Assembly: GCA_024220505.1 (NCBI GenBank)
Contig: JAKZZE010000011.1
Coordinates: 1,612,001-1,676,000 of the forward strand
Direction of reading: 5' to 3'
Source: Rhizopus arrhizus
Taxonomy: Eukaryota > Mucoromycota > Mucoromycetes > Mucorales > Rhizopodaceae
Length of the DNA stretch: 64,000 nucleotides
Below the pieces are notes generated by a model that saw nothing but the letters and a program-made list of their open reading frames with translations, had not been told where the DNA came from and did no database searches. The translations under genes were made by a program, and so were the position numbers. Each line of letters starts with the position of its first letter. Positions within the stretch are counted from its first letter, which is position 1. Of the stretch, positions 1 to 64,000 are shown piece after piece.

Positions 1-278
1 TTTTCTTCTGGCAGTCGTTTAGGCATGCGATTGGTAATAAGGTAAAAAAGAGAAATAAGTTAAATAAGACAATTTAAAATTTAGAATAAAGGAATTTTAA
101 GCGCTTTTATATACTGGCAACATTCTAATCATGTCAAGAATGTGAAAAATTATGATAGCAACCGGTTGGGTCGTATTAAAATTTGTTATTCCAAACATAT
201 GTAAACAAGTAAAAAATGACGGATGTTTATAATATTCCCTTTAACAATCTCAAATTCCACCAATAATCATTGCTCATA
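1..278. other. Unassigned left flank; possible minus-strand gene start at the edge
   Basis: No complete gene is visible. On the minus strand an ATG at 26-24 opens a short reading frame (begins MPKRLPEE) that leaves the window, and about 80 bases upstream of it lies a TATA-like stretch (tatataaaagcgct, minus strand, near 100-115). This could be the start of a gene or of another transposase, but eight codons cannot decide. The rest is AT-rich without recognised content. Confidence 0.25.
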
Positions 279-494
279 CAGTTGGTGGAAAAATGGTCCG
301 GATGTTTTTAAATTATTCACAAATATCGCTATAGCTTTACCAAATCTCAATCAAATTGAACAGAACAAACATTATTTTGAAGAGAAAACATTGCTTTATT
401 TTTAGTAAAAATCTGATATGTCACACAAAAGTTCAAAGGGAGCTACAAAAGATCAAATATTTCAGCAACATCCGGACCATTTTTCAGGGTGCCC
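279..494 (+). repeat. Left terminal inverted repeat of Tc1-a
   Basis: It matches 1721-1937 in inverted orientation over about 215 bases. The outer motif at 287-304 and the inner motif at 469-485 are inverted copies of each other, so the repeat is itself bounded by an inverted pair. Confidence 0.85.
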
Positions 495-679
495 TATAGA
501 ATTTTAATTACCCAGATTGTTCAATGCTGCTGACTCAGAAGCCGTCACTTTTGTCTCAGATGATTAATAATACATTAGATTCGTATTAATAATCAAAAAA
601 AAATATAAATATCTACTTTTTTTTTGCTGATTTAGCACGTCTTCTTCTTCTTTCGTTATTATTGCTGTTTTATACAAAT

Positions 680-1710
680 ATGGTTCGCTCTTTGCCTTTG
701 GATGTACAAGATAATATCAAGCCTTTACTCAAATCTGGTCATTCTTACTCATCCATCATAAAACGAGTGCCTGGAGTCAAGAAAAGCACCATCAGCGACT
801 ATAAGCGAAGGTGGTTTCTTAATATGGGGCCCCTTAAATCAGGCCGCAAGTCCGAAATTACTGCTAAAACCAAGTCCTACATCAGACGGTCAGTCATAAC
901 AGGTAAATTAAAGACGGGGAAGGATGTACAACGATATTTATGTGACGTTGGATGCGCAATTGGCTACTCTGCTTGCTTAAAACTTTTAAAATCGATGGGA
1001 TTCCAGGCCCGTATTAAGAAGCGCAAGCCGTTTTTAAAGGCTATTCATATGAAAAAGCGACTTGCATGGGCCAACGCCCACAAGGATTGGACAAAAGATG
1101 ATTGGCGTCGTATGGTATTCTCTGACGAGACTAAGGTAAACGTTTGGGGATCAGACGGTGTGAAATACTACTGGAAGAGAGTAGATGATAAGCTTCGATT
1201 CCACCATCCTGACTTAACAGTAAAAGGAGGTGGAGGCAGCGTTATGATGTGGGGCTGTATTACATACGATGGTCCTGGGTATGCTTGTCGTATCTATGAT
1301 GGAACAATGAAGAAAGAGGATTATGTACATATATTGGACACAACTCTAATGGACACCCTAAACTACTACAATCATGACCCTAAAAACATCTACTTCCAGC
1401 AGGATAACGATCCGAAACATACGTCAAAGGTCGCAAAAGCTTGGTTTGAAGAAAACAACTTCGACAGCAAGTCTGTTTACAGTTGGCCAGCTCAGAGCCC
1501 TGATCTAAACCCGATTGAACACATTTGGCATCACCTGAAGCTAAGGTTAAGTGCGTATGAAACCAGAGCTAAAAGCGTACATGACTATGGGATCGAATCG
1601 AAGAACAATGGGCGAGATTTACAAAAGATGATTGTAGAAAGTATATAGACAGTATGCCGGATAGAATCAAGGCTGTTATTCAAGCAAAAGGGGGATATAC
1701 GGACTACTAG
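680..1710 (+). pseudogene. Tc1-like transposase, DD37E type, frameshifted near the C-terminus
   Basis: It would cut and paste the surrounding Tc1-a element. The first ATG is at 680 (MVRSLPLDVQ); the longer open frame to 662 uses a TTG. An N-terminal helix-turn-helix (SYSSIIKRVPGVKKSTISDY) is followed by a second Tc3-type DNA-binding segment and a DDE domain. The catalytic residues visible are D in VFSDETKVNVW, D in YFQQDNDPKH and E in SPDLNPIEHIW, with 37 residues between the second D and E. After KSVHDY, near 1587, the frame shifts by one base and stops at 1648. The expected ending (YIDSMPDRIKAVIQAKGG) continues in another frame to the stop at 1708-1710. One missing base therefore truncates the last ~40 residues. 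Family assignment is secure. Confidence 0.88.
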
Positions 1711-1720
1711 CAGATATTAT

Positions 1721-1937
1721 GGGGCACCCTGAAAAATGGTCCGGATGTTGCTGAAATATTTGATCTTTTGTAGCTCCCTTTGAACTTTTGTGTGACATAT
1801 CAGATTTTTACTAAAAATAAAGTAATGTTTTCTCTTCAAAATAATGTTTGTTCTGTTCAATTTGATTGAGATTTGGTAAAGCTATAGCGATATTTGTGAA
1901 TAATTTAAAAACATCCGGACCATTTTTCCACCTACTG
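1721..1937 (-). repeat. Right terminal inverted repeat of Tc1-a
   Basis: Inverted partner of 279-494. The inner motif copy lies at 1731-1747 and the outer copy at 1912-1929. Confidence 0.85.
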
Positions 1938-1939
1938 TA

Positions 1940-2570
1940 TCAGATAATCGACGAATAAATGCCCTTTCTAATGAGGTACAAACAATCAAAGTCTGAGATA
2001 GTATCGTGCAGTATCCATAGACAACCAGCTGTAAAACCGGTATTTTGCAATTCCTTGCATCAGTTTTTTGACCCACTGTAGCTTTCGAAGAAGCCTTCTG
2101 ACCGACCGTTTGCTAATATTGTAACCTAACAATCTCAAAAAGAGCTGAACATCGGAAAACGTGCTTAAGAGACCTTGTCGAATCTTTAGGCGGATGATTG
2201 CACTAGTTATTTTGCTGACTACAAGCAGTCGACCACCACGGTCATGAGTTTTCATGTTCTTTTCTTTCTTCTTTATCCTCTTTATCGTCCATTTAGAGAT
2301 TCCCGTTGTTCTAGAAGTATCCATTGTCGTGCGACCTGAGCGTATTCTAGATTTCACAGCTTCTTTTTTATCGTGGCTAATTTTTTGAGCATAGAGTACT
2401 GGTACTTTGTTATAATGAATAGGGTAAAGGCAAGAAGTGAGATTCAATGAGAAATGCAAATTAAGCAAGGGTTTATATATTTTTCAAAAGCCATCGTAAT
2501 GCAGTAGTGAATTACGAAATTTTACAGTGAACTACAAAGAAATGGATAAATCCGAAAGAAGGCGAAACAA
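1940..2570 (-). pseudogene. Relic of an older Tc1-like transposase (N-terminal half)
   Basis: The minus-strand reading frame 2468-1986 contains a Tc1-type helix-turn-helix region (TSRTTGISKWTIKRIKKK) followed by KITSAIIRLKIRQGLLSTFSDVQ, resembling the second DNA-binding domain. The catalytic half is missing, and no terminal repeats are recognisable here. The same family reappears, even more decayed, at 14150-14840 inside Tc1-c: the two share long stretches of similar nucleotides, such as gtccatttagagattc. The plus-strand neighbour Tc1-a begins right beside it. The relic's left limit is unclear; its right limit is somewhere near 2570, where similarity to the second copy fades. Confidence 0.6.
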
Positions 2571-3355
2571 GTATACGAAGACGGCCTTGGAAATTTTGTG
2601 GGAGAGAATGGATAAGAAGCAATAATTACTGAAATGGAAGTTGACGATGAAACTTATCCTCTAGACAGCGTTACAAATTATGGTCAGTACATCGACTTGA
2701 AGCCTCCTGAGAAGCAAGTTATAAAAAAAGAAAAGATTGAGAGCGCTGGTAGAGTACTAGTCGAGGCTCATTCAACACGAAAAGGAAAACGTGCTTACAG
2801 AAAGTACTCAGACGAGGATAAAGAGTATTTCTTTGAGCTAGTTTATGAAAGGGGTCTGAAAGTAGCCGAAGCCGCAAGGAAGCTAGGTATGCCTACGCGG
2901 ACTGCCCAGGGCTGGTACGATAGAGACCAAAAAGATCCACAAGACATTATTCAGCGGAAAGCTGCAAAGAATCCTGTTGGAAGACCACCATCTTTAGGCG
3001 AGGAACACAGGGTATTTTTAGTTGATTACATTGATAAGAAGTCATCGTTAACATTAGATGAAATAATGGACGGTTTATCAGCTCAATTTATGGACCTGAG
3101 CATCTCTAAAACTGCTGTATGCAGTTTCATGAAAGAAAAATGTAGAATCAGCTTGAAGAAGGCACACTTCCATTCAGCGGAAAGAAACTCATCTGAGAAC
3201 ATCAAAAGAAGATACAAATGGATTAAAAGATGGATGGAGACTGATATGGACTATCTCAGTAATTGTATATTTATCGATGAAGCTGCTTTTCATATCAATA
3301 TGAAGAGAACTGTAGCTTGGTCTAAGATAGGTAGTCGTGCCGAAGTAGTTATACC

Positions 3356-3564
3356 TGAGATATTTGGTACTTATAATATGAAAACAGTAAGAAGTCAATA
3401 GCTAACAACTACTATTTATTAAGTAAAAAAGGAGAGGAACTAATAATTTAGAATGAACCCTGGATTATATTGTCTGACTATTAATTATATAGTCTGACGT
3501 AGGCTGGACTGAGATCAATCATAAAATAATAAATAAAGACATCATTAATGACCAAACACGACAA
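3356..3564. repeat. Probable solo LTR inserted in the transposase gene
   Basis: A 209-bp insert starts with TGAGATATTTGG and ends with ACACGACA (TG...CA). It is flanked by the 5-bp direct repeat ATACC at 3351-3355 and 3565-3569. Its removal rejoins the transposase codons. TG/CA ends with a 5-bp duplication are the usual marks of an LTR retrotransposon that recombined to a solo LTR. It is not similar by eye to the LTRs of the Ty3 element at 7044-13370. A small unclassified element is the alternative. Confidence 0.6.
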
Positions 3565-3881
3565 TACCCAAGACAAGAGCAAAGACTACGACCATACTTG
3601 GGGCAATTTCTCCATATGGAGTTATCAATGTGAAAGTGAGAAAGCCAAGAGCCGTTAATCAAAATAAGAAGAGAAAATCAGGAGGCGGTAAAGCAGTAAT
3701 CAACACTCAAAGTAGAGATAGTACTGTTACAGGCCACTATTTCAATTTCATATGCGACACAATGGATGTTTTAGACAAGCACGAGGAGTTCAAAGATTGC
3801 TACATAGTAATGGATAACGCGACTATTCACAAGAACGCTGACATTGAAAAAGAAATTAACAGACGGGGATATGGCTGTGTA

Positions 3882-4117
3882 CAGTGACTCCCAAAAGTGT
3901 CCCAATGTTTTGTAATTTTGTCTTTCACTGTCATTGGTGCTATTGCTATTTGCATAAAATATGTCTTGTTGTACCTCATTTGAAAGCTACGGTAGTGTAG
4001 ATGTATGTGGTACAAGTTACGTCTCAATTGATGTAGCGCAGGCGGAGATAAATCATATACAAAACGAGCGGTGCATTGGGACACTTTTGGGAGCATATTG
4101 AAAAAATCGGAATATCT
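3882..4117 (+). repeat. Left terminal inverted repeat of Tc1-b
   Basis: It matches 5301-5537 inverted. Internal motif TACCTCATTTGAAAGC (3972-3987) is shared with the otherwise different repeats of Tc1-e. Confidence 0.85.
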
Positions 4118-4131
4118 TTATTTATTTATTA

Positions 4132-5232
4132 TTAATAGTCTGTCCAACGTCCGTTGTTCTGAATACACTTTTGTATACATTGTGGCATACTTTCTATAAC
4201 TTTTTGACACTCTTCTGGCTTCATAAGGTCGTACCAAACCTTAGTCACACGTTCATAAAGCTCGTTCATGCCTTTTGGTGCGGTTTCATAGCCATTAAGT
4301 CTCCTTTTCAGCAATGACCACATATTTTCGATAGGGTTTAAGTCCGGAGATTGTGCAGGCCATTGTAAAACAGTATAAGATTGTTTTTGGAGGTACTCCT
4401 TTACTACTTTTGATGTATGCTTAGGGTCGTTGTCATGCTGGAAAATCACCTGGTGACGTTCGAAGCCTAATTTACTGACACCATACTCAATTGTACGTTC
4501 CAGTTCATCCTCCAAAATCTCTTTATACAATTCTTTGTCCATATTACCATTGATTTTGCACATCCAACCGACTCCAGCATAGGTAATAGCACTCCACAAC
4601 ATAATACTGCCTCCACCGTGTTTAACAGTCATCTTCACATGATGAGATTTTAGGCTTTCCCCTGATCGAATCCATGCCCAGGTGCGTCCATCCGAATTAA
4701 ATCTGTTTATTTTTGTTTCGTCTGACCAAATAACACGTTTCCAGTCATCTACTGTCCAGTCCTTGTGAGCAATACACCAAGAAAGTCTGTTTCGGATATT
4801 CTTCGCGCTAAGTAATGGCTTCTTTGGCTTCTCAATCGCACCTAAGCCTGCCTTCCGAAGGGCTCTACGAACTGTTTCGACACCTACTTTCTTTCCAATA
4901 TCGTTTTCAAGGCATTCGGTAACCTTCACAGCACTAGGAACACGATTTTTGGTGACCTGGCGTACACAGTAACGTTCATCGGCTGCAGACAACACCTTGG
5001 GTCGGCCCATGTTTGGCTTCATAACACCAGCGCAATGGGTTTTTCGGAGTCTCCCAACCGTACTCTTGCTTAAACCCGTCAATTCTTCCACCTCCCGAAC
5101 CGACTTACCTTGTTTAAGGAGAGAAATAGCTTGAAATACCATATCTTGGGGGACTTGTTTCATATTGAGATTTAATGAGCGAGTTGTAGCAGAGGAGGAG
5201 CTTAAAACTTCAGCAAATAATAATTTGGACAT
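4132..5232 (-). CDS. Tc1-like transposase, DD34E
   Basis: It catalyses cut-and-paste transposition of Tc1-b. I chose the ATG at 5232 (MSKLLFAEVL, 366 residues). The open frame extends upstream to 5343 only through a TTG inside the terminal repeat, and a second ATG at 5163 (MKQVPQDMVF) would give 343 residues, nearer the usual Tc1 length of about 340. Two helix-turn-helix segments are visible (KSVREVEELTGLSKSTVGRL, then a VRRALRKAGLG region), with a GRPK hook between them. The DDE catalytic domain has D in VIWSDETKINRF, D in IFQHDNDPKHTS and E in SPDLNPIENMW, 34 residues apart. No stops or frameshifts are seen. Confidence 0.92.
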   Translation of the reverse strand: MSKLLFAEVLSSSSATTRSLNLNMKQVPQDMVFQAISLLKQGKSVREVEELTGLSKSTVGRLRKTHCAGVMKPNMGRPKVLSAADERYCVRQVTKNRVPSAVKVTECLENDIGKKVGVETVRRALRKAGLGAIEKPKKPLLSAKNIRNRLSWCIAHKDWTVDDWKRVIWSDETKINRFNSDGRTWAWIRSGESLKSHHVKMTVKHGGGSIMLWSAITYAGVGWMCKINGNMDKELYKEILEDELERTIEYGVSKLGFERHQVIFQHDNDPKHTSKVVKEYLQKQSYTVLQWPAQSPDLNPIENMWSLLKRRLNGYETAPKGMNELYERVTKVWYDLMKPEECQKVIESMPQCIQKCIQNNGRWTDY

Positions 5233-5300
5233 TAGATACGTTTGCGACGCTAATATATGCAGTTTGGTGATTGTATGCAAGTTGTGGGTGGATATTTTGT

Positions 5301-5537
5301 AGATATTCCGATTTTTTTCAATATGCTCCCAAAAGTGTCCCAATGCACCGCTCGTTTTGTATATGATTTATCTCCGCCTGCGCTACATCAATTGAGACGT
5401 AACTTGTACCACATACATCTACACTACCGTAGCTTTCAAATGAGGTACAACAAGACATATTTTATGCAAATAGCAATAGCACCAATGACAGTGAAAGACA
5501 AAATTACAAAACATTGGGACACTTTTGGGAGTCACTG
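5301..5537 (-). repeat. Right terminal inverted repeat of Tc1-b
   Basis: Inverted partner of 3882-4117. The inner motif copy is at 5327-5345 and the outer copy at 5512-5530. Confidence 0.85.
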
Positions 5538-5752
5538 TATATCTTCCTCCATATTCCCCTGAGCTAAATCCTATTGAGCAGTTTTGGTCTGTTCGTAAGA
5601 GCAAAATGAAAAGAGAAGAATTCTTGCAAGAAGAAACATTATCCTCAAGAATACGTGATGCATGCAATAGTATTCTTTTGAGTGATCGTAAAGGATTTTG
5701 TAGATATTCCATGACAAGGTTTGAAGATTGCTTAAATAGAAAACATATTTAA

Positions 5753-5920
5753 TAAAGAAAGAATTACACTTAATTAGCATAATTTAGCTAATTTATACGC
5801 TGAATTTGGCTAGAAGGATTTATATTTTTTGGCTAAGATTGCCTCAGGAAAATGGCTAATTGTATTTTTTAAATTCAGCTAGTTTTTTCAAAACTTTGGC
5901 GAATAATTTCTGAAAATAGT
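5753..5920. other. AT-rich remainder of the host element
   Basis: This stretch follows the stop of the split transposase. It holds several copies of a ggctaat/gctaatt word but nothing I can assign. The 13-nt LINE target follows at 5921. Confidence 0.3.
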
Positions 5921-5933
5921 GTATGTTTTTGAA
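5921..5933 (+). repeat. Target copy 1 of LINE family 2 (GTATGTTTTTGAA)
   Basis: The same 13 bases recur at 6974-6986 and 22344-22356, exactly at the 3' ends of the two LINE family 2 copies. They are read as target site duplications. Confidence 0.8.
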
Positions 5934-5992
5934 CGACTTTCCATAGATTCTTGCCTTATTTGGAAAGCTATCCACAACAACAGACTTGATCC

Positions 5993-6772
5993 ATGCCAAC
6001 TGTAAAGCAGCTACAAGCAGAACTCGCTGCAGCTAAGGCTGAAATCACCCGACTCAAGCAACAAAACGCTTCCCTCCTTGAGCGATTAGCTCATGCATCC
6101 AACGCCGTTGCTTCTAAGAAACCCGCTTCCCCTTTGGTCTCCTCTCCACCGGTACCTCCTCCACTTACGTCTCCCTCACTGGCATCCGAAACCTCATCGC
6201 AACCCAAGTCTCCTCAGAAACGTCCTCCGCCTTCCAATTTAGGTTCTTCTCCCCCTCAGAAAGCTGCCAAGCTTAAAGCTTCCACGCCCCTTCCTAGTCA
6301 AATGGCTGCTGCTGGCACCTTCAGTGTTCGCTCGACCAACCATGGCTACAAATTCCTATACCTGCCTATACGCCGCCGCCTTCCTATAGGTCAAATACGC
6401 TCTCGTCTACGACAACTGAATATTAATACCAGGCGTATCCTCAACATTCATTACCCCGACCGCGACCTTGTTGCCCTCCTAATTCATAATGATTACGAAA
6501 CTGAACTCCGTTCGCTATTAAAGAACTTTGAGATCCCCGTTCAAGATGATTATGATCCTTTAGACCCCTCGAACCTTCGTGATCCTAAATACGACGACTA
6601 TGACGAAGCGGACAGGACATGCGTCGCACGTGGCCTGTTTCTGTGTAGTATCCTTCGTGCTCTCGATCACCTTAGAGGCCCTATCAAGCGGGCTGTAGCC
6701 AATTTCTTCGCTAACAAAGGATATATAGATCGTGGCGACTTTCCTGAGCTCTTTCCCGTCAAAAACACATGA
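5993..6772 (+). CDS. LINE family 2 ORF1: coiled coil plus RRM-like protein
   Basis: A 259-residue protein presumed to bind element RNA. ATG at 5993. Residues 1-35 form a leucine-heptad coiled coil (MPTVKQLQAELAAAKAEITR). A Pro/Ser-rich linker with basic patches follows (about 40-110). The last half aligns with ORF1 of the tRNA-targeted LINE: GYKFLYLPIRRRL, then RSRLRQLNINTRRILNIHYP, then an LVALLIHNDYETELRSLL segment and DPLDPSNLRDP. The pattern looks like strand-helix-strand-strand-helix-strand, hence RRM-like, but that fold is inferred from pattern only. It is open without a downstream ORF2, so any mobility would rely on proteins from another element. Confidence 0.75.
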   Translation: MPTVKQLQAELAAAKAEITRLKQQNASLLERLAHASNAVASKKPASPLVSSPPVPPPLTSPSLASETSSQPKSPQKRPPPSNLGSSPPQKAAKLKASTPLPSQMAAAGTFSVRSTNHGYKFLYLPIRRRLPIGQIRSRLRQLNINTRRILNIHYPDRDLVALLIHNDYETELRSLLKNFEIPVQDDYDPLDPSNLRDPKYDDYDEADRTCVARGLFLCSILRALDHLRGPIKRAVANFFANKGYIDRGDFPELFPVKNT

Positions 6773-6906
6773 GCTTTACTTACTGTTTTCTCAGTAGCCT
6801 CTCTTTCTGAGATCCATTTCTCTGTTCCCTTTCTTCAAACTATAACTTTTTTACCCTCAATCCCAGAGGGGTTTTTAGATACTTCTTTCACTCTTTGAAC
6901 TGACCC

Positions 6907-6938
6907 GGGCAAAATTAGTATAAAAATACTACGTGCCC
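6907..6938 (+). other. 3' UTR hairpin of the half-LINE
   Basis: The outer stem is GGGCA (6907-6911) with TGCCC (6934-6938). The inner stem is TAGTAT (6916-6921) with ATACTA (6926-6931). The equivalent hairpin at 22268-22302 has GGGCG/CGCCC, a compensatory A:T to G:C change. It may be a reverse transcriptase recognition structure (inference). Confidence 0.55.
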
Positions 6939-6973
6939 ACTTGGGTTTAATAAATAAATAAACTTGTTTAATC

Positions 6974-6986
6974 GTATGTTTTTGAA
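6974..6986 (+). repeat. Target copy 2 of LINE family 2
   Basis: GTATGTTTTTGAA lies between the half-LINE and the truncated LINE. Confidence 0.8.
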
Positions 6987-7043
6987 CACATATCCGCCAG
7001 TCCCGAAGCCACTCCCAATGGTATAGACTCTCTAGGTCTCCCA

Positions 7044-7332
7044 TGTCGTATTTACTCTAATAATTTCCTTAATATCGTGTGAGATCACTTAAAATTAATA
7101 ATTTGACTGTATATCATATATAGCACTTCGTGCTATGTACGATAAACAGCCCACACAATTTATACCGTACTACCTCGGACCCTAAATCATATTGTTATAT
7201 TCTAAGACGTAGTTTGTATTGAATGGGCTCTCTCTCTCGTCCTTACTCAATAAAGAGGTTCAAGAGACTCATCGATTATTTGATTTATTTGTTAATTTTA
7301 TTAATCGAGAGAAACAACACGCCTATTCCACA
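7044..7332 (+). repeat. 5' LTR of the Ty3 element
   Basis: TG...CA ends. It contains the palindrome TAGCACTTCGTGCTA and an AATAAA in its second half. Confidence 0.93.
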
Positions 7333-7341
7333 TTTTTTTCG

Positions 7342-10300
7342 ATGAATTCTGACGTCGAACCTAATCCACAACCACCGCCAGCAAGCTCATCTCCAGATGA
7401 AGTTGCCAACTCGTTGGACAAGATATCCATCTCATCCAGCGATAATATGATCCATCCAACCAACGAAGAAGACACTACTATGACTGAAGCTTCTTCATCC
7501 AACAACAATGCTGAAACCCTCTCACCTGAGGATTTTATTAACAAACTTCATAGTCAAAAAGCTGCCATGTTGAAGATTATTGACAGCATCAATGACCAAA
7601 ATATTCAATTCGTAATGCAAAACAATTTCGAGGGATTGGAGTCCAACGATAAAAAGTTGTCCTTCGCTACAAAGTCCTTAGAACGTTTTGATAAGTTAAT
7701 AGCTGATCAAGTGAATATTATTTCCCTTAATAGTGCGATAAAAGAGACTCCTGTCTCATATCACATTAATAATATGTATATTCCCAGCAAAGAACTTCCC
7801 AAGTTTAATGTTAATCCAACTGCAAGTGCTATGTACCAACTCACTCAGCATTCGGGTAACAAAAATAATAACAATGCTACTAATGAGCCATCTTTAGAAA
7901 TGTTCCTTAGAGAGTTCGAAAGAGCTTTCAGGGATCATAATGTCTCAATTCAAGATCATTGGCTATCAAACTTGGAAATTTGCTTTGAATCTTGCGATAA
8001 TAATCTTCACTACGATTGGTTTTGCCGTTATGTCAAGAAGCCTGTTGTTGAATTGAATAGAAAAGTCACCTGGGATGATGCTAAGGCCCTTTTACAAGAA
8101 AAGTTTGACCTTGCCTCTCAAACCACCCCTCAAACATGGATGAAACTGCTCCTCAACTTCAAGCAAAAGCCCGATCAATCTTTGGCTGATGCTTTACATC
8201 ACTTTCGTCTTTTTTCTGTTGGTGCCAAGGTTCCATTTACTGAAAACCATGTCATCAATTCTCTTTTTGTATCAAGACTCTACACAACAAAGTTTCAAGA
8301 TACTATTATGGCTACAATTACTAACCATACAAAAAATCTACCTTCTACTGAGCCTGCACATCCAGGTCACAGTATTCATGCTCCTTGTAATGCTCCCTCG
8401 CCATTAAATATGTCTTGGGACAACTTTGAAGCTATTTTAATGAAAAATATGGCCAATCTAGAAAGCTCTCTTCTGTATATCCAAAAGGATATGCAGAGGG
8501 AACAAGTAAAGAAGCCTACTAATGATAATAGTGAAAATTACAAAAAAAGAAAATTAGCAGCTTTTTCACCACCCATCAATGAAAGAATTACTCCTGTCAA
8601 GGCTTTTCCTACCAGCAGTAACAACAGCAACAACTACAGCAATAACAACAACAGCAATAACAACAACAAAAAATACAATGATTTTTATGAAAAAATTGCT
8701 GATCTCAAGCGTCGTGGTATTTGTACTTTTTGTGAATCTGCCAAGTACACCACTTCTCATGCTGAAAATTGTGCTCAACGTAAACGCTACGATCAACGTA
8801 AAAACAACAATCAGCACAACAACAGATCTGTAAGTAATAACTCTTTAAATAATACCGACAAAGCTATTGCTAGCCTTGAGTTAACCCTCGAGCCTAACAC
8901 TGCCTGTCAAAACCTTAATAAGAGCGGGACTAATAATCTTCACTCTTCTATCACTTCTAGTCAAAATAATAATATCATTTCTGATTCTCCCTCTTGCGAC
9001 TCTTCTTCTGAAGACGAATACGATAGAATTTATAAAGAATTTGACAGATCTTTGATTATGCCTTATTTATTTGACCATTTTGACTTTGAGACCATTAATG
9101 ACGTTAAGATTTTTGCCTTGCGTAATAATAATGTTGGAGACATTGACAATCCATTTAATTCTGACAGTGTGTCTTTTTCACCTGTTACCCCAATAACTCT
9201 TAACGGTGTTAACGCTTACGGTATCATTGATACAGGTGCTAACGTCTCTGTTATGAACAAAAAATTCGCTAATGATAATAATATTGAGTTCCACACTGTT
9301 CCCGGTAATCTCATCCTTGCTAATGGTTCGACGATTCCGCGAATGCAAACAGCTCATTTCGTCAATGTCGAATATGACAATGTTAATCATGTAATCCAAC
9401 ATAAATTTGATGTCATTGATGACAGTATTCTCTCTTATGAAAATAAGATTCTAGTTGGTATAGATCTTTTACCAAAGCTCTCTATCCACTTAATGAATGT
9501 AGCCGTTAAACACAAGAGTACTGAAAAGGAAATTGATGATTCTATTGTCGACAAAGCCTATGAGCCTAACATCTCTCGTGCTGGTACTGATAAAGAGCAA
9601 AAAACGTTTGATCTGGCTATTAAATCGTATGTCGAAGCTAACAAAAAACTAAATAAGAACACGTTATGTAACATAAAGGACGCAGTTTTGTATTTACCTA
9701 CTCCTGAAAACTATGTTGCTAATGTAAAACAATATCCCATTCCTTATTCGGTTCAACCTAAAGTGATGGAAATAATTAATAGTTGGCTCGATGACGGTAT
9801 CATTGTCCCCGCAAAACCTTCTGCATGGAATTTACCAATGACCGTAACGTTTAAGAAAAACCTTGATGGCACTAAGACAGATAAAATTAGATTAGTTTTA
9901 GATCCTCGTATGTTAAATAAGGTTTTACCAGTGGATAATCATCAACTTCCACTAATTAATGACATTTTTAACTCAATGACTGATGCAGTTGTCTTTTCCA
10001 CACTGGACCTTAAATCAGCGTTCAATCAGTTCCCTGTTTTTGGCCCTGATCAACATAAGACTACATTTACTGCTCCTAATAATTTACAATACATGTACCG
10101 AGGTGCTCCCTTTGGTATTTCTACAATCAGTCAGTTATTTTCTCGTATAATGTTAAATTTGTTTAAGGACTTGCCTTATGTGAAGTGTTTCGTGGACGAT
10201 ATCTGTGTTTTCAGTTCATCCATGCATGCACATTTCCTTCATGTAAAGAAAGTTCTACAAATCCTTACAAATGCAAATTTAAGAGTTAATTTTGAAAAAA

Positions 10301-12960
10301 CTTACCTCGCAAAATCTGCTGTTTATCTTTTGGGTTATTGTATCTCCGCTGAGGGAAAGAAAATTGATACCCGTAAACTTACGAACATTCATGAATGGCC
10401 GAGACCGACTACTCAGAAGCAAGATCAAAGTTTCTTAGGATTTGTAAATTATTTTAGACAGCATACTCCTAATGCTTCATTTTCAATGGCTCCTTTGGAT
10501 GCTTTACGTTCTCATGATGAGAAAATTAATGGTCCCTTTATTTGGACTTCTACACACCAGATGCATTTTGACAGCATAAAACGTATCTTGTCATCCGAAT
10601 TTGTTTTATCACACCCGGATTTGTCACATCCTTTTTGCATAGCCACTGATTCTTCAGATTTTGGCACTGGTTGTTGTTTATATCAAGAGTTCGAAGTGAC
10701 TCAATCTAATGGCGAAATGTCTAAAATCAAAAAATACATTGGTTTTATGTCTCGTTCTCTATCAAGAAGTGAAAAACGTTACAGTGTTACAATGCGTGAA
10801 TTGCTTGGTGTAGTTTATGCCTTAACCCAATTTCACAAATTTATTTGGGGCACACGATTTACATTATATACTGACCATAAAGCTTTATGCTATATTCATT
10901 CCCAAAAGAATGCCAATAGTATGCTTATTAAATGGCTTGACGTTATTCTTGACTATAATTTTAATGTAGTTCATGTTCGAGGATTAGATAATATCCTTCC
11001 CGATAAACTCTCTAGGCTATACCCACCAAAAGAGCCGGTTGAACATGAACAAGATCTTAATGAAGGAAAAAGAATTGCTTCCTTTCGTAGTAATTACGCT
11101 ACTTCTAATGATATTAATAATAAGAAAAGACATAGAGCTCATGTCAAACATAACGTTTCTATTAACGTTATTCTAGTGGACCACAAGCCCACGACCTCAG
11201 ATGCACAACCGTACGTCTACCCAGCCACACATAGTGACGACATTGTTAATTACAACAGAAATTTAGACATTTCTAGTAATTTCCATTCTTTTAACAGAAA
11301 ACTTAATGACTCTAATGAGTATAATGACTTTAATCGGCTTCACGACAAAAACATCTTTTATGTTCAGTCTGCTCATTCAGTTTTCAAGGACTATTTTGTG
11401 CCCCCAGATTCTGAACATCGTGAATTAATGACAGATGCCCACAACAAAGTTGGTCATTACGGTGCAGAGCAAATGGTTAAACGTCTTCACAATGAGGGTA
11501 TTCATTGGCCAAATCTAATATCTGACTGTGTGAAGTTTGTCAGACAATGTAATGAATGCATGAAACATAATATCGAGAAAAAGGGATATCACCCTTTGCG
11601 TAGTATATACAGTTATTATCCTGGTGATCATTACGCTATCGATTTAGGTGGTCCTATGCACACCACTTCAACATCTAATAATAATTATTTTATGGTTATC
11701 ATAGACGTCTGTACACGGTTCTGTATACTTCGTGCCTTGCCCGATAAAAAAGCAGATACAATTTTACGTGCACTGATCGATGTCTTTTGTATAATGGGTT
11801 TTCCTACAAAACTCCAAAGCGATAATGGGACTGAATTTAAGAATTCTCTCTCTAAAGATTTAGCTAATGCTATGGGTTATGATCATCGATTTATTACTCC
11901 TTTGCATCCTTCTGCTAATGGTTTAAGTGAACGCTTTGTTCAAACTGTTAAAAAATTACTCGCTAAATCTACTAATGGTGTTGGCAATGACTGGGATGAA
12001 TTCCTTCCTTCCATTCAACTTGCAATGAATAACCGTATATCTAAGCGTCTAAACTCTACACCTTTCTCTCTCATGTTTGCACGTAAAATGATTGAACCTT
12101 ATGGCTTTAGATCTGATAAAGACAAGCTTAAGGAAGTCAAGGGTAAACCACCTATGTCGCATGAAGAATTAATGAAACGTATCGACTATATGACTGATAT
12201 TGTTTTTCCTGCTATTACTGCTAAAACGAAAGCTCAAGTTGAACTTGAACAAGCAAAATTTAATGATACACACCGATTAGCTGATTATGCACCTGGCTCT
12301 CATGTCATGGTTCGTATTCCAACTAAATCCGGTCAACTTGCTCCAGCTTATGAAGGGCCATTTACAGTTCTGCGTAAGAATCAAGGTAATGCCTATATCT
12401 TACGTGATGAAACTGGTGTCCTAATGCCTCGTTCTTATACCACTACTGAGCTAAAGTTAATTTCCAATGAAGAGATTATTGAACTCGACGATGAAGGAAA
12501 TGAAATCCAAAACTATGAAGTCGAAGCAGTTCTTAATCACCGAGGTCCTCCAAAAAACCGTGAGTACCTTGTGCGTTGGAAAAACTACAGCAGTGAATGG
12601 GATGAATGGTTAACAGCTGATAAATTCAATGATCCAGACATTCTACGTAAATATTGGAAAAACATGGGACAAAAGTACGTTCCTCCTAAAAACGTTAAAA
12701 TCACAAACTCTCCTTCTTCTTCTGAGGTCCTCAAGACTAACCCATCTGGTACGATTAGCACTATGATGAAGTCTGTATCTCTAGATGATGATAATTCTAA
12801 CTTGGCTGGTGTTGCTGCACATTCCACCAACCATAATTCTAAACGTTCGTATCCTCACACGATATCGCGTCAGTCCAAAAAAGCTCGTCGTGATAAACAA
12901 AACAGACATTCCACTCCAAATGTGTCAGTCGCTGCTACTCGTAACAGCAAGAAATTGTGA
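7342..12960 (+). CDS. Gag-Pol polyprotein of the Ty3 element
   Basis: One open frame of 1872 codons from the ATG at 7342 (MNSDVEPNPQ), 10 bases after the 5' LTR. The frame is open further upstream to 7219 inside the LTR but without an ATG. Domains in order: a Gag region; a CCHC-like knuckle (CTFCESAKYTTSHAENC, about 8721-8771) after an Asn-rich stretch; an aspartic protease (IIDTGANVSVM, DTG at 9229-9237); a reverse transcriptase (FVDD at 10189-10200); RNase H (TDSSDFGTG, YTDHKAL); an integrase with an HHCC zinc region and D (11641), D (11821) and E (11929) of the DDE triad; and a C-terminal chromodomain (about 12514-12655, YEVEAVL...YLVRWKNYSSEWDEW). Chromodomains in this clade can steer integration to modified histones. 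Gag and Pol share one frame with no shift. Confidence 0.95.
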   Translation: MNSDVEPNPQPPPASSSPDEVANSLDKISISSSDNMIHPTNEEDTTMTEASSSNNNAETLSPEDFINKLHSQKAAMLKIIDSINDQNIQFVMQNNFEGLESNDKKLSFATKSLERFDKLIADQVNIISLNSAIKETPVSYHINNMYIPSKELPKFNVNPTASAMYQLTQHSGNKNNNNATNEPSLEMFLREFERAFRDHNVSIQDHWLSNLEICFESCDNNLHYDWFCRYVKKPVVELNRKVTWDDAKALLQEKFDLASQTTPQTWMKLLLNFKQKPDQSLADALHHFRLFSVGAKVPFTENHVINSLFVSRLYTTKFQDTIMATITNHTKNLPSTEPAHPGHSIHAPCNAPSPLNMSWDNFEAILMKNMANLESSLLYIQKDMQREQVKKPTNDNSENYKKRKLAAFSPPINERITPVKAFPTSSNNSNNYSNNNNSNNNNKKYNDFYEKIADLKRRGICTFCESAKYTTSHAENCAQRKRYDQRKNNNQHNNRSVSNNSLNNTDKAIASLELTLEPNTACQNLNKSGTNNLHSSITSSQNNNIISDSPSCDSSSEDEYDRIYKEFDRSLIMPYLFDHFDFETINDVKIFALRNNNVGDIDNPFNSDSVSFSPVTPITLNGVNAYGIIDTGANVSVMNKKFANDNNIEFHTVPGNLILANGSTIPRMQTAHFVNVEYDNVNHVIQHKFDVIDDSILSYENKILVGIDLLPKLSIHLMNVAVKHKSTEKEIDDSIVDKAYEPNISRAGTDKEQKTFDLAIKSYVEANKKLNKNTLCNIKDAVLYLPTPENYVANVKQYPIPYSVQPKVMEIINSWLDDGIIVPAKPSAWNLPMTVTFKKNLDGTKTDKIRLVLDPRMLNKVLPVDNHQLPLINDIFNSMTDAVVFSTLDLKSAFNQFPVFGPDQHKTTFTAPNNLQYMYRGAPFGISTISQLFSRIMLNLFKDLPYVKCFVDDICVFSSSMHAHFLHVKKVLQILTNANLRVNFEKTYLAKSAVYLLGYCISAEGKKIDTRKLTNIHEWPRPTTQKQDQSFLGFVNYFRQHTPNASFSMAPLDALRSHDEKINGPFIWTSTHQMHFDSIKRILSSEFVLSHPDLSHPFCIATDSSDFGTGCCLYQEFEVTQSNGEMSKIKKYIGFMSRSLSRSEKRYSVTMRELLGVVYALTQFHKFIWGTRFTLYTDHKALCYIHSQKNANSMLIKWLDVILDYNFNVVHVRGLDNILPDKLSRLYPPKEPVEHEQDLNEGKRIASFRSNYATSNDINNKKRHRAHVKHNVSINVILVDHKPTTSDAQPYVYPATHSDDIVNYNRNLDISSNFHSFNRKLNDSNEYNDFNRLHDKNIFYVQSAHSVFKDYFVPPDSEHRELMTDAHNKVGHYGAEQMVKRLHNEGIHWPNLISDCVKFVRQCNECMKHNIEKKGYHPLRSIYSYYPGDHYAIDLGGPMHTTSTSNNNYFMVIIDVCTRFCILRALPDKKADTILRALIDVFCIMGFPTKLQSDNGTEFKNSLSKDLANAMGYDHRFITPLHPSANGLSERFVQTVKKLLAKSTNGVGNDWDEFLPSIQLAMNNRISKRLNSTPFSLMFARKMIEPYGFRSDKDKLKEVKGKPPMSHEELMKRIDYMTDIVFPAITAKTKAQVELEQAKFNDTHRLADYAPGSHVMVRIPTKSGQLAPAYEGPFTVLRKNQGNAYILRDETGVLMPRSYTTTELKLISNEEIIELDDEGNEIQNYEVEAVLNHRGPPKNREYLVRWKNYSSEWDEWLTADKFNDPDILRKYWKNMGQKYVPPKNVKITNSPSSSEVLKTNPSGTISTMMKSVSLDDDNSNLAGVAAHSTNHNSKRSYPHTISRQSKKARRDKQNRHSTPNVSVAATRNSKKL

Positions 12961-13068
12961 AATTCCTCTTCATAAAGTACTTCAAAACAAAAAAAAACAA
13001 AAAAAAAAAAAAAAAAAAGAAAAAAAAGCGATTTTCAAAACAAGTCACGTTTTTACCGTAATCTCACA

Positions 13069-13082
13069 CTGGTGGGGGGCTA
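13069..13082 (+). other. Polypurine tract and 3' LTR junction
   Basis: GGTGGGGGG directly precedes the 3' LTR and would prime plus-strand DNA synthesis. A long A-rich run (about 12990-13027) lies upstream. Confidence 0.7.
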
Positions 13083-13370
13083 TGTCGTATTTACTCTAAT
13101 GATTTCCTTAATGTCGTGTGAGATCACTTAAAATTAATAATTTGACTGTATATCATATATAGCACTTCGTGCTATGTACGATAAACAGCCCACACAATTT
13201 ATACCGTACTACCTCGGACCCTAAATCATATTGTTATATTCTAAGACGTAGTTTGTATTGAATGGGCTCTCTCTCTCGTCCTTACTCAATAAAGAGGTTC
13301 AAGAGACTCATCGATTATTTGATTTATTTGTTAATTTTATTAATCGAGAGAACAACACGCCTATTCCACA
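13083..13370 (+). repeat. 3' LTR of the Ty3 element
   Basis: Near-identical to 7044-7332, followed by the target copy TCCCA. Confidence 0.93.
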
Positions 13371-14149
13371 TCCCATTTGGAAGAGATGCCTCCCTGACCC
13401 TGAGTCCCTGGATCGTCGCTCTTTGAAGTCGATACAACGAGACTACCGTCAAGGCAACCTCGATAACAAACGTTCCACGCATGCCTCCATTCTCCTTCAA
13501 CACTGCCGCTCAACTATCTCTCTTGACCCTATCCTATGGCTACCTACAGTAGCGGACAAAACTGGTGCACAAAACTTTTTTTCAGCTTTTAACTACTATT
13601 ACCTGCTCATGGTAATTGCAATAGTCATGAAACTGTACTAGAAGGAGGATATACTAGTCATTGTAATTTATGTATGTTCTAAGCATGACATTGTTAAAAC
13701 TGAGCGATAAGCGTGCTTTAAATTTATAAAATTTTATATTTTCTAAAAACCGCAAAAGTGGCCAAGACCTTAGACTTTATATAATCATCTCATCTCTTGA
13801 TATCATCGGATGTTCTTCTTTGCATATGCTAATAATATGCGTGTATATCATTTTCAATAAAAGAACCCGGCTCTTTAACTACTCTTTTCCAAAGATCATC
13901 GACCCTTTTTGATCTAGTGTCGTATCATCATACCTTTGCCATCAATTGCCACCTGGCATGCTTAAGCGGACTTAGGCCGGGATTAGTGGCGGCTAAACTT
14001 GTAGCACAGAAGCGCTGTTATCAAATATTGAGTTTGTGACATGCGTCGACTTGTGCCTTGTGTCATTGTCATACTGAAACGAGAGATTACGACGTTTTAG
14101 ACCACTACACACTAGGCTTTTGTGGTATGAAGTAAGAGAAATATATGTG

Positions 14150-14840
14150 TATATTTATGAGTTCATTATACCATCATATACTTGACACACATATTCCGGT
14201 CCTCAATATCTAATACAGCCTTAAAACATAACAGAGCAGCCAGCATGCTTCATTGTTTGATCACCGTGAAAAAATCGCTCAGGTTGCTCGACTTGCTTTC
14301 AATATTAGTGTATACTATCTGCATCCATAATGTTCATATTTGTTTCATTGCTAAAGATAGCAGACTTCCAGCCCTCTATTGTATACAATGGCTTGTCGTG
14401 ATACCACATTCATCGCTTTTTCCGGCTAATACAGCTGATGAAATTCTTCGATTCCTTACTTCCAGACTCAAAATCTAGCTTCGTACAGTGCCTTCAGACT
14501 GACAATTTGCTAATACTGTATCTTAAGGTCCTCAAAATGTGCTGAGCATCGGAAACTGTGTGTAACGGACCTTGTCCAAGCTTTAGGTTGGTGATTGAGC
14601 TAGTAACTTCTCAGACTAAAAGCGGGAGACCTTCATGATCACAAGACATTAAGTTTCTTTCTTCCCTCTTTCTCCTGTTGATTGTCCATTTAGAGATTCT
14701 TGTTATTCTAGAAATATCTGTTGTCGTACGAACTAAGTGTATTCGAGATCTCAGAGTTTCGTTTTTACAGTTGCTTATTTTCTTAAACATATAAGGCTAG
14801 TACTTTGCTATAGTGAATAGGGTAAAAACAAAAGGGGGGA
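14150..14840 (-). pseudogene. Heavily decayed Tc1-like transposase of Tc1-c
   Basis: Reading the minus strand gives recognisable catalytic-core fragments with several stops: AIFSNETNMNIMDAD where IFSDET is expected, a TMKH segment, and GPEYVCQVYDGIM. The N-terminal part (about 14490-14830) is similar at the nucleotide level to the relic at 1986-2468. The first catalytic Asp has become Asn. It is not functional. Between 13640 and 14150 the expected C-terminal part is too decayed to recognise. Confidence 0.6.
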
Positions 14841-15306
14841 TTCAATGGGAAATACAAAATAACTACGGTTTTATATATTTTTTAAGAGCCACTAAAATTC
14901 ACTAATATGCGGTGAAATCTGAAAGCAAACGGGAGAGATATGGGGAAAATTGAAAGAAGGCTAGACAAGCACCACATTTTTGGCGAAAATTGAAATATGC
15001 AAAAAATCACTAAAAATGACCTTATGCCTGGGGGATGTCCGGTACAGTTCCGGTTTACATAACATAATGTACAGTGGGTGAAAAAACTCTAAAAACGTCA
15101 GGCATTTTTTCTGTTTTTAGCCTCTGTGAGCATGTATAGTGACTTAGATGATGCAACAACTTTATGACATGTTTGTTTGACTTTCTGTTACATCTCATGA
15201 AAGTTTTAATCTCAGAATATTATTTAACAGTCCGCAAAAGCGATGGAAGTGTTGTAGGTTTATTTTTAGAGTTTTTTCCTTTTACTTTTATTATGTTATA
15301 GATGAC

Positions 15307-16347
15307 TTAATACTTCGTAGATCCACCATTGGCATCGATTACTGCCTTAATACGCGCAGGCATAGTGTCAATATACCTTCTGCAAACTTCTTTGTCAAAG
15401 GAGTTCCATTCCTTTTCAAGTCTTTCCCACAATTCATGAACACCTTTGGCCTTCTTGTCATATAACGATGGCTTCAACTTCAAATGATGCCAAAGATGGT
15501 CAATAGGGTTAAGATCAGGACTTTGAGCTGGCCAGTCATCAATATAGCTCATTCTATTAGCGCTTAGCCATTGGATGACTGACTTGGAACGATGCTTTGG
15601 ATCTCTATGGTGCTGAAAGTATGCTGTAGACCAATCCATATCATAGTATTTTATTGTTTTCCGAAGTGTTGTGTCCAATATTTGCTGGTAAAGATCCGAG
15701 TTCATAGTTCCATCGTATATTTAACAGGCGTACGCAGGTCCCTCATAGGTCATGCACCCCCACATCATTAAACTACCGCCTCCATGCTTGACTGTTACGT
15801 TGATATGGTGAGGCTTAAGAGGGTCCCCTGGTCTTGACCAATAATACTTGCATCCGTCAGAGCTCCAAATGTTGACTTTTGTTTCATCAGAGAATGCTAC
15901 ACGTCGCCAGTCATCTGTAGTCCAGTTTTGGTACTTTTTGGCCCATGCTAGCCGTCTCTTCATGTGGTTTGCGGTTAACAAAGGCTTTTTGACCTTAATT
16001 GCGGCAAAGAAGTTCATCGATTTCAATACGTTTATAGCGGTTTTGTATGATATTGAATACCCCAACTCCATGAGTTTGTCATGTACTTCCTTCGCAGTCT
16101 TGAGTTGGCCTTGTACAACCTGAATTTTGATGAATCTCTTCGTCTGAGCGGACACAACCGTCGGTCTACCACCAAGCCCACGCTGTCGGTTAGGGAAAAA
16201 CTTGTTCGCATAGTTATTAACCGTTGCATACGTAACCCCAAAGCGGTTTGCAACATCCATAGAGTCTTTTCCGGCAAGTAGAGCGGACTTTATATCGTTT
16301 TTGATGTCAGCTGAGAGAGATTTAGGCGTGATTGAAGCGTTTAGCAA
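15307..16347 (-). pseudogene. Tc1-like transposase of Tc1-d, inactivated
   Basis: Tc1 transposase on the minus strand, closely related in layout to those of Tc1-a and Tc1-e. A helix-turn-helix region (DVANRFGVTYATVNNYANKF) is followed by a GRP-type hook and a DDE domain. An in-frame TAA at 15723-15721 splits it after TYEGPAYAC; the frame resumes at once as IYDGTMNSDLYQQ. The second catalytic Asp (QQDNDPKH in relatives) reads QHHRDPKH, and the Glu of NPIEHLW reads NPIDHLW. The likely start ATG appears changed to ATC in the stretch ITPKSLSAD; the 16347 start is a TTG. It is dead by several independent changes. Confidence 0.85.
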
Positions 16348-16500
16348 ATTTAAAAGATTAAACCGAAAAATTTGAAGAAAAAGAGAAAAGTGGCTTTTTT
16401 TATACTTTTGGAGTCTTTATGACTCACAATATGTCAATAAAAGTCCGCAAAGTCTGTCTGTCGGTCCGTGTATCCGACATTTATGGAAGTGAAAAAACTC

Positions 16501-16565
16501 GGGTGATTGGGACTTCAGGCCACGATGGATAAATCATTAGATATACAGTTCAATCGGAGATATAT
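16501..16565 (+). repeat. Left inverted repeat of the Merlin-like element
   Basis: Imperfectly inverted relative to 21416-21480. The best block is TTCAGGCCACGATGGATAAA. Confidence 0.75.
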
Positions 16566-16622
16566 TTACAGTCCAAATATGGAAACAAGGGTTTTTGAGT
16601 ATGGAGAATACGATGCCGCAGT

Positions 16623-16843
16623 TTAAATATTAAAATTCCGACATATTGCTGCTCTAATCGCAGAATTTGGCACTTTTTCCATGTTCCGTAAATGTAGTCC
16701 AATCCTGTTATCACGTAGCTTATCCATTAGGTACCAGACATTGTAATTAATGCACTCAATCATAAAACTTTTGATTTTCTCTGCATCACTTCGGCTAGCT
16801 TTTTTAAAATACGTATACACGAAATTTTCTTTAAATTTGGCAT
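16623..16843 (-). other. Small minus-strand open frame of unknown nature
   Basis: The frame is open from about 16843 down to a stop at 16623-16625. It has mixed composition (for example IECINYNVWYLMDKLRDNRI) and could be a last exon or a relic. There is no ATG near its start and no recognised family. It lies just inside the left end of the Merlin-like element, divergent from the transposase gene. Confidence 0.25.
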
Positions 16844-16992
16844 AAAATAGTCATTGAAAGTAATGAAAGAGATACACAGAACAATATTAGTATTTAGTTA
16901 CGGTTAAAAAGCATCTTGCAACCCATGAAGAGCATAAATTAATTTAACTGTAAGTGGGACACAATCATATTATTTTCTCGTTCTGACAGATA

Positions 16993-17073
16993 GTTAAAAT
17001 AGCTTGGTTGGAAAAGTGTGGTCTTCCCAAAGTGATGATCCTGGGTTCGATACCCGGATGTGGATGATTGTTT
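16993..17073 (+). other. tRNA-like sequence inside the Merlin element
   Basis: A perfect T-arm (CTGGG TTCGATA CCCGG, 17041-17057) with box B, a box A-like TAGCTTGGTTGG (17000-17011) and a TTCCCAA loop suggest a Gly(CCC)-like tRNA. The acceptor stem does not pair, so it is a pseudogene or a tRNA-derived fragment. Confidence 0.4.
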
Positions 17074-17356
17074 TTATCGGAAATTTTGATCCTTCAACAT
17101 TTTTGTTCACGGAATTTTAATTCGACGTAAGCCACAAAGGAAAAGAAGTTATCCCTTAAAATTTTTTTCTTTTCTCTTTCGTTTTTTTTTGTTTTCTTTT
17201 TTTCCTTTTTTTTTCCTTTTTTCTTTTTGTAACTGAAGGTAAGTTTAATATAGTATTTAATGTAGTATTGTTTTCAATACTAATTTTTATCATCTTTGTA
17301 AAACATTGAATTGTTTAAATATTTTTATTCAAACTGAACGCAGAGTATTATACAAG

Positions 17357-19070
17357 ATGTCAACAAACAACAATAATTTAACTTCAAATGGACCAAGCTC
17401 AAGAGTCGTACCAAACGGTGAATTAGAAAGAGAAGCAATTACAGTTTCTTACGAATCTTGTTGGAAGTAAGTGTCTTTTTTTTTTTACAAAAATATGTTT
17501 ACTAATTTTTTTTTAGTTTTTTAAGACGTATTGGAGCTATTTCTACTCAACCAGAGGTTAGATGTCCTAAGTGCAGCGAAATAATGCGTGGTCCAACATG
17601 GAGAGCATCCCGTAACCAATACCAATTTCGTTGTTATAATCGTGCTGTGCATCCTACAGAAGTATCTCAATCTGTTACAAAAAGTTCGATGTTTTACCGC
17701 AAGAGATGCGACATCCGTATCACATTGAAGGTTATATTTCGCCTTACGATGAACCAAGAAAGATTTTCAACGATATACAGAGACCTTTCCATTGACTACA
17801 AGATAATATCCCAGCTATACCGAGATCTTATTGTTGTATTTGAAAGCGATTTGTTAAGACATAATCCAATTATGTTAGGTAAGTTATAAATATTTCTTTT
17901 ATATCTTTATTAATTTATGTGATATAGGTGGGCCAGGTGTAGATCATGTCCAAATAGACGAATCGAAATTTGGTAAAAGAAAGTACCATAGAGGCCATCG
18001 AGTAGAAGGTGTATGGGTTTTGGGCATGGTCGAAGCTATTGCCCTAGGTACAAATAGGGTTGTGACAGTATCACAAGCAAACGGCGTTACTGAAACAAGA
18101 TTGGTACCTCAGTTCAAAGCAGGCCGCAGGTTTTTATGCACTGTTCCAAACAGAAATGCACGCACCCTTATACCAATCATTCGAAAGTATGTTGTTCCAG
18201 GTACAACAATCCGAACGGATGGCTGGCGTGCCTATAGTGGCTTACACCCTAGGGAGCGGTACAATGCCCGCACTGGAGCGCTTCAAGTTGCAATGATGGA
18301 TAGTGAGCAACATATTTACAGGCATCAAGTAGTTAATCATTCCCTTGGGTTTGCTACGGAAGATCAAGTTCACCAAAACAATACTCAAGGGATGATTAAC
18401 ACAAACATTATAGAAGGATTGTGGGCTGATGTCAAAAGAGAAATGCAAGCTAGGCATCGTACAAAGCTCGAGTGTCCTTATAGACTAATGGAATACTTGT
18501 GGCGTTACGAAAACCGTAACCAAATTTGGAGGGCTTTAGTGCGTGGTCTAGGGGAGGTATCGTTTCCTGATATGCCAAGACAAAGAAACAGAGATGTAGA
18601 AGTTGAGAATTATCAACTCATAACAGAAGAAGAAGGAAGTGAAGAGGTGATGGAAGGTGATCCAACTGATGAAATGAACAACAACCACGAAATTGACAGT
18701 AAATATAAAAAAAATGTGATAGTCTTATATTTGTCTAAATTAACATAATAATAATTTCTGCATAATAGTCGATATTGGTGAAGACACAGATACGGATGAT
18801 ATTGATAATGATCCAGATTATCAAGCAGAAGTACAGTCACCTCCATTACGTCGCCGTAGGCTTAATAGAAGAACTGATGTTGCAGTTGTGATAGAAGACG
18901 AGAGCAGTGCTTTACCTAATTCTGACAACAATAGTGTCCTTTCGGTCGAACAAGCTACAAGTAGATTACTGGAAGTTGTGCGAAACCGAGATATAGATAA
19001 CTTTCAAGCAGCATCAGAAGCATTGTACAATGCTATGATCACAGAGCAAAGTACTTCAAACGCAACATAA
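17357..19070 (+). CDS. Merlin/IS1595-type transposase, four exons
   Basis: The exons are 17357-17466, 17517-17878, 17928-18698 and 18769-19070, and join in frame to 514 codons plus stop. The introns (50, 49 and 70 nt) have GT...AG ends; the first has a TACTAAT-like branch site (tttactaat). An N-terminal zinc ribbon half (CPKC, residues 53-56, with W65 and FRC 74-76) precedes the DDE domain: D168 in VQIDESKFG, D255 in IRTDGWRAY and E320 in TNIIEGLWADVKRE, with the typical VNHSLGF before the Glu. A long acidic tail (DIGEDTDTDDIDNDP) follows. The fourth zinc ligand is not obvious (CYN). No stops or frameshifts remain after splicing. It would mobilise the surrounding element. Confidence 0.82.
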
Positions 19071-21415
19071 TAAACGTAAAAGATATTAGAAAACACGAAC
19101 ATTTTTTTATAAAGATATCTGTTACATACCTTTTCGATGTGTTAGAGTTACTTTACTGTAAATTGCTTAAACTTATATGAAGCGACTACCCTTTATTTTA
19201 TGTAATCAGTGCATAAATATAAGTTAAATTTTATTTGCAAACCAAAAGCACTATTATGCTCTTGCTTATAATTTTTCTTTGCCTAAATATTACAGACTAT
19301 TTTAGTTTCTTTTTTATACCTATTATCGAATATAAATACACATGCAATAAAAAACTAAATAGCAATGAAAAATGTATCGGATCGAATAACAGAATTTAAC
19401 TTTTTTTGAATACGAATTATAATGAGAATAACACATTTAATAAGAACATTTTAAAATTAAATTAAAAATAAGTTTGTAATTAACAAAATATGCTAAAAAC
19501 GGTATGAATTAATATTTTTAAAGTATATTCACGAATAATATCGCATTGTTATATAATAATATATATGCTCTTATCATTTTAGAACAGAATCTGATTGCAG
19601 TTAATACTGACAAATACAAGTCTTAATATAAGATCATAATTAAAATAAAATAAAACATAAGTTTATTTAAATAAGGCCATATAATCAATTCCAATTAAAC
19701 ATGTTCTTTCAGAATATGCTTTGTATTAATGAGAGTTCTTTGATAAGAAGTATTAACTAAAGTAACAAAATCCAATCAAATGTCAGGTATTTCTCTAATA
19801 TTTTACATAATTGGAATAACGTTATTTAAATCAGTGAAAAAATCCCAGAGTAAAAGATAATATATAACAGGCGTACAAACGAACAGACGAAAGCTTTTTA
19901 CAACAATAATTATAAATGACATTTGCTAAAGTACTTGCCAGTTAAAGGAACGCTTACAATAGAGAATATTAAGCCACTGAGAAACATTCTAATTCATATT
20001 ATTTTTTTTACAAAATTAAAAAAGAAAACAAATACTAAAAAGATATTGTTTAATATAATTCATACCATTTTCATAAATACAGTAAATTGGTGAGAAACAA
20101 CTAATGTAAAAATAATAATTATTTAAATATTAAGAGTAAATTAAAAATTATCATAAATCCTAAAATTAATAAATGTGTGTTGTATTAGTATCAATATTGA
20201 AAACCTTACAAAGTCATATAATTTGCATAATAATATGAACTTATATTGACATTAACTTTTATCATTTCGTTTAGATTTTATCTTTTTATAATGGAAATAT
20301 TCCTCACTCAATAAGATATGAATATCTGCCTTCAGTTAGTGTAATTTTTACTTTTAACTTAAGCTGAATAAAGATTAGATCCAAAAGTGTTCAAATTGTT
20401 TCCCAATCTTTGTTTCCACCTTTTCTTTTATTATTTTAACAATTATGCAATAATTACAGTTAGTTTTTTTTTTTTTTTTCTTTTTTACAACTAATATTGG
20501 AGCCATAGCCAAAAAATAAAAACCTTTTAAAAATCGAAGAAATAATCTGATTCTCGCATGATAAAAATGATGCATTTAGCTAAAAGTATTAGTATTTATT
20601 TCATATTTTTCAAAAGATACTTGAGAACAAGCTTTTATGTGGCATGCATACCCGAACAATGGATGATGCCTCTTTATAAGAAGCCCTAGTTATAGCATGT
20701 AAGCTACGAATCCTAATTAGGTCGGAAAACTTTTGGCAGTCATAATGATGTTCTCTATAACAGCCATTAATTAGTGCAATTAGAGTCCAAAGAACGTACA
20801 AAGTGGTTTGGGAGCATTAATCCTTCACAAAAGTAAACAAGGCCAAGCTGAGGAAACCAGATGCTTACAGTGCCGGAGTGCCCAAAACTCAATTTTTTAG
20901 ATTCTGTTAAAAATTTTACCACACGCAAAGCATAACAAGATAAGTAGTTTCCCAAAGTCTCGGAGTGTGAAATCAAATATTCGCTCCGCAATGTTAACAA
21001 AAGTGCGAATATGCTACAAATTTAGGAGCCCTATAAACCTACCATATCTTGAAAGTTTTTTATAAACTATTGCAGACCAAACGATACGGTTATCAAAAAT
21101 AGATGTACAAACTTTCCGCTATAAACTCCGACATTTATATTTTTTTGCGTTAGTTTTTGACCTATTTCTCTACCACAAATGGTAATAAATAAAACAAAAA
21201 TTTATGCCTATTTTTGGAACATATTGTTACACAATTGTTCAAAATTTCATTAAAATCCATAAAGATCTCATGGATATCAAGAGCGCCAAAATTTTATTCA
21301 TACCGCCTATTTTCAAATGCAAATACTGATAACAAAAAGTCGGAATTTGAATACAAAAATAGTTTCAATGGATGCACAATGACCTAAAGTATATGTTTTT
21401 GTTCTTAGATTGCGA
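19071..21415. other. AT-rich non-coding part of the Merlin element
   Basis: About 2.3 kb with only short, low-complexity frames. There is a T-run at about 20465-20491. I see no gene, RNA or repeat that I can support. Confidence 0.5.
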
Positions 21416-21480
21416 TTCTAGCTCCGATTTAACTCCAGATCCAAGGATTTATCCATCGTGGCCTGAACTCCTAGTTGTCC
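21416..21480 (-). repeat. Right inverted repeat of the Merlin-like element
   Basis: Partner of 16501-16565, followed by the target copy AAAAACTC. Confidence 0.75.
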
Positions 21481-22267
21481 AAAAACTCTAAAAATGAACC
21501 AGTCTTCTTTTAGCAGTTGATTTCGGATCAATGTTTATCATCTGAGATTGAAAATATAGCATACGATATGTTACTATCAGTGCTACATATGTGCAAAATT
21601 TCACGGTGATACACCAATTTGGTAAAACAGAACAACCAAAAACGCTAATAATATCATAACGTTTTTAGAGTTTTTTCACCCACTGTATATTTTGGACTGT
21701 CTTTCAGATGGTATATGCCACAAAAGTCGCAGACATATGGCGGAGATACAATGTTGATTTTAATTTTTGTGCACCAGTTTTGTCCGCTACTGTATGTCCA
21801 AGTCGGAAAGAAGTCGTTGCATACGTTGGCGTCTTGGCTGGCTTCCTGGTGGTCGATACAAAACCTGCCCTCGACACCCTGGCCAACCCTTCACTAAAGC
21901 TCATACCATTCATTGTCTCCAGATGCACCGTAGACTTATGATGCCCGAAACCATCTTTGACCCATTGTCCTTCCTTTTCAATATGCTACCTACCAAGAAA
22001 CCTCGCTCTCCTACCACAACACTCTCGTGGACCATTCGCTGGCCAACTATATGCAGAATCCTATATGAACTCGATTACCTACATCACGCTAAGATCCCAC
22101 CTATTCCGCCCACTCACCTTGGGCAAAGACTCTTAGAATGGCTACCCTCTTTTCCTTCTCACTAGTGTGTTTTACACTTGATCTCATTCACTTTTTCCAG
22201 AGCATTTTTACCCTTGATCCCAAAAGGGTTTTTTAGTCACCACTATCCTTCCTTTATGAACTGCCTC

Positions 22268-22302
22268 GGGCGGAAAAGATGTAATATTACAATCGTGCGC
22301 CC
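22268..22302 (+). other. 3' UTR hairpin of the truncated LINE family 2 copy
   Basis: GGGCG (22268-22272) pairs with CGCCC (22298-22302). Inside, TGTA (22280-22283) pairs with TACA (22288-22291). It is the counterpart of 6907-6938 with a compensatory change in the outer stem. Confidence 0.5.
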
Positions 22303-22343
22303 AATAGAGGTTTAATTATTTATAAATAAAAATCTGTTTAATC

Positions 22344-22356
22344 GTATGTTTTTGAA
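22344..22356 (+). repeat. Target copy 3 of LINE family 2
   Basis: GTATGTTTTTGAA follows the 3' terminus TGTTTAATC of the truncated LINE. Confidence 0.8.
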
Positions 22357-23452
22357 TTTTATGATTTTGTTCTGTTTTTGGTATTTTGAATGGTTGTTAT
22401 GTAGCATAAGATTGTTGTATGGTGGACATAATAAACTGCAACGATTTAAATTCCGCTGTTTTATTCTTGTTTGTTACTGTAATTGTTGTAAACATAGTTA
22501 TTTTCTACGTGATATCAGTTGTATTAAAATAAATAACGATACACAAAAAAATTAAACTATGATTGAACAATTCCACACTTTTCCAAATTTAGAACAATAA
22601 GATCAATATCTGTCATCCTAAAGAGTCTAATCAATTGTCAACCCCAAAAGTAATTAGATCAAAGTTAATTGACTGGTTATTATTTCTATTGTTCAATTTC
22701 AGATGCATATATTAGAACATCGACAAGCTTTAGCTTAATCATTGGTTCTTCAGCACGACATCGTGACCGAGTCTATATCTTTTATATCTACGCTCACAAA
22801 GAATATAAATAGATGCCAACTTTTTATCCATAAAGCGAGGCCCTTTTGCAATATAAAAAAATCTACAATAAAGAAGGATTTTAATTTTATATTGCTGCTA
22901 TTGTTTTTTTTAATTTTTTATTTAATCTTGCGATTAAAACTGTAATAGCTTGTTTTCTATTTAGGCCTTGTGTATTTATAGACAGTTTAGAGTAGTTTTG
23001 AATATAAAAGAAAGTTATATTTGAGTATTTTCTTGATAGGGGTGACCACCAGATCTTGTTTTAAAGTAGATCAGTCTTGATATAAAGATAATAATAGCTT
23101 GATGTGAAATTTAATGGGGTTACAATGAAGATATTTGGCTTCAAGGGACTTGACTTATTCTTGATATTTAGTAAAATAATAATAATAAAAGAGATTTGCT
23201 TTGAATGATATTTATTTAAGAATAAAAGTAGTAAAGTATGTCAGAAGTAAATAAAATAACTGCTTTAAATTTAAAGCATGCCTTGATTTTAATGCACCTT
23301 TCAATTTTCAACCTTGCATTAATTTTTATGTACCTTCGGGTCAAAAATTAAAGTCTGCATCTTTACAACATGAACTTAGTTCAGGTCCGAACTTTCTTCG
23401 TCAAGTGGTACAGTTTGATTGAAAAAATTTCTATTTTCGTCACAACAACACG

Positions 23453-23491
<39 letters not shown>

Positions 23492-23563
23492 GAAAAAATC
23501 AAAAAAGCATGATTTTCCGTAAAAGGATACGAATTCTCCCCGAAGGGAGTATTCCGGTTTTAA
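22357..23563. other. AT-rich intergenic stretch with a 38-nt A tract
   Basis: No gene is supported. A run of 38 A residues (23453-23490) lies about 75 bases past the 3' end of the tRNA-Ile gene, which is read on the minus strand. On that strand it is a T tract, and T4 or longer runs from 23524 leftwards could end RNA polymerase III transcription. Confidence 0.5.
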
Positions 23564-23637
23564 TGGTCACTACGAGGGTCGAACTCGCGACCTTGGCGTT
23601 ATTAGCACCACGCTCTAACCAACTGAGCTAAGCGACC
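23564..23637 (-). tRNA. tRNA-Ile(AAT), intact, at the head of the LINE array
   Basis: A complete 74-nt cloverleaf reads on the minus strand. The acceptor GGTCGCT pairs with AGTGACC (one G-U); D arm GCTC/GAGC; anticodon arm TGGTG-CTAATAA-CGCCA with anticodon AAT; T arm GCGAG-TTCGACC-CTCGT; discriminator A; no intron. Its first 15 nt plus one upstream base are the sequence duplicated at every junction of the array to the right. Because the duplicated part was restored, the gene remains whole, with internal A and B boxes intact. Its 5' flank is now transposon sequence. Confidence 0.95.
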
Positions 23638-23638
23638 A

Positions 23639-23799
23639 ACTTGCGCTTCTCTTCCACTGCTTCTACATTTTCACCTTTGATGTGTATCCGCTGGTGTTTT
23701 TTCGTTCTCTTGTTCCTTTGTCTCCGAGGTTATCACAGTTAATGATCCATTGATCGCTTGTATTTTAACCTTTATTTTAATAAAAACATAAATTTTCGA
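23639..23799 (+). mobile_element. 161-bp short element next to the tRNA (element 0)
   Basis: It lies between two target copies. Its start (acttgcgcttctcttcc) loosely resembles the LINE 5' end and its tail (ttaataaaaacataaattttcg) the LINE 3' end. The tail holds a hairpin GATC (23744-23747) with GATC (23752-23755) and an outer ACA/TGT (23735-23737, 23759-23761), at the same place as the LINE and SINE hairpins but with different bases. There is no ORF and no box A/B. It is either a non-autonomous relative or the remains of a related LINE. Confidence 0.6.
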
Positions 23800-24003
23800 C
23801 TGAGCTAAGCGACCACCTTTCTTTCGCTCTTCCGACCGTTACACAAGGTATAGTACGCGTAATCAACTTTGAACTCAAATATCTCTGCGAATACGATACA
23901 TCCATCCACCGTTTTAACACCAAAATAATCGTCGTATTTTTCTCTACAAACTATATTTTTTTCAACTCGATTGCTGTATTTTTCACCATTTTCGACATTT
24001 CCC

Positions 24004-25008
24004 ATGTCTCAACAATCTGGCTCCCCCATTTCGCTCATCTCGCAAGATGGAGTTGCAAATGTCGACATTTCTAATGTTTCCAACATTCAAAACACCTTGC
24101 AGTATTTGTTAAATACTGTTAATACTCTACAACAAGAAGTTTCGACACATGCTAGTGTCATTGCTGAACTCTCTGCTCTGCGTAGTGAAAATGCGTCTTT
24201 GAAGGCGAAAATCGCTTCGCTTGAATCACAAATCTCCGCTGGCGCTGACATCAACAGTTCTTCCGCTTTCTCCTCTTTGGTTTCCGACCCGGCATCCATA
24301 CGTGCACCCCAAGATGCACCCCAAATGAACAAAACATCCTATAGTGCTATTGCTGCCAAGGCTGCTGCTACTGCTGCTATCACCTCTCGTCGCCCACCTA
24401 GCAAGAAGCGTAAGCTTGCTGCTAGTCGTCCCTTTCAACCTGTGGATCCCTCTGCTCCTCGTGGTTTTGAATACCTGTACTTGCACAGAAACCGCAAGCT
24501 GTCCCGTGCTGAAGTTAGGCGCAACCTGCGTCTACTTGGTCTTGATCTGTCCCGTGTCCTCGACATTTGCTTCCCTGGCCCAAAGGCCATTGGTCTCTTG
24601 GTCCACGTTCAATACAAAGAAGAGGTGGTTTCTCTTCTCTCTGCTTCCAAGGTTCCGTTGGTTGACGGTTTTGATCCATTGGATCCTATCAACTTGGCGG
24701 ATCCTGAGCTCCAGCATCTCTCATCGGCTGACAAGGCTAATGAATGTGCTGAGCTTCAGTTCACTCGCTGCTCCCGTGCTCTCTCTCGTCTTGGTGCTGG
24801 CCGTGCTCACCTAGTAGGTCCCGTAGGTAAGTACTTTTCTTCCAAGGGTTGGATCGATGAGGACTCTTTGAGTCAGATTCTGTCTTCCCTTCCCCCTTCC
24901 TCTTTTGCTTCTCGTGGTCGTGACCCAGGCGCTGCTTTCCGTGGTGACACGGTCATGTCAGATGCTTTGGCCTCTGATACCGCTAGTGCTGGATCACACT
25001 CATTATGA
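24004..25008 (+). CDS. LINE ORF1, unit A: coiled coil, NLS, RRM-like
   Basis: A 334-residue protein, presumably an RNA-binding chaperone of the element RNP. The ATG at 24004 (MSQQSGSPIS) is the one conserved in all units; the frame extends upstream only through a TTG at 23971. A leucine-heptad coiled coil spans about residues 30-75 (LQYLLNTVNTLQQEVSTHAS). A Ser/Ala-rich linker ends in an SV40-like basic signal, PPSKKRKL. The C-terminal half (FEYLYLHRNRKLSRAEVRRN, SRVLDICFPG, AIGLLVHVQYKEEVVSLL) has the strand/helix order of an RRM; the fold is inferred, no search was run. A conserved tail (FASRGRDPGAAFRGD) follows. The stop TGA overlaps the ORF2 ATG. Confidence 0.85.
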   Translation: MSQQSGSPISLISQDGVANVDISNVSNIQNTLQYLLNTVNTLQQEVSTHASVIAELSALRSENASLKAKIASLESQISAGADINSSSAFSSLVSDPASIRAPQDAPQMNKTSYSAIAAKAAATAAITSRRPPSKKRKLAASRPFQPVDPSAPRGFEYLYLHRNRKLSRAEVRRNLRLLGLDLSRVLDICFPGPKAIGLLVHVQYKEEVVSLLSASKVPLVDGFDPLDPINLADPELQHLSSADKANECAELQFTRCSRALSRLGAGRAHLVGPVGKYFSSKGWIDEDSLSQILSSLPPSSFASRGRDPGAAFRGDTVMSDALASDTASAGSHSL

Positions 25009-28000
25009 GTGAGGTCCAACACCTTTCTATAAGCCTTTGGAACGCGAATGGTCTTCGGACCACGACCGTTCATGAGGTCTTGTCTCATTGTCTCTCATCT
25101 ACTCTCCTTTTCATCACCGAGACTTGGCTTCTTTCCCCTTCTCTCCTTCCTACTGACTGGATGCAGTATCATGTGTATGGTGTTCCTGTACCTTCGGCCA
25201 ACCGTGGTTCGATGGGTGTTACTGCTCTGGTCTCTCCTTCTTGTCCCTTTCCGGTCTCTCAACTTCCTTCAGCGAATCGGTATACCCTTTCGTTGAAGGT
25301 CGGACCCTTTCGCATTCATTGTTTGTATGTACCTCCTCCTCTCTCTAACTCTCAATTTATAAATGTACTCTCCTCCATTCCTTCGTTACCCAATACTTTT
25401 ATTTGTGGCGACTTTAATGCTCGTCTTGGTGACCTCACTGGTGATGCATTGGTCTCTCCTCGTGGTGCTGCTATGGCTCGCTGGCTTGCTGATCGTTCTT
25501 TGACCGTTCTGAACGGCCCACTGGCTCATGGTATTCCTACCTGGGTCGGGTTTCGTGATGATCGAGAGATGAGTAGCATCATTGACATGTTTTTAACCAA
25601 CGCGTCATTGATGTCTCCTCGCCTTGACATCGCGTCTGACTTGTCTCTTGGTTCTGATCATCGTCTACTCACGCTGTCTTTTTCATTTACTCAGTCAAGT
25701 GCCTCTGAGTCATTGTCTGATACATCTGATACCACACTACATCCTCGTCGATTATGGAACTTGTCTCGCCTTGGTGAACCTGATCCATGTCAGCTGTATC
25801 AAGATACATTTCGTTCATCTTCCGCTCCTTTGCTCTCTCAACTGAAAAGGTTGGTTCAACACCCTCCTTCTTCACGTCCACCTATTGACGACCTCAACGC
25901 GTCGCTCAACAACATAATCTACAGCTCTCTTGACTCTTCTGTCGGTGATCGTCCTCCTCGTCCTTCGCATTGGAAAAAGTACTGGACACAACAACTTCAA
26001 GATGCTGCTGATTTCCGCAACCGGTGCTACCGTAGATGGCGTCGTGCCTTTGGTATTGACAAAGTCTATTGGTGGCATCAACATCAACAAGCAAATGTTT
26101 CTTTCCGTCAAGCTGTGGCCAATGCCAAGCGTCTATCCTGGCAAGCATTCTGCAAGTCTCTTGAGTCTGACTTTACTAAAGCCATTTCAAAAGTAAAGCA
26201 ACTCAATCGACGACATCAGTCATCCTCATCGTTCTCACATCCTGATGGTCCGTCAAAGGCAGTGGAGGTAATGGCTAGTCACTTGGCTTCGGTCTTTGAT
26301 GGCAGTCTTCTACCTTCCACTCGCCCATCACCTCCTCCATCTTCATCCTCTCTTGGTTTGCCTCTTGGTCTCCATGGTTCGTCTCCTTCCGGTTCGTCTC
26401 CCTCTGGTTCCTCTGGTCCTACTGGTTCAAGTCACTCTTTGTTCACTCCTTTAACTATTCACATGTACATCGGTCAGCTCCCTACTCGTAAAGCTCCTGG
26501 TGCTGATCACATCAAGGCCGAGATGCTCAAGCCGATCAGTACTGACCTCTCCCACTTGCTGTCTTGGTTTTTTTCCTTGTGCTGTCAATGGTCTTACGTT
26601 CCTTCTCTCTGGCGGCATGCTCAAGTCTATCCGATCTTCAAGAAAGGTGATCCTTCGCTGCCGTCCAATTATCGACCGATCTCACTGACCTCGGTGTTCA
26701 GAAAGCTCCTTGAGCTTAGTCTCGCTCCATGGTTGTCTTCTGTCTCTCCTCCCCTTGACCTCGCTCAAGGTGGTTTCCGTCCTCGTCGCTCAGCTCTTGA
26801 TCAAGCCCTATGCCTTCATGAGCTGATGCAGTCTTACTATCGTCGATCTCATCGTTTTCCTGTGGTTGCATTCCTGGATATCAAGTCGGCCTACGATACC
26901 GTCGACCGGCGTGTTATCTGGGATGCTCTCTCTCGCTCTGGTGCTGGTTCCTCTCCTTGTTTGCCTCTCTTGGTCCATCTCTTTGATGATGTCTCGGTGT
27001 CTGTCTTGGTGTCCAATCACTCGTCCACTCCTTTTTCTCCTGTCACCGGTGTCTTGCAAGGTTCTGTTCTCAGTCCTCACTTGTACTCGGTGTACATCAA
27101 TACATTACCTGCTCTCCTTCGTCAAGTCGCTGCTCCTGCCACTCATTTGGTTCCCTCCTCTGGTCGCCCCGATGCTGGTATGGTCCCAGTCAACTCTCTC
27201 CTCTTTGCTGATGATGTCGCAGTCATTGGCTCGGCAAAGTCAGTCAAAGAGATGCTCAAGCTCTGTGAGGATCACTCGTTGTCTCTTGGATATCGCTGGA
27301 ATCCTCTGAAGTGTGCGGTGCTCAACCACCCCACTTCCTCTTCATCGTCATCTGGTTCAACCCAACTAAGCCTCTATGGTACCTCTCTGCCTTTGGTCGA
27401 CAAGTTCGTATACCTTGGTATGCCTTTCGTCAAGACTGGTCTCTCTGCTGCTTCGGTGCTTTCTCTTCGTTCTCCTGGTGTGCTTCAACTAATGGGTATT
27501 CTCAACAAGATTGGCGTGAATCGTCAAGGCTTTTCTCTGCTCCTGTGTGCTCGCATCTATGCCACATTTGTCCGTCCAAAGTTCGAATATGGTCTCGCCA
27601 TTTCCAAATTTTCTGCTGCTCAAGTGAAAGAAATTGAACGTCTTCAAGATCGCTGCCTTCGTATGATGGTAGGTGGTCATGCCACTTCTTCCACCACTAT
27701 CATCAAGCATCTCACTACCTTGCCGTCTATGCATCACCGCATAGATGTGCTTACAACTCGTTTCTGCCTTCGTGCCCGCTCTCTTCCTGGTTCTTGCCTG
27801 CTGTCTCTGCTATCAACCACGCTACCTGTCTCACGTATCAAGGTCCATCTTGACAAGAATCCGCTCTTCTTGGCTTTGCCTTCTCCTCCTCCGTCCTCCG
27901 ATGCTCGGCTCAAGACCTTCTTTCGCCAGTATCGTGAGCGTCAACTCACTTCACTCGTCACCTCCACTACCCAGGTTCTCCTACGCGCATGTCGCCCTGC

Positions 28001-28388
28001 TCTGGTGGTTGATCCCATCTTATACGTTCCTGCAACCCGTGCAGAACGCTCTCTCTTGGTTCGTTGGCGTCTTGGCTGGCTGCCAGGTAAGCCTGAAGAT
28101 TGTCCTTGTGGCCGTGATCGTCGTTCTCGTCGCCACTTCTTAGAATGCGATCTTATACCTTCGTTCCTTTGGTCTGATCTGCCTCGCTGTCCTCCTGGGT
28201 GCTATCCCATTGACTTTGCTCTTTCCTCGTTGCCTCTTGGTCGCTCAGCTCGCTGTCCTCCTTGGTGGTCATCACTCCTATTGATGCTTTCGCATATCCA
28301 ACGTCTCTGTCGTCCTGATAGGAATCTTCCTATTGACTCTTCTCCTGGTGCCTTATGGTATTCTCGTTCTTCTCGTCACCCTGACTGA
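25005..28388 (+). CDS. LINE ORF2, unit A: AP endonuclease, reverse transcriptase, CCHC
   Basis: A 1127-residue protein that would nick the tRNA target and reverse-transcribe element RNA from the nick. The start ATG at 25005 overlaps the ORF1 stop. The endonuclease spans residues 1-230: WNANG (12-16), ITETW (37-41), GDFNAR (135-140), SDH (217-219). A variable Ser/Pro linker lies near 410-480. The reverse transcriptase spans about 488-790: APGADHIKAE, YRPISLTS, FLDIKSAYD, GVLQGSVLSPHLY, and the active site FADD (734-737). A C-terminal finger CPCG...HFLEC (C-x-C-x8-H-x3-C) lies about 80 residues from the end. No RNase H domain is apparent. The domain order places it among APE-type non-LTR elements. 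No stops. Confidence 0.93.
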   Translation: MSEVQHLSISLWNANGLRTTTVHEVLSHCLSSTLLFITETWLLSPSLLPTDWMQYHVYGVPVPSANRGSMGVTALVSPSCPFPVSQLPSANRYTLSLKVGPFRIHCLYVPPPLSNSQFINVLSSIPSLPNTFICGDFNARLGDLTGDALVSPRGAAMARWLADRSLTVLNGPLAHGIPTWVGFRDDREMSSIIDMFLTNASLMSPRLDIASDLSLGSDHRLLTLSFSFTQSSASESLSDTSDTTLHPRRLWNLSRLGEPDPCQLYQDTFRSSSAPLLSQLKRLVQHPPSSRPPIDDLNASLNNIIYSSLDSSVGDRPPRPSHWKKYWTQQLQDAADFRNRCYRRWRRAFGIDKVYWWHQHQQANVSFRQAVANAKRLSWQAFCKSLESDFTKAISKVKQLNRRHQSSSSFSHPDGPSKAVEVMASHLASVFDGSLLPSTRPSPPPSSSSLGLPLGLHGSSPSGSSPSGSSGPTGSSHSLFTPLTIHMYIGQLPTRKAPGADHIKAEMLKPISTDLSHLLSWFFSLCCQWSYVPSLWRHAQVYPIFKKGDPSLPSNYRPISLTSVFRKLLELSLAPWLSSVSPPLDLAQGGFRPRRSALDQALCLHELMQSYYRRSHRFPVVAFLDIKSAYDTVDRRVIWDALSRSGAGSSPCLPLLVHLFDDVSVSVLVSNHSSTPFSPVTGVLQGSVLSPHLYSVYINTLPALLRQVAAPATHLVPSSGRPDAGMVPVNSLLFADDVAVIGSAKSVKEMLKLCEDHSLSLGYRWNPLKCAVLNHPTSSSSSSGSTQLSLYGTSLPLVDKFVYLGMPFVKTGLSAASVLSLRSPGVLQLMGILNKIGVNRQGFSLLLCARIYATFVRPKFEYGLAISKFSAAQVKEIERLQDRCLRMMVGGHATSSTTIIKHLTTLPSMHHRIDVLTTRFCLRARSLPGSCLLSLLSTTLPVSRIKVHLDKNPLFLALPSPPPSSDARLKTFFRQYRERQLTSLVTSTTQVLLRACRPALVVDPILYVPATRAERSLLVRWRLGWLPGKPEDCPCGRDRRSRRHFLECDLIPSFLWSDLPRCPPGCYPIDFALSSLPLGRSARCPPWWSSLLLMLSHIQRLCRPDRNLPIDSSPGALWYSRSSRHPD

Positions 28389-28589
28389 AACCCTTCTTTG
28401 TCTGTCTCCTGCTGATCCCCCACGGAAGTAAAGCCATCAAAGTTCCTTACCGTTGGGTTGTGACAGTAGGTCAGCTAAGTTGTGGAAGTAAGCTGCCATT
28501 CTCATCTTTTTCTTTATCTTTTTTTTTGGAGTTTTTCTGTTTCTCAGGCTCCTTTTTTTGTACTTATTCTTTTTCTTTGTACTGGAAGA

Positions 28590-28617
28590 TGCAATAATGA
28601 CTTTTTAGTCGCCTGCA
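28590..28617 (+). other. Conserved 3' UTR hairpin of the LINE (unit A example)
   Basis: TGCA (28590-28593) pairs with TGCA (28614-28617), and GACT (28599-28602) with AGTC (28607-28610), loop TTTT. The same sequence occurs in units B to H. In the SINE copies the inner stem is GATT/AATC, a compensated change. It is the likely recognition structure for the ORF2 protein (inference). Confidence 0.7.
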
Positions 28618-28676
28618 ATATATCTTCGTTATTTAATAAAAACAAAATCTTTAACCTGAGCTAAGCGACCAGGTAT

Positions 28677-28750
28677 GTGGAGATAGTGCAAATGGTTAGA
28701 GCGTCTGCCTATCATTCGGGAGGTTGCATGTTCAACCCCTCGTATCCGCA
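28677..28750 (+). other. tRNA-like head of SINE copy 1
   Basis: The acceptor gtggaga pairs with tatccgc at six of seven positions. The D arm and an anticodon arm with the loop CTATCAT (anticodon ATC, Asp-like) can be drawn. The T stem (gcatg/cctcg) is largely unpaired. Box A is at 28684-28695 and box B at 28730-28738. It is degenerate for a working tRNA but suitable as a polymerase III promoter. Confidence 0.55.
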
Positions 28751-29117
28751 TATCTACCCTTTCCGCACTCTAACTGCATGTTCTGTTTCCGCGGTGCTTT
28801 AAGCACTGAATGATTTTGTCTTGCGTGTCGCGTTGAGCGGCAGCTTTGTATCTGTTCGCCTTCCTTCCCTCCATTGTTGTTTGGTGTTGTGCCGCTTGAT
28901 AACACCTGGTTTTAATGCCACAAGTTGCTTCGGTGGTATGAGGTGTTTGTTGATCGTTGTCTGTGCGTTGCCTGGATTCCCAGCCCCGGGATTAAAGAAG
29001 CACCGTTCTGTCTCTGCCTCAAGTCTTCGTCTATGGTTTCTGCTTCAAGATTGTAATTCGCTCCTTCCCCCATTCCCCCCTAATAACTTGTATGCTTTCC
29101 AGGATGTTCCTGTGGAT

Positions 29118-29145
29118 TGCAATAATGATTTGTTAATCGCCTGCA
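29118..29145 (+). other. 3' hairpin of SINE copy 1
   Basis: TGCA (29118-29121) with TGCA (29142-29145); GATT (29127-29130) with AATC (29135-29138). It is positioned as in the LINE, with a C:G to T:A exchange in the stem. Confidence 0.7.
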
Positions 29146-29389
29146 TATAATCCAATAAAATATAAAAATCTTTAACCTGAGCTAAGCGACCACCTTTCTT
29201 TCGCTCTTCCGACCGTTACACAAGGTAGACGACGCGTAATCAACTTTGAACCCGATTATCTCACCCAATACTATACATCCATCAACCGTTTTACTATCAA
29301 AAAATTCGCCTAATTTTTCTCTACAAGATATATTTTTTTCAAGTTCATAACTCCTTTTCTTGCAATTTTCGACATCTTCGACATTACCC

Positions 29390-30376
29390 ATGTCAACTAA
29401 TCCCGGTCTTAACATTTCACCCATCTCAACAGATGGCGTTGCAAATGTCGACATTTCCAATATTCCAAATATTCAAGAAACTTTACACTATTTGTTAAAC
29501 ACCGTTACTGCACTACAACAAGAAGTTTCGACACATGCTAGTGTCATTGCTGAACTTTCTGCTCTGCGCACTGAAAATGCGTCTTTAAAATCCAAAATTG
29601 CGACTTTAGAAGCGCAATTGGCTTCATCTTCTTCTCCTTCTGTCGCTTCTGCTGTTTCTGCCTCTGTTCCTGCTGCTAAACCAACTTCTTTGGCTGCACA
29701 AAATGTTTCGCCTGCTGTCCAAGCTACATACTCTGCTGTTGCTGCTCGTCCTGCTGTTCGTTCTCCATCTAAAAAGCGCAAATTGGCTGCTAGTCGCGCT
29801 TTCCAACCCATTGATCCCGATGCCCCACGCGGTTTTAAATACTTGTATCTCAATCGCAATCGTAAGTTAACTCGCTCTGAGATTCGAAGAAATCTTCGCT
29901 TGCTTGGTCTGGACTTGTCTCGTGTCCTCGATGTCTGTTTCCCTGGCCCCAAGGCTATTGGTCTTTTGGTCCATGTTCAGTATGTGCCAGAGGTGATCTC
30001 TCTGCTCGCTACTGCAAAGGTTCCGTTGGTTGACGGTTTTGATCCCCTGGATCCCGTCAACTTGGCTGATCCTGAGCTTCAGCACCTCTCCCTATCTGCA
30101 AAGGCGGATAAGTGTGCTGAACTTCACTACTCCCGCTGTTGTCGTGCTCTTTCTCGTCTTGGTGCTGGTCGTCCCCATTTGGTCGCCCCAGTAGGTAAGT
30201 ATTTCTCTTCCCATGGCTGGATCGATGACGACTCCTTGAGTCAGATTCTTTCTGAGCTTCCCCCCTCCTCTTTTGCTTCTCGTGGTCGTGACCCAGGCGC
30301 TGCTTTCCGTGGTGACACGGTCATGTCAGATGCTTTGGTCTCTGATTCCGCTAGTGCTGGATCACACTCATTATGA
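29390..30376 (+). CDS. LINE ORF1, unit B (second subtype)
   Basis: 328 residues from the ATG at 29390 (MSTNPGLNIS); the upstream extension uses a TTG. The coiled coil (LHYLLNTVTALQQEVSTHAS), the PSKKRKL signal and the RRM-like half are as in unit A. The linker is Ala/Ser/Val-rich and differs from the first subtype. By eye it differs from unit D's ORF1 by one residue (V or A before SDSAS near the end). Confidence 0.85.
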   Translation: MSTNPGLNISPISTDGVANVDISNIPNIQETLHYLLNTVTALQQEVSTHASVIAELSALRTENASLKSKIATLEAQLASSSSPSVASAVSASVPAAKPTSLAAQNVSPAVQATYSAVAARPAVRSPSKKRKLAASRAFQPIDPDAPRGFKYLYLNRNRKLTRSEIRRNLRLLGLDLSRVLDVCFPGPKAIGLLVHVQYVPEVISLLATAKVPLVDGFDPLDPVNLADPELQHLSLSAKADKCAELHYSRCCRALSRLGAGRPHLVAPVGKYFSSHGWIDDDSLSQILSELPPSSFASRGRDPGAAFRGDTVMSDALVSDSASAGSHSL

Positions 30377-30695
30377 GTGAGGTCCAACACCTTTCTATAA
30401 GCCTTTGGAACGCGAATGGTCTTCGGACCACGACCGTTCATGAGGTCTTGTCTCATTGTCTCTCCTCTACTCTCCTTTTCATCACCGAGACTTGGCTTCT
30501 TTCCCCTTCGCTCCTTCCTACTGACTGGATGCAGTATCATGTGTATGGTGTTCCTGTACCTTCGGCCAACCGTGGTTCGATGGGTGTTACTGCTCTGGTC
30601 TCTCCTTCTTGTCCCTTTCCTGTCTCTCAACTTCCTTCACCGAATCGGTATACCCTTTCGTTGAAGGTCGGACCCTTTCGCATTCATTGTTTGTA

Positions 30696-30909
30696 CAGTG
30701 GTTGGAATAATTGTTCGGATGTTTTGCAATTTTATACTTTTCGCTTTGTATCTCTGCAATCAGATAGGATAGAGCTACTTACAATACCTCATTAGAAAGC
30801 AACAGTTGTCATGTATAACATATAGAAATTTAAGGTTATGGGATTACTTCCATATATAGTAAGGTCAAATTGCGTCAAGCATATGCATTCGAACAATTTT
30901 TCCAACTCA
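30696..30909 (+). repeat. Left terminal inverted repeat of Tc1-e
   Basis: Matches 32131-32342 inverted. It contains ATACCTCATTAGAAAGC (30784-30800), also found in Tc1-b's repeat in slightly changed form. Confidence 0.85.
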
Positions 30910-31084
30910 ATGCATTCTATAATGATGATATCATTGGCGTTTCTGACGTCACAAATACAGCATTACAAAATGACGTAATAATGAAATAGCGCTTTTGCTT
31001 TTAGTCAGAGCTTAAAATATATAAATAAGGCTGGATTTTGCAGTGTTTCCCTTCTATCTTGTACAGCCTATACTTCTTTATATC

Positions 31085-32116
31085 ATGGTACACCTTTTAT
31101 CTCGTAGCAAGCAAGAAAGCATCCGGTCGTTGTTGAAAAAGGGTTTATCATACTCAGAAATCATGAAACGAGTTCCAGGAGTATCAAGGTCCACTTTGAG
31201 CAAGTACAAGAACTTGTATGCACCTAAACGTACTCGAGGTCATGCTGGTAGAAAGACTACTATAAGCTCAACGACAAAGAATTACTTGAAGAGAGAACTT
31301 ATAAATGGTTCACTTCAAACAGCAAAGAGCGTATGGTCATATTTAAACAGTATTGGCTATAAGATAGGCTATTTTGGTACAGTAAAAATGCTTCACAACA
31401 TGGGTTTCAGTACCCAAATTAAGAAGAAAAAACCTCTCCTCAAAAAATCACACATGGAAGCTAGACTAAAATGGGCTAAAGCTCACAAAGATTGGACAGA
31501 AGATGACTGGAGGCGTATGGTGTTCTCTGATGAGACCAAGATTAATGTTTGGGGCTCGGATGGTTGTAAATACTTTTGGAGAAGACCTGGTGACAAATTA
31601 CAACTTCATGATCTTGACCTTACAGTCAAAGGAGGAGCTGGCAGTGTGATGCTTTGGGGTTGTATGACATGGGATGGTCCTGGATATGCCTGCGCAATTG
31701 AGGACGGTACTATGAAGGCATCAGATTATGTTCATATCCTGTCAACTACACTGATGGACAGTCTGAACTACTATGGCTACAAGCAGGAGGCTATCTATTT
31801 TCAACAAGATAACGATCCTAAGCACACATTGAAGCTTTCTCGTGCTTGGTTTAAAGAAAATGCGTTTAAAGAAGAGCACACCTTCAATTGGCCAGCTCAA
31901 AGTCCTGATTTGAATCCTATAGAGCATCTCTGGCACCATCTAAAGTTGAGACTGAGTTTGTACGAAGGTAGGGCTAAAGGAGTGCATGATCTCTCGTCTA
32001 GAACCGAGAAAGAATGGAACTCTTTTACCAGAGAGCAATGCCAAGCATATATCAAGAGTATGCCAGCTCGTTGTAGAGCAGTCATTAAAGCTAAAGGCGG
32101 TTATACACGATATTAA
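31085..32116 (+). CDS. Tc1-like transposase, DD37E
   Basis: 343 residues from the ATG at 31085 (MVHLLSRSKQ); the longer frame to 31043 starts with GTG. The helix-turn-helix region is LSYSEIMKRVPGVSRSTLSK, followed by a GRKTTIS hook and a second DNA-binding part. The DDE residues are D in VFSDETKINVW, D in YFQQDNDPKH and E in SPDLNPIEHLW, 37 residues apart. It is uninterrupted and closely similar to the transposases of Tc1-a and Tc1-d. It acts on Tc1-e termini. Confidence 0.93.
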   Translation: MVHLLSRSKQESIRSLLKKGLSYSEIMKRVPGVSRSTLSKYKNLYAPKRTRGHAGRKTTISSTTKNYLKRELINGSLQTAKSVWSYLNSIGYKIGYFGTVKMLHNMGFSTQIKKKKPLLKKSHMEARLKWAKAHKDWTEDDWRRMVFSDETKINVWGSDGCKYFWRRPGDKLQLHDLDLTVKGGAGSVMLWGCMTWDGPGYACAIEDGTMKASDYVHILSTTLMDSLNYYGYKQEAIYFQQDNDPKHTLKLSRAWFKENAFKEEHTFNWPAQSPDLNPIEHLWHHLKLRLSLYEGRAKGVHDLSSRTEKEWNSFTREQCQAYIKSMPARCRAVIKAKGGYTRY

Positions 32117-32130
32117 ATAAAAGATGATTC

Positions 32131-32342
32131 AGTTGGAAAAATTGTTCGAATGCATATGCTTGACGCAATTTGACCTTACTATATATGGAAGTAATCCCAT
32201 AACCTTAAATTTTTATATGTTATACATGACAACTGTTGCTTTCTAATGAGGTATTGTAAGTAGCTCTATCCTATCTGATTGCAGAGATACAAAGCGAAAA
32301 GTATAAAATTGCAAAACATCCGAACAATTATTCCAACAACTG
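32131..32342 (-). repeat. Right terminal inverted repeat of Tc1-e
   Basis: Partner of 30696-30909. The inner motif is at 32133-32152 and the outer at 32317-32336. Confidence 0.85.
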
Positions 32343-35300
32343 TATGTCCCTCCTCCTCTTTCCAACTCTGATTTCATTAATGTGCTTTCCTCCATCCCCT
32401 CTTTACCCAATACTTTTATTTGTGGCGACTTTAATGCTCGTCTTGGCGACCTCACTGGTGATGCATTGGTCTCTCCTCGTGGTGCTGCTATGGCTCGCTG
32501 GCTAGCTGATCGCTCCTTGACCGTTCTGAACGGCCCACTGGCTCATGGTATTCCTACCTGGGTCGGGTTTCGTGATGATCGAGAGATGAGTAGCATCATT
32601 GACATGTTTTTAACAAACGCGTCATTGATGTCTCCTCGCCTTGACATCGCGTCTGACTTGTCTCTTGGTTCTGACCATCGTCTGCTTACGCTCTCATTCT
32701 CATTTGCTCTGTCAAGTGCCTCTGAGTCTTTATCTGATATACCTAATGCTACCATTCATCCTCGTCGACTATGGAACTTGTCTCGCCTTGGTGAACCTGA
32801 TCCATGTCAGCTGTATCAAGATACTTTTCGTTCGTCCTCTGCTCCTTTGCTTTCTCAACTGAAAAGGTTGGTTCAACACCCTCCTTCTTCACGTCCGCCT
32901 ATTGACGACCTCAACGCGTCGCTCAACTCAATCATCTACCGTTCTCTTGACTCTTCTGTCGGTGATCGTCCGCCTCGTCCATCCCATTGGAAAAAGTACT
33001 GGACACAACAACTCCAAGATGCTGCTGACTTCCGCAACAGGTGCTACCGTAGATGGCGTCGTGCCTTTGGCATTGACAAAGCCTATTGGTGGCATCAACA
33101 TCAACAAGCAAATGTTTCTTTTCGTCAAGCTGTTGCCAATGCCAAACGTCTCTCTTGGCAAGCATTTTGCAAGTCTCTTGAGTCTGACTTTACGAAAGCC
33201 ATCTCTAAAGTAAAACAACTCAAACGTCGTCACCTCACCTCATCATCATTCACTCATCCTGATGGTCCGGCTACGGCAGTGGAAGTAATGGCTCGTCACT
33301 TGGCTTCTGTTTATGATGGTCACTTGCTTCCATCTGTCCGTCCGCCTGCTCCTCCTGATCCGTCTTCTCTTGGTTTGCCCTTTGGTCCTCCTGGTTCGTC
33401 TCCTTTGGTTGTCTCCCCTGGTGCTGCTACTCATACTTCTATGTCTAATACTCATTCCACTCATTTCAACACTTCAATATTCTCGCCTGCAACATTGGCT
33501 TCACTTATCGGTCAACTGCCTACGCGCAAAGCTCCTGGTGCTGATCACATCAAGGCCGAGATGCTCAAGCCGATCAGTACTGACCTGTCGTTCATTCTTT
33601 CCTGGTTCTTCACTCTATGCTGGCAATGGTCCTATGTTCCTTCTCTCTGGCGACATGCTCAAGTCTATCCTATCTTCAAGAAAGGTGATTCATCACTTCC
33701 CTCAAACTACCGTCCAATATCACTTACATCTATATTCCGCAAGCTACTTGAGCTGTCGCTCTCTCCATGGTTGTCCTCTGTCTCTCCTCCCCTTGACCTC
33801 GCTCAAGGTGGTTTCCGTCCTCGTCGATCTGCTCTAGATCAGGCTCTCTGTCTTCATGAGCTAATACAATCGTACTACCGTCGCTCCCATCGGTTTCCTG
33901 TGGTGGCATTCCTGGATATCAAGTCGGCCTACGATACTGTCGACCGGCGAGTTATCTGGGATGCTCTCTCTCGCTCTGGTGCGTCAAGTCCGTTCCTGTC
34001 TCTCTTGGTCCATCTGTTTGATGATGTCTCGGTGTCTGTCTTGGTGTCAAACCATTCTTCTGCTGCTTTCTCTCCTGTCACCGGTGTCTTGCAAGGTTCT
34101 GTTCTCAGTCCTCACTTGTACTCGGTGTACATCAACACTCTACCCTCCTTACTTCGTCAAGTCGCTGCTCCTGCCACCCATTTGGTTCCCTCCTCTGGTC
34201 GCTCCGATGCTGGTATGGTCCCAGTGAACTCTCTCCTCTTTGCTGACGATGTCGCAGTCATTGGCTCGGCAAAGTCAGTCAAAGAGATGCTCAAGCTTTG
34301 CGAACAACATTCACTGTCTCTGGGTTATCGATGGAACCCAACAAAATGTGCGGTGCTCAACCATCCACCATTGTCATCTTCTTCGTCTTCCTCTGATCGC
34401 CTCCAGTTGTACGGTACTCCTCTGCCTTTGGTGGATCAGTTCGTATATCTTGGAGTGCCCTTCGTCAAGTCTGGTCTCTCTGCTCCTTCTTTGGTTTCTC
34501 TCCGGTCTCCTGGTGTCATCAAGGTTATGGCTATCCTGAACAAGATTGGTGTCAATCGTCAAGGTTTCTCTCTTTTGCTCTGCTCACGCATCTATGCCAC
34601 CTTTGTTCGCCCGAAGTTTGAGTATGGCCTAGCCATATCTCGGCTGACGGCAACTGATCTCAAGTCTATAGAAGGTTTACAAGATCGCTGCCTTCGTCTC
34701 TTGGTTGGTGGTCATCGAATCTCTTCCACCATTATCATCAAGCATCTCACTACCTTGCCATCTATGCGCCATCGTGTAGATGTGCTTACAACTCGTTTCT
34801 GCCTTCGTGCCCGTTCTCTTCCTGCTTCTTGCCTGCTATCTCTGCTATCGTCAACGCTGCCTGTCTCTCGAATCAAGATTCATCTTGAAAAGAATCCGCT
34901 TTTCTTGACTTTGCCTTCTCCTCCTCCGTCCTCCGATGCTCGGCTCAAGACCTTCTTTCGCCAGTATCGTGAGCGTCAAGTCATCTCTCTGGTCACCTCC
35001 ACTACCCAGGTTCTCCTACGCGCATGTCGCCCTGCTCTGGTGGTTGATCCCGTCTTATACGTTCCTGCTACTCGTGCAGAACGCTCTCTCTTGGTTCGTT
35101 GGCGTCTTGGCTGGCTGCCAGGTAAGCCTGAAGACTGTCCTTGTGGACGTGATCGTCGCTCTCGTCGTCACTTTCTCGAGTGTGATTTGATCCCGTCTTT
35201 CCTTTGGTCTGACCTTCCTCGCTGTCCTCCTGGGTCCTACCCTATAGACTTTGCTCTTTCCTCGTTGCCTCTTGGTCGCTCAGCTCGCTGTCCTCCTTGG

Positions 35301-35893
35301 TGGTCATCTCTCTTGTTGATGCTCTGGCATATACAACGTCTGTGCCGTCCTGATAGCTTCTATGCTATTGACTCTTGTCCTGGTGCCTCTTGGTATTCTA
35401 GCTCTTCTCGTAACTCTGACTGAAACCCTTCTTTGTCTGTCTCCTGCTGATCCCCCACGGAAGTAAAGCCATCAAAGTTCCTTACCGTTGGGTTGTGACA
35501 GTAGGTCAGCTAAGTTGTGGAAGTAGGCAGTCAATCTGATCTTTTACTTTATCTTTTTTTTGGAGTTTTTCTGTTTCTCAGGCTCCTTTTTTTGTACTTA
35601 TTCTTATTCTTTGTACTTGAAGATGCAATAATGACTTTTTAGTCGCCTGCAATATATCTTCGTTATTTAATAAAAACAAAATCTTTAACCTGAGCTAAGC
35701 GACCACCTTTCTTTCGCTCTTCCGACCGTTACATAAGGTATAGTACGCGTAATCAACTTTGAACTCAAATATCTCTGCGAATACGATACATCCATCCACC
35801 GTTTTAACACCAAAATAATCGTCGTATTTTTCTCTACAAACTATATTTTTTTCAACTCGATTGCTGTATTTTTCACCATTTTCGACATTTCCC

Positions 35894-36898
35894 ATGTCTC
35901 AACAATCTGGCTCCCCCATTTCGCTCATCTCGCAAGATGGAGTGGCAAATGTCAACATTCCAAACCCTTCTGACATGCAACAAGCTTTGCAATATTTATT
36001 GCACAACTTCCAAACCCTCCAGCAACGTGTTTCAACACACGATGACTTGTTTGCTGAACTGACTGCTTTACGCAGTGAAAATGCTACTTTGAAGGCGAAA
36101 ATCGCCTCACTCGAATCTCAACTTTCCGCTGGCGCTGACGTCAACAGTTCTTCCGCTTTTTCCTCTTTGGCTTCCGACCCGGTTACCATACGTGCACCCC
36201 AAGATGCACCCCAAACGAACAATGCAACCTATAGTTCTATTGCTGCCAAGGCTGCTGCTACTACTGCTACTACTACCCGTCGCCCACCTAGCAAGAAGCG
36301 AAAGCTTGCTGCTAGTCGTCCATTCCAACCAGTTGACCCTTCTGCTCCTCGTGGTTTTGAATACCTGTACCTGCATCGAAACCGCAAGCTGTCCCGTGCT
36401 GAAATTAGACGCAACCTGCGTTTACTTGGTCTTGATCTTTCCCGTGTCTTGGACATCTGCTTCCCTGGCCCAAAGGCCATTGGTCTCTTGGTCCACGTTC
36501 TTTATAAAGAAGAGGTGATCTCTCTTCTCTCTGCTGCCAAGGTTCCGTTGGTTGATGGTTTTGATCCTCTGGATCCTATCAACTTGGCGGATCCTGAGCT
36601 CCAGCATCTTTCGTCGGCTGACAAGGCTAATGAATGTGCTGAGCTCCAGTTCACTCGCTGCTCCCGTGCTCTCTCTCGTCTTGGTGCTGGCCGTGCTCAC
36701 CTAGTGGGTCCCGTAGGTAAGTACTTTTGTTCTAAGGGTTGGCTTGATGACGACTCTTTGAGTCAGATTCTGTCCTCCCTTCCCCCTTCCTCTTTTGCTT
36801 CTCGTGGTCGTGACCCAGGCGCTGCTTTCCGTGGTGACACGGTCATGTCAGATGCTTTGGTCTCTGATTCCGCTAGTGCTGGATCACACTCATTATGA
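35894..36898 (+). CDS. LINE ORF1, unit C
   Basis: 334 residues from the ATG at 35894. It has the MSQQSGSPIS start and a coiled coil of the IPNPSDMQQALQYLL type, distinct from unit A. The PPSKKRKL signal and RRM-like half are conserved. The stop overlaps the ORF2 ATG. Confidence 0.85.
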   Translation: MSQQSGSPISLISQDGVANVNIPNPSDMQQALQYLLHNFQTLQQRVSTHDDLFAELTALRSENATLKAKIASLESQLSAGADVNSSSAFSSLASDPVTIRAPQDAPQTNNATYSSIAAKAAATTATTTRRPPSKKRKLAASRPFQPVDPSAPRGFEYLYLHRNRKLSRAEIRRNLRLLGLDLSRVLDICFPGPKAIGLLVHVLYKEEVISLLSAAKVPLVDGFDPLDPINLADPELQHLSSADKANECAELQFTRCSRALSRLGAGRAHLVGPVGKYFCSKGWLDDDSLSQILSSLPPSSFASRGRDPGAAFRGDTVMSDALVSDSASAGSHSL

Positions 36899-39800
36899 GT
36901 GAGGTCCAACACCTTTCTATAAGCCTTTGGAACGCGAATGGTCTTCGGACCACGACCGTTCATGAGGTCTTGTCTCATTGTCTCTCCTCTACTCTCCTTT
37001 TCATCACCGAGACTTGGCTTCTTTCCCCTTCTCTTCTTCCTACTGACTGGATGCAGTATCATGTGTATGGTGTTCCTGTACCTTCGGCCAACCGTGGTTC
37101 GATGGGTGTTACTGCTCTGGTCTCTCCTTCTTGTCCCTTTCCTGTCTCTCAACTTCCTTCACCGAATCGGTATACCCTTTCGTTGAAGGTTGGACCCTTT
37201 CGCATTCATTGTTTGTATGTTCCTCCTCCTCTTTCCAACTCTGAATTTGTAAATGTACTCTCCTCCATACCCTCCTTACCCAATACTTTTATTTGTGGCG
37301 ACTTTAATGCTCGTCTTGGTGACCTCACTGGTGATGCATTGGTCTCTCCTCGTGGTGCTGCTATGGCTCGCTGGCTTGCTGATCACTCCTTGACCGTTCT
37401 GAACGGCCCACTGGCTCATGGTATTCCTACCTGGGTCGGGTTTCGTGATGATCGAGAGATGAGTAGCATCATTGACATGTTTCTAACAAACGCGTCATTG
37501 ATGTCTCCTCGCCTTGACATCGCGTCTGACTTGTCTCTTGGTTCTGACCATCGTCTGCTGACCTTGTCTTTCTCATTTGCTCAGTCAAGTGCCCCTGGGT
37601 CATTGTCTGAAACATCTGATGCTACCATTCATCCTCGTCGATTATGGAACTTGTCTCGCCTTGGTGAACCTGATCCATGTCAGCTGTATCAAGATACATT
37701 TCGCTCGTCATCTGCTCCATTGCTTTCTCAACTGAAGAGGTTGGTTCAACACCCTCCTTCTTCACGTCCGCCTATTGACGACCTCAACGCGTCGCTCAAC
37801 TCAATCATCTACCGCTCTCTTGACTCTTCTGTCGGTGATCGTCCACCTCGTCCATCCCATTGGAAAAAGTACTGGACGCAACAACTTCAAGATGCTGCTG
37901 ACTTCCGCAACAGGTGCTACCGTAGATGGCGTCGTGCCTTTGGTATTGACAAAGTCTATTGGTGGCATCAACATCAACAAGCGAATAGTTCTTTCCGTCA
38001 AGCTGTTGCCACTGCCAGACGTCTCTCTTGGCAAGCATTTTGCAAGTCCCTCGAATCTGACTTTACGAAAGCCATCTCTAAAGTAAAACAACTCAAACGT
38101 CGTCACCTCACCTCATCATCATTCACTCATCCTGATGGTCCGGCTACGGCAGTGGAAGTAATGGCTCGTCACTTGGCTTCTGTTATGATGGTCACTTGCT
38201 TCCATCTGTCCGTCCGCCTGCTCCTCCTGATCCGTCTTCTCTTGGTTTGCCCTTTGGTCCTCCTGGTTCGTCTCCTTTGGTTGTCTCCCCTGGTGCTGCT
38301 ACTCATACTTCTATGTCTAATACTCATTCCACTCATTTCAACACTTCAATATTCTCGCCTGCAACATTGGCTTCACTTATCGGTCAACTGCCTACGCGCA
38401 AAGCTCCTGGTGCTGATCACATCAAGGCCGAGATGCTCAAGCCGATCAGTACTGACCTGTCATTCCTTCTTTCCTGGTTCTTTACACTCTGCTGTCAATG
38501 GTCCTATGTTCCTTCTCTCTGGCGACATGCTCAAGTCTATCCTATCTTCAAGAAAGGTGATTCATCACTTCCCTCAAACTACCGTCCAATATCACTCACA
38601 TCAATATTCCGCAAGCTACTTGAGCTGTCGCTCTCTCCATGGTTGTCCTCTGTCTCTCCCCCTCTTGACCTCGCTCAAGGTGGTTTCCGTCCTCGTCGAT
38701 CTGCTCTAGATCAGGCTCTGTGTCTACATGAGCTAATACAATCGTACTATCGTCGATCTCATCGTTTTCCTGTGGTTGCATTCCTGGATATCAAGTCGGC
38801 CTACGATACCGTCGACCGGCGTGTTATCTGGGATGCTCTCTCTCGCTCTGGTGCTGGTTCCTCTCCTTGTTTGCCTCTCTTGGTCCATCTCTTTGATGAT
38901 GTCTCGGTGTCTGTCTTGGTGTCAAATCACTCGTCCGCTCCTTTTTCTCCTGTCACCGGTGTCTTGCAAGGTTCTGTTCTCAGTCCTCACTTGTACTCGG
39001 TGTACATCAATACATTACCTTCCTTACTTCGTCAAGCTGCTGCTCCTGCTACTCATTTGGTTCCCTGCTCTGGTTCTGCTGCTGCTGGTATGGTCCCAGT
39101 CAACTCTCTCCTCTTTGCTGACGATGTCGCAGTCATTGGCTCGGCAAAGTCAGTAAAAGAGATGCTCAAGCTTTGTGAAGAACATTCGCTGTCTCTGGGT
39201 TATCGATGGAACCCAACAAAATGTGCGGTGCTCAACCACCCACCATCATCGTCTTCCTCGTCTTCTCTTCCGTCTTTGTCTGATCGCCTCCAGTTGTACG
39301 GTACTCCTCTGCCTTTGGTGGATGAGTTCGTATACCTTGGAGTGCCCTTCGTCAAGTCTGGTCTCTCTGCTCCTTCCTTGGTTTCTCTTCGGTCTCCTGG
39401 TGTCCTCAAGGTCATGGCTATTCTAAACAAGATTGGTGTCAACCGTCAAGGTTTCTCTCTGCTGCTCTGCTCTCGACTGTATGCTACCTTTGTTCGCCCG
39501 AAGTTTGAGTATGGCCTAGCCATATCTCGGCTGACGGCAACTGATCTCAAGTCTATAGAAAATCTACAAGATCGCTGTCTCCGTCTCTTGGTTGGTGGTC
39601 ATCGTACCTCTTCTACCACCATTATCAAGCATCTCACTACTTTGCCATCTATGCGTCATCGTGTAGATGTGCTTACAACTCGCTACTGTCTTCGTGCTCG
39701 TTCTCTTCCTGCTTCTTGCCTGCTGTCTCTCTTGTCATCAACGCTTCCAGTGTCACTAATCAAGATCCATCTTGAAAAGAATCCGCTCTTCTTGGCTCTG

Positions 39801-40310
39801 CCTTCTCCTCTTCCGTCCTCCGATGCTCGGCTCAAGACCTTCTTTCGCCAGTATCGTGAGCGTCAAGTCACTTCACTCGTCACCTCCACTACCCAGGTTC
39901 TCTTACGCGCATGTCGCCCTGCTCTGGTGGTTGATCCCATCTTATACGTTCCTGCTACTCGTGCAGAACGCTCTCTCTTGGTTCGTTGGCGTCTTGGCTG
40001 GCTGCCAGGTAAGCCTGAAGATTGTCCTTGTGGACGTGATCGTCGCTCTCGCCGTCACTTCCTCGAGTGTGATTTGATCCCGTCCTTCCTTTGGTCTGAT
40101 CTGCCTCGCTGTTCTCCTGGGTCCTACCCTATAGACTTTGCTCTTTCCTCGTTGCCTCTTGGTCGCTCAGCTCGCTGTCCTCCTTGGTGGTCTTCTCTTC
40201 TGTTAATGCTCTGGCACATCCAACGCCTCTGCCGTCCTGATAGCTTCTATGCTATTGACTCTTCTCCTGGTGCCTTATGGTATTCTAGCTCTTCTCGTAA
40301 CTCTGACTGA
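36895..40310 (+). pseudogene. LINE ORF2, unit C, frameshifted in the linker
   Basis: The endonuclease half is open (36895 to about 38183). A T is missing in tctgttatgatgg (38180-38192), compared with tctgtttatgatgg in unit B. The reverse transcriptase and zinc finger half continues in another frame (38196-40310). In the original frame translation runs on to 38709 with unrelated residues. Linker and RT end are type 2. Confidence 0.9.
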
Positions 40311-40790
40311 AACCCTTCTTTGTCTGTCTCCTGCTGATCCCCCACGGAAGTAAAGCCATCAAAGTTCCTTACCGTTGGGTTGTGACAGTAGGTCAGCTAA
40401 GTTGTGGAAGTAGGCAGTCAATCTGATCTTTTACTTTATCTTTTTTTTGGAGTTTTTCTGTTTCTCAGGCTCCTTTTTTTGTACTTATTCTTTTTTCTTT
40501 GTACTTGAAGATGCAACAATGACTTTTTAGTCGCCTGCAATATATCTTCGTAATTAAATAAAAACAAAATCTTTAACCTGAGCTAAGCGACCACCTTTCT
40601 TTCGCTCTTCCGACCGTTACACAAGGTAGACGACGCGTAATCAACTTTGAACCCGATTATCTCACCCAATACTATACATCCATCAACCGTTTTACTATCA
40701 AAAAATTCGCCTAATTTTTCTCTACAAGATATATTTTTTTCAAGTTCATAACTCCTTTTCTTGCAATTTTCGACATCTTCGACATTACCC

Positions 40791-41777
40791 ATGTCAACTA
40801 ATCCCGGTCTTAACATTTCACCCATCTCAACAGATGGCGTTGCAAATGTCGACATTTCCAATATTCCAAATATTCAAGAAACTTTACACTATTTGTTAAA
40901 CACCGTTACTGCACTACAACAAGAAGTTTCGACACATGCTAGTGTCATTGCTGAACTTTCTGCTCTGCGCACTGAAAATGCGTCTTTAAAATCCAAAATT
41001 GCGACTTTAGAAGCGCAATTGGCTTCATCTTCTTCTCCTTCTGTCGCTTCTGCTGTTTCTGCCTCTGTTCCTGCTGCTAAACCAACTTCTTTGGCTGCAC
41101 AAAATGTTTCGCCTGCTGTCCAAGCTACATACTCTGCTGTTGCTGCTCGTCCTGCTGTTCGTTCTCCATCTAAAAAGCGCAAATTGGCTGCTAGTCGCGC
41201 TTTCCAACCCATTGATCCCGATGCCCCACGCGGTTTTAAATACTTGTATCTCAATCGCAATCGTAAGTTAACTCGCTCTGAGATTCGAAGAAATCTTCGC
41301 TTGCTTGGTCTGGACTTGTCTCGTGTCCTCGATGTCTGTTTCCCTGGCCCCAAGGCTATTGGTCTTTTGGTCCATGTTCAGTATGTGCCAGAGGTGATCT
41401 CTCTGCTCGCTACTGCAAAGGTTCCGTTGGTTGACGGTTTTGATCCCCTGGATCCCGTCAACTTGGCTGATCCTGAGCTTCAGCACCTCTCCCTATCTGC
41501 AAAGGCGGATAAGTGTGCTGAACTTCACTACTCCCGCTGTTGTCGTGCTCTTTCTCGTCTTGGTGCTGGTCGTCCCCATTTGGTCGCCCCAGTAGGTAAG
41601 TATTTCTCTTCCCATGGCTGGATCGATGACGACTCCTTGAGTCAGATTCTTTCTGAGCTTCCCCCTTCCTCTTTTGCTTCTCGTGGTAGAGATCCAGGCG
41701 CTGCTTTCCGTGGTGACACGGTCATGTCAGATGCTTTGGCCTCTGATTCCGCTAGTGCTGGATCACACTCATTATGA
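40791..41777 (+). CDS. LINE ORF1, unit D (second subtype)
   Basis: 328 residues, nearly identical to unit B's ORF1 (MSTNPGLNIS start at 40791). Coiled coil, PSKKRKL signal and RRM-like domain are complete. Confidence 0.85.
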   Translation: MSTNPGLNISPISTDGVANVDISNIPNIQETLHYLLNTVTALQQEVSTHASVIAELSALRTENASLKSKIATLEAQLASSSSPSVASAVSASVPAAKPTSLAAQNVSPAVQATYSAVAARPAVRSPSKKRKLAASRAFQPIDPDAPRGFKYLYLNRNRKLTRSEIRRNLRLLGLDLSRVLDVCFPGPKAIGLLVHVQYVPEVISLLATAKVPLVDGFDPLDPVNLADPELQHLSLSAKADKCAELHYSRCCRALSRLGAGRPHLVAPVGKYFSSHGWIDDDSLSQILSELPPSSFASRGRDPGAAFRGDTVMSDALASDSASAGSHSL

Positions 41778-44700
41778 GTGAGGTCCAACACCTTTGTATA
41801 AGCCTTTGGAACGCGAATGGTCTTCGGACCACGACCGTTCATGAAGTCCTGTCTCATTGCTTATCCTCCACACTCCTTTTTATTACCGAGACTTGGCTTC
41901 TTTCCCCTTCTCTCCTTCCCACTGACTGGATGCAGTATCATGTGTATGGTGTTCCTGTACCTTCGGCCAACCGTGGTTCGATGGGTGTTACTGCTCTGGT
42001 CTCTCCTTCTTGTCCCTTTCCTGTCTCTCAACTTCCTTCACCGAATCGGTATACCCTTTCGTTGAAGGTCGGACCCTTTCGCATTCATTGTTTGTATGTT
42101 CCTCCTCCTCTTTCCAACTCTGAATTTGTAAATGTACTTTCCTCCATCCCCTCCTTACCCAATACTTTTATTTGTGGCGACTTTAATGCTCGTCTTGGTG
42201 ACCTCACTGGTGATGCATTGGTCTCTCCTCGTGGTGCTGCTATGGCTCGCTGGCTTGCTGATCGCTCCTTGACCGTTCTGAACGGCCCACTGGCTCATGG
42301 TATTCCTACCTGGGTCGGGTTTCGTGATGATCGAGAGATGAGTAGCATCATTGACATGTTTTTAACAAACGCGTCATTGATGTCTCCTCGCCTTGACATC
42401 GCGTCTGACTTGTCTCTTGGTTCTGATCATCGTCTACTCACGCTGTCTTTTTCATTTACTCAGTCAAGTGCCTCTGAGTCATTGTCTGATATACCTGATA
42501 CCACTCTACATCCTCGTCGATTATGGAACTTGTCTCGCCTTGGTGAACCTGATCCATGTCAGCTGTATCAAGATACATTTCGTACGTCCTCTGCTCCTTT
42601 GCTTTCTCAACTGAAAAGGTTGGTTCAACACCCTCCTTCTTCACGTCCACCTATTGACGACCTCAACGCGTCGCTCAACAACATAATCTACAGCTCTCTT
42701 GACTCTTCTGTCGGTGATCGTCCTCCTCGTCCTTCGCATTGGAAAAAGTACTGGACACAACAACTTCAAGATGCTGCTGATTTCCGCAACCGGTGCTACC
42801 GTAGATGGCGTCGTGCCTTTGGCATCGACAAAGTCTATTGGTGGCATCAACATCAACACGCAAATGTTTCTTTCCGTCAAGCTGTGGCCAATGCCAAGCG
42901 TCTGTCCTGGCAAGCATTTTGCAAGTCTCTCGAATCTGACTTCACTAAAGCCGTTTCCAAAGTCAAGCAACTCAATCGACGACATCAGTCATCATCGTCG
43001 TTTTCCCATCCTGATGGTCCATCTAAGGCAGTGGAGGTAATGGCTAGTCACTTGGCTTCGGTCTTTGATGGCAGTCTTCTACCTTCCACTCGCCCACCAC
43101 CTCCGTCATCTCCATCCTCTCTTGGTTTGCCTCTTGGTCTCCATGGTTCGTCTCCCTCTGGTTCGTTTCCCTCTGGTTCCGCTGGTTCTCCTGGTCCTTC
43201 AAATTCTCTCTTCGCTCCTTTAACTATTCACATGTACATCGGTCAGCTCCCTACTCGTAAAGCTCCTGGTGCTGATCACATCAAGGCCGAGATGCTCAAG
43301 CCGATCAGTACTGACCTGTCATTCATTCTTTCCTGGTTCTTTACTCTATGCTATCAATGGTCCTATGTTCCTTCTCTGTGGCGACATGCTCAAGTTTATC
43401 CCATTTTCAAGAAAGGTGATTCATCACTTCCCTCAAACTACCGTCCAATCTCACTCACATCTGTATTCCGCAAGCTACTTGAGCTGTCGCTGTCTCCATG
43501 GTTGTCCTCTGCATCTCCTCCTCTTGACCTTGCTCAAGGTGGTTTCCGTCCTCGTCGATCTGCCCTGGATCAGGCTCTGTGTCTACATGAACTGATACAA
43601 TCATATTACCGTCGTTCTCATCGGTTTCCTGTGGTGGCATTCCTGGATATCAAGTCGGCCTACGATACCGTCGACCGGCGTGTTATCTGGGATGCTCTCT
43701 CTCGTTCTGGTGCTGGTTCATCTCCTTGTCTGCCTCTCTTGGTCCATCTTTTTGATGATGTCTCGGTGTCTGTCCTGGTGTCAAACCATTCTTCTGCTGC
43801 TTTCTCTCCTGTCACCGGTGTCTTGCAAGGTTCTGTTCTCAGTCCTCACTTGTACTCGGTGTACATCAATACATTACCTGCTCTCCTCCGTCAAGTCGCT
43901 GCTCCTGCTACCCATTTGGTTCCCTCCTCTGGTTCTGCTGATGCTGGTATGGTCCCAGTGAACTCTCTCCTCTTTGCTGACGATGTCGCAGTCATTGGCT
44001 CGGCAAAGTCAGTCAAAGAGATGCTCAAGCTTTGCGAACAACATTCACTGTCTCTGGGTTATCGATGGAACCCAACAAAATGTGCGGTGCTCAACCATCC
44101 ACCATTGTCATCTTCTTCGTCTTCCTCTGATCGCCTCCAGTTGTACGGTACTCCTCTGCCTTTGGTGGATGAGTTCGTATACCTTGGAGTGCCCTTCGTC
44201 AAGTCTGGTCTCTCTGCTCCTTCCTTGGTTTCTCTTCGGTCTCCTGGTGTACTCAAGGTTATGGCTATTTTAAACAAGATTGGTGTCAACCGTCAAGGTT
44301 TCTCTCTTCTGCTCTGCTCACGCATCTATGCTACCTTTGTTCGCCCGAAGTTTGAGTATGGCCTAGCCATATCTCGGCTGACGGCAACCGACCTCAAATC
44401 TATAGAAAATCTGCAAGATCGCTGTCTTCGTCTCTTGGTTGGTGGTCATCGTACCTCTTCTACAACAATCATCAAGCATATTACCACGCTGCCATCTATG
44501 CGTCATCGTGTAGATGTGCTTACAACTCGCTACTGTCTTCGTGCTCGCTCTCTCCCTGCTTCTTGCTTGCTGTCTCTGCTGTCAACAACGCTACCTGTCT
44601 CTCGTATCAAGGTTCATCTTGAAAAGAATCCGCTCTTCTTGGCTCTGCCTTCTCCTCTTCCGTCCTCCGATGCTCGGCTCAAGACCTTCTTTCGCCAGTA

Positions 44701-45157
44701 TCGTGAGCGTCAAGTCACGTCTATTGTCACCTCCACTACCCAGGTTCTCCTACGCGCATGTCGCCCTGCTCTGGTGGTTGATCCCGTTCTTTACGTTCCT
44801 GCAACCCGTGCAGAACGCTCTCTCTTGGTTCGTTGGCGTCTTGGCTGGCTGCCAGGTAAGCCTGAAGACTGTCCTTGTGGCCGTGATCGTCGTTCCCGTC
44901 GCCACTTTCTTGAGTGCGATTTGATCCCGTCTTTCCTTTGGTCTGACCTTCCTCGCTGTCCTCCTGGGTCTTATCCCATTGACTTTGCTCTTTCCTCGTT
45001 GCCTCTTGGTCGCTCAGCTCGCTGTCCTCCTTGGTGGTCTTCTCTTCTGTTAATGCTCTGGCACATCCAACGCCTCTGCCGTCCTGATAGCTTCTATGCT
45101 ATTGACTCTTCTCCTGGTGCCTTATGGTATTCTAGCTCTTCTCGTAACTCTGACTGA
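41774..45157 (+). CDS. LINE ORF2, unit D
   Basis: 1127 residues, uninterrupted. Endonuclease (WNANG, GDFNAR, SDH), reverse transcriptase (FADD) and the CPCG...HFLEC finger are all present. The linker (STRPPPPSSPSSLGLPLGLH) is that of A, E, F and G. From STDLSFILSWFFTLCYQ onward the sequence matches the B, C, H type, including NPTKCAVLNHPP and LKSIENLQDRCLRLL. It is a chimera that keeps the frame. Confidence 0.93.
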   Translation: MSEVQHLCISLWNANGLRTTTVHEVLSHCLSSTLLFITETWLLSPSLLPTDWMQYHVYGVPVPSANRGSMGVTALVSPSCPFPVSQLPSPNRYTLSLKVGPFRIHCLYVPPPLSNSEFVNVLSSIPSLPNTFICGDFNARLGDLTGDALVSPRGAAMARWLADRSLTVLNGPLAHGIPTWVGFRDDREMSSIIDMFLTNASLMSPRLDIASDLSLGSDHRLLTLSFSFTQSSASESLSDIPDTTLHPRRLWNLSRLGEPDPCQLYQDTFRTSSAPLLSQLKRLVQHPPSSRPPIDDLNASLNNIIYSSLDSSVGDRPPRPSHWKKYWTQQLQDAADFRNRCYRRWRRAFGIDKVYWWHQHQHANVSFRQAVANAKRLSWQAFCKSLESDFTKAVSKVKQLNRRHQSSSSFSHPDGPSKAVEVMASHLASVFDGSLLPSTRPPPPSSPSSLGLPLGLHGSSPSGSFPSGSAGSPGPSNSLFAPLTIHMYIGQLPTRKAPGADHIKAEMLKPISTDLSFILSWFFTLCYQWSYVPSLWRHAQVYPIFKKGDSSLPSNYRPISLTSVFRKLLELSLSPWLSSASPPLDLAQGGFRPRRSALDQALCLHELIQSYYRRSHRFPVVAFLDIKSAYDTVDRRVIWDALSRSGAGSSPCLPLLVHLFDDVSVSVLVSNHSSAAFSPVTGVLQGSVLSPHLYSVYINTLPALLRQVAAPATHLVPSSGSADAGMVPVNSLLFADDVAVIGSAKSVKEMLKLCEQHSLSLGYRWNPTKCAVLNHPPLSSSSSSSDRLQLYGTPLPLVDEFVYLGVPFVKSGLSAPSLVSLRSPGVLKVMAILNKIGVNRQGFSLLLCSRIYATFVRPKFEYGLAISRLTATDLKSIENLQDRCLRLLVGGHRTSSTTIIKHITTLPSMRHRVDVLTTRYCLRARSLPASCLLSLLSTTLPVSRIKVHLEKNPLFLALPSPLPSSDARLKTFFRQYRERQVTSIVTSTTQVLLRACRPALVVDPVLYVPATRAERSLLVRWRLGWLPGKPEDCPCGRDRRSRRHFLECDLIPSFLWSDLPRCPPGSYPIDFALSSLPLGRSARCPPWWSSLLLMLWHIQRLCRPDSFYAIDSSPGALWYSSSSRNSD

Positions 45158-45629
45158 AACCCTTCTTTGTCTGTCTCCTGCTGATCCCCCACGGAAGTAA
45201 AGCCATCAAAGTTCCTTACCGTTGGGCTGTGACAGTAGGTCAGCTAAGTTGTGGAAGTAGGCAACAAATCTGATCTTTTTACTTTATCTTTTTTTTGGAG
45301 TTTTTCTGTTTCTCAGGCTCCTTTTTTTGTACTTATTCTTTTTTCTTTGTACTTGAAGATGCAACAATGACTTTTTAGTCGCCTGCAATATATCTTCGTA
45401 ATTAAATAAAAACAAAATCTTTAACCTGAGCTAAGCGACCACCTTTCTTTCGCTCTTCCGACCGTTACACAAGGTATAGTACGCGTAATCAACTTTGAAC
45501 TCAAATATCTCTGCGAATACGATACATCCATCCACCGTTTTAATACCAAAATAATCGTCGTATTTTTCTCTACAACCTATATTTTTTTCAACTCGATTGC
45601 TGTATTTTTCACTATTTTCGACATTTCTC

Positions 45630-46634
45630 ATGTCTCAACAATCTGGCTCCCCCATTTCGCTCATCTCGCAAGATGGAGTGGCAAATGTCAACATTCCAAA
45701 CCCTTCTGACATGCAACAAGCTTTGCAATATTTATTGCACAACTTCCAAACCCTCCAGCAACGTGTTTCAACACACGATGACTTATTTGCTGAACTGACT
45801 GCTTTACGCAGTGAAAATGCTACTTTGAAGGCGAAAATCGCCTCACTCGAATCTCAACTTCCCGCTGGCGCTGACGTCAACCGTTCTTCTGCTTTTTCCT
45901 CTTTGGCTTCCGACCCGGTTACCATACGTGCACCCCAAGATGCACCCCAAACGAACAATGCAACCTATAGTTCTATTGCTGCCAAGGCTGCTGCTACTAC
46001 TACTACTACTACCCGTCGCCCACCTAGCAAGAAGCGAAAGCTTGCTGCTAGTCGTCCCTTCCAACCTGTGGATCCTTCTGCTCCTCGTGGTTTTGAATAC
46101 CTGTACTTGCACCGTAACCGTAAGCTCACCCGTGCTGAAGTTAGACGCAACTTGCGTCTACTTGGTCTTGACCTCTCTCGTCTGCTTGATATCTGCTTCC
46201 CTGGACCCAAGGTCATTGGTCTATTGGTTCATGTTCTTTACAAAGAAGAGGTGATCTCTCTTCTATCCACAGCCAAGGTTCCGTTGGTTGACGGTTTTGA
46301 TCCTCTGGATCCTATCAACTTGGCGGATCCTGAGCTCCAGCATCTTTCATCGGCTGACAAGGCTAATGAATGTGCTGAGCTTCAGTTCACTCGCTGCTCC
46401 CGTGCTCTCTCTCGTCTTGGTGCCGGTCGTGCTCACCTGGTGGGTCCCGTAGGTAAGTACTTTTCTTCCAAGGGTTGGATCGATGAGGACTCTTTGAGTC
46501 AGATTCTGTCCTCCCTTCCCCCTTCCTCTTTTGCTTCTCGTGGTCGTGACCCAGGCGCTGCTTTCCGTGGTGACACGGTCATGTCAGATGCTTTGGCCTC
46601 TGATTCCGCTAGTGCTGGATCACACTCATTATGA
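45630..46634 (+). CDS. LINE ORF1, unit E
   Basis: 334 residues from the ATG at 45630 (MSQQSGSPIS). Coiled coil of the unit C type, PPSKKRKL signal and RRM-like half complete. It ends in the ATGA overlap. Confidence 0.85.
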   Translation: MSQQSGSPISLISQDGVANVNIPNPSDMQQALQYLLHNFQTLQQRVSTHDDLFAELTALRSENATLKAKIASLESQLPAGADVNRSSAFSSLASDPVTIRAPQDAPQTNNATYSSIAAKAAATTTTTTRRPPSKKRKLAASRPFQPVDPSAPRGFEYLYLHRNRKLTRAEVRRNLRLLGLDLSRLLDICFPGPKVIGLLVHVLYKEEVISLLSTAKVPLVDGFDPLDPINLADPELQHLSSADKANECAELQFTRCSRALSRLGAGRAHLVGPVGKYFSSKGWIDEDSLSQILSSLPPSSFASRGRDPGAAFRGDTVMSDALASDSASAGSHSL

Positions 46635-49600
46635 GTGAGGTCCAACACCTTTCTATAAGCCTTTGGAACGCGAATGGTCTTCGGACCACGACCGTTCATG
46701 AGGTCTTGTCTCATTGTCTCTCCTCTACTCTCCTTTTCATCACCGAGACTTGGCTTCTTTCCCCTTCTCTTCTTCCCACTGACTGGATGCAGTATCATGT
46801 GTATGGTGTTCCTGTACCTTCGGCCAACCGTGGTTCGATGGGCGTTACTGCTCTGGTCTCTCCTTCTTGTCCCTTTCCTGTCTCTCAACTTCCTTCGCCG
46901 AATCGGTATACCCTTTCGTTGAAGGTCGGACCGTTTCGCATTCACTGTTTGTATGTTCCTCCTCCTCTTTCCAACTCTGAATTCATTAATGTACTCTCTT
47001 CTATCCCCTCATTACCCAACTCTTTCATTTGTGGCGACTTCAATGCTCGTCTTGGTGACCTCACTGGTGATGCATTGGTCTCTCCTCGTGGTGCTGCTAT
47101 GGCTCGCTGGCTTGCTGATCGTTCCTTGACCGTTCTGAACGGCCCACTGGCTCATGGTATTCCTACCTGGGTCGGGTTTCGTGATGATCGAGAGATGAGT
47201 AGCATCATTGACATGTTTTTAACAAACGCGTCATTGATGTCTCCTCGCCTTGACATCGCGTCTGACTTGTCTCTTGGTTCTGACCATCGTCTACTAACGC
47301 TGTCATTTTCTTTTGCTCAGTCAAGTGCCTCTGAGTCTATGTCTGATACCAATGATACCACACTACATCCTCGTCGACTATGGAACTTGTCTCGCCTTGG
47401 TGAACCTGATCCATGTCAGCTGTATCAAGATACATTTCGCTCGTCCTCTGCTCCATTGCTTTCTCAACTGAAGAGGTTGGTTCAACACCCTCCTTCTTCA
47501 TGTCCGCCTATTGACGACCTCAACGCGTCGCTCAACAACATCATCTACCGCTCTCTTGACTCTTCTGTCGGTGATCGTCCTCCTCGTCCATCGCATTGGA
47601 AAAAGTACTGGACGCAACAACTTCAAGATGCTGCTGATTTCCGCAACAGGTGCTACCGTAGATGGCGTCGTGCCTTTGGCATCGACAAAGTCTATTGGTG
47701 GCATCAACATCAACAAGCGAATACCTCTTTCCGTCAAGCTGTGGCCAATGCCAAACGTCTGTCCTGGCAAGCATTTTGCAAGTCTCTCGAATCTGACTTC
47801 ACTAAAGCCGTTTCCAAAGTCAAGCAACTCAATCGACGACATCAGTCATCATCGTCGTTTTCCCATCCTGATGGCCCGTCTAAGGCAGTGGAGGTAATGG
47901 CTAGTCACTTGGCTTCGGTCTTTGATGGCAGTCTTCTACCTTCCACTCGCCCACCACCTCCTCCATCTTCATCCTCTCTTGGTTTGCCTCTTGGTCTCCA
48001 TGGTTCATCTCCTTCTGGTTCGTTTCCCTCTGGTTCCTCTGGTTCTCCTGGTCCTTCAAATTCTCTCTTCGCTCCTTTAACTATTCACATGTATATCGGT
48101 CAGCTCCCTACTCGTAAAGCTCCTGGTGCTGATCACATCAAGGCCGAGATGCTCAAGCCGATCAGTACTGACCTCTCCCACTTGCTGTCTTGGTTCTTTT
48201 CCTTGTGCTGTCAATGGTCTTACGTTCCTTCTCTCTGGCGGCATGCTCAAGTCTATCCAATCTTCAAGAAAGGTGATCCTTCGCTGCCGTCCAATTATCG
48301 ACCGATCTCACTGACCTCGGTGTTCAGAAAGCTCCTTGAGCTTAGTCTCGCTCCATGGTTGTCTTCTGTCTCTCCTCCCCTTGACCTCGCTCAAGGTGGT
48401 TTCCGTCCTCGTCGCTCAGCTCTTGATCAAGCCCTATGCCTTCATGAGCTGATGCAGTCTTACTATCGTCGATCTCATCGTTTTCCTGTGGTTGCATTCC
48501 TGGATATCAAGTCGGCCTACGATACCGTCGACCGGCGTGTTATCTGGGATGCTCTCTCTCGTTCTGGTGCTGGTTCGTCTCCTTGTCTGCCTCTCTTGGT
48601 CCATCTCTTTGATGATGTCTCGGTGTCTGTCTTGGTGTCAAACCATTCTTCTGCTGCTTTCTCTCCTGTCACCGGTGTCTTGCAAGGTTCTGTTCTCAGT
48701 CCTCACTTGTACTCGGTGTACATCAATACTCTTCCTGCTTTACTTCGTCAAGTCGCTGCTCCTGCCACCCATTTGGTTCCCTCCTCTGGTTCTGCTGATG
48801 CTGGTATGGTCCCAGTGAACTCTCTCCTCTTTGCTGACGATGTCGCAGTCATTGGCTCGGCAAAGTCAGTCAAAGAGATGCTTCAGCTCTGTGAAGAACA
48901 CTCCCTGTCTCTTGGCTATCGTTGGAATCCTCTGAAGTGTGCGGTGCTCAACCACCCCACTTCCTCTTCATCATCATCTGGTTCAACCCAATTAAGCCTC
49001 TATGGTACTTCTCTGCCCTTGGTCGACAAGTTCGTATACCTTGGTATGCCTTTTGTCAAGACTGGTCTCTCTGCTGCTTCGGTGCTCCCTCTTCGTTCTC
49101 CTGGTGTTCTCCAGTTAATGGGTATTCTCAACAAGATTGGCGTGAACCGTCAAGGTTTTTCTCTGCTACTGTGTGCTCGGATCTATGCTACTTTTGTCCG
49201 CCCAAAATTCGAATATGGTCTCGCCATTTCCAAGTTTTCTGCTGCTCAAGTCAAAGATATCGACCGTTTACAAGACCGATGCCTTCGTATGATGGTTGGT
49301 GGTCATGCCACCTCCTCTACGTTGGTTATCAAACATACGACAACCTTGCCGTCTATGCACCACCGCATAGATGTGCTTACCACTCGTTTCTGCCTTCGTG
49401 CTCGCTCTCTACCTGGTTCTTGCCTGCTGTCTCTCCTGTCGTCAACGCTGCCTGTCTCTCGAATCAAGATCCATCTTGACAAGAATCCGCTCTTCTTGGC
49501 ATTGCCTTCTCCTCCTCCGTCCTCCGATGCTCGGCTCAAGACCTTCTTTCGCCAGTATCGTGAGCGTCAAGTCATCACTCTCGTCACCTCCACTACCCAG

Positions 49601-50014
49601 GTTCTCTTACGCGCATGTCGCCCTGCTCTGGTGGTTGATCCCGTCCTATACGTTCCTGCAACCCGTGCAGAACGCTCTCTCTTGGTTCGTTGGCGTCTTG
49701 GCTGGCTGCCAGGTAAGCCTGAAGACTGTCCTTGTGGCCGTGATCGTCGCTCTCGCCGTCACTTTCTCGAGTGTGATTTGATCCCGTCCTTCCTTTGGTC
49801 TGATCTGCCTCGCTGTCCTCCTGGGTCTTATCCCATTGACTTTGCTCTTTCCTCGTTGCCTCTTGGCCGTTCAGCTAGCTGTCCTCCTTGGTGGTCATCA
49901 CTGCTCCTTATGCTCTGGCATATTCAACGTCTCTGCCGTCCTGATAGCTTCTATGCTATTGATTCTTCTCCTGGTGCCTCTTGGTATTCACGATCATCTC
50001 GCAACTCTGACTGA
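46631..50014 (+). CDS. LINE ORF2, unit E
   Basis: 1127 residues, uninterrupted, with the same domain order as unit A. It has a type 1 linker and type 1 reverse transcriptase end (NPLKCAVLNHPTSSSSSSGS, RLQDRCLRMMVGGHATSS). All endonuclease, FADD and CCHC residues are visible. Confidence 0.93.
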   Translation: MSEVQHLSISLWNANGLRTTTVHEVLSHCLSSTLLFITETWLLSPSLLPTDWMQYHVYGVPVPSANRGSMGVTALVSPSCPFPVSQLPSPNRYTLSLKVGPFRIHCLYVPPPLSNSEFINVLSSIPSLPNSFICGDFNARLGDLTGDALVSPRGAAMARWLADRSLTVLNGPLAHGIPTWVGFRDDREMSSIIDMFLTNASLMSPRLDIASDLSLGSDHRLLTLSFSFAQSSASESMSDTNDTTLHPRRLWNLSRLGEPDPCQLYQDTFRSSSAPLLSQLKRLVQHPPSSCPPIDDLNASLNNIIYRSLDSSVGDRPPRPSHWKKYWTQQLQDAADFRNRCYRRWRRAFGIDKVYWWHQHQQANTSFRQAVANAKRLSWQAFCKSLESDFTKAVSKVKQLNRRHQSSSSFSHPDGPSKAVEVMASHLASVFDGSLLPSTRPPPPPSSSSLGLPLGLHGSSPSGSFPSGSSGSPGPSNSLFAPLTIHMYIGQLPTRKAPGADHIKAEMLKPISTDLSHLLSWFFSLCCQWSYVPSLWRHAQVYPIFKKGDPSLPSNYRPISLTSVFRKLLELSLAPWLSSVSPPLDLAQGGFRPRRSALDQALCLHELMQSYYRRSHRFPVVAFLDIKSAYDTVDRRVIWDALSRSGAGSSPCLPLLVHLFDDVSVSVLVSNHSSAAFSPVTGVLQGSVLSPHLYSVYINTLPALLRQVAAPATHLVPSSGSADAGMVPVNSLLFADDVAVIGSAKSVKEMLQLCEEHSLSLGYRWNPLKCAVLNHPTSSSSSSGSTQLSLYGTSLPLVDKFVYLGMPFVKTGLSAASVLPLRSPGVLQLMGILNKIGVNRQGFSLLLCARIYATFVRPKFEYGLAISKFSAAQVKDIDRLQDRCLRMMVGGHATSSTLVIKHTTTLPSMHHRIDVLTTRFCLRARSLPGSCLLSLLSSTLPVSRIKIHLDKNPLFLALPSPPPSSDARLKTFFRQYRERQVITLVTSTTQVLLRACRPALVVDPVLYVPATRAERSLLVRWRLGWLPGKPEDCPCGRDRRSRRHFLECDLIPSFLWSDLPRCPPGSYPIDFALSSLPLGRSASCPPWWSSLLLMLWHIQRLCRPDSFYAIDSSPGASWYSRSSRNSD

Positions 50015-50298
50015 AACCCTTCTTTGTCTGTCTCCTGCTGATCCCCCACGGAAGTAAAGCCATCAAAGTTCCTTGCCGTTGGGTTGTGACAGTAGGTCAG
50101 CTAAGTTGTGGAAGTAGGCAGTCAATCTCATCTTTTTACTTTATCTTTTTTTTTTGGAGTTTTTCTGTTTCTCAGGCTCCTTTTTTTGTACTTATTCTTT
50201 TTCTTTGTACTGGAAGATGCAATAATGACTTTTTAGTCGCCTGCAATATATCTTCGTTATTTAATAAAAACAAAATCTTTAACCTGAGCTAAGCGACC

Positions 50299-52379
50299 TT
50301 CTACCTTCCACTCGCCCATCACCACCTCCATCTTCATCCTCTCTTGGTTTGCCTCTTGGTCTCCATGGTTCGTCTCCTTCTGGTACGTCTCCCTCTGGTT
50401 CCTCTGGTCCTCCTGGTTCAAGTAACTCACTATTCACTCCTTTAACAATACATATGTATATCGGCCAGCTCCCTACTCGTAAAGCTCCTGGTGCTGATCA
50501 CATCAAGGCCGAGATGCTCAAGCTGATCAGTACTGACCTCTCCCACTTGCTGTCTTGGTTCTTTTCCTTGTGCTGTCAATGGTCCTACGTTCCTTCCCTC
50601 TGGCGGCATGCTCAAGTCTATCCGATCTTCAAGAAAGGTGATCCTTCGCTGCCGTCTAATTATCGACCTATCTCACTGACCTCGGTGTTTAGAAAGCTCC
50701 TTGAGCTTAGTCTTGCTCCATGGCTCGCCTCGGTGTCGCCTCGACTTGATCTGGCTCAAGGTGGCTTTCGTCCTCGTCGCTCAGCTCTTGACCAAGCCCT
50801 ATGTCTTCATGAGCTGATGCAGTCCTACTATCGTCGATCTCATCGTTTTCCTGTGGTGGCATTCCTGGATATCAAGTCGGCCTACGATACCGTCGACCGG
50901 CGAGTTATCTGGGATGCTCTCTCTCGCTCTGGTGCTGGTTCTTCTCCTTGTCTACCTCTCTTGGTTCATCTTTTTGATGATGTCTCGGTGTCGGTCTTGG
51001 TGTCCAATCACTCGTCCGCTCCTTTTTCTCCTGTCACCGGTGTCTTGCAAGGTTCTGTTCTCAGTCCTCACTTGTACTCGGTGTACATCAATACATTACC
51101 TACTCTCCTTCGTCAAGTCGCTGCTCCTGTCACTCATTTGGTTCCTTCCTCTGGTTCTGCTGATGCTGGTATGGTCCCAGTGAACTCTCTCCTCTTTGCT
51201 GACGATGTCGCAGTCATTGGCTCGGCAAAGTCAGTCAAAGAGATGCTCAAGCTCTGTGAGGATCACTCGTTGTCTCTTGGCTATCGCTGGAATCCTCTGA
51301 AGTGCGCGGTGCTCAACCACCCCACTTCCTCTTCATCGTCGTCTGGTTCAACCCAACTAAAACTCTATGGTACTTCTCTGCCCTTGGTCGACAAGTTTGT
51401 ATATCTTGGTATGCCGTTTGTCAAGACTGGTCTCTCTGCTGCTTCGGTGCTTCCTCTTCGTTCTCCTGGTGTCCTTCAACTGATGGGTATTCTCAACAAG
51501 ATTGGCGTGAATCGTCAAGGTTTCTCTCTTCTCTTGTGTGCTCGTATCTATGCCACATTTGTCCGTCCAAAATTCGAATATGGTCTAGCCATTTCCAAGT
51601 TTTCTGCCGCCCAAGTCAAAGAAATCGATCGCTTACAAGACCGATGCCTTCGTATGATGGTTGGTGGCCATGCCACCTCCTCTATGTTGGTTATCAAACA
51701 TATGACAACCTTGCCATCTATGCGCCACCGCATAGATGTGCTTACAACTCGCTACTGTCTTCGTGCTCGCTCTCTCCCTGGTTCTTGCCTGCTGTCCCTG
51801 CTGTCGTCAACGCTGCCTGTCTCTCGAATCAAGGTCCATCTTGAAAAGAATCCGCTCTTCTTGGCTTTGCCTTCTCCTCCTCCGTCCTCCGATGCTCGGC
51901 TCAAGACCTTCTTTCGCCAGTATCGTGAGCGTCAAGTCACATCCATTGTCACCTCCACTACCCAGGTTCTCTTACGCGCATGTCGCCCTGCTCTGGTGGT
52001 TGATCCCATTCTCTACGTTCCTGCAACCCGTGCAGAACGCTCTCTCTTGGTTCGTTGGCGTCTTGGCTGGCTGCCAGGTAAGCCTGAAGATTGTCCTTGT
52101 GGACGTGATCGTCGCTCTCGCCGTCACTTCCTCGAGTGTGATTTGATCCCGTCGTTCCTTTGGTCCGATCTGCCTCGCTGTCCTCCTGGGTCCTACCCTA
52201 TAGACTTTGCTCTTTCCTCGTTGCCTCTTGGTCGCTCAGCTCGCTGTCCTCCTTGGTGGTCATCGCTGCTTCTTATGCTTTGGCATATTCAACGTCTCTG
52301 CCGTCCTGATAGCTTCTATGCTATTGACTCTTCTCCTGGTGCCTCTTGGTATTCAAGTTCTTCTCGCAACTCTGACTGA
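50299..52379 (+). pseudogene. LINE ORF2 fragment, unit F
   Basis: Open from the truncation point to the normal stop: the linker end (LGLPLGLHGSSPSGTSPSGS), the full reverse transcriptase with FADD, and the CPCG...HFLEC finger. The endonuclease and start codon are missing. Type 1 sequence throughout. In the RT start, KLISTDLS replaces KPISTDLS. Confidence 0.9.
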
Positions 52380-52647
52380 AACCCTTCTTTGTCTGTCTCC
52401 TGCTGATCCCCCACGGAAGTAAAGCCATCAAAGTTCCTTACCGTTGGGTTGTGACAGTAGGTCAGCTAAGTTGTGGAAGTAGGCAGCGAATCTCATCTTT
52501 CTTCTTTATCTTTTTTTGGAGTTTTTCTGTTTCTCAGGCTCCTTTTTTTGTATCTTATTCTTATTTTTTTGTACTTGAAGATGCAACAATGACTTTTTAG
52601 TCGCCTGCAATATATCTTCCTTATTAAATAAAAACAAAATCTTTAAC
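50299..52647 (+). mobile_element. LINE unit F, 5'-truncated
   Basis: A 2349-bp copy that starts inside the ORF2 linker (ttctaccttccactcgcc) directly after a target copy and runs to the normal 3' end. 5' truncation at a clean target junction is the mark of target-primed reverse transcription. Confidence 0.92.
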
Positions 52648-52849
52648 CTGAGCTAAGCGACCCCTTTTTTCGCTCTTCCGACCGTTACACAAGGTATAGT
52701 ACGCGTAATCAACTTTGAACCCAAATATCTCTGCGAATACGATACATCCATCCACCGTTTTAACACCAAAATAATCGTCGTATTTTTCTCTACAAACTAT
52801 ATTTTTTTCAACTCGATTGCTGTATTTTTCACCATTTTCGACATTTCCC

Positions 52850-53860
52850 ATGTCTCAACAATCTGGCTCCCCCATTTCGCTCATCTCGCAAGATGGAGTT
52901 GCAAATGTCAACATTACAAACACTTCTGACATGCAACAAGCTTTGCAATATTTATTGCACAACTTTGAAACACTCCAGCAACGTGTTTCAACACACGATG
53001 ACTTGTTTGCTGAACTGACTGCTTTACGCAGTGAAAACGCTACTCTGAAGGCGAAAATCGCCTCACTCGAATCTCAACTTTCCGCTGGCGCTGACGTCAA
53101 CAGTTCTTCCGCTTTTTCCTCTTTGGCTTCCGACCCGGCATCCATACGAGCGCCCCAAGATGCACCCCAAATGAACAAAGTAACCTATAGTGCTATTGCT
53201 GCCAAGGCTGCTGCTACTGCTACTGCTACTATCCCCTCTCGTCGCCCACCTAGCAAGAAGCGTAAGCTTGCTGCTAGTCGTACATTTATGCCAGTTGACC
53301 CTTCTGCTCCTCGTGGATTCGAGTACTTGTACTTGAATCGCAACCGCAAGCTGTCCCGTTCTGAAGTTCGCAGAAACCTCCGTTTGCTTGGTCTTGATCT
53401 TTCCCGTGTCTTGGACATCTGCTTCCCTGGCCCCAAGGTCATTGGTCTCTTGGTCCACGTTCAATACAAAGAAGAGGTGATCTCTCTTCTATCCACAGCC
53501 AAGGTTCCGTTGGTTGACGGTTTTGATCCATTGGATCCTGTCAACTTGGCGGATCCTGAGCTCCAGCATCTTTCGTCGGCTGACAAGGCTAATGAATGTG
53601 CTGAGCTCCAGTTCACTCGCTGCTCCCGTGCTCTCTCTCGTCTTGGTGCTGGCCGTGCTCACCTGGTGGGTCCCATAGGTAAGTACTTTTGTTCTAAGGG
53701 TTGGATCGATGAGGACTCTTTGAGTCAGATTCTGTCTTCCCTTCCCTCTCCTCTTTCTGCTTCTCGTGGTCGTGACCCAGGCGCTGCTTTCCGTGGTGAC
53801 ACGGTCATGTCAGATGCTTTGGTCTCTGATACCGCTAGTGCTGGATCACACTCATTATGA
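52850..53860 (+). CDS. LINE ORF1, unit G
   Basis: 336 residues from the ATG at 52850. Coiled coil of the unit C type (ITNTSDMQQALQYLL). The part after the basic signal (ASRTFMPVDPSAPRGFEYLY) is shared with unit H. The tail has LPSPLSASRGRD in place of LPPSSFASRGRD. Confidence 0.85.
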   Translation: MSQQSGSPISLISQDGVANVNITNTSDMQQALQYLLHNFETLQQRVSTHDDLFAELTALRSENATLKAKIASLESQLSAGADVNSSSAFSSLASDPASIRAPQDAPQMNKVTYSAIAAKAAATATATIPSRRPPSKKRKLAASRTFMPVDPSAPRGFEYLYLNRNRKLSRSEVRRNLRLLGLDLSRVLDICFPGPKVIGLLVHVQYKEEVISLLSTAKVPLVDGFDPLDPVNLADPELQHLSSADKANECAELQFTRCSRALSRLGAGRAHLVGPIGKYFCSKGWIDEDSLSQILSSLPSPLSASRGRDPGAAFRGDTVMSDALVSDTASAGSHSL

Positions 53861-56800
53861 GTGAGGTCCAACACCTTTCTATAAACCTTTGGAACGCGAA
53901 TGGTCTTCGGACCACGACCGTTCATGAGGTCTTGTCTCATTGTCTCTCCTCTACTCTCCTTTTTATTACCGAGACTTGGCTTCTTTCCCCTTCTCTTCTT
54001 CCTACTGACTGGATGCAGTATCATGTGTATGGTGTTCCTGTACCTTCGGCCAACCGTGGTTCGATGGGTGTTACTGCCCTGGTCTCTCCTTCTTGTCCCT
54101 TTCCTGTCTCTCAACTTCCTTCACCGAATCGGTATACCCTTTCGTTGAAGGTCGGACCCTTTCGCATTCATTGTTTGTATGTACCTCCTCCTCTTTCCAA
54201 CTCTGAATTTGTAAATGTACTCTCTTCCATTCCTTCCCTTCCCAATACTTTTATTTGCGGCGACTTTAATGCTCGTCTTGGTGACCTCACTGGTGATGCA
54301 TTGGTCTCTCCTCGTGGTGCTGCTATGGTTCGCTGGCTTGCTGATCGTTCCTTGACCGTTCTGAACGGCCCACTGGCTCATGGTATTCCTACCTGGGTCG
54401 GGTTTCGTGATGATCGAGAGATGAGTAGCATCATTGACATGTTTTTAACCAACGCGTCATTGATGTCTCCTCGCCTTGACATCGCGTCTGACTTGTCTCT
54501 TGGTTCTGACCATCGTCTACTAACGCTGTCTTTTTCTTTTGCTCAGTCAAGTGCCTCTGAGTCATTGACTGATACTACTGATGCTACTATTCATCCTCGT
54601 CGATTATGGAACTTGTCTCGCCTTGGTGAACCTGATCCATGTCAACTCTATCAAGATACCTTTTGTACGTCCTCTGCTCCATTGCTTTCTCAACTGAAGA
54701 GGTTGGTTCAACACCCTCCTTCTTCACGTCCGCCAATTGACGACCTCAACGCGTCGCTCAACAACATCATCTACAGCTCTCTTGACTCTTCTGTCGGTGA
54801 CCGACCTCCACGTCCATCGCATTGGAAAAAGTACTGGACGCAACAACTTCAAGATACTGCTGATTTCCGCAACAGATGTTACCGTAGATGGCGTCGTGCC
54901 TTTGGTATTGACAAAGTCTACTGGTGGCATCAACATCAACAAGCCAACGTCTCCTTTCGTCAAGCTGTGGCCAATGCCAAACGTCTCTCTTGGCAAGCAT
55001 TCTGTAAGTCTTTAGAAACTGACTTTACCAAAGCGATATCAAAAGTCAAGCAACTCAAACGACGACATCAGTCATCATCGTCATTTTCTCATCCTGATGG
55101 TCCATCTAAGGCAGTGGAGGTAATGGCTAGTCACTTGGCTTCGGTCTTTGATGGCAGTCTTCTACCTTCCACTCGTCCACCTTCTCCTCCATCTTCATCC
55201 TCTCTTGGTTTGCCTCTTGGTCTACATGGTTCGTCTCCTTCTGGTACGTCTCCCTCTGGTTCCTCTGGTTCCTCTGGTCCTCCTGGTTCAAGTCACTCAT
55301 TATTCGCTCCTTTAACAATCCATATGTATATCGGTCAGCTCCCTACTCGTAAAGCTCCTGGTGCTGATCACATCAAGGCCGAGATGCTCAAGCCGATCAG
55401 TACTGACCTCTCCCACTTGCTGTCTTGGTTCTTTTCCTTGTGCTGTCAATGGTCTTACGTTCCTTCTCTCTGGCGGCATGCTCAAGTCTATCCGATCTTC
55501 AAGAAAGGTGATCCTTCGCTGCCGTCCAACTATCGACCTATCTCACTGACCTCGGTGTTTAGAAAGCTCCTTGAGCTTAGTCTTGCTCCATGGCTCGCCT
55601 CGGTGTCGGCTCGACTTGATCTGGCTCAAGGTGGCTTTCGTCCTCGTCGCTCAGCTCTTGACCAAGCCCTATGTCTTCATGAGCTGATGCAGTCCTATTA
55701 TCGTCGTTCACATCGTTTTCCTGTGGTTGCATTCCTGGATATCAAGTCGGCCTACGATACCGTCGACCGGCGTGTTATCTGGGATGCTCTCTCTCGTTCT
55801 GGTGCTGGTTCGTCTCCTTGTCTGCCTCTCTTGGTCCATCTCTTTGATGATGTCTCGGTGTCTGTCCTGGTGTCAAACCATTCTTCTGCTGCTTTCTCTC
55901 CTGTCACCGGTGTCTTGCAAGGTTCTATTCTCAGTCCTCACTTGTACTCGGTGTACATCAATACTCTTCCTGCTTTACTTCGTCAAGTCGCTGCTCCTGC
56001 CACCCATTTGGTTCCCTCCTCTGGTCGCTCCGATGCTGGTATGGTCCCAGTCAACTCTCTCCTCTTTGCTGACGATGTCGCAGTCATTGGCTCGGCAAAG
56101 TCAGTCAAAGAGATGCTCAAGCTCTGTGAGGATCACTCGTTGTCTCTTGGATATCGCTGGAATCCTCTGAAGTGTGCGGTGCTCAACCACCCCACTTCCT
56201 CTTCATCGTCATCTGGTTCAACCCAACTTACACTCTATGGTACTTCTCTGCCTTTGGTCGAAAAGTTTGTATACCTTGGTATGCCTTTCGTCAAGACTGG
56301 TCTCTCTGCTGCTTCGGTGCTTCCTCTTCGTTCTCCTGGTGTTCTAAAGCTCATGTCGATCCTCAATTTTATAGGTGTCAATCGTCAAGGCTTTTCTCTT
56401 CTGTTGTGTGCTCGCATTTATGCTACTTTTGTCCGTCCCAAGTTCGAATATGGTCTCGCTATCTCAAAGTTTACTGCAATTCAAGCCAAAGAAATAGAAC
56501 GTCTTCAAGATCGCTGCCTTCGTATGATGGTAGGTGGTCATGCCACCTCCTCTACATTGGTCATCAAGCATATGACAACCTTGCCGTCTATGCACCACCG
56601 CATAGATGTACTTACAACTCGTTTCTGCCTTCGTGCCCGTTCTCTCCCTGGCTCTTGTCTGCTGTCTCTTCTATCGTCGACATTGCCAGTGTCTCGAGTC
56701 AAGATTCATCTTGAAAAGAATCCGCTCTTCTTGGCTTTGCCTTCTCCTCTTCCGTCCTCCGATGCTCGGCTCAAGACCTTCTTTCGCCAGTATCGTGAGC

Positions 56801-57248
56801 GTCAAGTCATCACTCTCGTCACCTCCACTACCCAGGTTCTCTTACGCGCATGTCCCCTGCTCTGGTGGTTGATCCCATCTTATACGTTCCTGCAACCCGT
56901 GCAGAACGCTCTCTCTTGGTTCGTTGGCGTCTTGGTTGGTTACCAGGTAAGCCTGAAGACTGTCCTTGTGGACGTGATCGTCGTTCCCGTCGCCACTTTC
57001 TTGAGTGCGATTTGATACCGTCTTTCCTCTGGTCTGATCTGCCTCGCTGTCCTCCTGGGTCTTATCCCATTGACTTTGCTCTTTCCTCGTTGCCTCTTGG
57101 CCGTTCAGCTCGCAGTCCTCCTTGGTGGTCTTCTCTTCTGTTAATGCTCTGGCATATTCAACGTCTCTGCCGTCCTGATGGCTTCTATGCTATTGACTCT
57201 TCTCCTGGTGCCTCTTGGTATTCTAGTGCTTCTCGTAACTCTGACTGA
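53857..57248 (+). pseudogene. LINE ORF2, unit G, frameshifted before the zinc finger
   Basis: Endonuclease and reverse transcriptase are open (53857 to about 56853). A base is missing in tgtcccctgc (56851-56860) compared with tgtcgccctgc in other units. The zinc-finger end continues in another frame to 57248; the actual frame runs to 57015 with unrelated residues. The protein would keep its enzymes but lose the CCHC finger. Confidence 0.9.
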
Positions 57249-57719
57249 AACCCTTCTTTGTCTGTCTCCTGCTGATCCCCCACGGAAGTAAAGCCATCAA
57301 AGTTCCTTACCGTTGGGTTGTGACAGTAGGTCAGCTAAGTTGTGGAAGTAGGCAGTCAATCTGATCTTTTGCTTTGTCTTTTTTTTGGAGTTTTTCTGTT
57401 TCTCAGGCTCCTTTTTTTGTACCTTATTCTTTTTTCTTTGTACTTGAAGATGCAATAATGACTTTTTAGTCGCCTGCAATATATCTTCGTTATTTAATAA
57501 AAACAAAATCTTTAACCTGAGCTAAGCGACCACCTTTCTTTCGCTCTTCCGACCGTTACACAAGGTATTTATTTTTGCTCATCTTTGAACTCGATTTTCA
57601 ACACCAATACGATACATTCATCCACCATTTTAACACCAAAAAACGCGCCTTATTTTTCTCTACAATATATATTTTTTTCAGTCCGAAAGCTCTTATTTTA
57701 AATATTTTAGACATCACCC

Positions 57720-58705
57720 ATGTCCCAACATTTCACCCCTGCTAATTTGCAGATGTCGCCAAATGCCGTTGCAAATGTCGACATGTCGAACCCAAATGAC
57801 ATTTCAAATGTTTTCAAATACCTTCTGAATACTGTTAACACGCTTCAAGAACGTGTTACGACTCACGACGACATTTTAAACGAATTGTCAACATTGCGTA
57901 ATGAAAATGCAACATTAAAGGCCGAGATTGCTAATCTCCATGCCCAATTGAAATCAGCTTCCGCCAAATTGTCAACTGCCACTGCTTCCAATGTTGCCTC
58001 CTCCTCTACCATAGTTGATAATCCTGCTAACCAAGCTTCCAATGTCTCTGTGCCTACCTACAGTGCTGTTGCTGCCCGTTCTGTTTCAAAACCGGTAACC
58101 AAAAAAGAAAACTTGCTGCTGGCCGTACTTTCATGCCTGTTGACCCCTCTGCTCCTCGTGGGTTCGAGTACTTGTACTTGAATCGTAAACGTAAACTCAC
58201 CCGTGCTGAAGTCAGACGCAATCTGCGTTTACTTGGTTTTGATCTCTCTCGTGTCTTGGACATCTGCTTCCCTGGCCCTAAGGTCATTGGCCTTTTGGTG
58301 CATGTTCTCTACAAAGAAGAGGTGATCTCTCTTCTCGCTGCTGCCAAGGTTCCGTTGGTTGACGGTTTTGATCCTCTGGATCCTATCAACTTGGCGGATC
58401 CTGAGCTCCAGCATCTTTCATCGGCTGACAAGGCTAATGAATGTGCTGAGCTTCAGTTCACTCGCTGCTCCCGTGCTCTCTCTCGTCTTGGTGCTGGCCG
58501 TGCTCATCTAGTGGGTCCCGTAGGTAAGTACTTTTGTTCCAAGGGTTGGCTTGATGACGACTCTTTGAGTCAGATTCTGTCTTCCCTTCCCCCTTCCTCT
58601 TTTGCTTCTCGTGGTCGAGATCCAGGCGCTGCTTTCCGTGGTGACACGGTCATGTCAGATGCTTTGGTCTCTGATTCCGCTAGTGCTGGATCACACTCAT
58701 TATGA
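57720..58705 (+). pseudogene. LINE ORF1, unit H, frameshifted in an A run
   Basis: ATG at 57720. The coiled-coil part (VFKYLLNTVNTLQERVTTHD) belongs to a third subtype. In ccaaaaaagaaaac (58099-58112) one A appears missing, so the basic signal reads KKENLLL and the frame stops at 58181. The RRM-like half (MPVDPSAPRGFEYLYLNRKR) follows in another frame to 58705. Slippage on the A run could in principle restore some product. Confidence 0.85.
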
Positions 58706-61700
58706 GTGAGGTCCAACACCTTTCTATAAGCCTTTGGAACGCGAATGGTCTTCGGACCACGACCGTTCATGAGGTCTTGTCTCATTGTCTCTCCTCTACT
58801 CTCCTTTTCATCACCGAGACTTGGCTTCTTTCCCCTTCTCTTCTTCCTACTGACTGGATGCAGTATCATGTGTATGGTGTGCCTGTACCTTCGGCCAACC
58901 GTGGTTCGATGGGTGTTACTGCTCTGGTCTCTCCTTCTTGTCCCTTTCCTGTCTCTCAACTTCCTTCACCGAATCGGTATACCCTTTCGTTGAAGGTTGG
59001 ACCCTTTCGCATTCATTGTTTGTATGTTCCTCCTCCTCTTTCCAACTCTGAATTCATTGATGTACTTTCCTCCATCCCTTCTCTTCCCAATTCTTTTATC
59101 TGTGGCGACTTTAATGCTCGTCTTGGTGACCTCACTGGTGATGCATTGGTCTCTCCTCGTGGTGCTGCTATGGCTCGCTGGCTTGCTGATCGCTCTTTGA
59201 CCGTTCTGAACGGCCCACTGGCTCATGGTATTCCTACCTGGGTCGGGTTTCGTGATGATCGAGAGATGAGTAGCATCATTGACATGTTTTTAACAAACGC
59301 GTCATTGATGTCTCCTCGCCTTGACATCGCGTCTGACTTGTCTCTTGGTTCTGACCATCGTCTACTTACGCTGTCATTTTCTTTTGCTCCGTCAAGTGCC
59401 TCTGAGTCATTATCTGATACACCTGATGCTACTATTCATCCTCGTCGACTATGGAACTTGTCTCGCCTTGGTGAACCTGATCCATGTCAACTCTATCAAG
59501 ATACCTTTCGTACGTCCTCTGCTCCATTGCTTTCTCAACTGAAAAGGTTGGTTCAACACCCTCCTTCTTCACGTCCGCCTATTGACGACCTCAACGCGTC
59601 GCTCAACAACATTATCTACCGCTCTCTTGACTCTTCTGTCGGTGATCGTCCTCCTCGTCCATCCCATTGGAAAAAGTACTGGACACAACAACTTCAAGAT
59701 GCTGCTGATTTCCGCAACAGATGTTACCGTAGATGGCGTCGTGCCTTTGGTATTGACAAAGTCTATTGGTGGCATCAACATCAACAAGCGAATACCTCCT
59801 TTCGTCAAGCTGTGGCTAATGCCAAACGTCTCTCTTGGCAAGCGTTCTGCAAGTCCCTTGAGTCTGACTTTACTAAAGCCATATCCAAAGTAAAGCAGCT
59901 CAAACATCGCCACCTCACATCATCCTCATTCTCTCATCCTGATGGTCCGGCTACGGCAGTGGAAATAATGGCTCGTCACTTGGCTTCTGTCTATGATGGT
60001 CACTTGCTTCCATCTGTCCGTCCGCCTGCTCCTCCTGATCCGTCTTCTCTTGGTTTGCCCTTTGGTCCTCCTGGTTCGTCTCCTTTGGTTGTCTCTTCTG
60101 GTGCTGCTGCTCAAATTCTTACATCTACTGCTCATTCCGCTCATTTCAACACTTCAATATTCTCGCCTGCAACATTGGCTTCACTTATCGGTCAACTGCC
60201 TACGCGCAAAGCTCCTGGTGCTGATCATATCAAGGCCGAGATGCTCAAGCCGATCAGTACTGACCTGTCGTTCATTCTTTCCTGGTTCTTCACTCTATGC
60301 TGGCAATGGTCCTATGTTCCTTCTCTCTGGCGACATGCTCAAGTATACCCTATCTTCAAGAAAGGTGATTCATCACTTCCCTCAAACTACCGTCCGATCT
60401 CACTCACATCAATATTCCGCAAGCTACTTGAGCTGTCGCTGTCTCCATGGTTGTCCTCTGTCTCTCCTCCTCTTGACCTTGCTCAAGGTGGTTTCCGTCC
60501 TCGTCGGTCTGCTCTGGATCAGGCTCTATGCCTACATGAACTGATACAATCGTACTACCGTCGCTCCCATCGGTTTCCTGTGGTGGCATTCCTGGATATC
60601 AAGTCGGCCTACGATACCGTCGACCGGCGAGTTATCTGGGATGCTCTCTCTCGCTCTGGTGCGTCAAGTCCGTTCCTGTCTCTCTTGGTCCATCTGTTTG
60701 ATGATGTCTCGGTGTCTGTCTTGGTGTCCAATCACTCGTCCGCTCCTTTCTCTCCTGTCACCGGTGTCTTGCAAGGTTCTGTTCTCAGTCCTCACTTGTA
60801 CTCGGTGTACATCAACACTCTACCCTCCTTACTTCGTCAAGTCGCTGCTCCTGCCACCCATTTGGTTCCCTCCTCTGGTCGCTCCGATGCTGGTATGGTC
60901 CCAGTGAACTCTCTCCTCTTTGCTGACGATGTCGCAGTCATTGGCTCGGCAAAGTCAGTCAAAGAGATGCTCAAGCTATGTGAACAACATTCGCTGTCTC
61001 TGGGTTATCGATGGAACCCTACAAAATGTGCGGTGCTCAACCACCCACCATCATCTTCTTCCTCGTCCGATCGCCTCCAGTTATATGATACTCCTCTGCC
61101 TTTGGTGGATGACTTCGTATATCTTGGAGTGCCCTTCGTCAAGTCTGGTCTCTCTGCTCCCTCTTTGGTTTCTCTCCGGTCTCCTGGTGTCATCAAGGTT
61201 ATGGCTATCCTGAACAAGATTGGTGTCAATCGTCAAGGTTTCTCTCTTTTGCTCTGCTCACGCATCTATGCCACCTTTGTTCGCCCGAAGTTTGAGTATG
61301 GCCTAGCCATATCTCGGCTGACGGCAACTGATCTCAAGTCTATTGAAAGCTTACAAGATCGCTGTCTCCGTCTCTTGGTTGGTGGCCATCGTACCTCTTC
61401 TACTACGATTATCAAGCACATTACAACACTGCCATCTATGCGCCACCGCATAGATGTGCTTATCACTCGCTACTGTCTACGTGTTCGTTCTCTTCCTGGT
61501 TCTTGCCTGCTGTCTCTACTTTCGTCAACGCTTCCAGTATCTCGCATCAAGGTTCATCTTCAAAAGAATCCGCTTTTCTTGGCTTTGCCTTCTCCTCCTC
61601 CGTCCTCCGATGCTCGGCTCAAGACCTTCTTCCGCCAGTATCGTGAGCGTCAAGTCATCTCTCTCGCCACCTCCACTACTCAGGTTCTCCTACGCGCATG

Positions 61701-62097
61701 TCGCCCTGCTCTGGTGGTTGATCCCATCTTATACGTTCCTGCTACTCGTGCAGAACGCTCTCTCTTGGTTCGTTGGCGTCTTGGCTGGCTGCCAGGTAAG
61801 CCTGAAGATTGTCCGTGTGGCCGTGATCGTCGCTCTCGTCGTCACTTCCTCGAGTGTGATCTGATCCCGTCTTTCCTTTGGTCTGACCTTCCTCGCTGTC
61901 CTCCTGGGTCTTACCCTATAGACTTTGCTCTTTCCTCGTTGCCTCTTGGTCGCTCAGCTCGCTGTCCTCCTTGGTGGTCATCTCTCTTGTTGATGCTCTG
62001 GCATATACAACGTCTGTGCCGTCCTGATAGCTTCTATGCTATTGACTCTTCTCCTGGTGCCTCTTGGTATTCTCGCTCTTCTCATAACTCTGACTGA
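58702..62097 (+). CDS. LINE ORF2, unit H
   Basis: 1131 residues, uninterrupted. It has a type 2 linker (SVRPPAPPDPSSLGLPFGPP) and a type 2 reverse transcriptase end. Endonuclease motifs, FADD and the CPCG...HFLEC finger are present. Because its own ORF1 is broken, it would need ORF1 protein from another unit. Confidence 0.92.
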   Translation: MSEVQHLSISLWNANGLRTTTVHEVLSHCLSSTLLFITETWLLSPSLLPTDWMQYHVYGVPVPSANRGSMGVTALVSPSCPFPVSQLPSPNRYTLSLKVGPFRIHCLYVPPPLSNSEFIDVLSSIPSLPNSFICGDFNARLGDLTGDALVSPRGAAMARWLADRSLTVLNGPLAHGIPTWVGFRDDREMSSIIDMFLTNASLMSPRLDIASDLSLGSDHRLLTLSFSFAPSSASESLSDTPDATIHPRRLWNLSRLGEPDPCQLYQDTFRTSSAPLLSQLKRLVQHPPSSRPPIDDLNASLNNIIYRSLDSSVGDRPPRPSHWKKYWTQQLQDAADFRNRCYRRWRRAFGIDKVYWWHQHQQANTSFRQAVANAKRLSWQAFCKSLESDFTKAISKVKQLKHRHLTSSSFSHPDGPATAVEIMARHLASVYDGHLLPSVRPPAPPDPSSLGLPFGPPGSSPLVVSSGAAAQILTSTAHSAHFNTSIFSPATLASLIGQLPTRKAPGADHIKAEMLKPISTDLSFILSWFFTLCWQWSYVPSLWRHAQVYPIFKKGDSSLPSNYRPISLTSIFRKLLELSLSPWLSSVSPPLDLAQGGFRPRRSALDQALCLHELIQSYYRRSHRFPVVAFLDIKSAYDTVDRRVIWDALSRSGASSPFLSLLVHLFDDVSVSVLVSNHSSAPFSPVTGVLQGSVLSPHLYSVYINTLPSLLRQVAAPATHLVPSSGRSDAGMVPVNSLLFADDVAVIGSAKSVKEMLKLCEQHSLSLGYRWNPTKCAVLNHPPSSSSSSDRLQLYDTPLPLVDDFVYLGVPFVKSGLSAPSLVSLRSPGVIKVMAILNKIGVNRQGFSLLLCSRIYATFVRPKFEYGLAISRLTATDLKSIESLQDRCLRLLVGGHRTSSTTIIKHITTLPSMRHRIDVLITRYCLRVRSLPGSCLLSLLSSTLPVSRIKVHLQKNPLFLALPSPPPSSDARLKTFFRQYRERQVISLATSTTQVLLRACRPALVVDPILYVPATRAERSLLVRWRLGWLPGKPEDCPCGRDRRSRRHFLECDLIPSFLWSDLPRCPPGSYPIDFALSSLPLGRSARCPPWWSSLLLMLWHIQRLCRPDSFYAIDSSPGASWYSRSSHNSD

Positions 62098-62381
62098 AAC
62101 CCTTCTTTGCCTGTCTCCTGCTGATCCCCCACGGAAGTAAAGCCATCAAAGTTCCTTACCGTTGGGCTGTGACAGTAGGTCAGCTAAGTTGTGGAAGTAG
62201 GCAGTCAATCTCATCTTTTTTCTCTATCTTTTTTTTGGAGTTTTTCTGTTTCTCAGGCTCCTTTTTTTGTATCTTATTCTCTTTTTTTGTACATGAAGAT
62301 GCAATAATGACTTTTTAGTCGCCTGCAATATATCTTCGTTATTTAATAAAAACAAAATCTTTAACCTGAGCTAAGCGACCA

Positions 62382-62886
62382 GGTATGTGGAGATAGTGCA
62401 AATGGTTAGAGCGTCTGTCTATCATTCGGGAGGTTGCAAGTTCAACCCCTCGTATCCGCATATCTACCCTTTCCGCACTCTAACTGCATGTTCTGTTTCC
62501 GCGGTGCTTTAAGCGCTGAATGATTTTGTCTTGTGTGTCGCGTTAAGCGGCAGCTTTGTATCTGTTCGCCTTCCTTCCCTCCATTGTTGTTTGGTGTTGT
62601 GCCGCTTGATAACACCTGGTTTTAATGCCACAAGTTGCTTCGGTGGTGTGAGGTGTTTGTTGATCGTTGTCTGTGCGTTGCCTGGATTCCCAGCCCCGGG
62701 ATTAAAGAAGCACCGTACTGTCTCTGCCTCAAGTCTTCGTCTATGGTTTCTGCTTCCAGATCATAATTCGCTCCTTCCCCCATTCCCCCTTAATAACTTG
62801 TATGCTTTCCAGGATGTTCCTGTGGATTGCAATAATGATTCTTAATCGCCTGCATATAATCCAATAAAAATATAAAAATCTTTAAA
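62382..62886 (+). mobile_element. SINE-like element with tRNA-like head, copy 2
   Basis: 505 bp, the same length as copy 1 and about 97-98% similar by eye. It starts ggtatgtggagatagtgc and ends AATAAAAATATAAAAATCTTTAA before the target. Box A is at 62394-62405 and box B at 62440-62448. The tail hairpin GATT (62837-62840) with AATC (62844-62847) has a 3-nt loop here instead of 4. Confidence 0.82.
62387..62460 (+). other. tRNA-like head of SINE copy 2
   Basis: Same arrangement as 28677-28750. It differs by a few bases (gtctgtct for gtctgcct, gcaag for gcatg). A and B boxes are unchanged. Confidence 0.55.
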
Positions 62887-62902
62887 CTGAGCTAAGCGAC
62901 CA

Positions 62903-64000
62903 CCTTTCTTTCGCTCTTCCGACCGTTACACAAGGTATAGTACGCGTAATCAAATTTGAACTCAAATATCTCTGCGAATACGATACATCCATCCACCGTT
63001 TTAACACCAAAATAATCGTCGTATTTTTCTCTACAAACTATATTTTTTTCAACTCGATTGCTCTATTTTTCATCATTTTCGACATTTCCCATGTCTCAAC
63101 AATCTGGCTCCCCCATTTCGCTCATCTCGCAAGATGGAGTGGCAAATGTCAACATTCCAAACCCTTCTGACATGCAACAAGCTTTGCAATATCTATTGCA
63201 CAACTTCCAAACCCTCCAGCAACGTGTTTCAACACACGATGACGTATTTGCTGAACTGACTGCTTTACGCAGTGAAAATGCTACTTTGAAGGCGAAAATC
63301 GCCTCACTCGAATCTCAACTTTCCGCTGGTGCTGACGTCAACAGTTCTTCCGCTTTCTCCTCTTTGGCTTCCGACCCGGTTACCATACGTGCACCCCAAG
63401 ATGCACCCCAAACGAACAATGCAACCTATAGTTCTATTGCTGCCAAGGCTGCTGCTACTACTGCTACTACCACCCGTCGCCCACCTAGCAAGAAGCGAAA
63501 GCTTGCTGCTAGTCGCCCATTCCAACCAGTTGACCCTTCTGCTCCTCGTGGTTTTGAATACCTGTACCTGCATAGAAACCGCAAGCTGTCCCGTGCTGAA
63601 ATTAGACGCAACCTGCGTTTACTTGGTCTTGATCTTTCCCGTGTCTTGGACATCTGCTTTCCTGGCCCAAAGGCCATTGGTCTCCTGATTCATGTTCTTT
63701 ACAAAGAAGAGGTGATCTCTCTTCTTTCTGCTGCCAAGGTTCCGTTGGTTGACGGTTTTGATCCTCTGGATCCTGTCAACTTGGCTGATCCTGAGCTCCA
63801 GCATCTTTCATCGGCTGACAAGGCTAATGAATGTGCTGAGCTCCAGTTCACTCGCTGCTCCCGTGCTCTCTCTCGTCTTGGTGCTGGCCGTGCTCATCTG
63901 GTGGGTCCCGTAGGTAAGTACTTTTCTTCTAAGGGATGGATCGATGACGACTCCTTGAGTCAGATTCTGTCTTCCCTTCCCCCTTCCTCTTTTGCTTCTC
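62903..64000 (+). mobile_element. LINE unit I, cut by the window edge
   Basis: Starts after the target copy at 62887 with the standard 5' end, first subtype leader. Only the leader and most of ORF1 are inside the window. Confidence 0.92.
63091..64000 (+). CDS. LINE ORF1, unit I (partial)
   Basis: ATG at 63091, open to the window edge. Coiled coil of the unit C type (VNIPNPSDMQQALQYLLHNF), PPSKKRKL signal, and RRM-like half. The last visible residues are in the LPPSSFAS tail, so about 30 residues are missing. Confidence 0.83.
   Translation, partial: MSQQSGSPISLISQDGVANVNIPNPSDMQQALQYLLHNFQTLQQRVSTHDDVFAELTALRSENATLKAKIASLESQLSAGADVNSSSAFSSLASDPVTIRAPQDAPQTNNATYSSIAAKAAATTATTTRRPPSKKRKLAASRPFQPVDPSAPRGFEYLYLHRNRKLSRAEIRRNLRLLGLDLSRVLDICFPGPKAIGLLIHVLYKEEVISLLSAAKVPLVDGFDPLDPVNLADPELQHLSSADKANECAELQFTRCSRALSRLGAGRAHLVGPVGKYFSSKGWIDDDSLSQILSSLPPSSFAS

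Follow-up and report, generated by a model that had tools for sequence, protein, structure and literature searches.

The stretch of Rhizopus arrhizus DNA analysed here (the window; 64,000 nucleotides) holds a single tRNA according to ARAGORN and Rfam, a tRNA-Ile(AAT) gene of complete sequence on the minus strand (23563..23638). An earlier note on this DNA had described a set of mobile elements that follows an intact tRNA-Ile(AAT) gene. The gene is indeed complete, but because it lies on the minus strand, the array is found upstream (5') of it rather than behind it. Besides nine LINE units, the array contains two SINEs and a fragment of a further LINE, all arranged head to tail and in plus orientation, and reading between junctions confirms the previous count (at least nine LINE units, a pair of SINEs and a short element). 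At each of the 11 array junctions, the 5' end of the tRNA recurs without mismatch. The corresponding 15-mer, CTGAGCTAAGCGACC, has 12 exact matches in the window, one in the tRNA gene (23623-23637) and 11 at the junctions. With up to three mismatches there are 18 window matches, against a shuffle mean of 0.97, and the six inexact ones are on the minus strand within LINE ORF2 frames.

The piece duplicated with each insertion corresponds to tRNA-Ile nucleotides 1-14 (23624-23637; plus-strand TGAGCTAAGCGACC). It is followed on the plus strand, to which all further coordinates refer, by the 5'-truncated, 162-nt 3' terminus of a LINE-B element ending in ...AAATTTTCGA (23638..23799) and by the first junction copy of the tRNA 5' end (23800..23814). 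LINE-A unit 1 (23815..28655) is full length and ends in ATCTTTAAC; it carries ORF1 (24004..25008; 334 aa), ORF2 (25005..28388; 1,127 aa) and a 3' tail (28585..28655) with a two-part stem-loop and a fixed end. Beyond junction copy 2 (28656..28670) lies a 506-nt SINE1 copy with a tRNA-like head and a LINE-like tail (28671..29176), and beyond junction copy 3 (29177..29191) is LINE-A unit 2 (29192..35689), which is interrupted by a Tc1-like element (30694..32344) with 218-nt inverted repeats and a DDE_3 transposase (31043-32116). Junction copy 4 (35690..35704) precedes unit 3 (35705..40577), whose ORF2 frame is broken, and junction copy 5 (40578..40592) precedes unit 4 (40593..45425), whose ORF2 is intact (41774-45157) and which is 99.5-99.6% identical to units of three other arrays. 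The order then continues with junction copy 6 (45426..45440), unit 5 with an intact ORF2 at 46631-50014 (45441..50283), junction copy 7 (50284..50298), the one 5'-truncated LINE-A unit, unit 6, of 2,349 nt (50299..52647), junction copy 8 (52648..52662), unit 7 (52663..57516; ORF2 53857-57015, 1,052 aa), junction copy 9 (57517..57531), unit 8 (57532..62365; ORF2 58702-62097, 1,131 aa), junction copy 10 (62366..62380), a second 506-nt SINE1 copy (62381..62886) and junction copy 11 (62887..62901). Only the start of unit 9 (62902..64000) falls within the window; the whole unit is C3:1674902-1682446, which measures 7,545 nt including an insertion.

ORF2 of LINE-A unit 1 begins in an ATGA overlap with ORF1 and encodes an APE-like endonuclease, a reverse transcriptase and a CCHC-like cysteine motif. 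Pfam matches in LINE-A ORF2 include RVT_1 (3.1e-21) and Exo_endo_phos_2 (2.6e-10), and a profile of 16 ORF2 sequences matches human L1 ORF2p at 2.7e-39 (positions 5-763) and R2 at 2.5e-25. The endonuclease residues E39, D136, D194 and H219 are invariant, as is the ADD of the reverse transcriptase. LINE-A therefore has the two hallmarks of an APE-type LINE in its ORF2, a non-LTR reverse transcriptase and an N-terminal APE/EEP endonuclease. Among the 41 ORF2 matches scored from 1,190 candidates, none contains a stop and 32 cover the full 1,127 aa. ORF1, compared with the L1-like type that combines a coiled coil and an RRM, gave a weak AlphaFold2 model (mean pLDDT 51.7), in which a coiled coil, a helix at 25-78 and a beta-alpha-beta-beta-alpha stretch at 155-215 are tentatively placed. 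LINE-A units have fixed 3' ends and variable 5' ends, with strong 5' truncation being rare (1 of 32 units with both junctions); target duplications, a fixed 3' end and 5' truncation, which together form the signature of target-primed reverse transcription, are all present. No relatives were found in viral contigs, and the contigs of bacterial and archaeal genomes gave only three weak reverse transcriptase matches (26-30% identity), in MAGs.

LINE-A is accompanied by other families. A 1,311-nt copy of LINE-B on C18 has an ORF2 piece that is 49% identical to LINE-A, and 6 of 14 LINE-C termini have the start of a tRNA on the expected strand at a distance of 5,307-5,316 nt, where 0.005 would be expected. 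The 3' stem-loop of LINE-A has the arms GAAGATGCA...TGCAATATATCTTC around GACTTTTTAGTC. SINE1 and SINE2 have this tail and stem-loop in common with LINE-A and use the same tRNA target, and the LINE-C tail has a stem-loop of similar shape. Double-sided changes occur at three of eight consensus pairs among 11 chosen tails, and the folding of single tail sequences surpasses that of shuffles by only a small margin (z -1.0 to -2.1). Read by eye, the SINE heads contain box-A- and box-B-like letters.

The 3' junctions are exact and fall after tRNA nucleotide 14 on the tRNA-sense strand. The tRNA copies had earlier been given as 15-16 nt long; their number, 11, stands, whereas their length has to be revised by comparing tRNA-Ala genes with their junctions. 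At this position all 11 tRNA-Ala genes read TTGAGC..., whereas all 20 Ala junctions read CTGAGC.... A genome-wide search with the Ala 15-mer at one mismatch produced 57 matches, comprising 20 of CTGAGCTACATCCCC at element junctions, 11 of TTGAGCTACATCCCC that are exactly the 11 tRNA-Ala genes, 24 of the form ...CATCCAC that represent SINE2-head sequence (most of those read being opposite in strand to the junctions) and two beginning CTCAGC.... This search found no Ala junction whose first base is other than C. The C of the junctions, set against the T of the genes and in the absence of any other first base, proves that the first base of the 15-mer derives from the element and not from the tRNA gene. 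Each insertion therefore duplicates 14 nt of its target (tRNA nucleotides 1-14), and duplications of 15 or 16 nt are ruled out by the same comparison. At tRNA-Ala on C22 and C11 and tRNA-Lys on C2, for which both gene and junction were read, the two diverge after the 14-mer; they agree over 14-16 nt at tRNA-Met and over 14-15 nt at the tRNA-Lys gene on C9. The bases common to the target genes are the letters of box A (TGAGCTA/TGAGCCA). One tRNA-Ile gene, on C18, lacks 3 nt where the junction lies and now escapes detection as a tRNA, and thus restoration of the gene is not always exact.

Across the 50.3-Mb genome, the tRNA-Ile 15-mer has 95 exact copies, and the reversed control has none. Junctions lie upstream of 8 of the 10 tRNA-Ile(AAT) genes, the remaining two being empty, and of 10 of the 11 tRNA-Ala(AGC) genes. 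Copies of the Ile 15-mer that are not part of a complete tRNA gene number 86, and 75 of them are upstream of eight different tRNA-Ile genes. A matching tRNA gene is present within 100 kb on the expected strand for 75 of the 86 Ile junctions and 19 of the 20 Ala junctions, although the orientation control is not empty, with a same-strand gene within this distance for 8 of 86 and 4 of 20, respectively. Matching genes are not in place for 12 of the 106 junctions; 11 of these are near contig ends, such that the gene would fall beyond the end, and C41:1968292 is unexplained. On C25, where the two empty tRNA-Ile genes are located, the upstream flanks are plain and a 3' flank matches that of the occupied gene on C9 with 82% identity over 159 nt.

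The LINE 3' terminus provides a second measure of targeting. With one mismatch allowed, ATCTTTAAC has 28 matches in the window against 21.8 expected and so is not rarer than chance, even though its nine exact matches are all junction ends; for this reason, the longer AAAATCTTTAAC was chosen for genome counts. It has 144 copies, of which 96 are followed by CTGAG and 14 by ATGAG, while the remaining 34 stay below the 58 matches obtained with the reversed control pattern. The 96 CTGAG-type copies continue into the tRNA-Ile 15-mer (72), the tRNA-Ala 15-mer (19) or other sequence (5). Three of 16 hairpin matches outside exact Ile and Ala junctions (elements L049, L054 and L058) are followed by CTGA or CTGAG only and then by sequence that is not tRNA-like. 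Nearly all LINE-A-type 3' ends therefore share a single site in a multicopy gene, as is characteristic of sequence-specific non-LTR elements. These counts, and the presence of arrays at eight tRNA-Ile genes, support the proposal of the earlier note that the array arose by site-specific insertion, since the note had reasoned that many unrelated 3' flanks or a single satellite-like array would speak against it. Its view of the target was correct for tRNA-Ile but too narrow. The insertion site is common to box A of tRNA-Ile(AAT), tRNA-Ala(AGC), tRNA-Lys(TTT) and tRNA-Met(CAT) genes, and it is used by more than one LINE family: besides LINE-A, a second family occupies it in tRNA-Lys and tRNA-Met genes and a third in tRNA-Ile. 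Junctions at these other tRNA genes rule out a target limited to tRNA-Ile.

Given the sequence evidence, we estimate a probability of roughly nine in ten that LINE-A, along with SINE1, SINE2, LINE-B and LINE-C, represents a set of site-specific APE-endonuclease non-LTR retrotransposons and their partners that target tRNA box A. In the mechanism we propose, the endonuclease would nick the tRNA-sense strand within box A, after A14 (..TAGCTCA^), and the freed 3' end at the nick would prime reverse transcription of a template RNA that might be held via its 3' stem-loop (target-primed reverse transcription). The opposite strand would be cut at the tRNA start, and the duplication would then return nucleotides 1-14 to the rest of the tRNA gene, such that the gene sequence and its internal promoter are kept and only the upstream flank is altered. 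The restored target would be open to the next insertion, repeated insertions should generate head-to-tail arrays, and the youngest insertion probably adjoins the tRNA.

Other routes to the same site deserve consideration. One possibility, which we view as unlikely, is that protein-protein contact with the Pol III machinery, as for TRE5-A and Ty3, finds the target and that the position of this complex sets the exact base. The use of one site in several tRNA types is in keeping with such contact, as is a DNA transposon of this genome, probably of the CACTA type, for which 16 of the 26 ends listed lie 54-59 bp from the same motif; these ends suggest that Pol III genes can be reached as targets here. 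However, insertion is exact to a single base instead of occurring within a window, a few insertions at CTGA/CTGAG apparently lie outside tRNA genes, and what the target genes share is box A. We are slightly more doubtful that exactness is set by RNA-primer pairing, wherein the 15-mer tail of a read-through RNA would pair with the nicked tRNA strand and the endonuclease would be only loosely specific for CTGA(G). Because the 15-mer follows each unit in the arrays read, a read-through RNA would carry it, and the rare off-target insertions retain only CTGA/CTGAG. Yet the tRNA-Ala junctions have C where the gene has T, which indicates that copying up to the nick includes the last base of the element itself.

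The units of the arrays are of separate origin. LINE units are 89.1% identical within arrays (35 pairs) and 89.5% identical between arrays (175 pairs), and this near equality argues that arrays grew by insertion and not by duplication. The nearest relative is in the same array for only 3 of 21 LINE units (permutation mean 3.55), and copies that are 99.5-99.9% identical are spread over four arrays. The arrays on C3 and C14 have flanks with 98.4% identity, which continues through the tRNA 3' flank; we conclude that both represent one entire locus, either duplicated or present in an alternative version, and hence that at most seven of the eight Ile arrays are independent. Satellite-like tandem amplification, in which unequal crossing over multiplied one LINE together with its 15-nt junction, would explain the regular head-to-tail order and the block of identically ordered units that C3 and C14 have in common, but it is extremely improbable and effectively ruled out by the equal identities within and between arrays, by neighbours that are not most similar (nearest relatives are elsewhere for 18 of 21 units), by the interleaving of four element families, differing 5' ends and a truncated unit, and by the extent of the C3/C14 identity.

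It is probable that an APE-type LINE group of at least three families, whose ORF2 pieces are 46-49% identical, has kept tRNA box A as its site, cuts after A14 and at the gene start, and rebuilds the tRNA. With 18 of the 21 tRNA-Ile(AAT) and tRNA-Ala(AGC) genes colonised, most of these genes take their upstream flank from retrotransposons. A LINE might thereby settle within an essential gene and yet leave it in place, as the duplication is exactly the piece that would otherwise be cut off. The arrays open the way to testing tRNA gene activity when the entire upstream flank has been replaced, and to testing whether array order is a record of insertion order. Furthermore, these families offer a natural set of endonucleases that appear, from their insertion sites, to recognise a short conserved sequence of many tRNA genes, and site-specific APE-type endonuclease and reverse transcriptase proteins could interest laboratories that work on targeted gene insertion.

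Insertion at an exact site in a multicopy RNA gene is known for R1, and LINE-SINE partnerships with a common 3' tail are also known. SINE1 and SINE2 resemble such partners in their tail and additionally have the tRNA target in common with LINE-A; partnerships of this kind are named in the portions of PMC10886601 consulted. In the literature searched, as represented by partial texts, known LINEs inside tRNA genes are restriction-type and APE-type ones lie near tRNA genes; these texts, PMC2699053 among them and with Repbase names outside their scope, describe neither an APE-type LINE within a tRNA gene nor targeting by any Rhizopus LINE. LINE-A should thus add an APE-type lineage to the few elements known inside tRNA genes. 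According to the available parts of PMC4640811, NeSL-1_TV (tRNA-Pro), LIN15_SM (tRNA-Arg) and LIN25_SM (tRNA-Glu) are NeSL-related LINEs that are tRNA-gene-specific like LINE-A but belong to restriction-like endonuclease groups, whereas LINE-A ORF2 has an N-terminal APE-like domain. The same parts report that one Utopia family occurs occasionally in tandem within its target genes, although Utopia differs from LINE-A in its restriction-like endonuclease and U2 snRNA target. Among dictyostelid LINEs associated with tRNA genes (TRE5, TRE3, NLTR-A and NLTR-B, with an APE domain stated for TRE), the windows given in the sections seen of PMC5911963 and PMC5006619 are 40-54 bp or 2-6 bp upstream, or 40-150 bp downstream, and so lie outside the gene, while LINE-A uses a single base inside it, after tRNA nucleotide 14. 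Box A itself has a precedent in the Dada DNA transposons of Perkinsus (Dada-tIA, -tIB and -tY), which target the tRNA A box at the letters TAGCTC but, as described in the passages seen of PMC3706591, have a DDE transposase and 6-7 bp duplications, neither of which is found in LINE-A; ours would be the second case of box A as a target. Further parallels, in the excerpts of PMC4640811, are the sequence-specific APE-type groups of the R1 and Tx1 clades, including Keno at U2 genes. Compared by description, LINE-A resembles them in combining an APE-type endonuclease and reverse transcriptase with one exact site in a multicopy RNA gene, and differs from them in using box A of several tRNA genes and in making a duplication that restores the gene.

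The window spans C3:1612001-1676000. A single tRNA gene was found in it, a tRNA-Ile(AAT) gene at 23563-23638 on the minus strand, and an uninterrupted head-to-tail series of elements borders this gene on the right, its upstream side. From the gene outward, these are a LINE-B fragment, one LINE-A, one SINE1, seven LINE-A, one SINE1 and a LINE-A that ends at the window edge, where LINE-A is the main APE-type LINE family of the array, LINE-B is a related family and SINE1 is a short element with a LINE-A-like tail. Within the seven-unit run, the first unit carries a nested Tc1-like element and one unit is truncated. Between neighbouring elements stands an unchanged copy of CTGAGCTAAGCGACC, which is tRNA nt 1-15 read as reverse complement (the Ile 15-mer); the window has 12 exact copies of it, one of them inside the gene. 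An earlier note had placed a copy of the tRNA 5' end at every junction, and this is what we find; the tandem array that it described also stands, except that the array lies upstream of a minus-strand gene and not behind it. The window also holds a Ty3-like LTR retrotransposon (7043-13371) with LTRs of ~291 bp that are 99% identical and a 1,913-aa ORF with a chromodomain, and Tc1-like transposase frames at 662-1648, 4132-5343 and 31043-32116, one of which is nested in LINE-A unit 2.

Across the genome (50,257,186 bases, 41 contigs), the LINE 3' terminus AAAATCTTTAAC occurs 144 times, against 58 times for its reversed control, and is followed by CTGAG at 96 copies and by ATGAG at 14 (controls 0), such that its excess over background is explained by TGAG-flanked ends. 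The 96 CTGAG-continued ends comprise 72 with the Ile 15-mer, 19 with the equivalent letters of tRNA-Ala(AGC) (the Ala 15-mer) and 5 others; a preferred continuation is thereby borne out, and exclusivity for tRNA-Ile is not. The Ile 15-mer itself has 95 exact copies (reversed control 0), made up of 9 complete tRNA-Ile 5' ends, 72 copies behind exact AAAATCTTTAAC and 14 other junctions, nine of which were read and are preceded by a LINE-B end or by slightly altered tails. A second, junction-blind set was obtained by searching for the 3' hairpin, which gave 102 matches (reversed control 1). At 74 of the 100 matches listed, the Ile 15-mer comes 40-75 nt further on; at 10 it is the Ala 15-mer, and at 16 neither. 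Thirteen of these 16 were classified, the other three being two on contig C37 and one on C38: two have no element tail (stretches L041, L057), two seem to be Ile-unit tails with an interruption (C3:1679695, C12:24264), four bear other tRNA-like 15-mers (L040, L050, L051, C24:280726), two bear diverged tRNA-like letters (L053, L055) and three bear merely CTGA or CTGAG (L049, L054, L058).

The genome contains nine identical full-length tRNA-Ile(AAT) genes and a tenth whose match begins at nt 8; an 85% relative was called tRNA-Val(TAC). Eight of the ten have upstream junctions on the expected strand, and 75 of 86 Ile junctions are placed in this way at distances of up to 87 kb, although far arrays were read through in part and the continuity of each beyond that part is an assumption. 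All 11 tRNA-Ala(AGC) matches are identical, 10 have upstream junctions and 19 of 20 Ala junctions are so placed. As an orientation control, 4 of the 20 Ala and 8 of the 86 Ile junctions likewise have a same-strand gene no more than 100 kb away. Of the twelve junctions with no gene, 11 (10 Ile, 1 Ala) are close to contig ends, past which the gene would lie; the last, C41:1968292, is an Ile junction on the far side of a tRNA-Ala one. At this locus (C41:1963427 and 1968292; L059, L070), a tRNA-Ala gene and its Ala junction, then CGACCGACC, precede the next LINE and an Ile 15-mer; exchange between arrays or carried-over target letters could possibly account for this mixture. Two tRNA-Ile genes on C25 have no junctions and plain upstream flanks. 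Along 159 nt, one of them is 82% identical in its 3' flank to the occupied gene on C9, which makes the pair an empty and a filled relative. The tRNA-Ile genes on C3, C9 and C14, together with two tRNA-Ala genes, have a repeat with TGGTACAGTTTGATTGAAAAAATTTC in their 3' flanks, within ~200 bp (window 23406-23431; L025:511, L034:1223, L079:437, L080:578); it is perhaps yet another tRNA-associated element.

The exact insertion site is resolved by the tRNA-Ala genes. With one mismatch allowed, the Ala 15-mer has 57 genome-wide matches (20 CTGAGCTACATCCCC, 11 TTGAGCTACATCCCC, 24 CTGAGCTACATCCAC and 2 CTCAGCTACATCCCC), and none of the 57 begins with A or G. The 11 TTGAGCTACATCCCC coincide exactly with the 11 genes, all 20 CTGAGCTACATCCCC are element junctions and CTGAGCTACATCCAC represents SINE2-head letters on the opposite strand (SINE2 being a second short element with a LINE-A-like tail). 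Because junctions read CTGAGCTACATCCCC and genes TTGAGCTACATCCCC, the C is part of the element, which ends in ATCTTTAACC, and the target duplication is the 14-nt TGAGCTACATCCCC, ending at tRNA nt 1. On C22 and C11, where both the Ala gene and its junction were read, letters past the 14-mer differ. This boundary is hidden in tRNA-Ile because the gene itself has C there, so the reported 15-16 nt copy is exact as a 15-mer at Ile junctions and shrinks to 14 nt as a duplication, and insertion within the first 15 nt of the gene is upheld, with the boundary after nt 14. The first nick would fall after A14 and the second cut at or adjoining nt 1, positions given in tRNA numbering. As a rule the duplication leaves the tRNA sequence intact, with full-length matches at 9 of 10 Ile and 11 of 11 Ala genes; a LINE insertion has damaged the tRNA-Ile gene at C18:837327-837393 (L018/L036), which lacks three nt at the junction and is no longer called by ARAGORN.

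A third family of ~5.3 kb, LINE-C, inserts at the same site in box A, as read in genes for tRNA-Lys(TTT) (C9:1130445-1135850, C2:469446-474841) and tRNA-Met(CAT) (C12:1482489-1493567); further copies lie at C23:928524-933921, C37:1325521-1330917 and C3:1546779-1552179 (stretches L083-L088 and L094). The C12 gene has a second LINE-C terminus at a distance of 10,990 nt, and two copies appear to stand in tandem there. LINE-C ends in ATCTTTAACA, and its junctions have A before the shared 14-mer where the genes have C (tRNA-Lys on C9 and C2, tRNA-Met on C12), the stretch common to junction and gene being 14 nt on C2, 14-15 on C9 and 14-16 at tRNA-Met. The letters common to all targets are TGAGCTA or TGAGCCA, the box A core.

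If the arrays were satellites amplified from one unit, neighbours should resemble each other most, and they do not. Seven stretches (C3 twice, C9, C12 twice, C14, C18) supplied 49 units flanked by a junction at each end, 197,824 bases in total: 31 LINE-A with a full or near-full 5' end (8 with nested insertions, judged by length), 1 strongly truncated LINE-A, 6 SINE1, 3 LINE-B and 8 SINE2. The SINE2 were classed by head; one is truncated, two contain insertions and one (C9:1176316) has a SINE1-like tail. Among 23 aligned LINE-A units of 4.6-4.95 kb, identity is 89.1% within arrays (35 pairs) versus 89.5% between them (175 pairs), after exclusion of the two C14 units, whose array copies the C3 locus (1.5-kb flank 98.4% identical). 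Three of the 21 units have their closest relative in their own array (permutation mean 3.55), and adjacent units average 88.1% (10 pairs). These comparisons argue that the arrays arose by insertion and not by duplication. Four LINE-A units in four arrays are 99.5-99.9% identical, a sign of recent spread. The C14 array (C14:1061001-1080079) holds units found in the window array, in identical order, with a 98.4% identical tRNA 3' flank; it is either a duplicate of the C3 locus or was assembled from an alternative haplotype.

The direction of growth may be recorded by a DNA transposon, probably CACTA-type, with terminal CACTGCAAATAAT or CACTGCACCCAAT; a Transposase_21 frame (L032:1027-1836) lies between two such ends on C12. 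Among the ends listed, at loci mostly selected for LINE or SINE ends, 16 of 26 lie 54-59 bp behind tRNA starts or the tRNA-start motif, including one 54 bp upstream of an intact tRNA-Lys (L089) and one 57 bp from a tRNA-like SINE2 head (L020); by eye, a copy also lies 56 bp upstream of tRNA-Val (L019). Ends occur at L020:3720-6410, L031:8848 to L033:~2665 and L036:5854, and in L040, L044, L045, L048, L060, L062-L065, L067, L068, L084 and L089. The element looks like a transposon aimed at Pol III genes with a constant spacing, inserting, we infer, ~56 bp upstream of tRNA starts. Motif-plus-56-bp stubs within the arrays would then be former starts of complete tRNA genes, pushed outward by later LINE or SINE insertion, which indirectly supports growth with the youngest element next to the gene.

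Of the 23 aligned LINE-A units, 13 retain an ORF of 1,120 aa or more, and of 41 ORF2 genome matches scored among 1,190 candidates, none has stops and 32 span all 1,127 residues. ORF2 contains an APE-like endonuclease and an RT, and E39, D136, D194, H219 and the RT ADD, presumably catalytic as in L1, are invariant across 16 sequences. Its closest proteins include sequences from Rhizopus arrhizus, R. delemar and R. stolonifer, with identities as high as 96%, and all named ORF1 relatives are from Rhizopus; by profile against solved structures, human L1 ORF2p is best and R2 next. ORF2 pieces of LINE-B and LINE-C are 49% and 46% identical to LINE-A. A two-part stem-loop formed in all six tails folded singly, with z-scores of -1.0 to -2.1 that make single-sequence folding weak by itself. 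In 11 chosen tails, double-sided changes occur at 3 of 8 consensus pairs; the outer stem rests on single folds because MAFFT left it unaligned.

In the literature searched, seen in part, we found no APE-type LINE inside tRNA genes. The portions available of Ma et al. 2009 (PMC2699053) give LINEs a 3.78% share of the R. oryzae assembly and describe Ty3-like elements as often co-localising with tRNA genes, with no mention there of LINE targeting. From similar portions of other papers, NeSL-related LINEs are specific for tRNA-Pro, -Arg and -Glu genes (PMC4640811), and Dada DNA transposons insert in the tRNA A box at TAGCTC (PMC3706591). The four non-LTR entries in the part seen of PMC5911963 are all dictyostelid and all lie beside tRNA genes, whereas LINE-A lies inside the tRNA gene.
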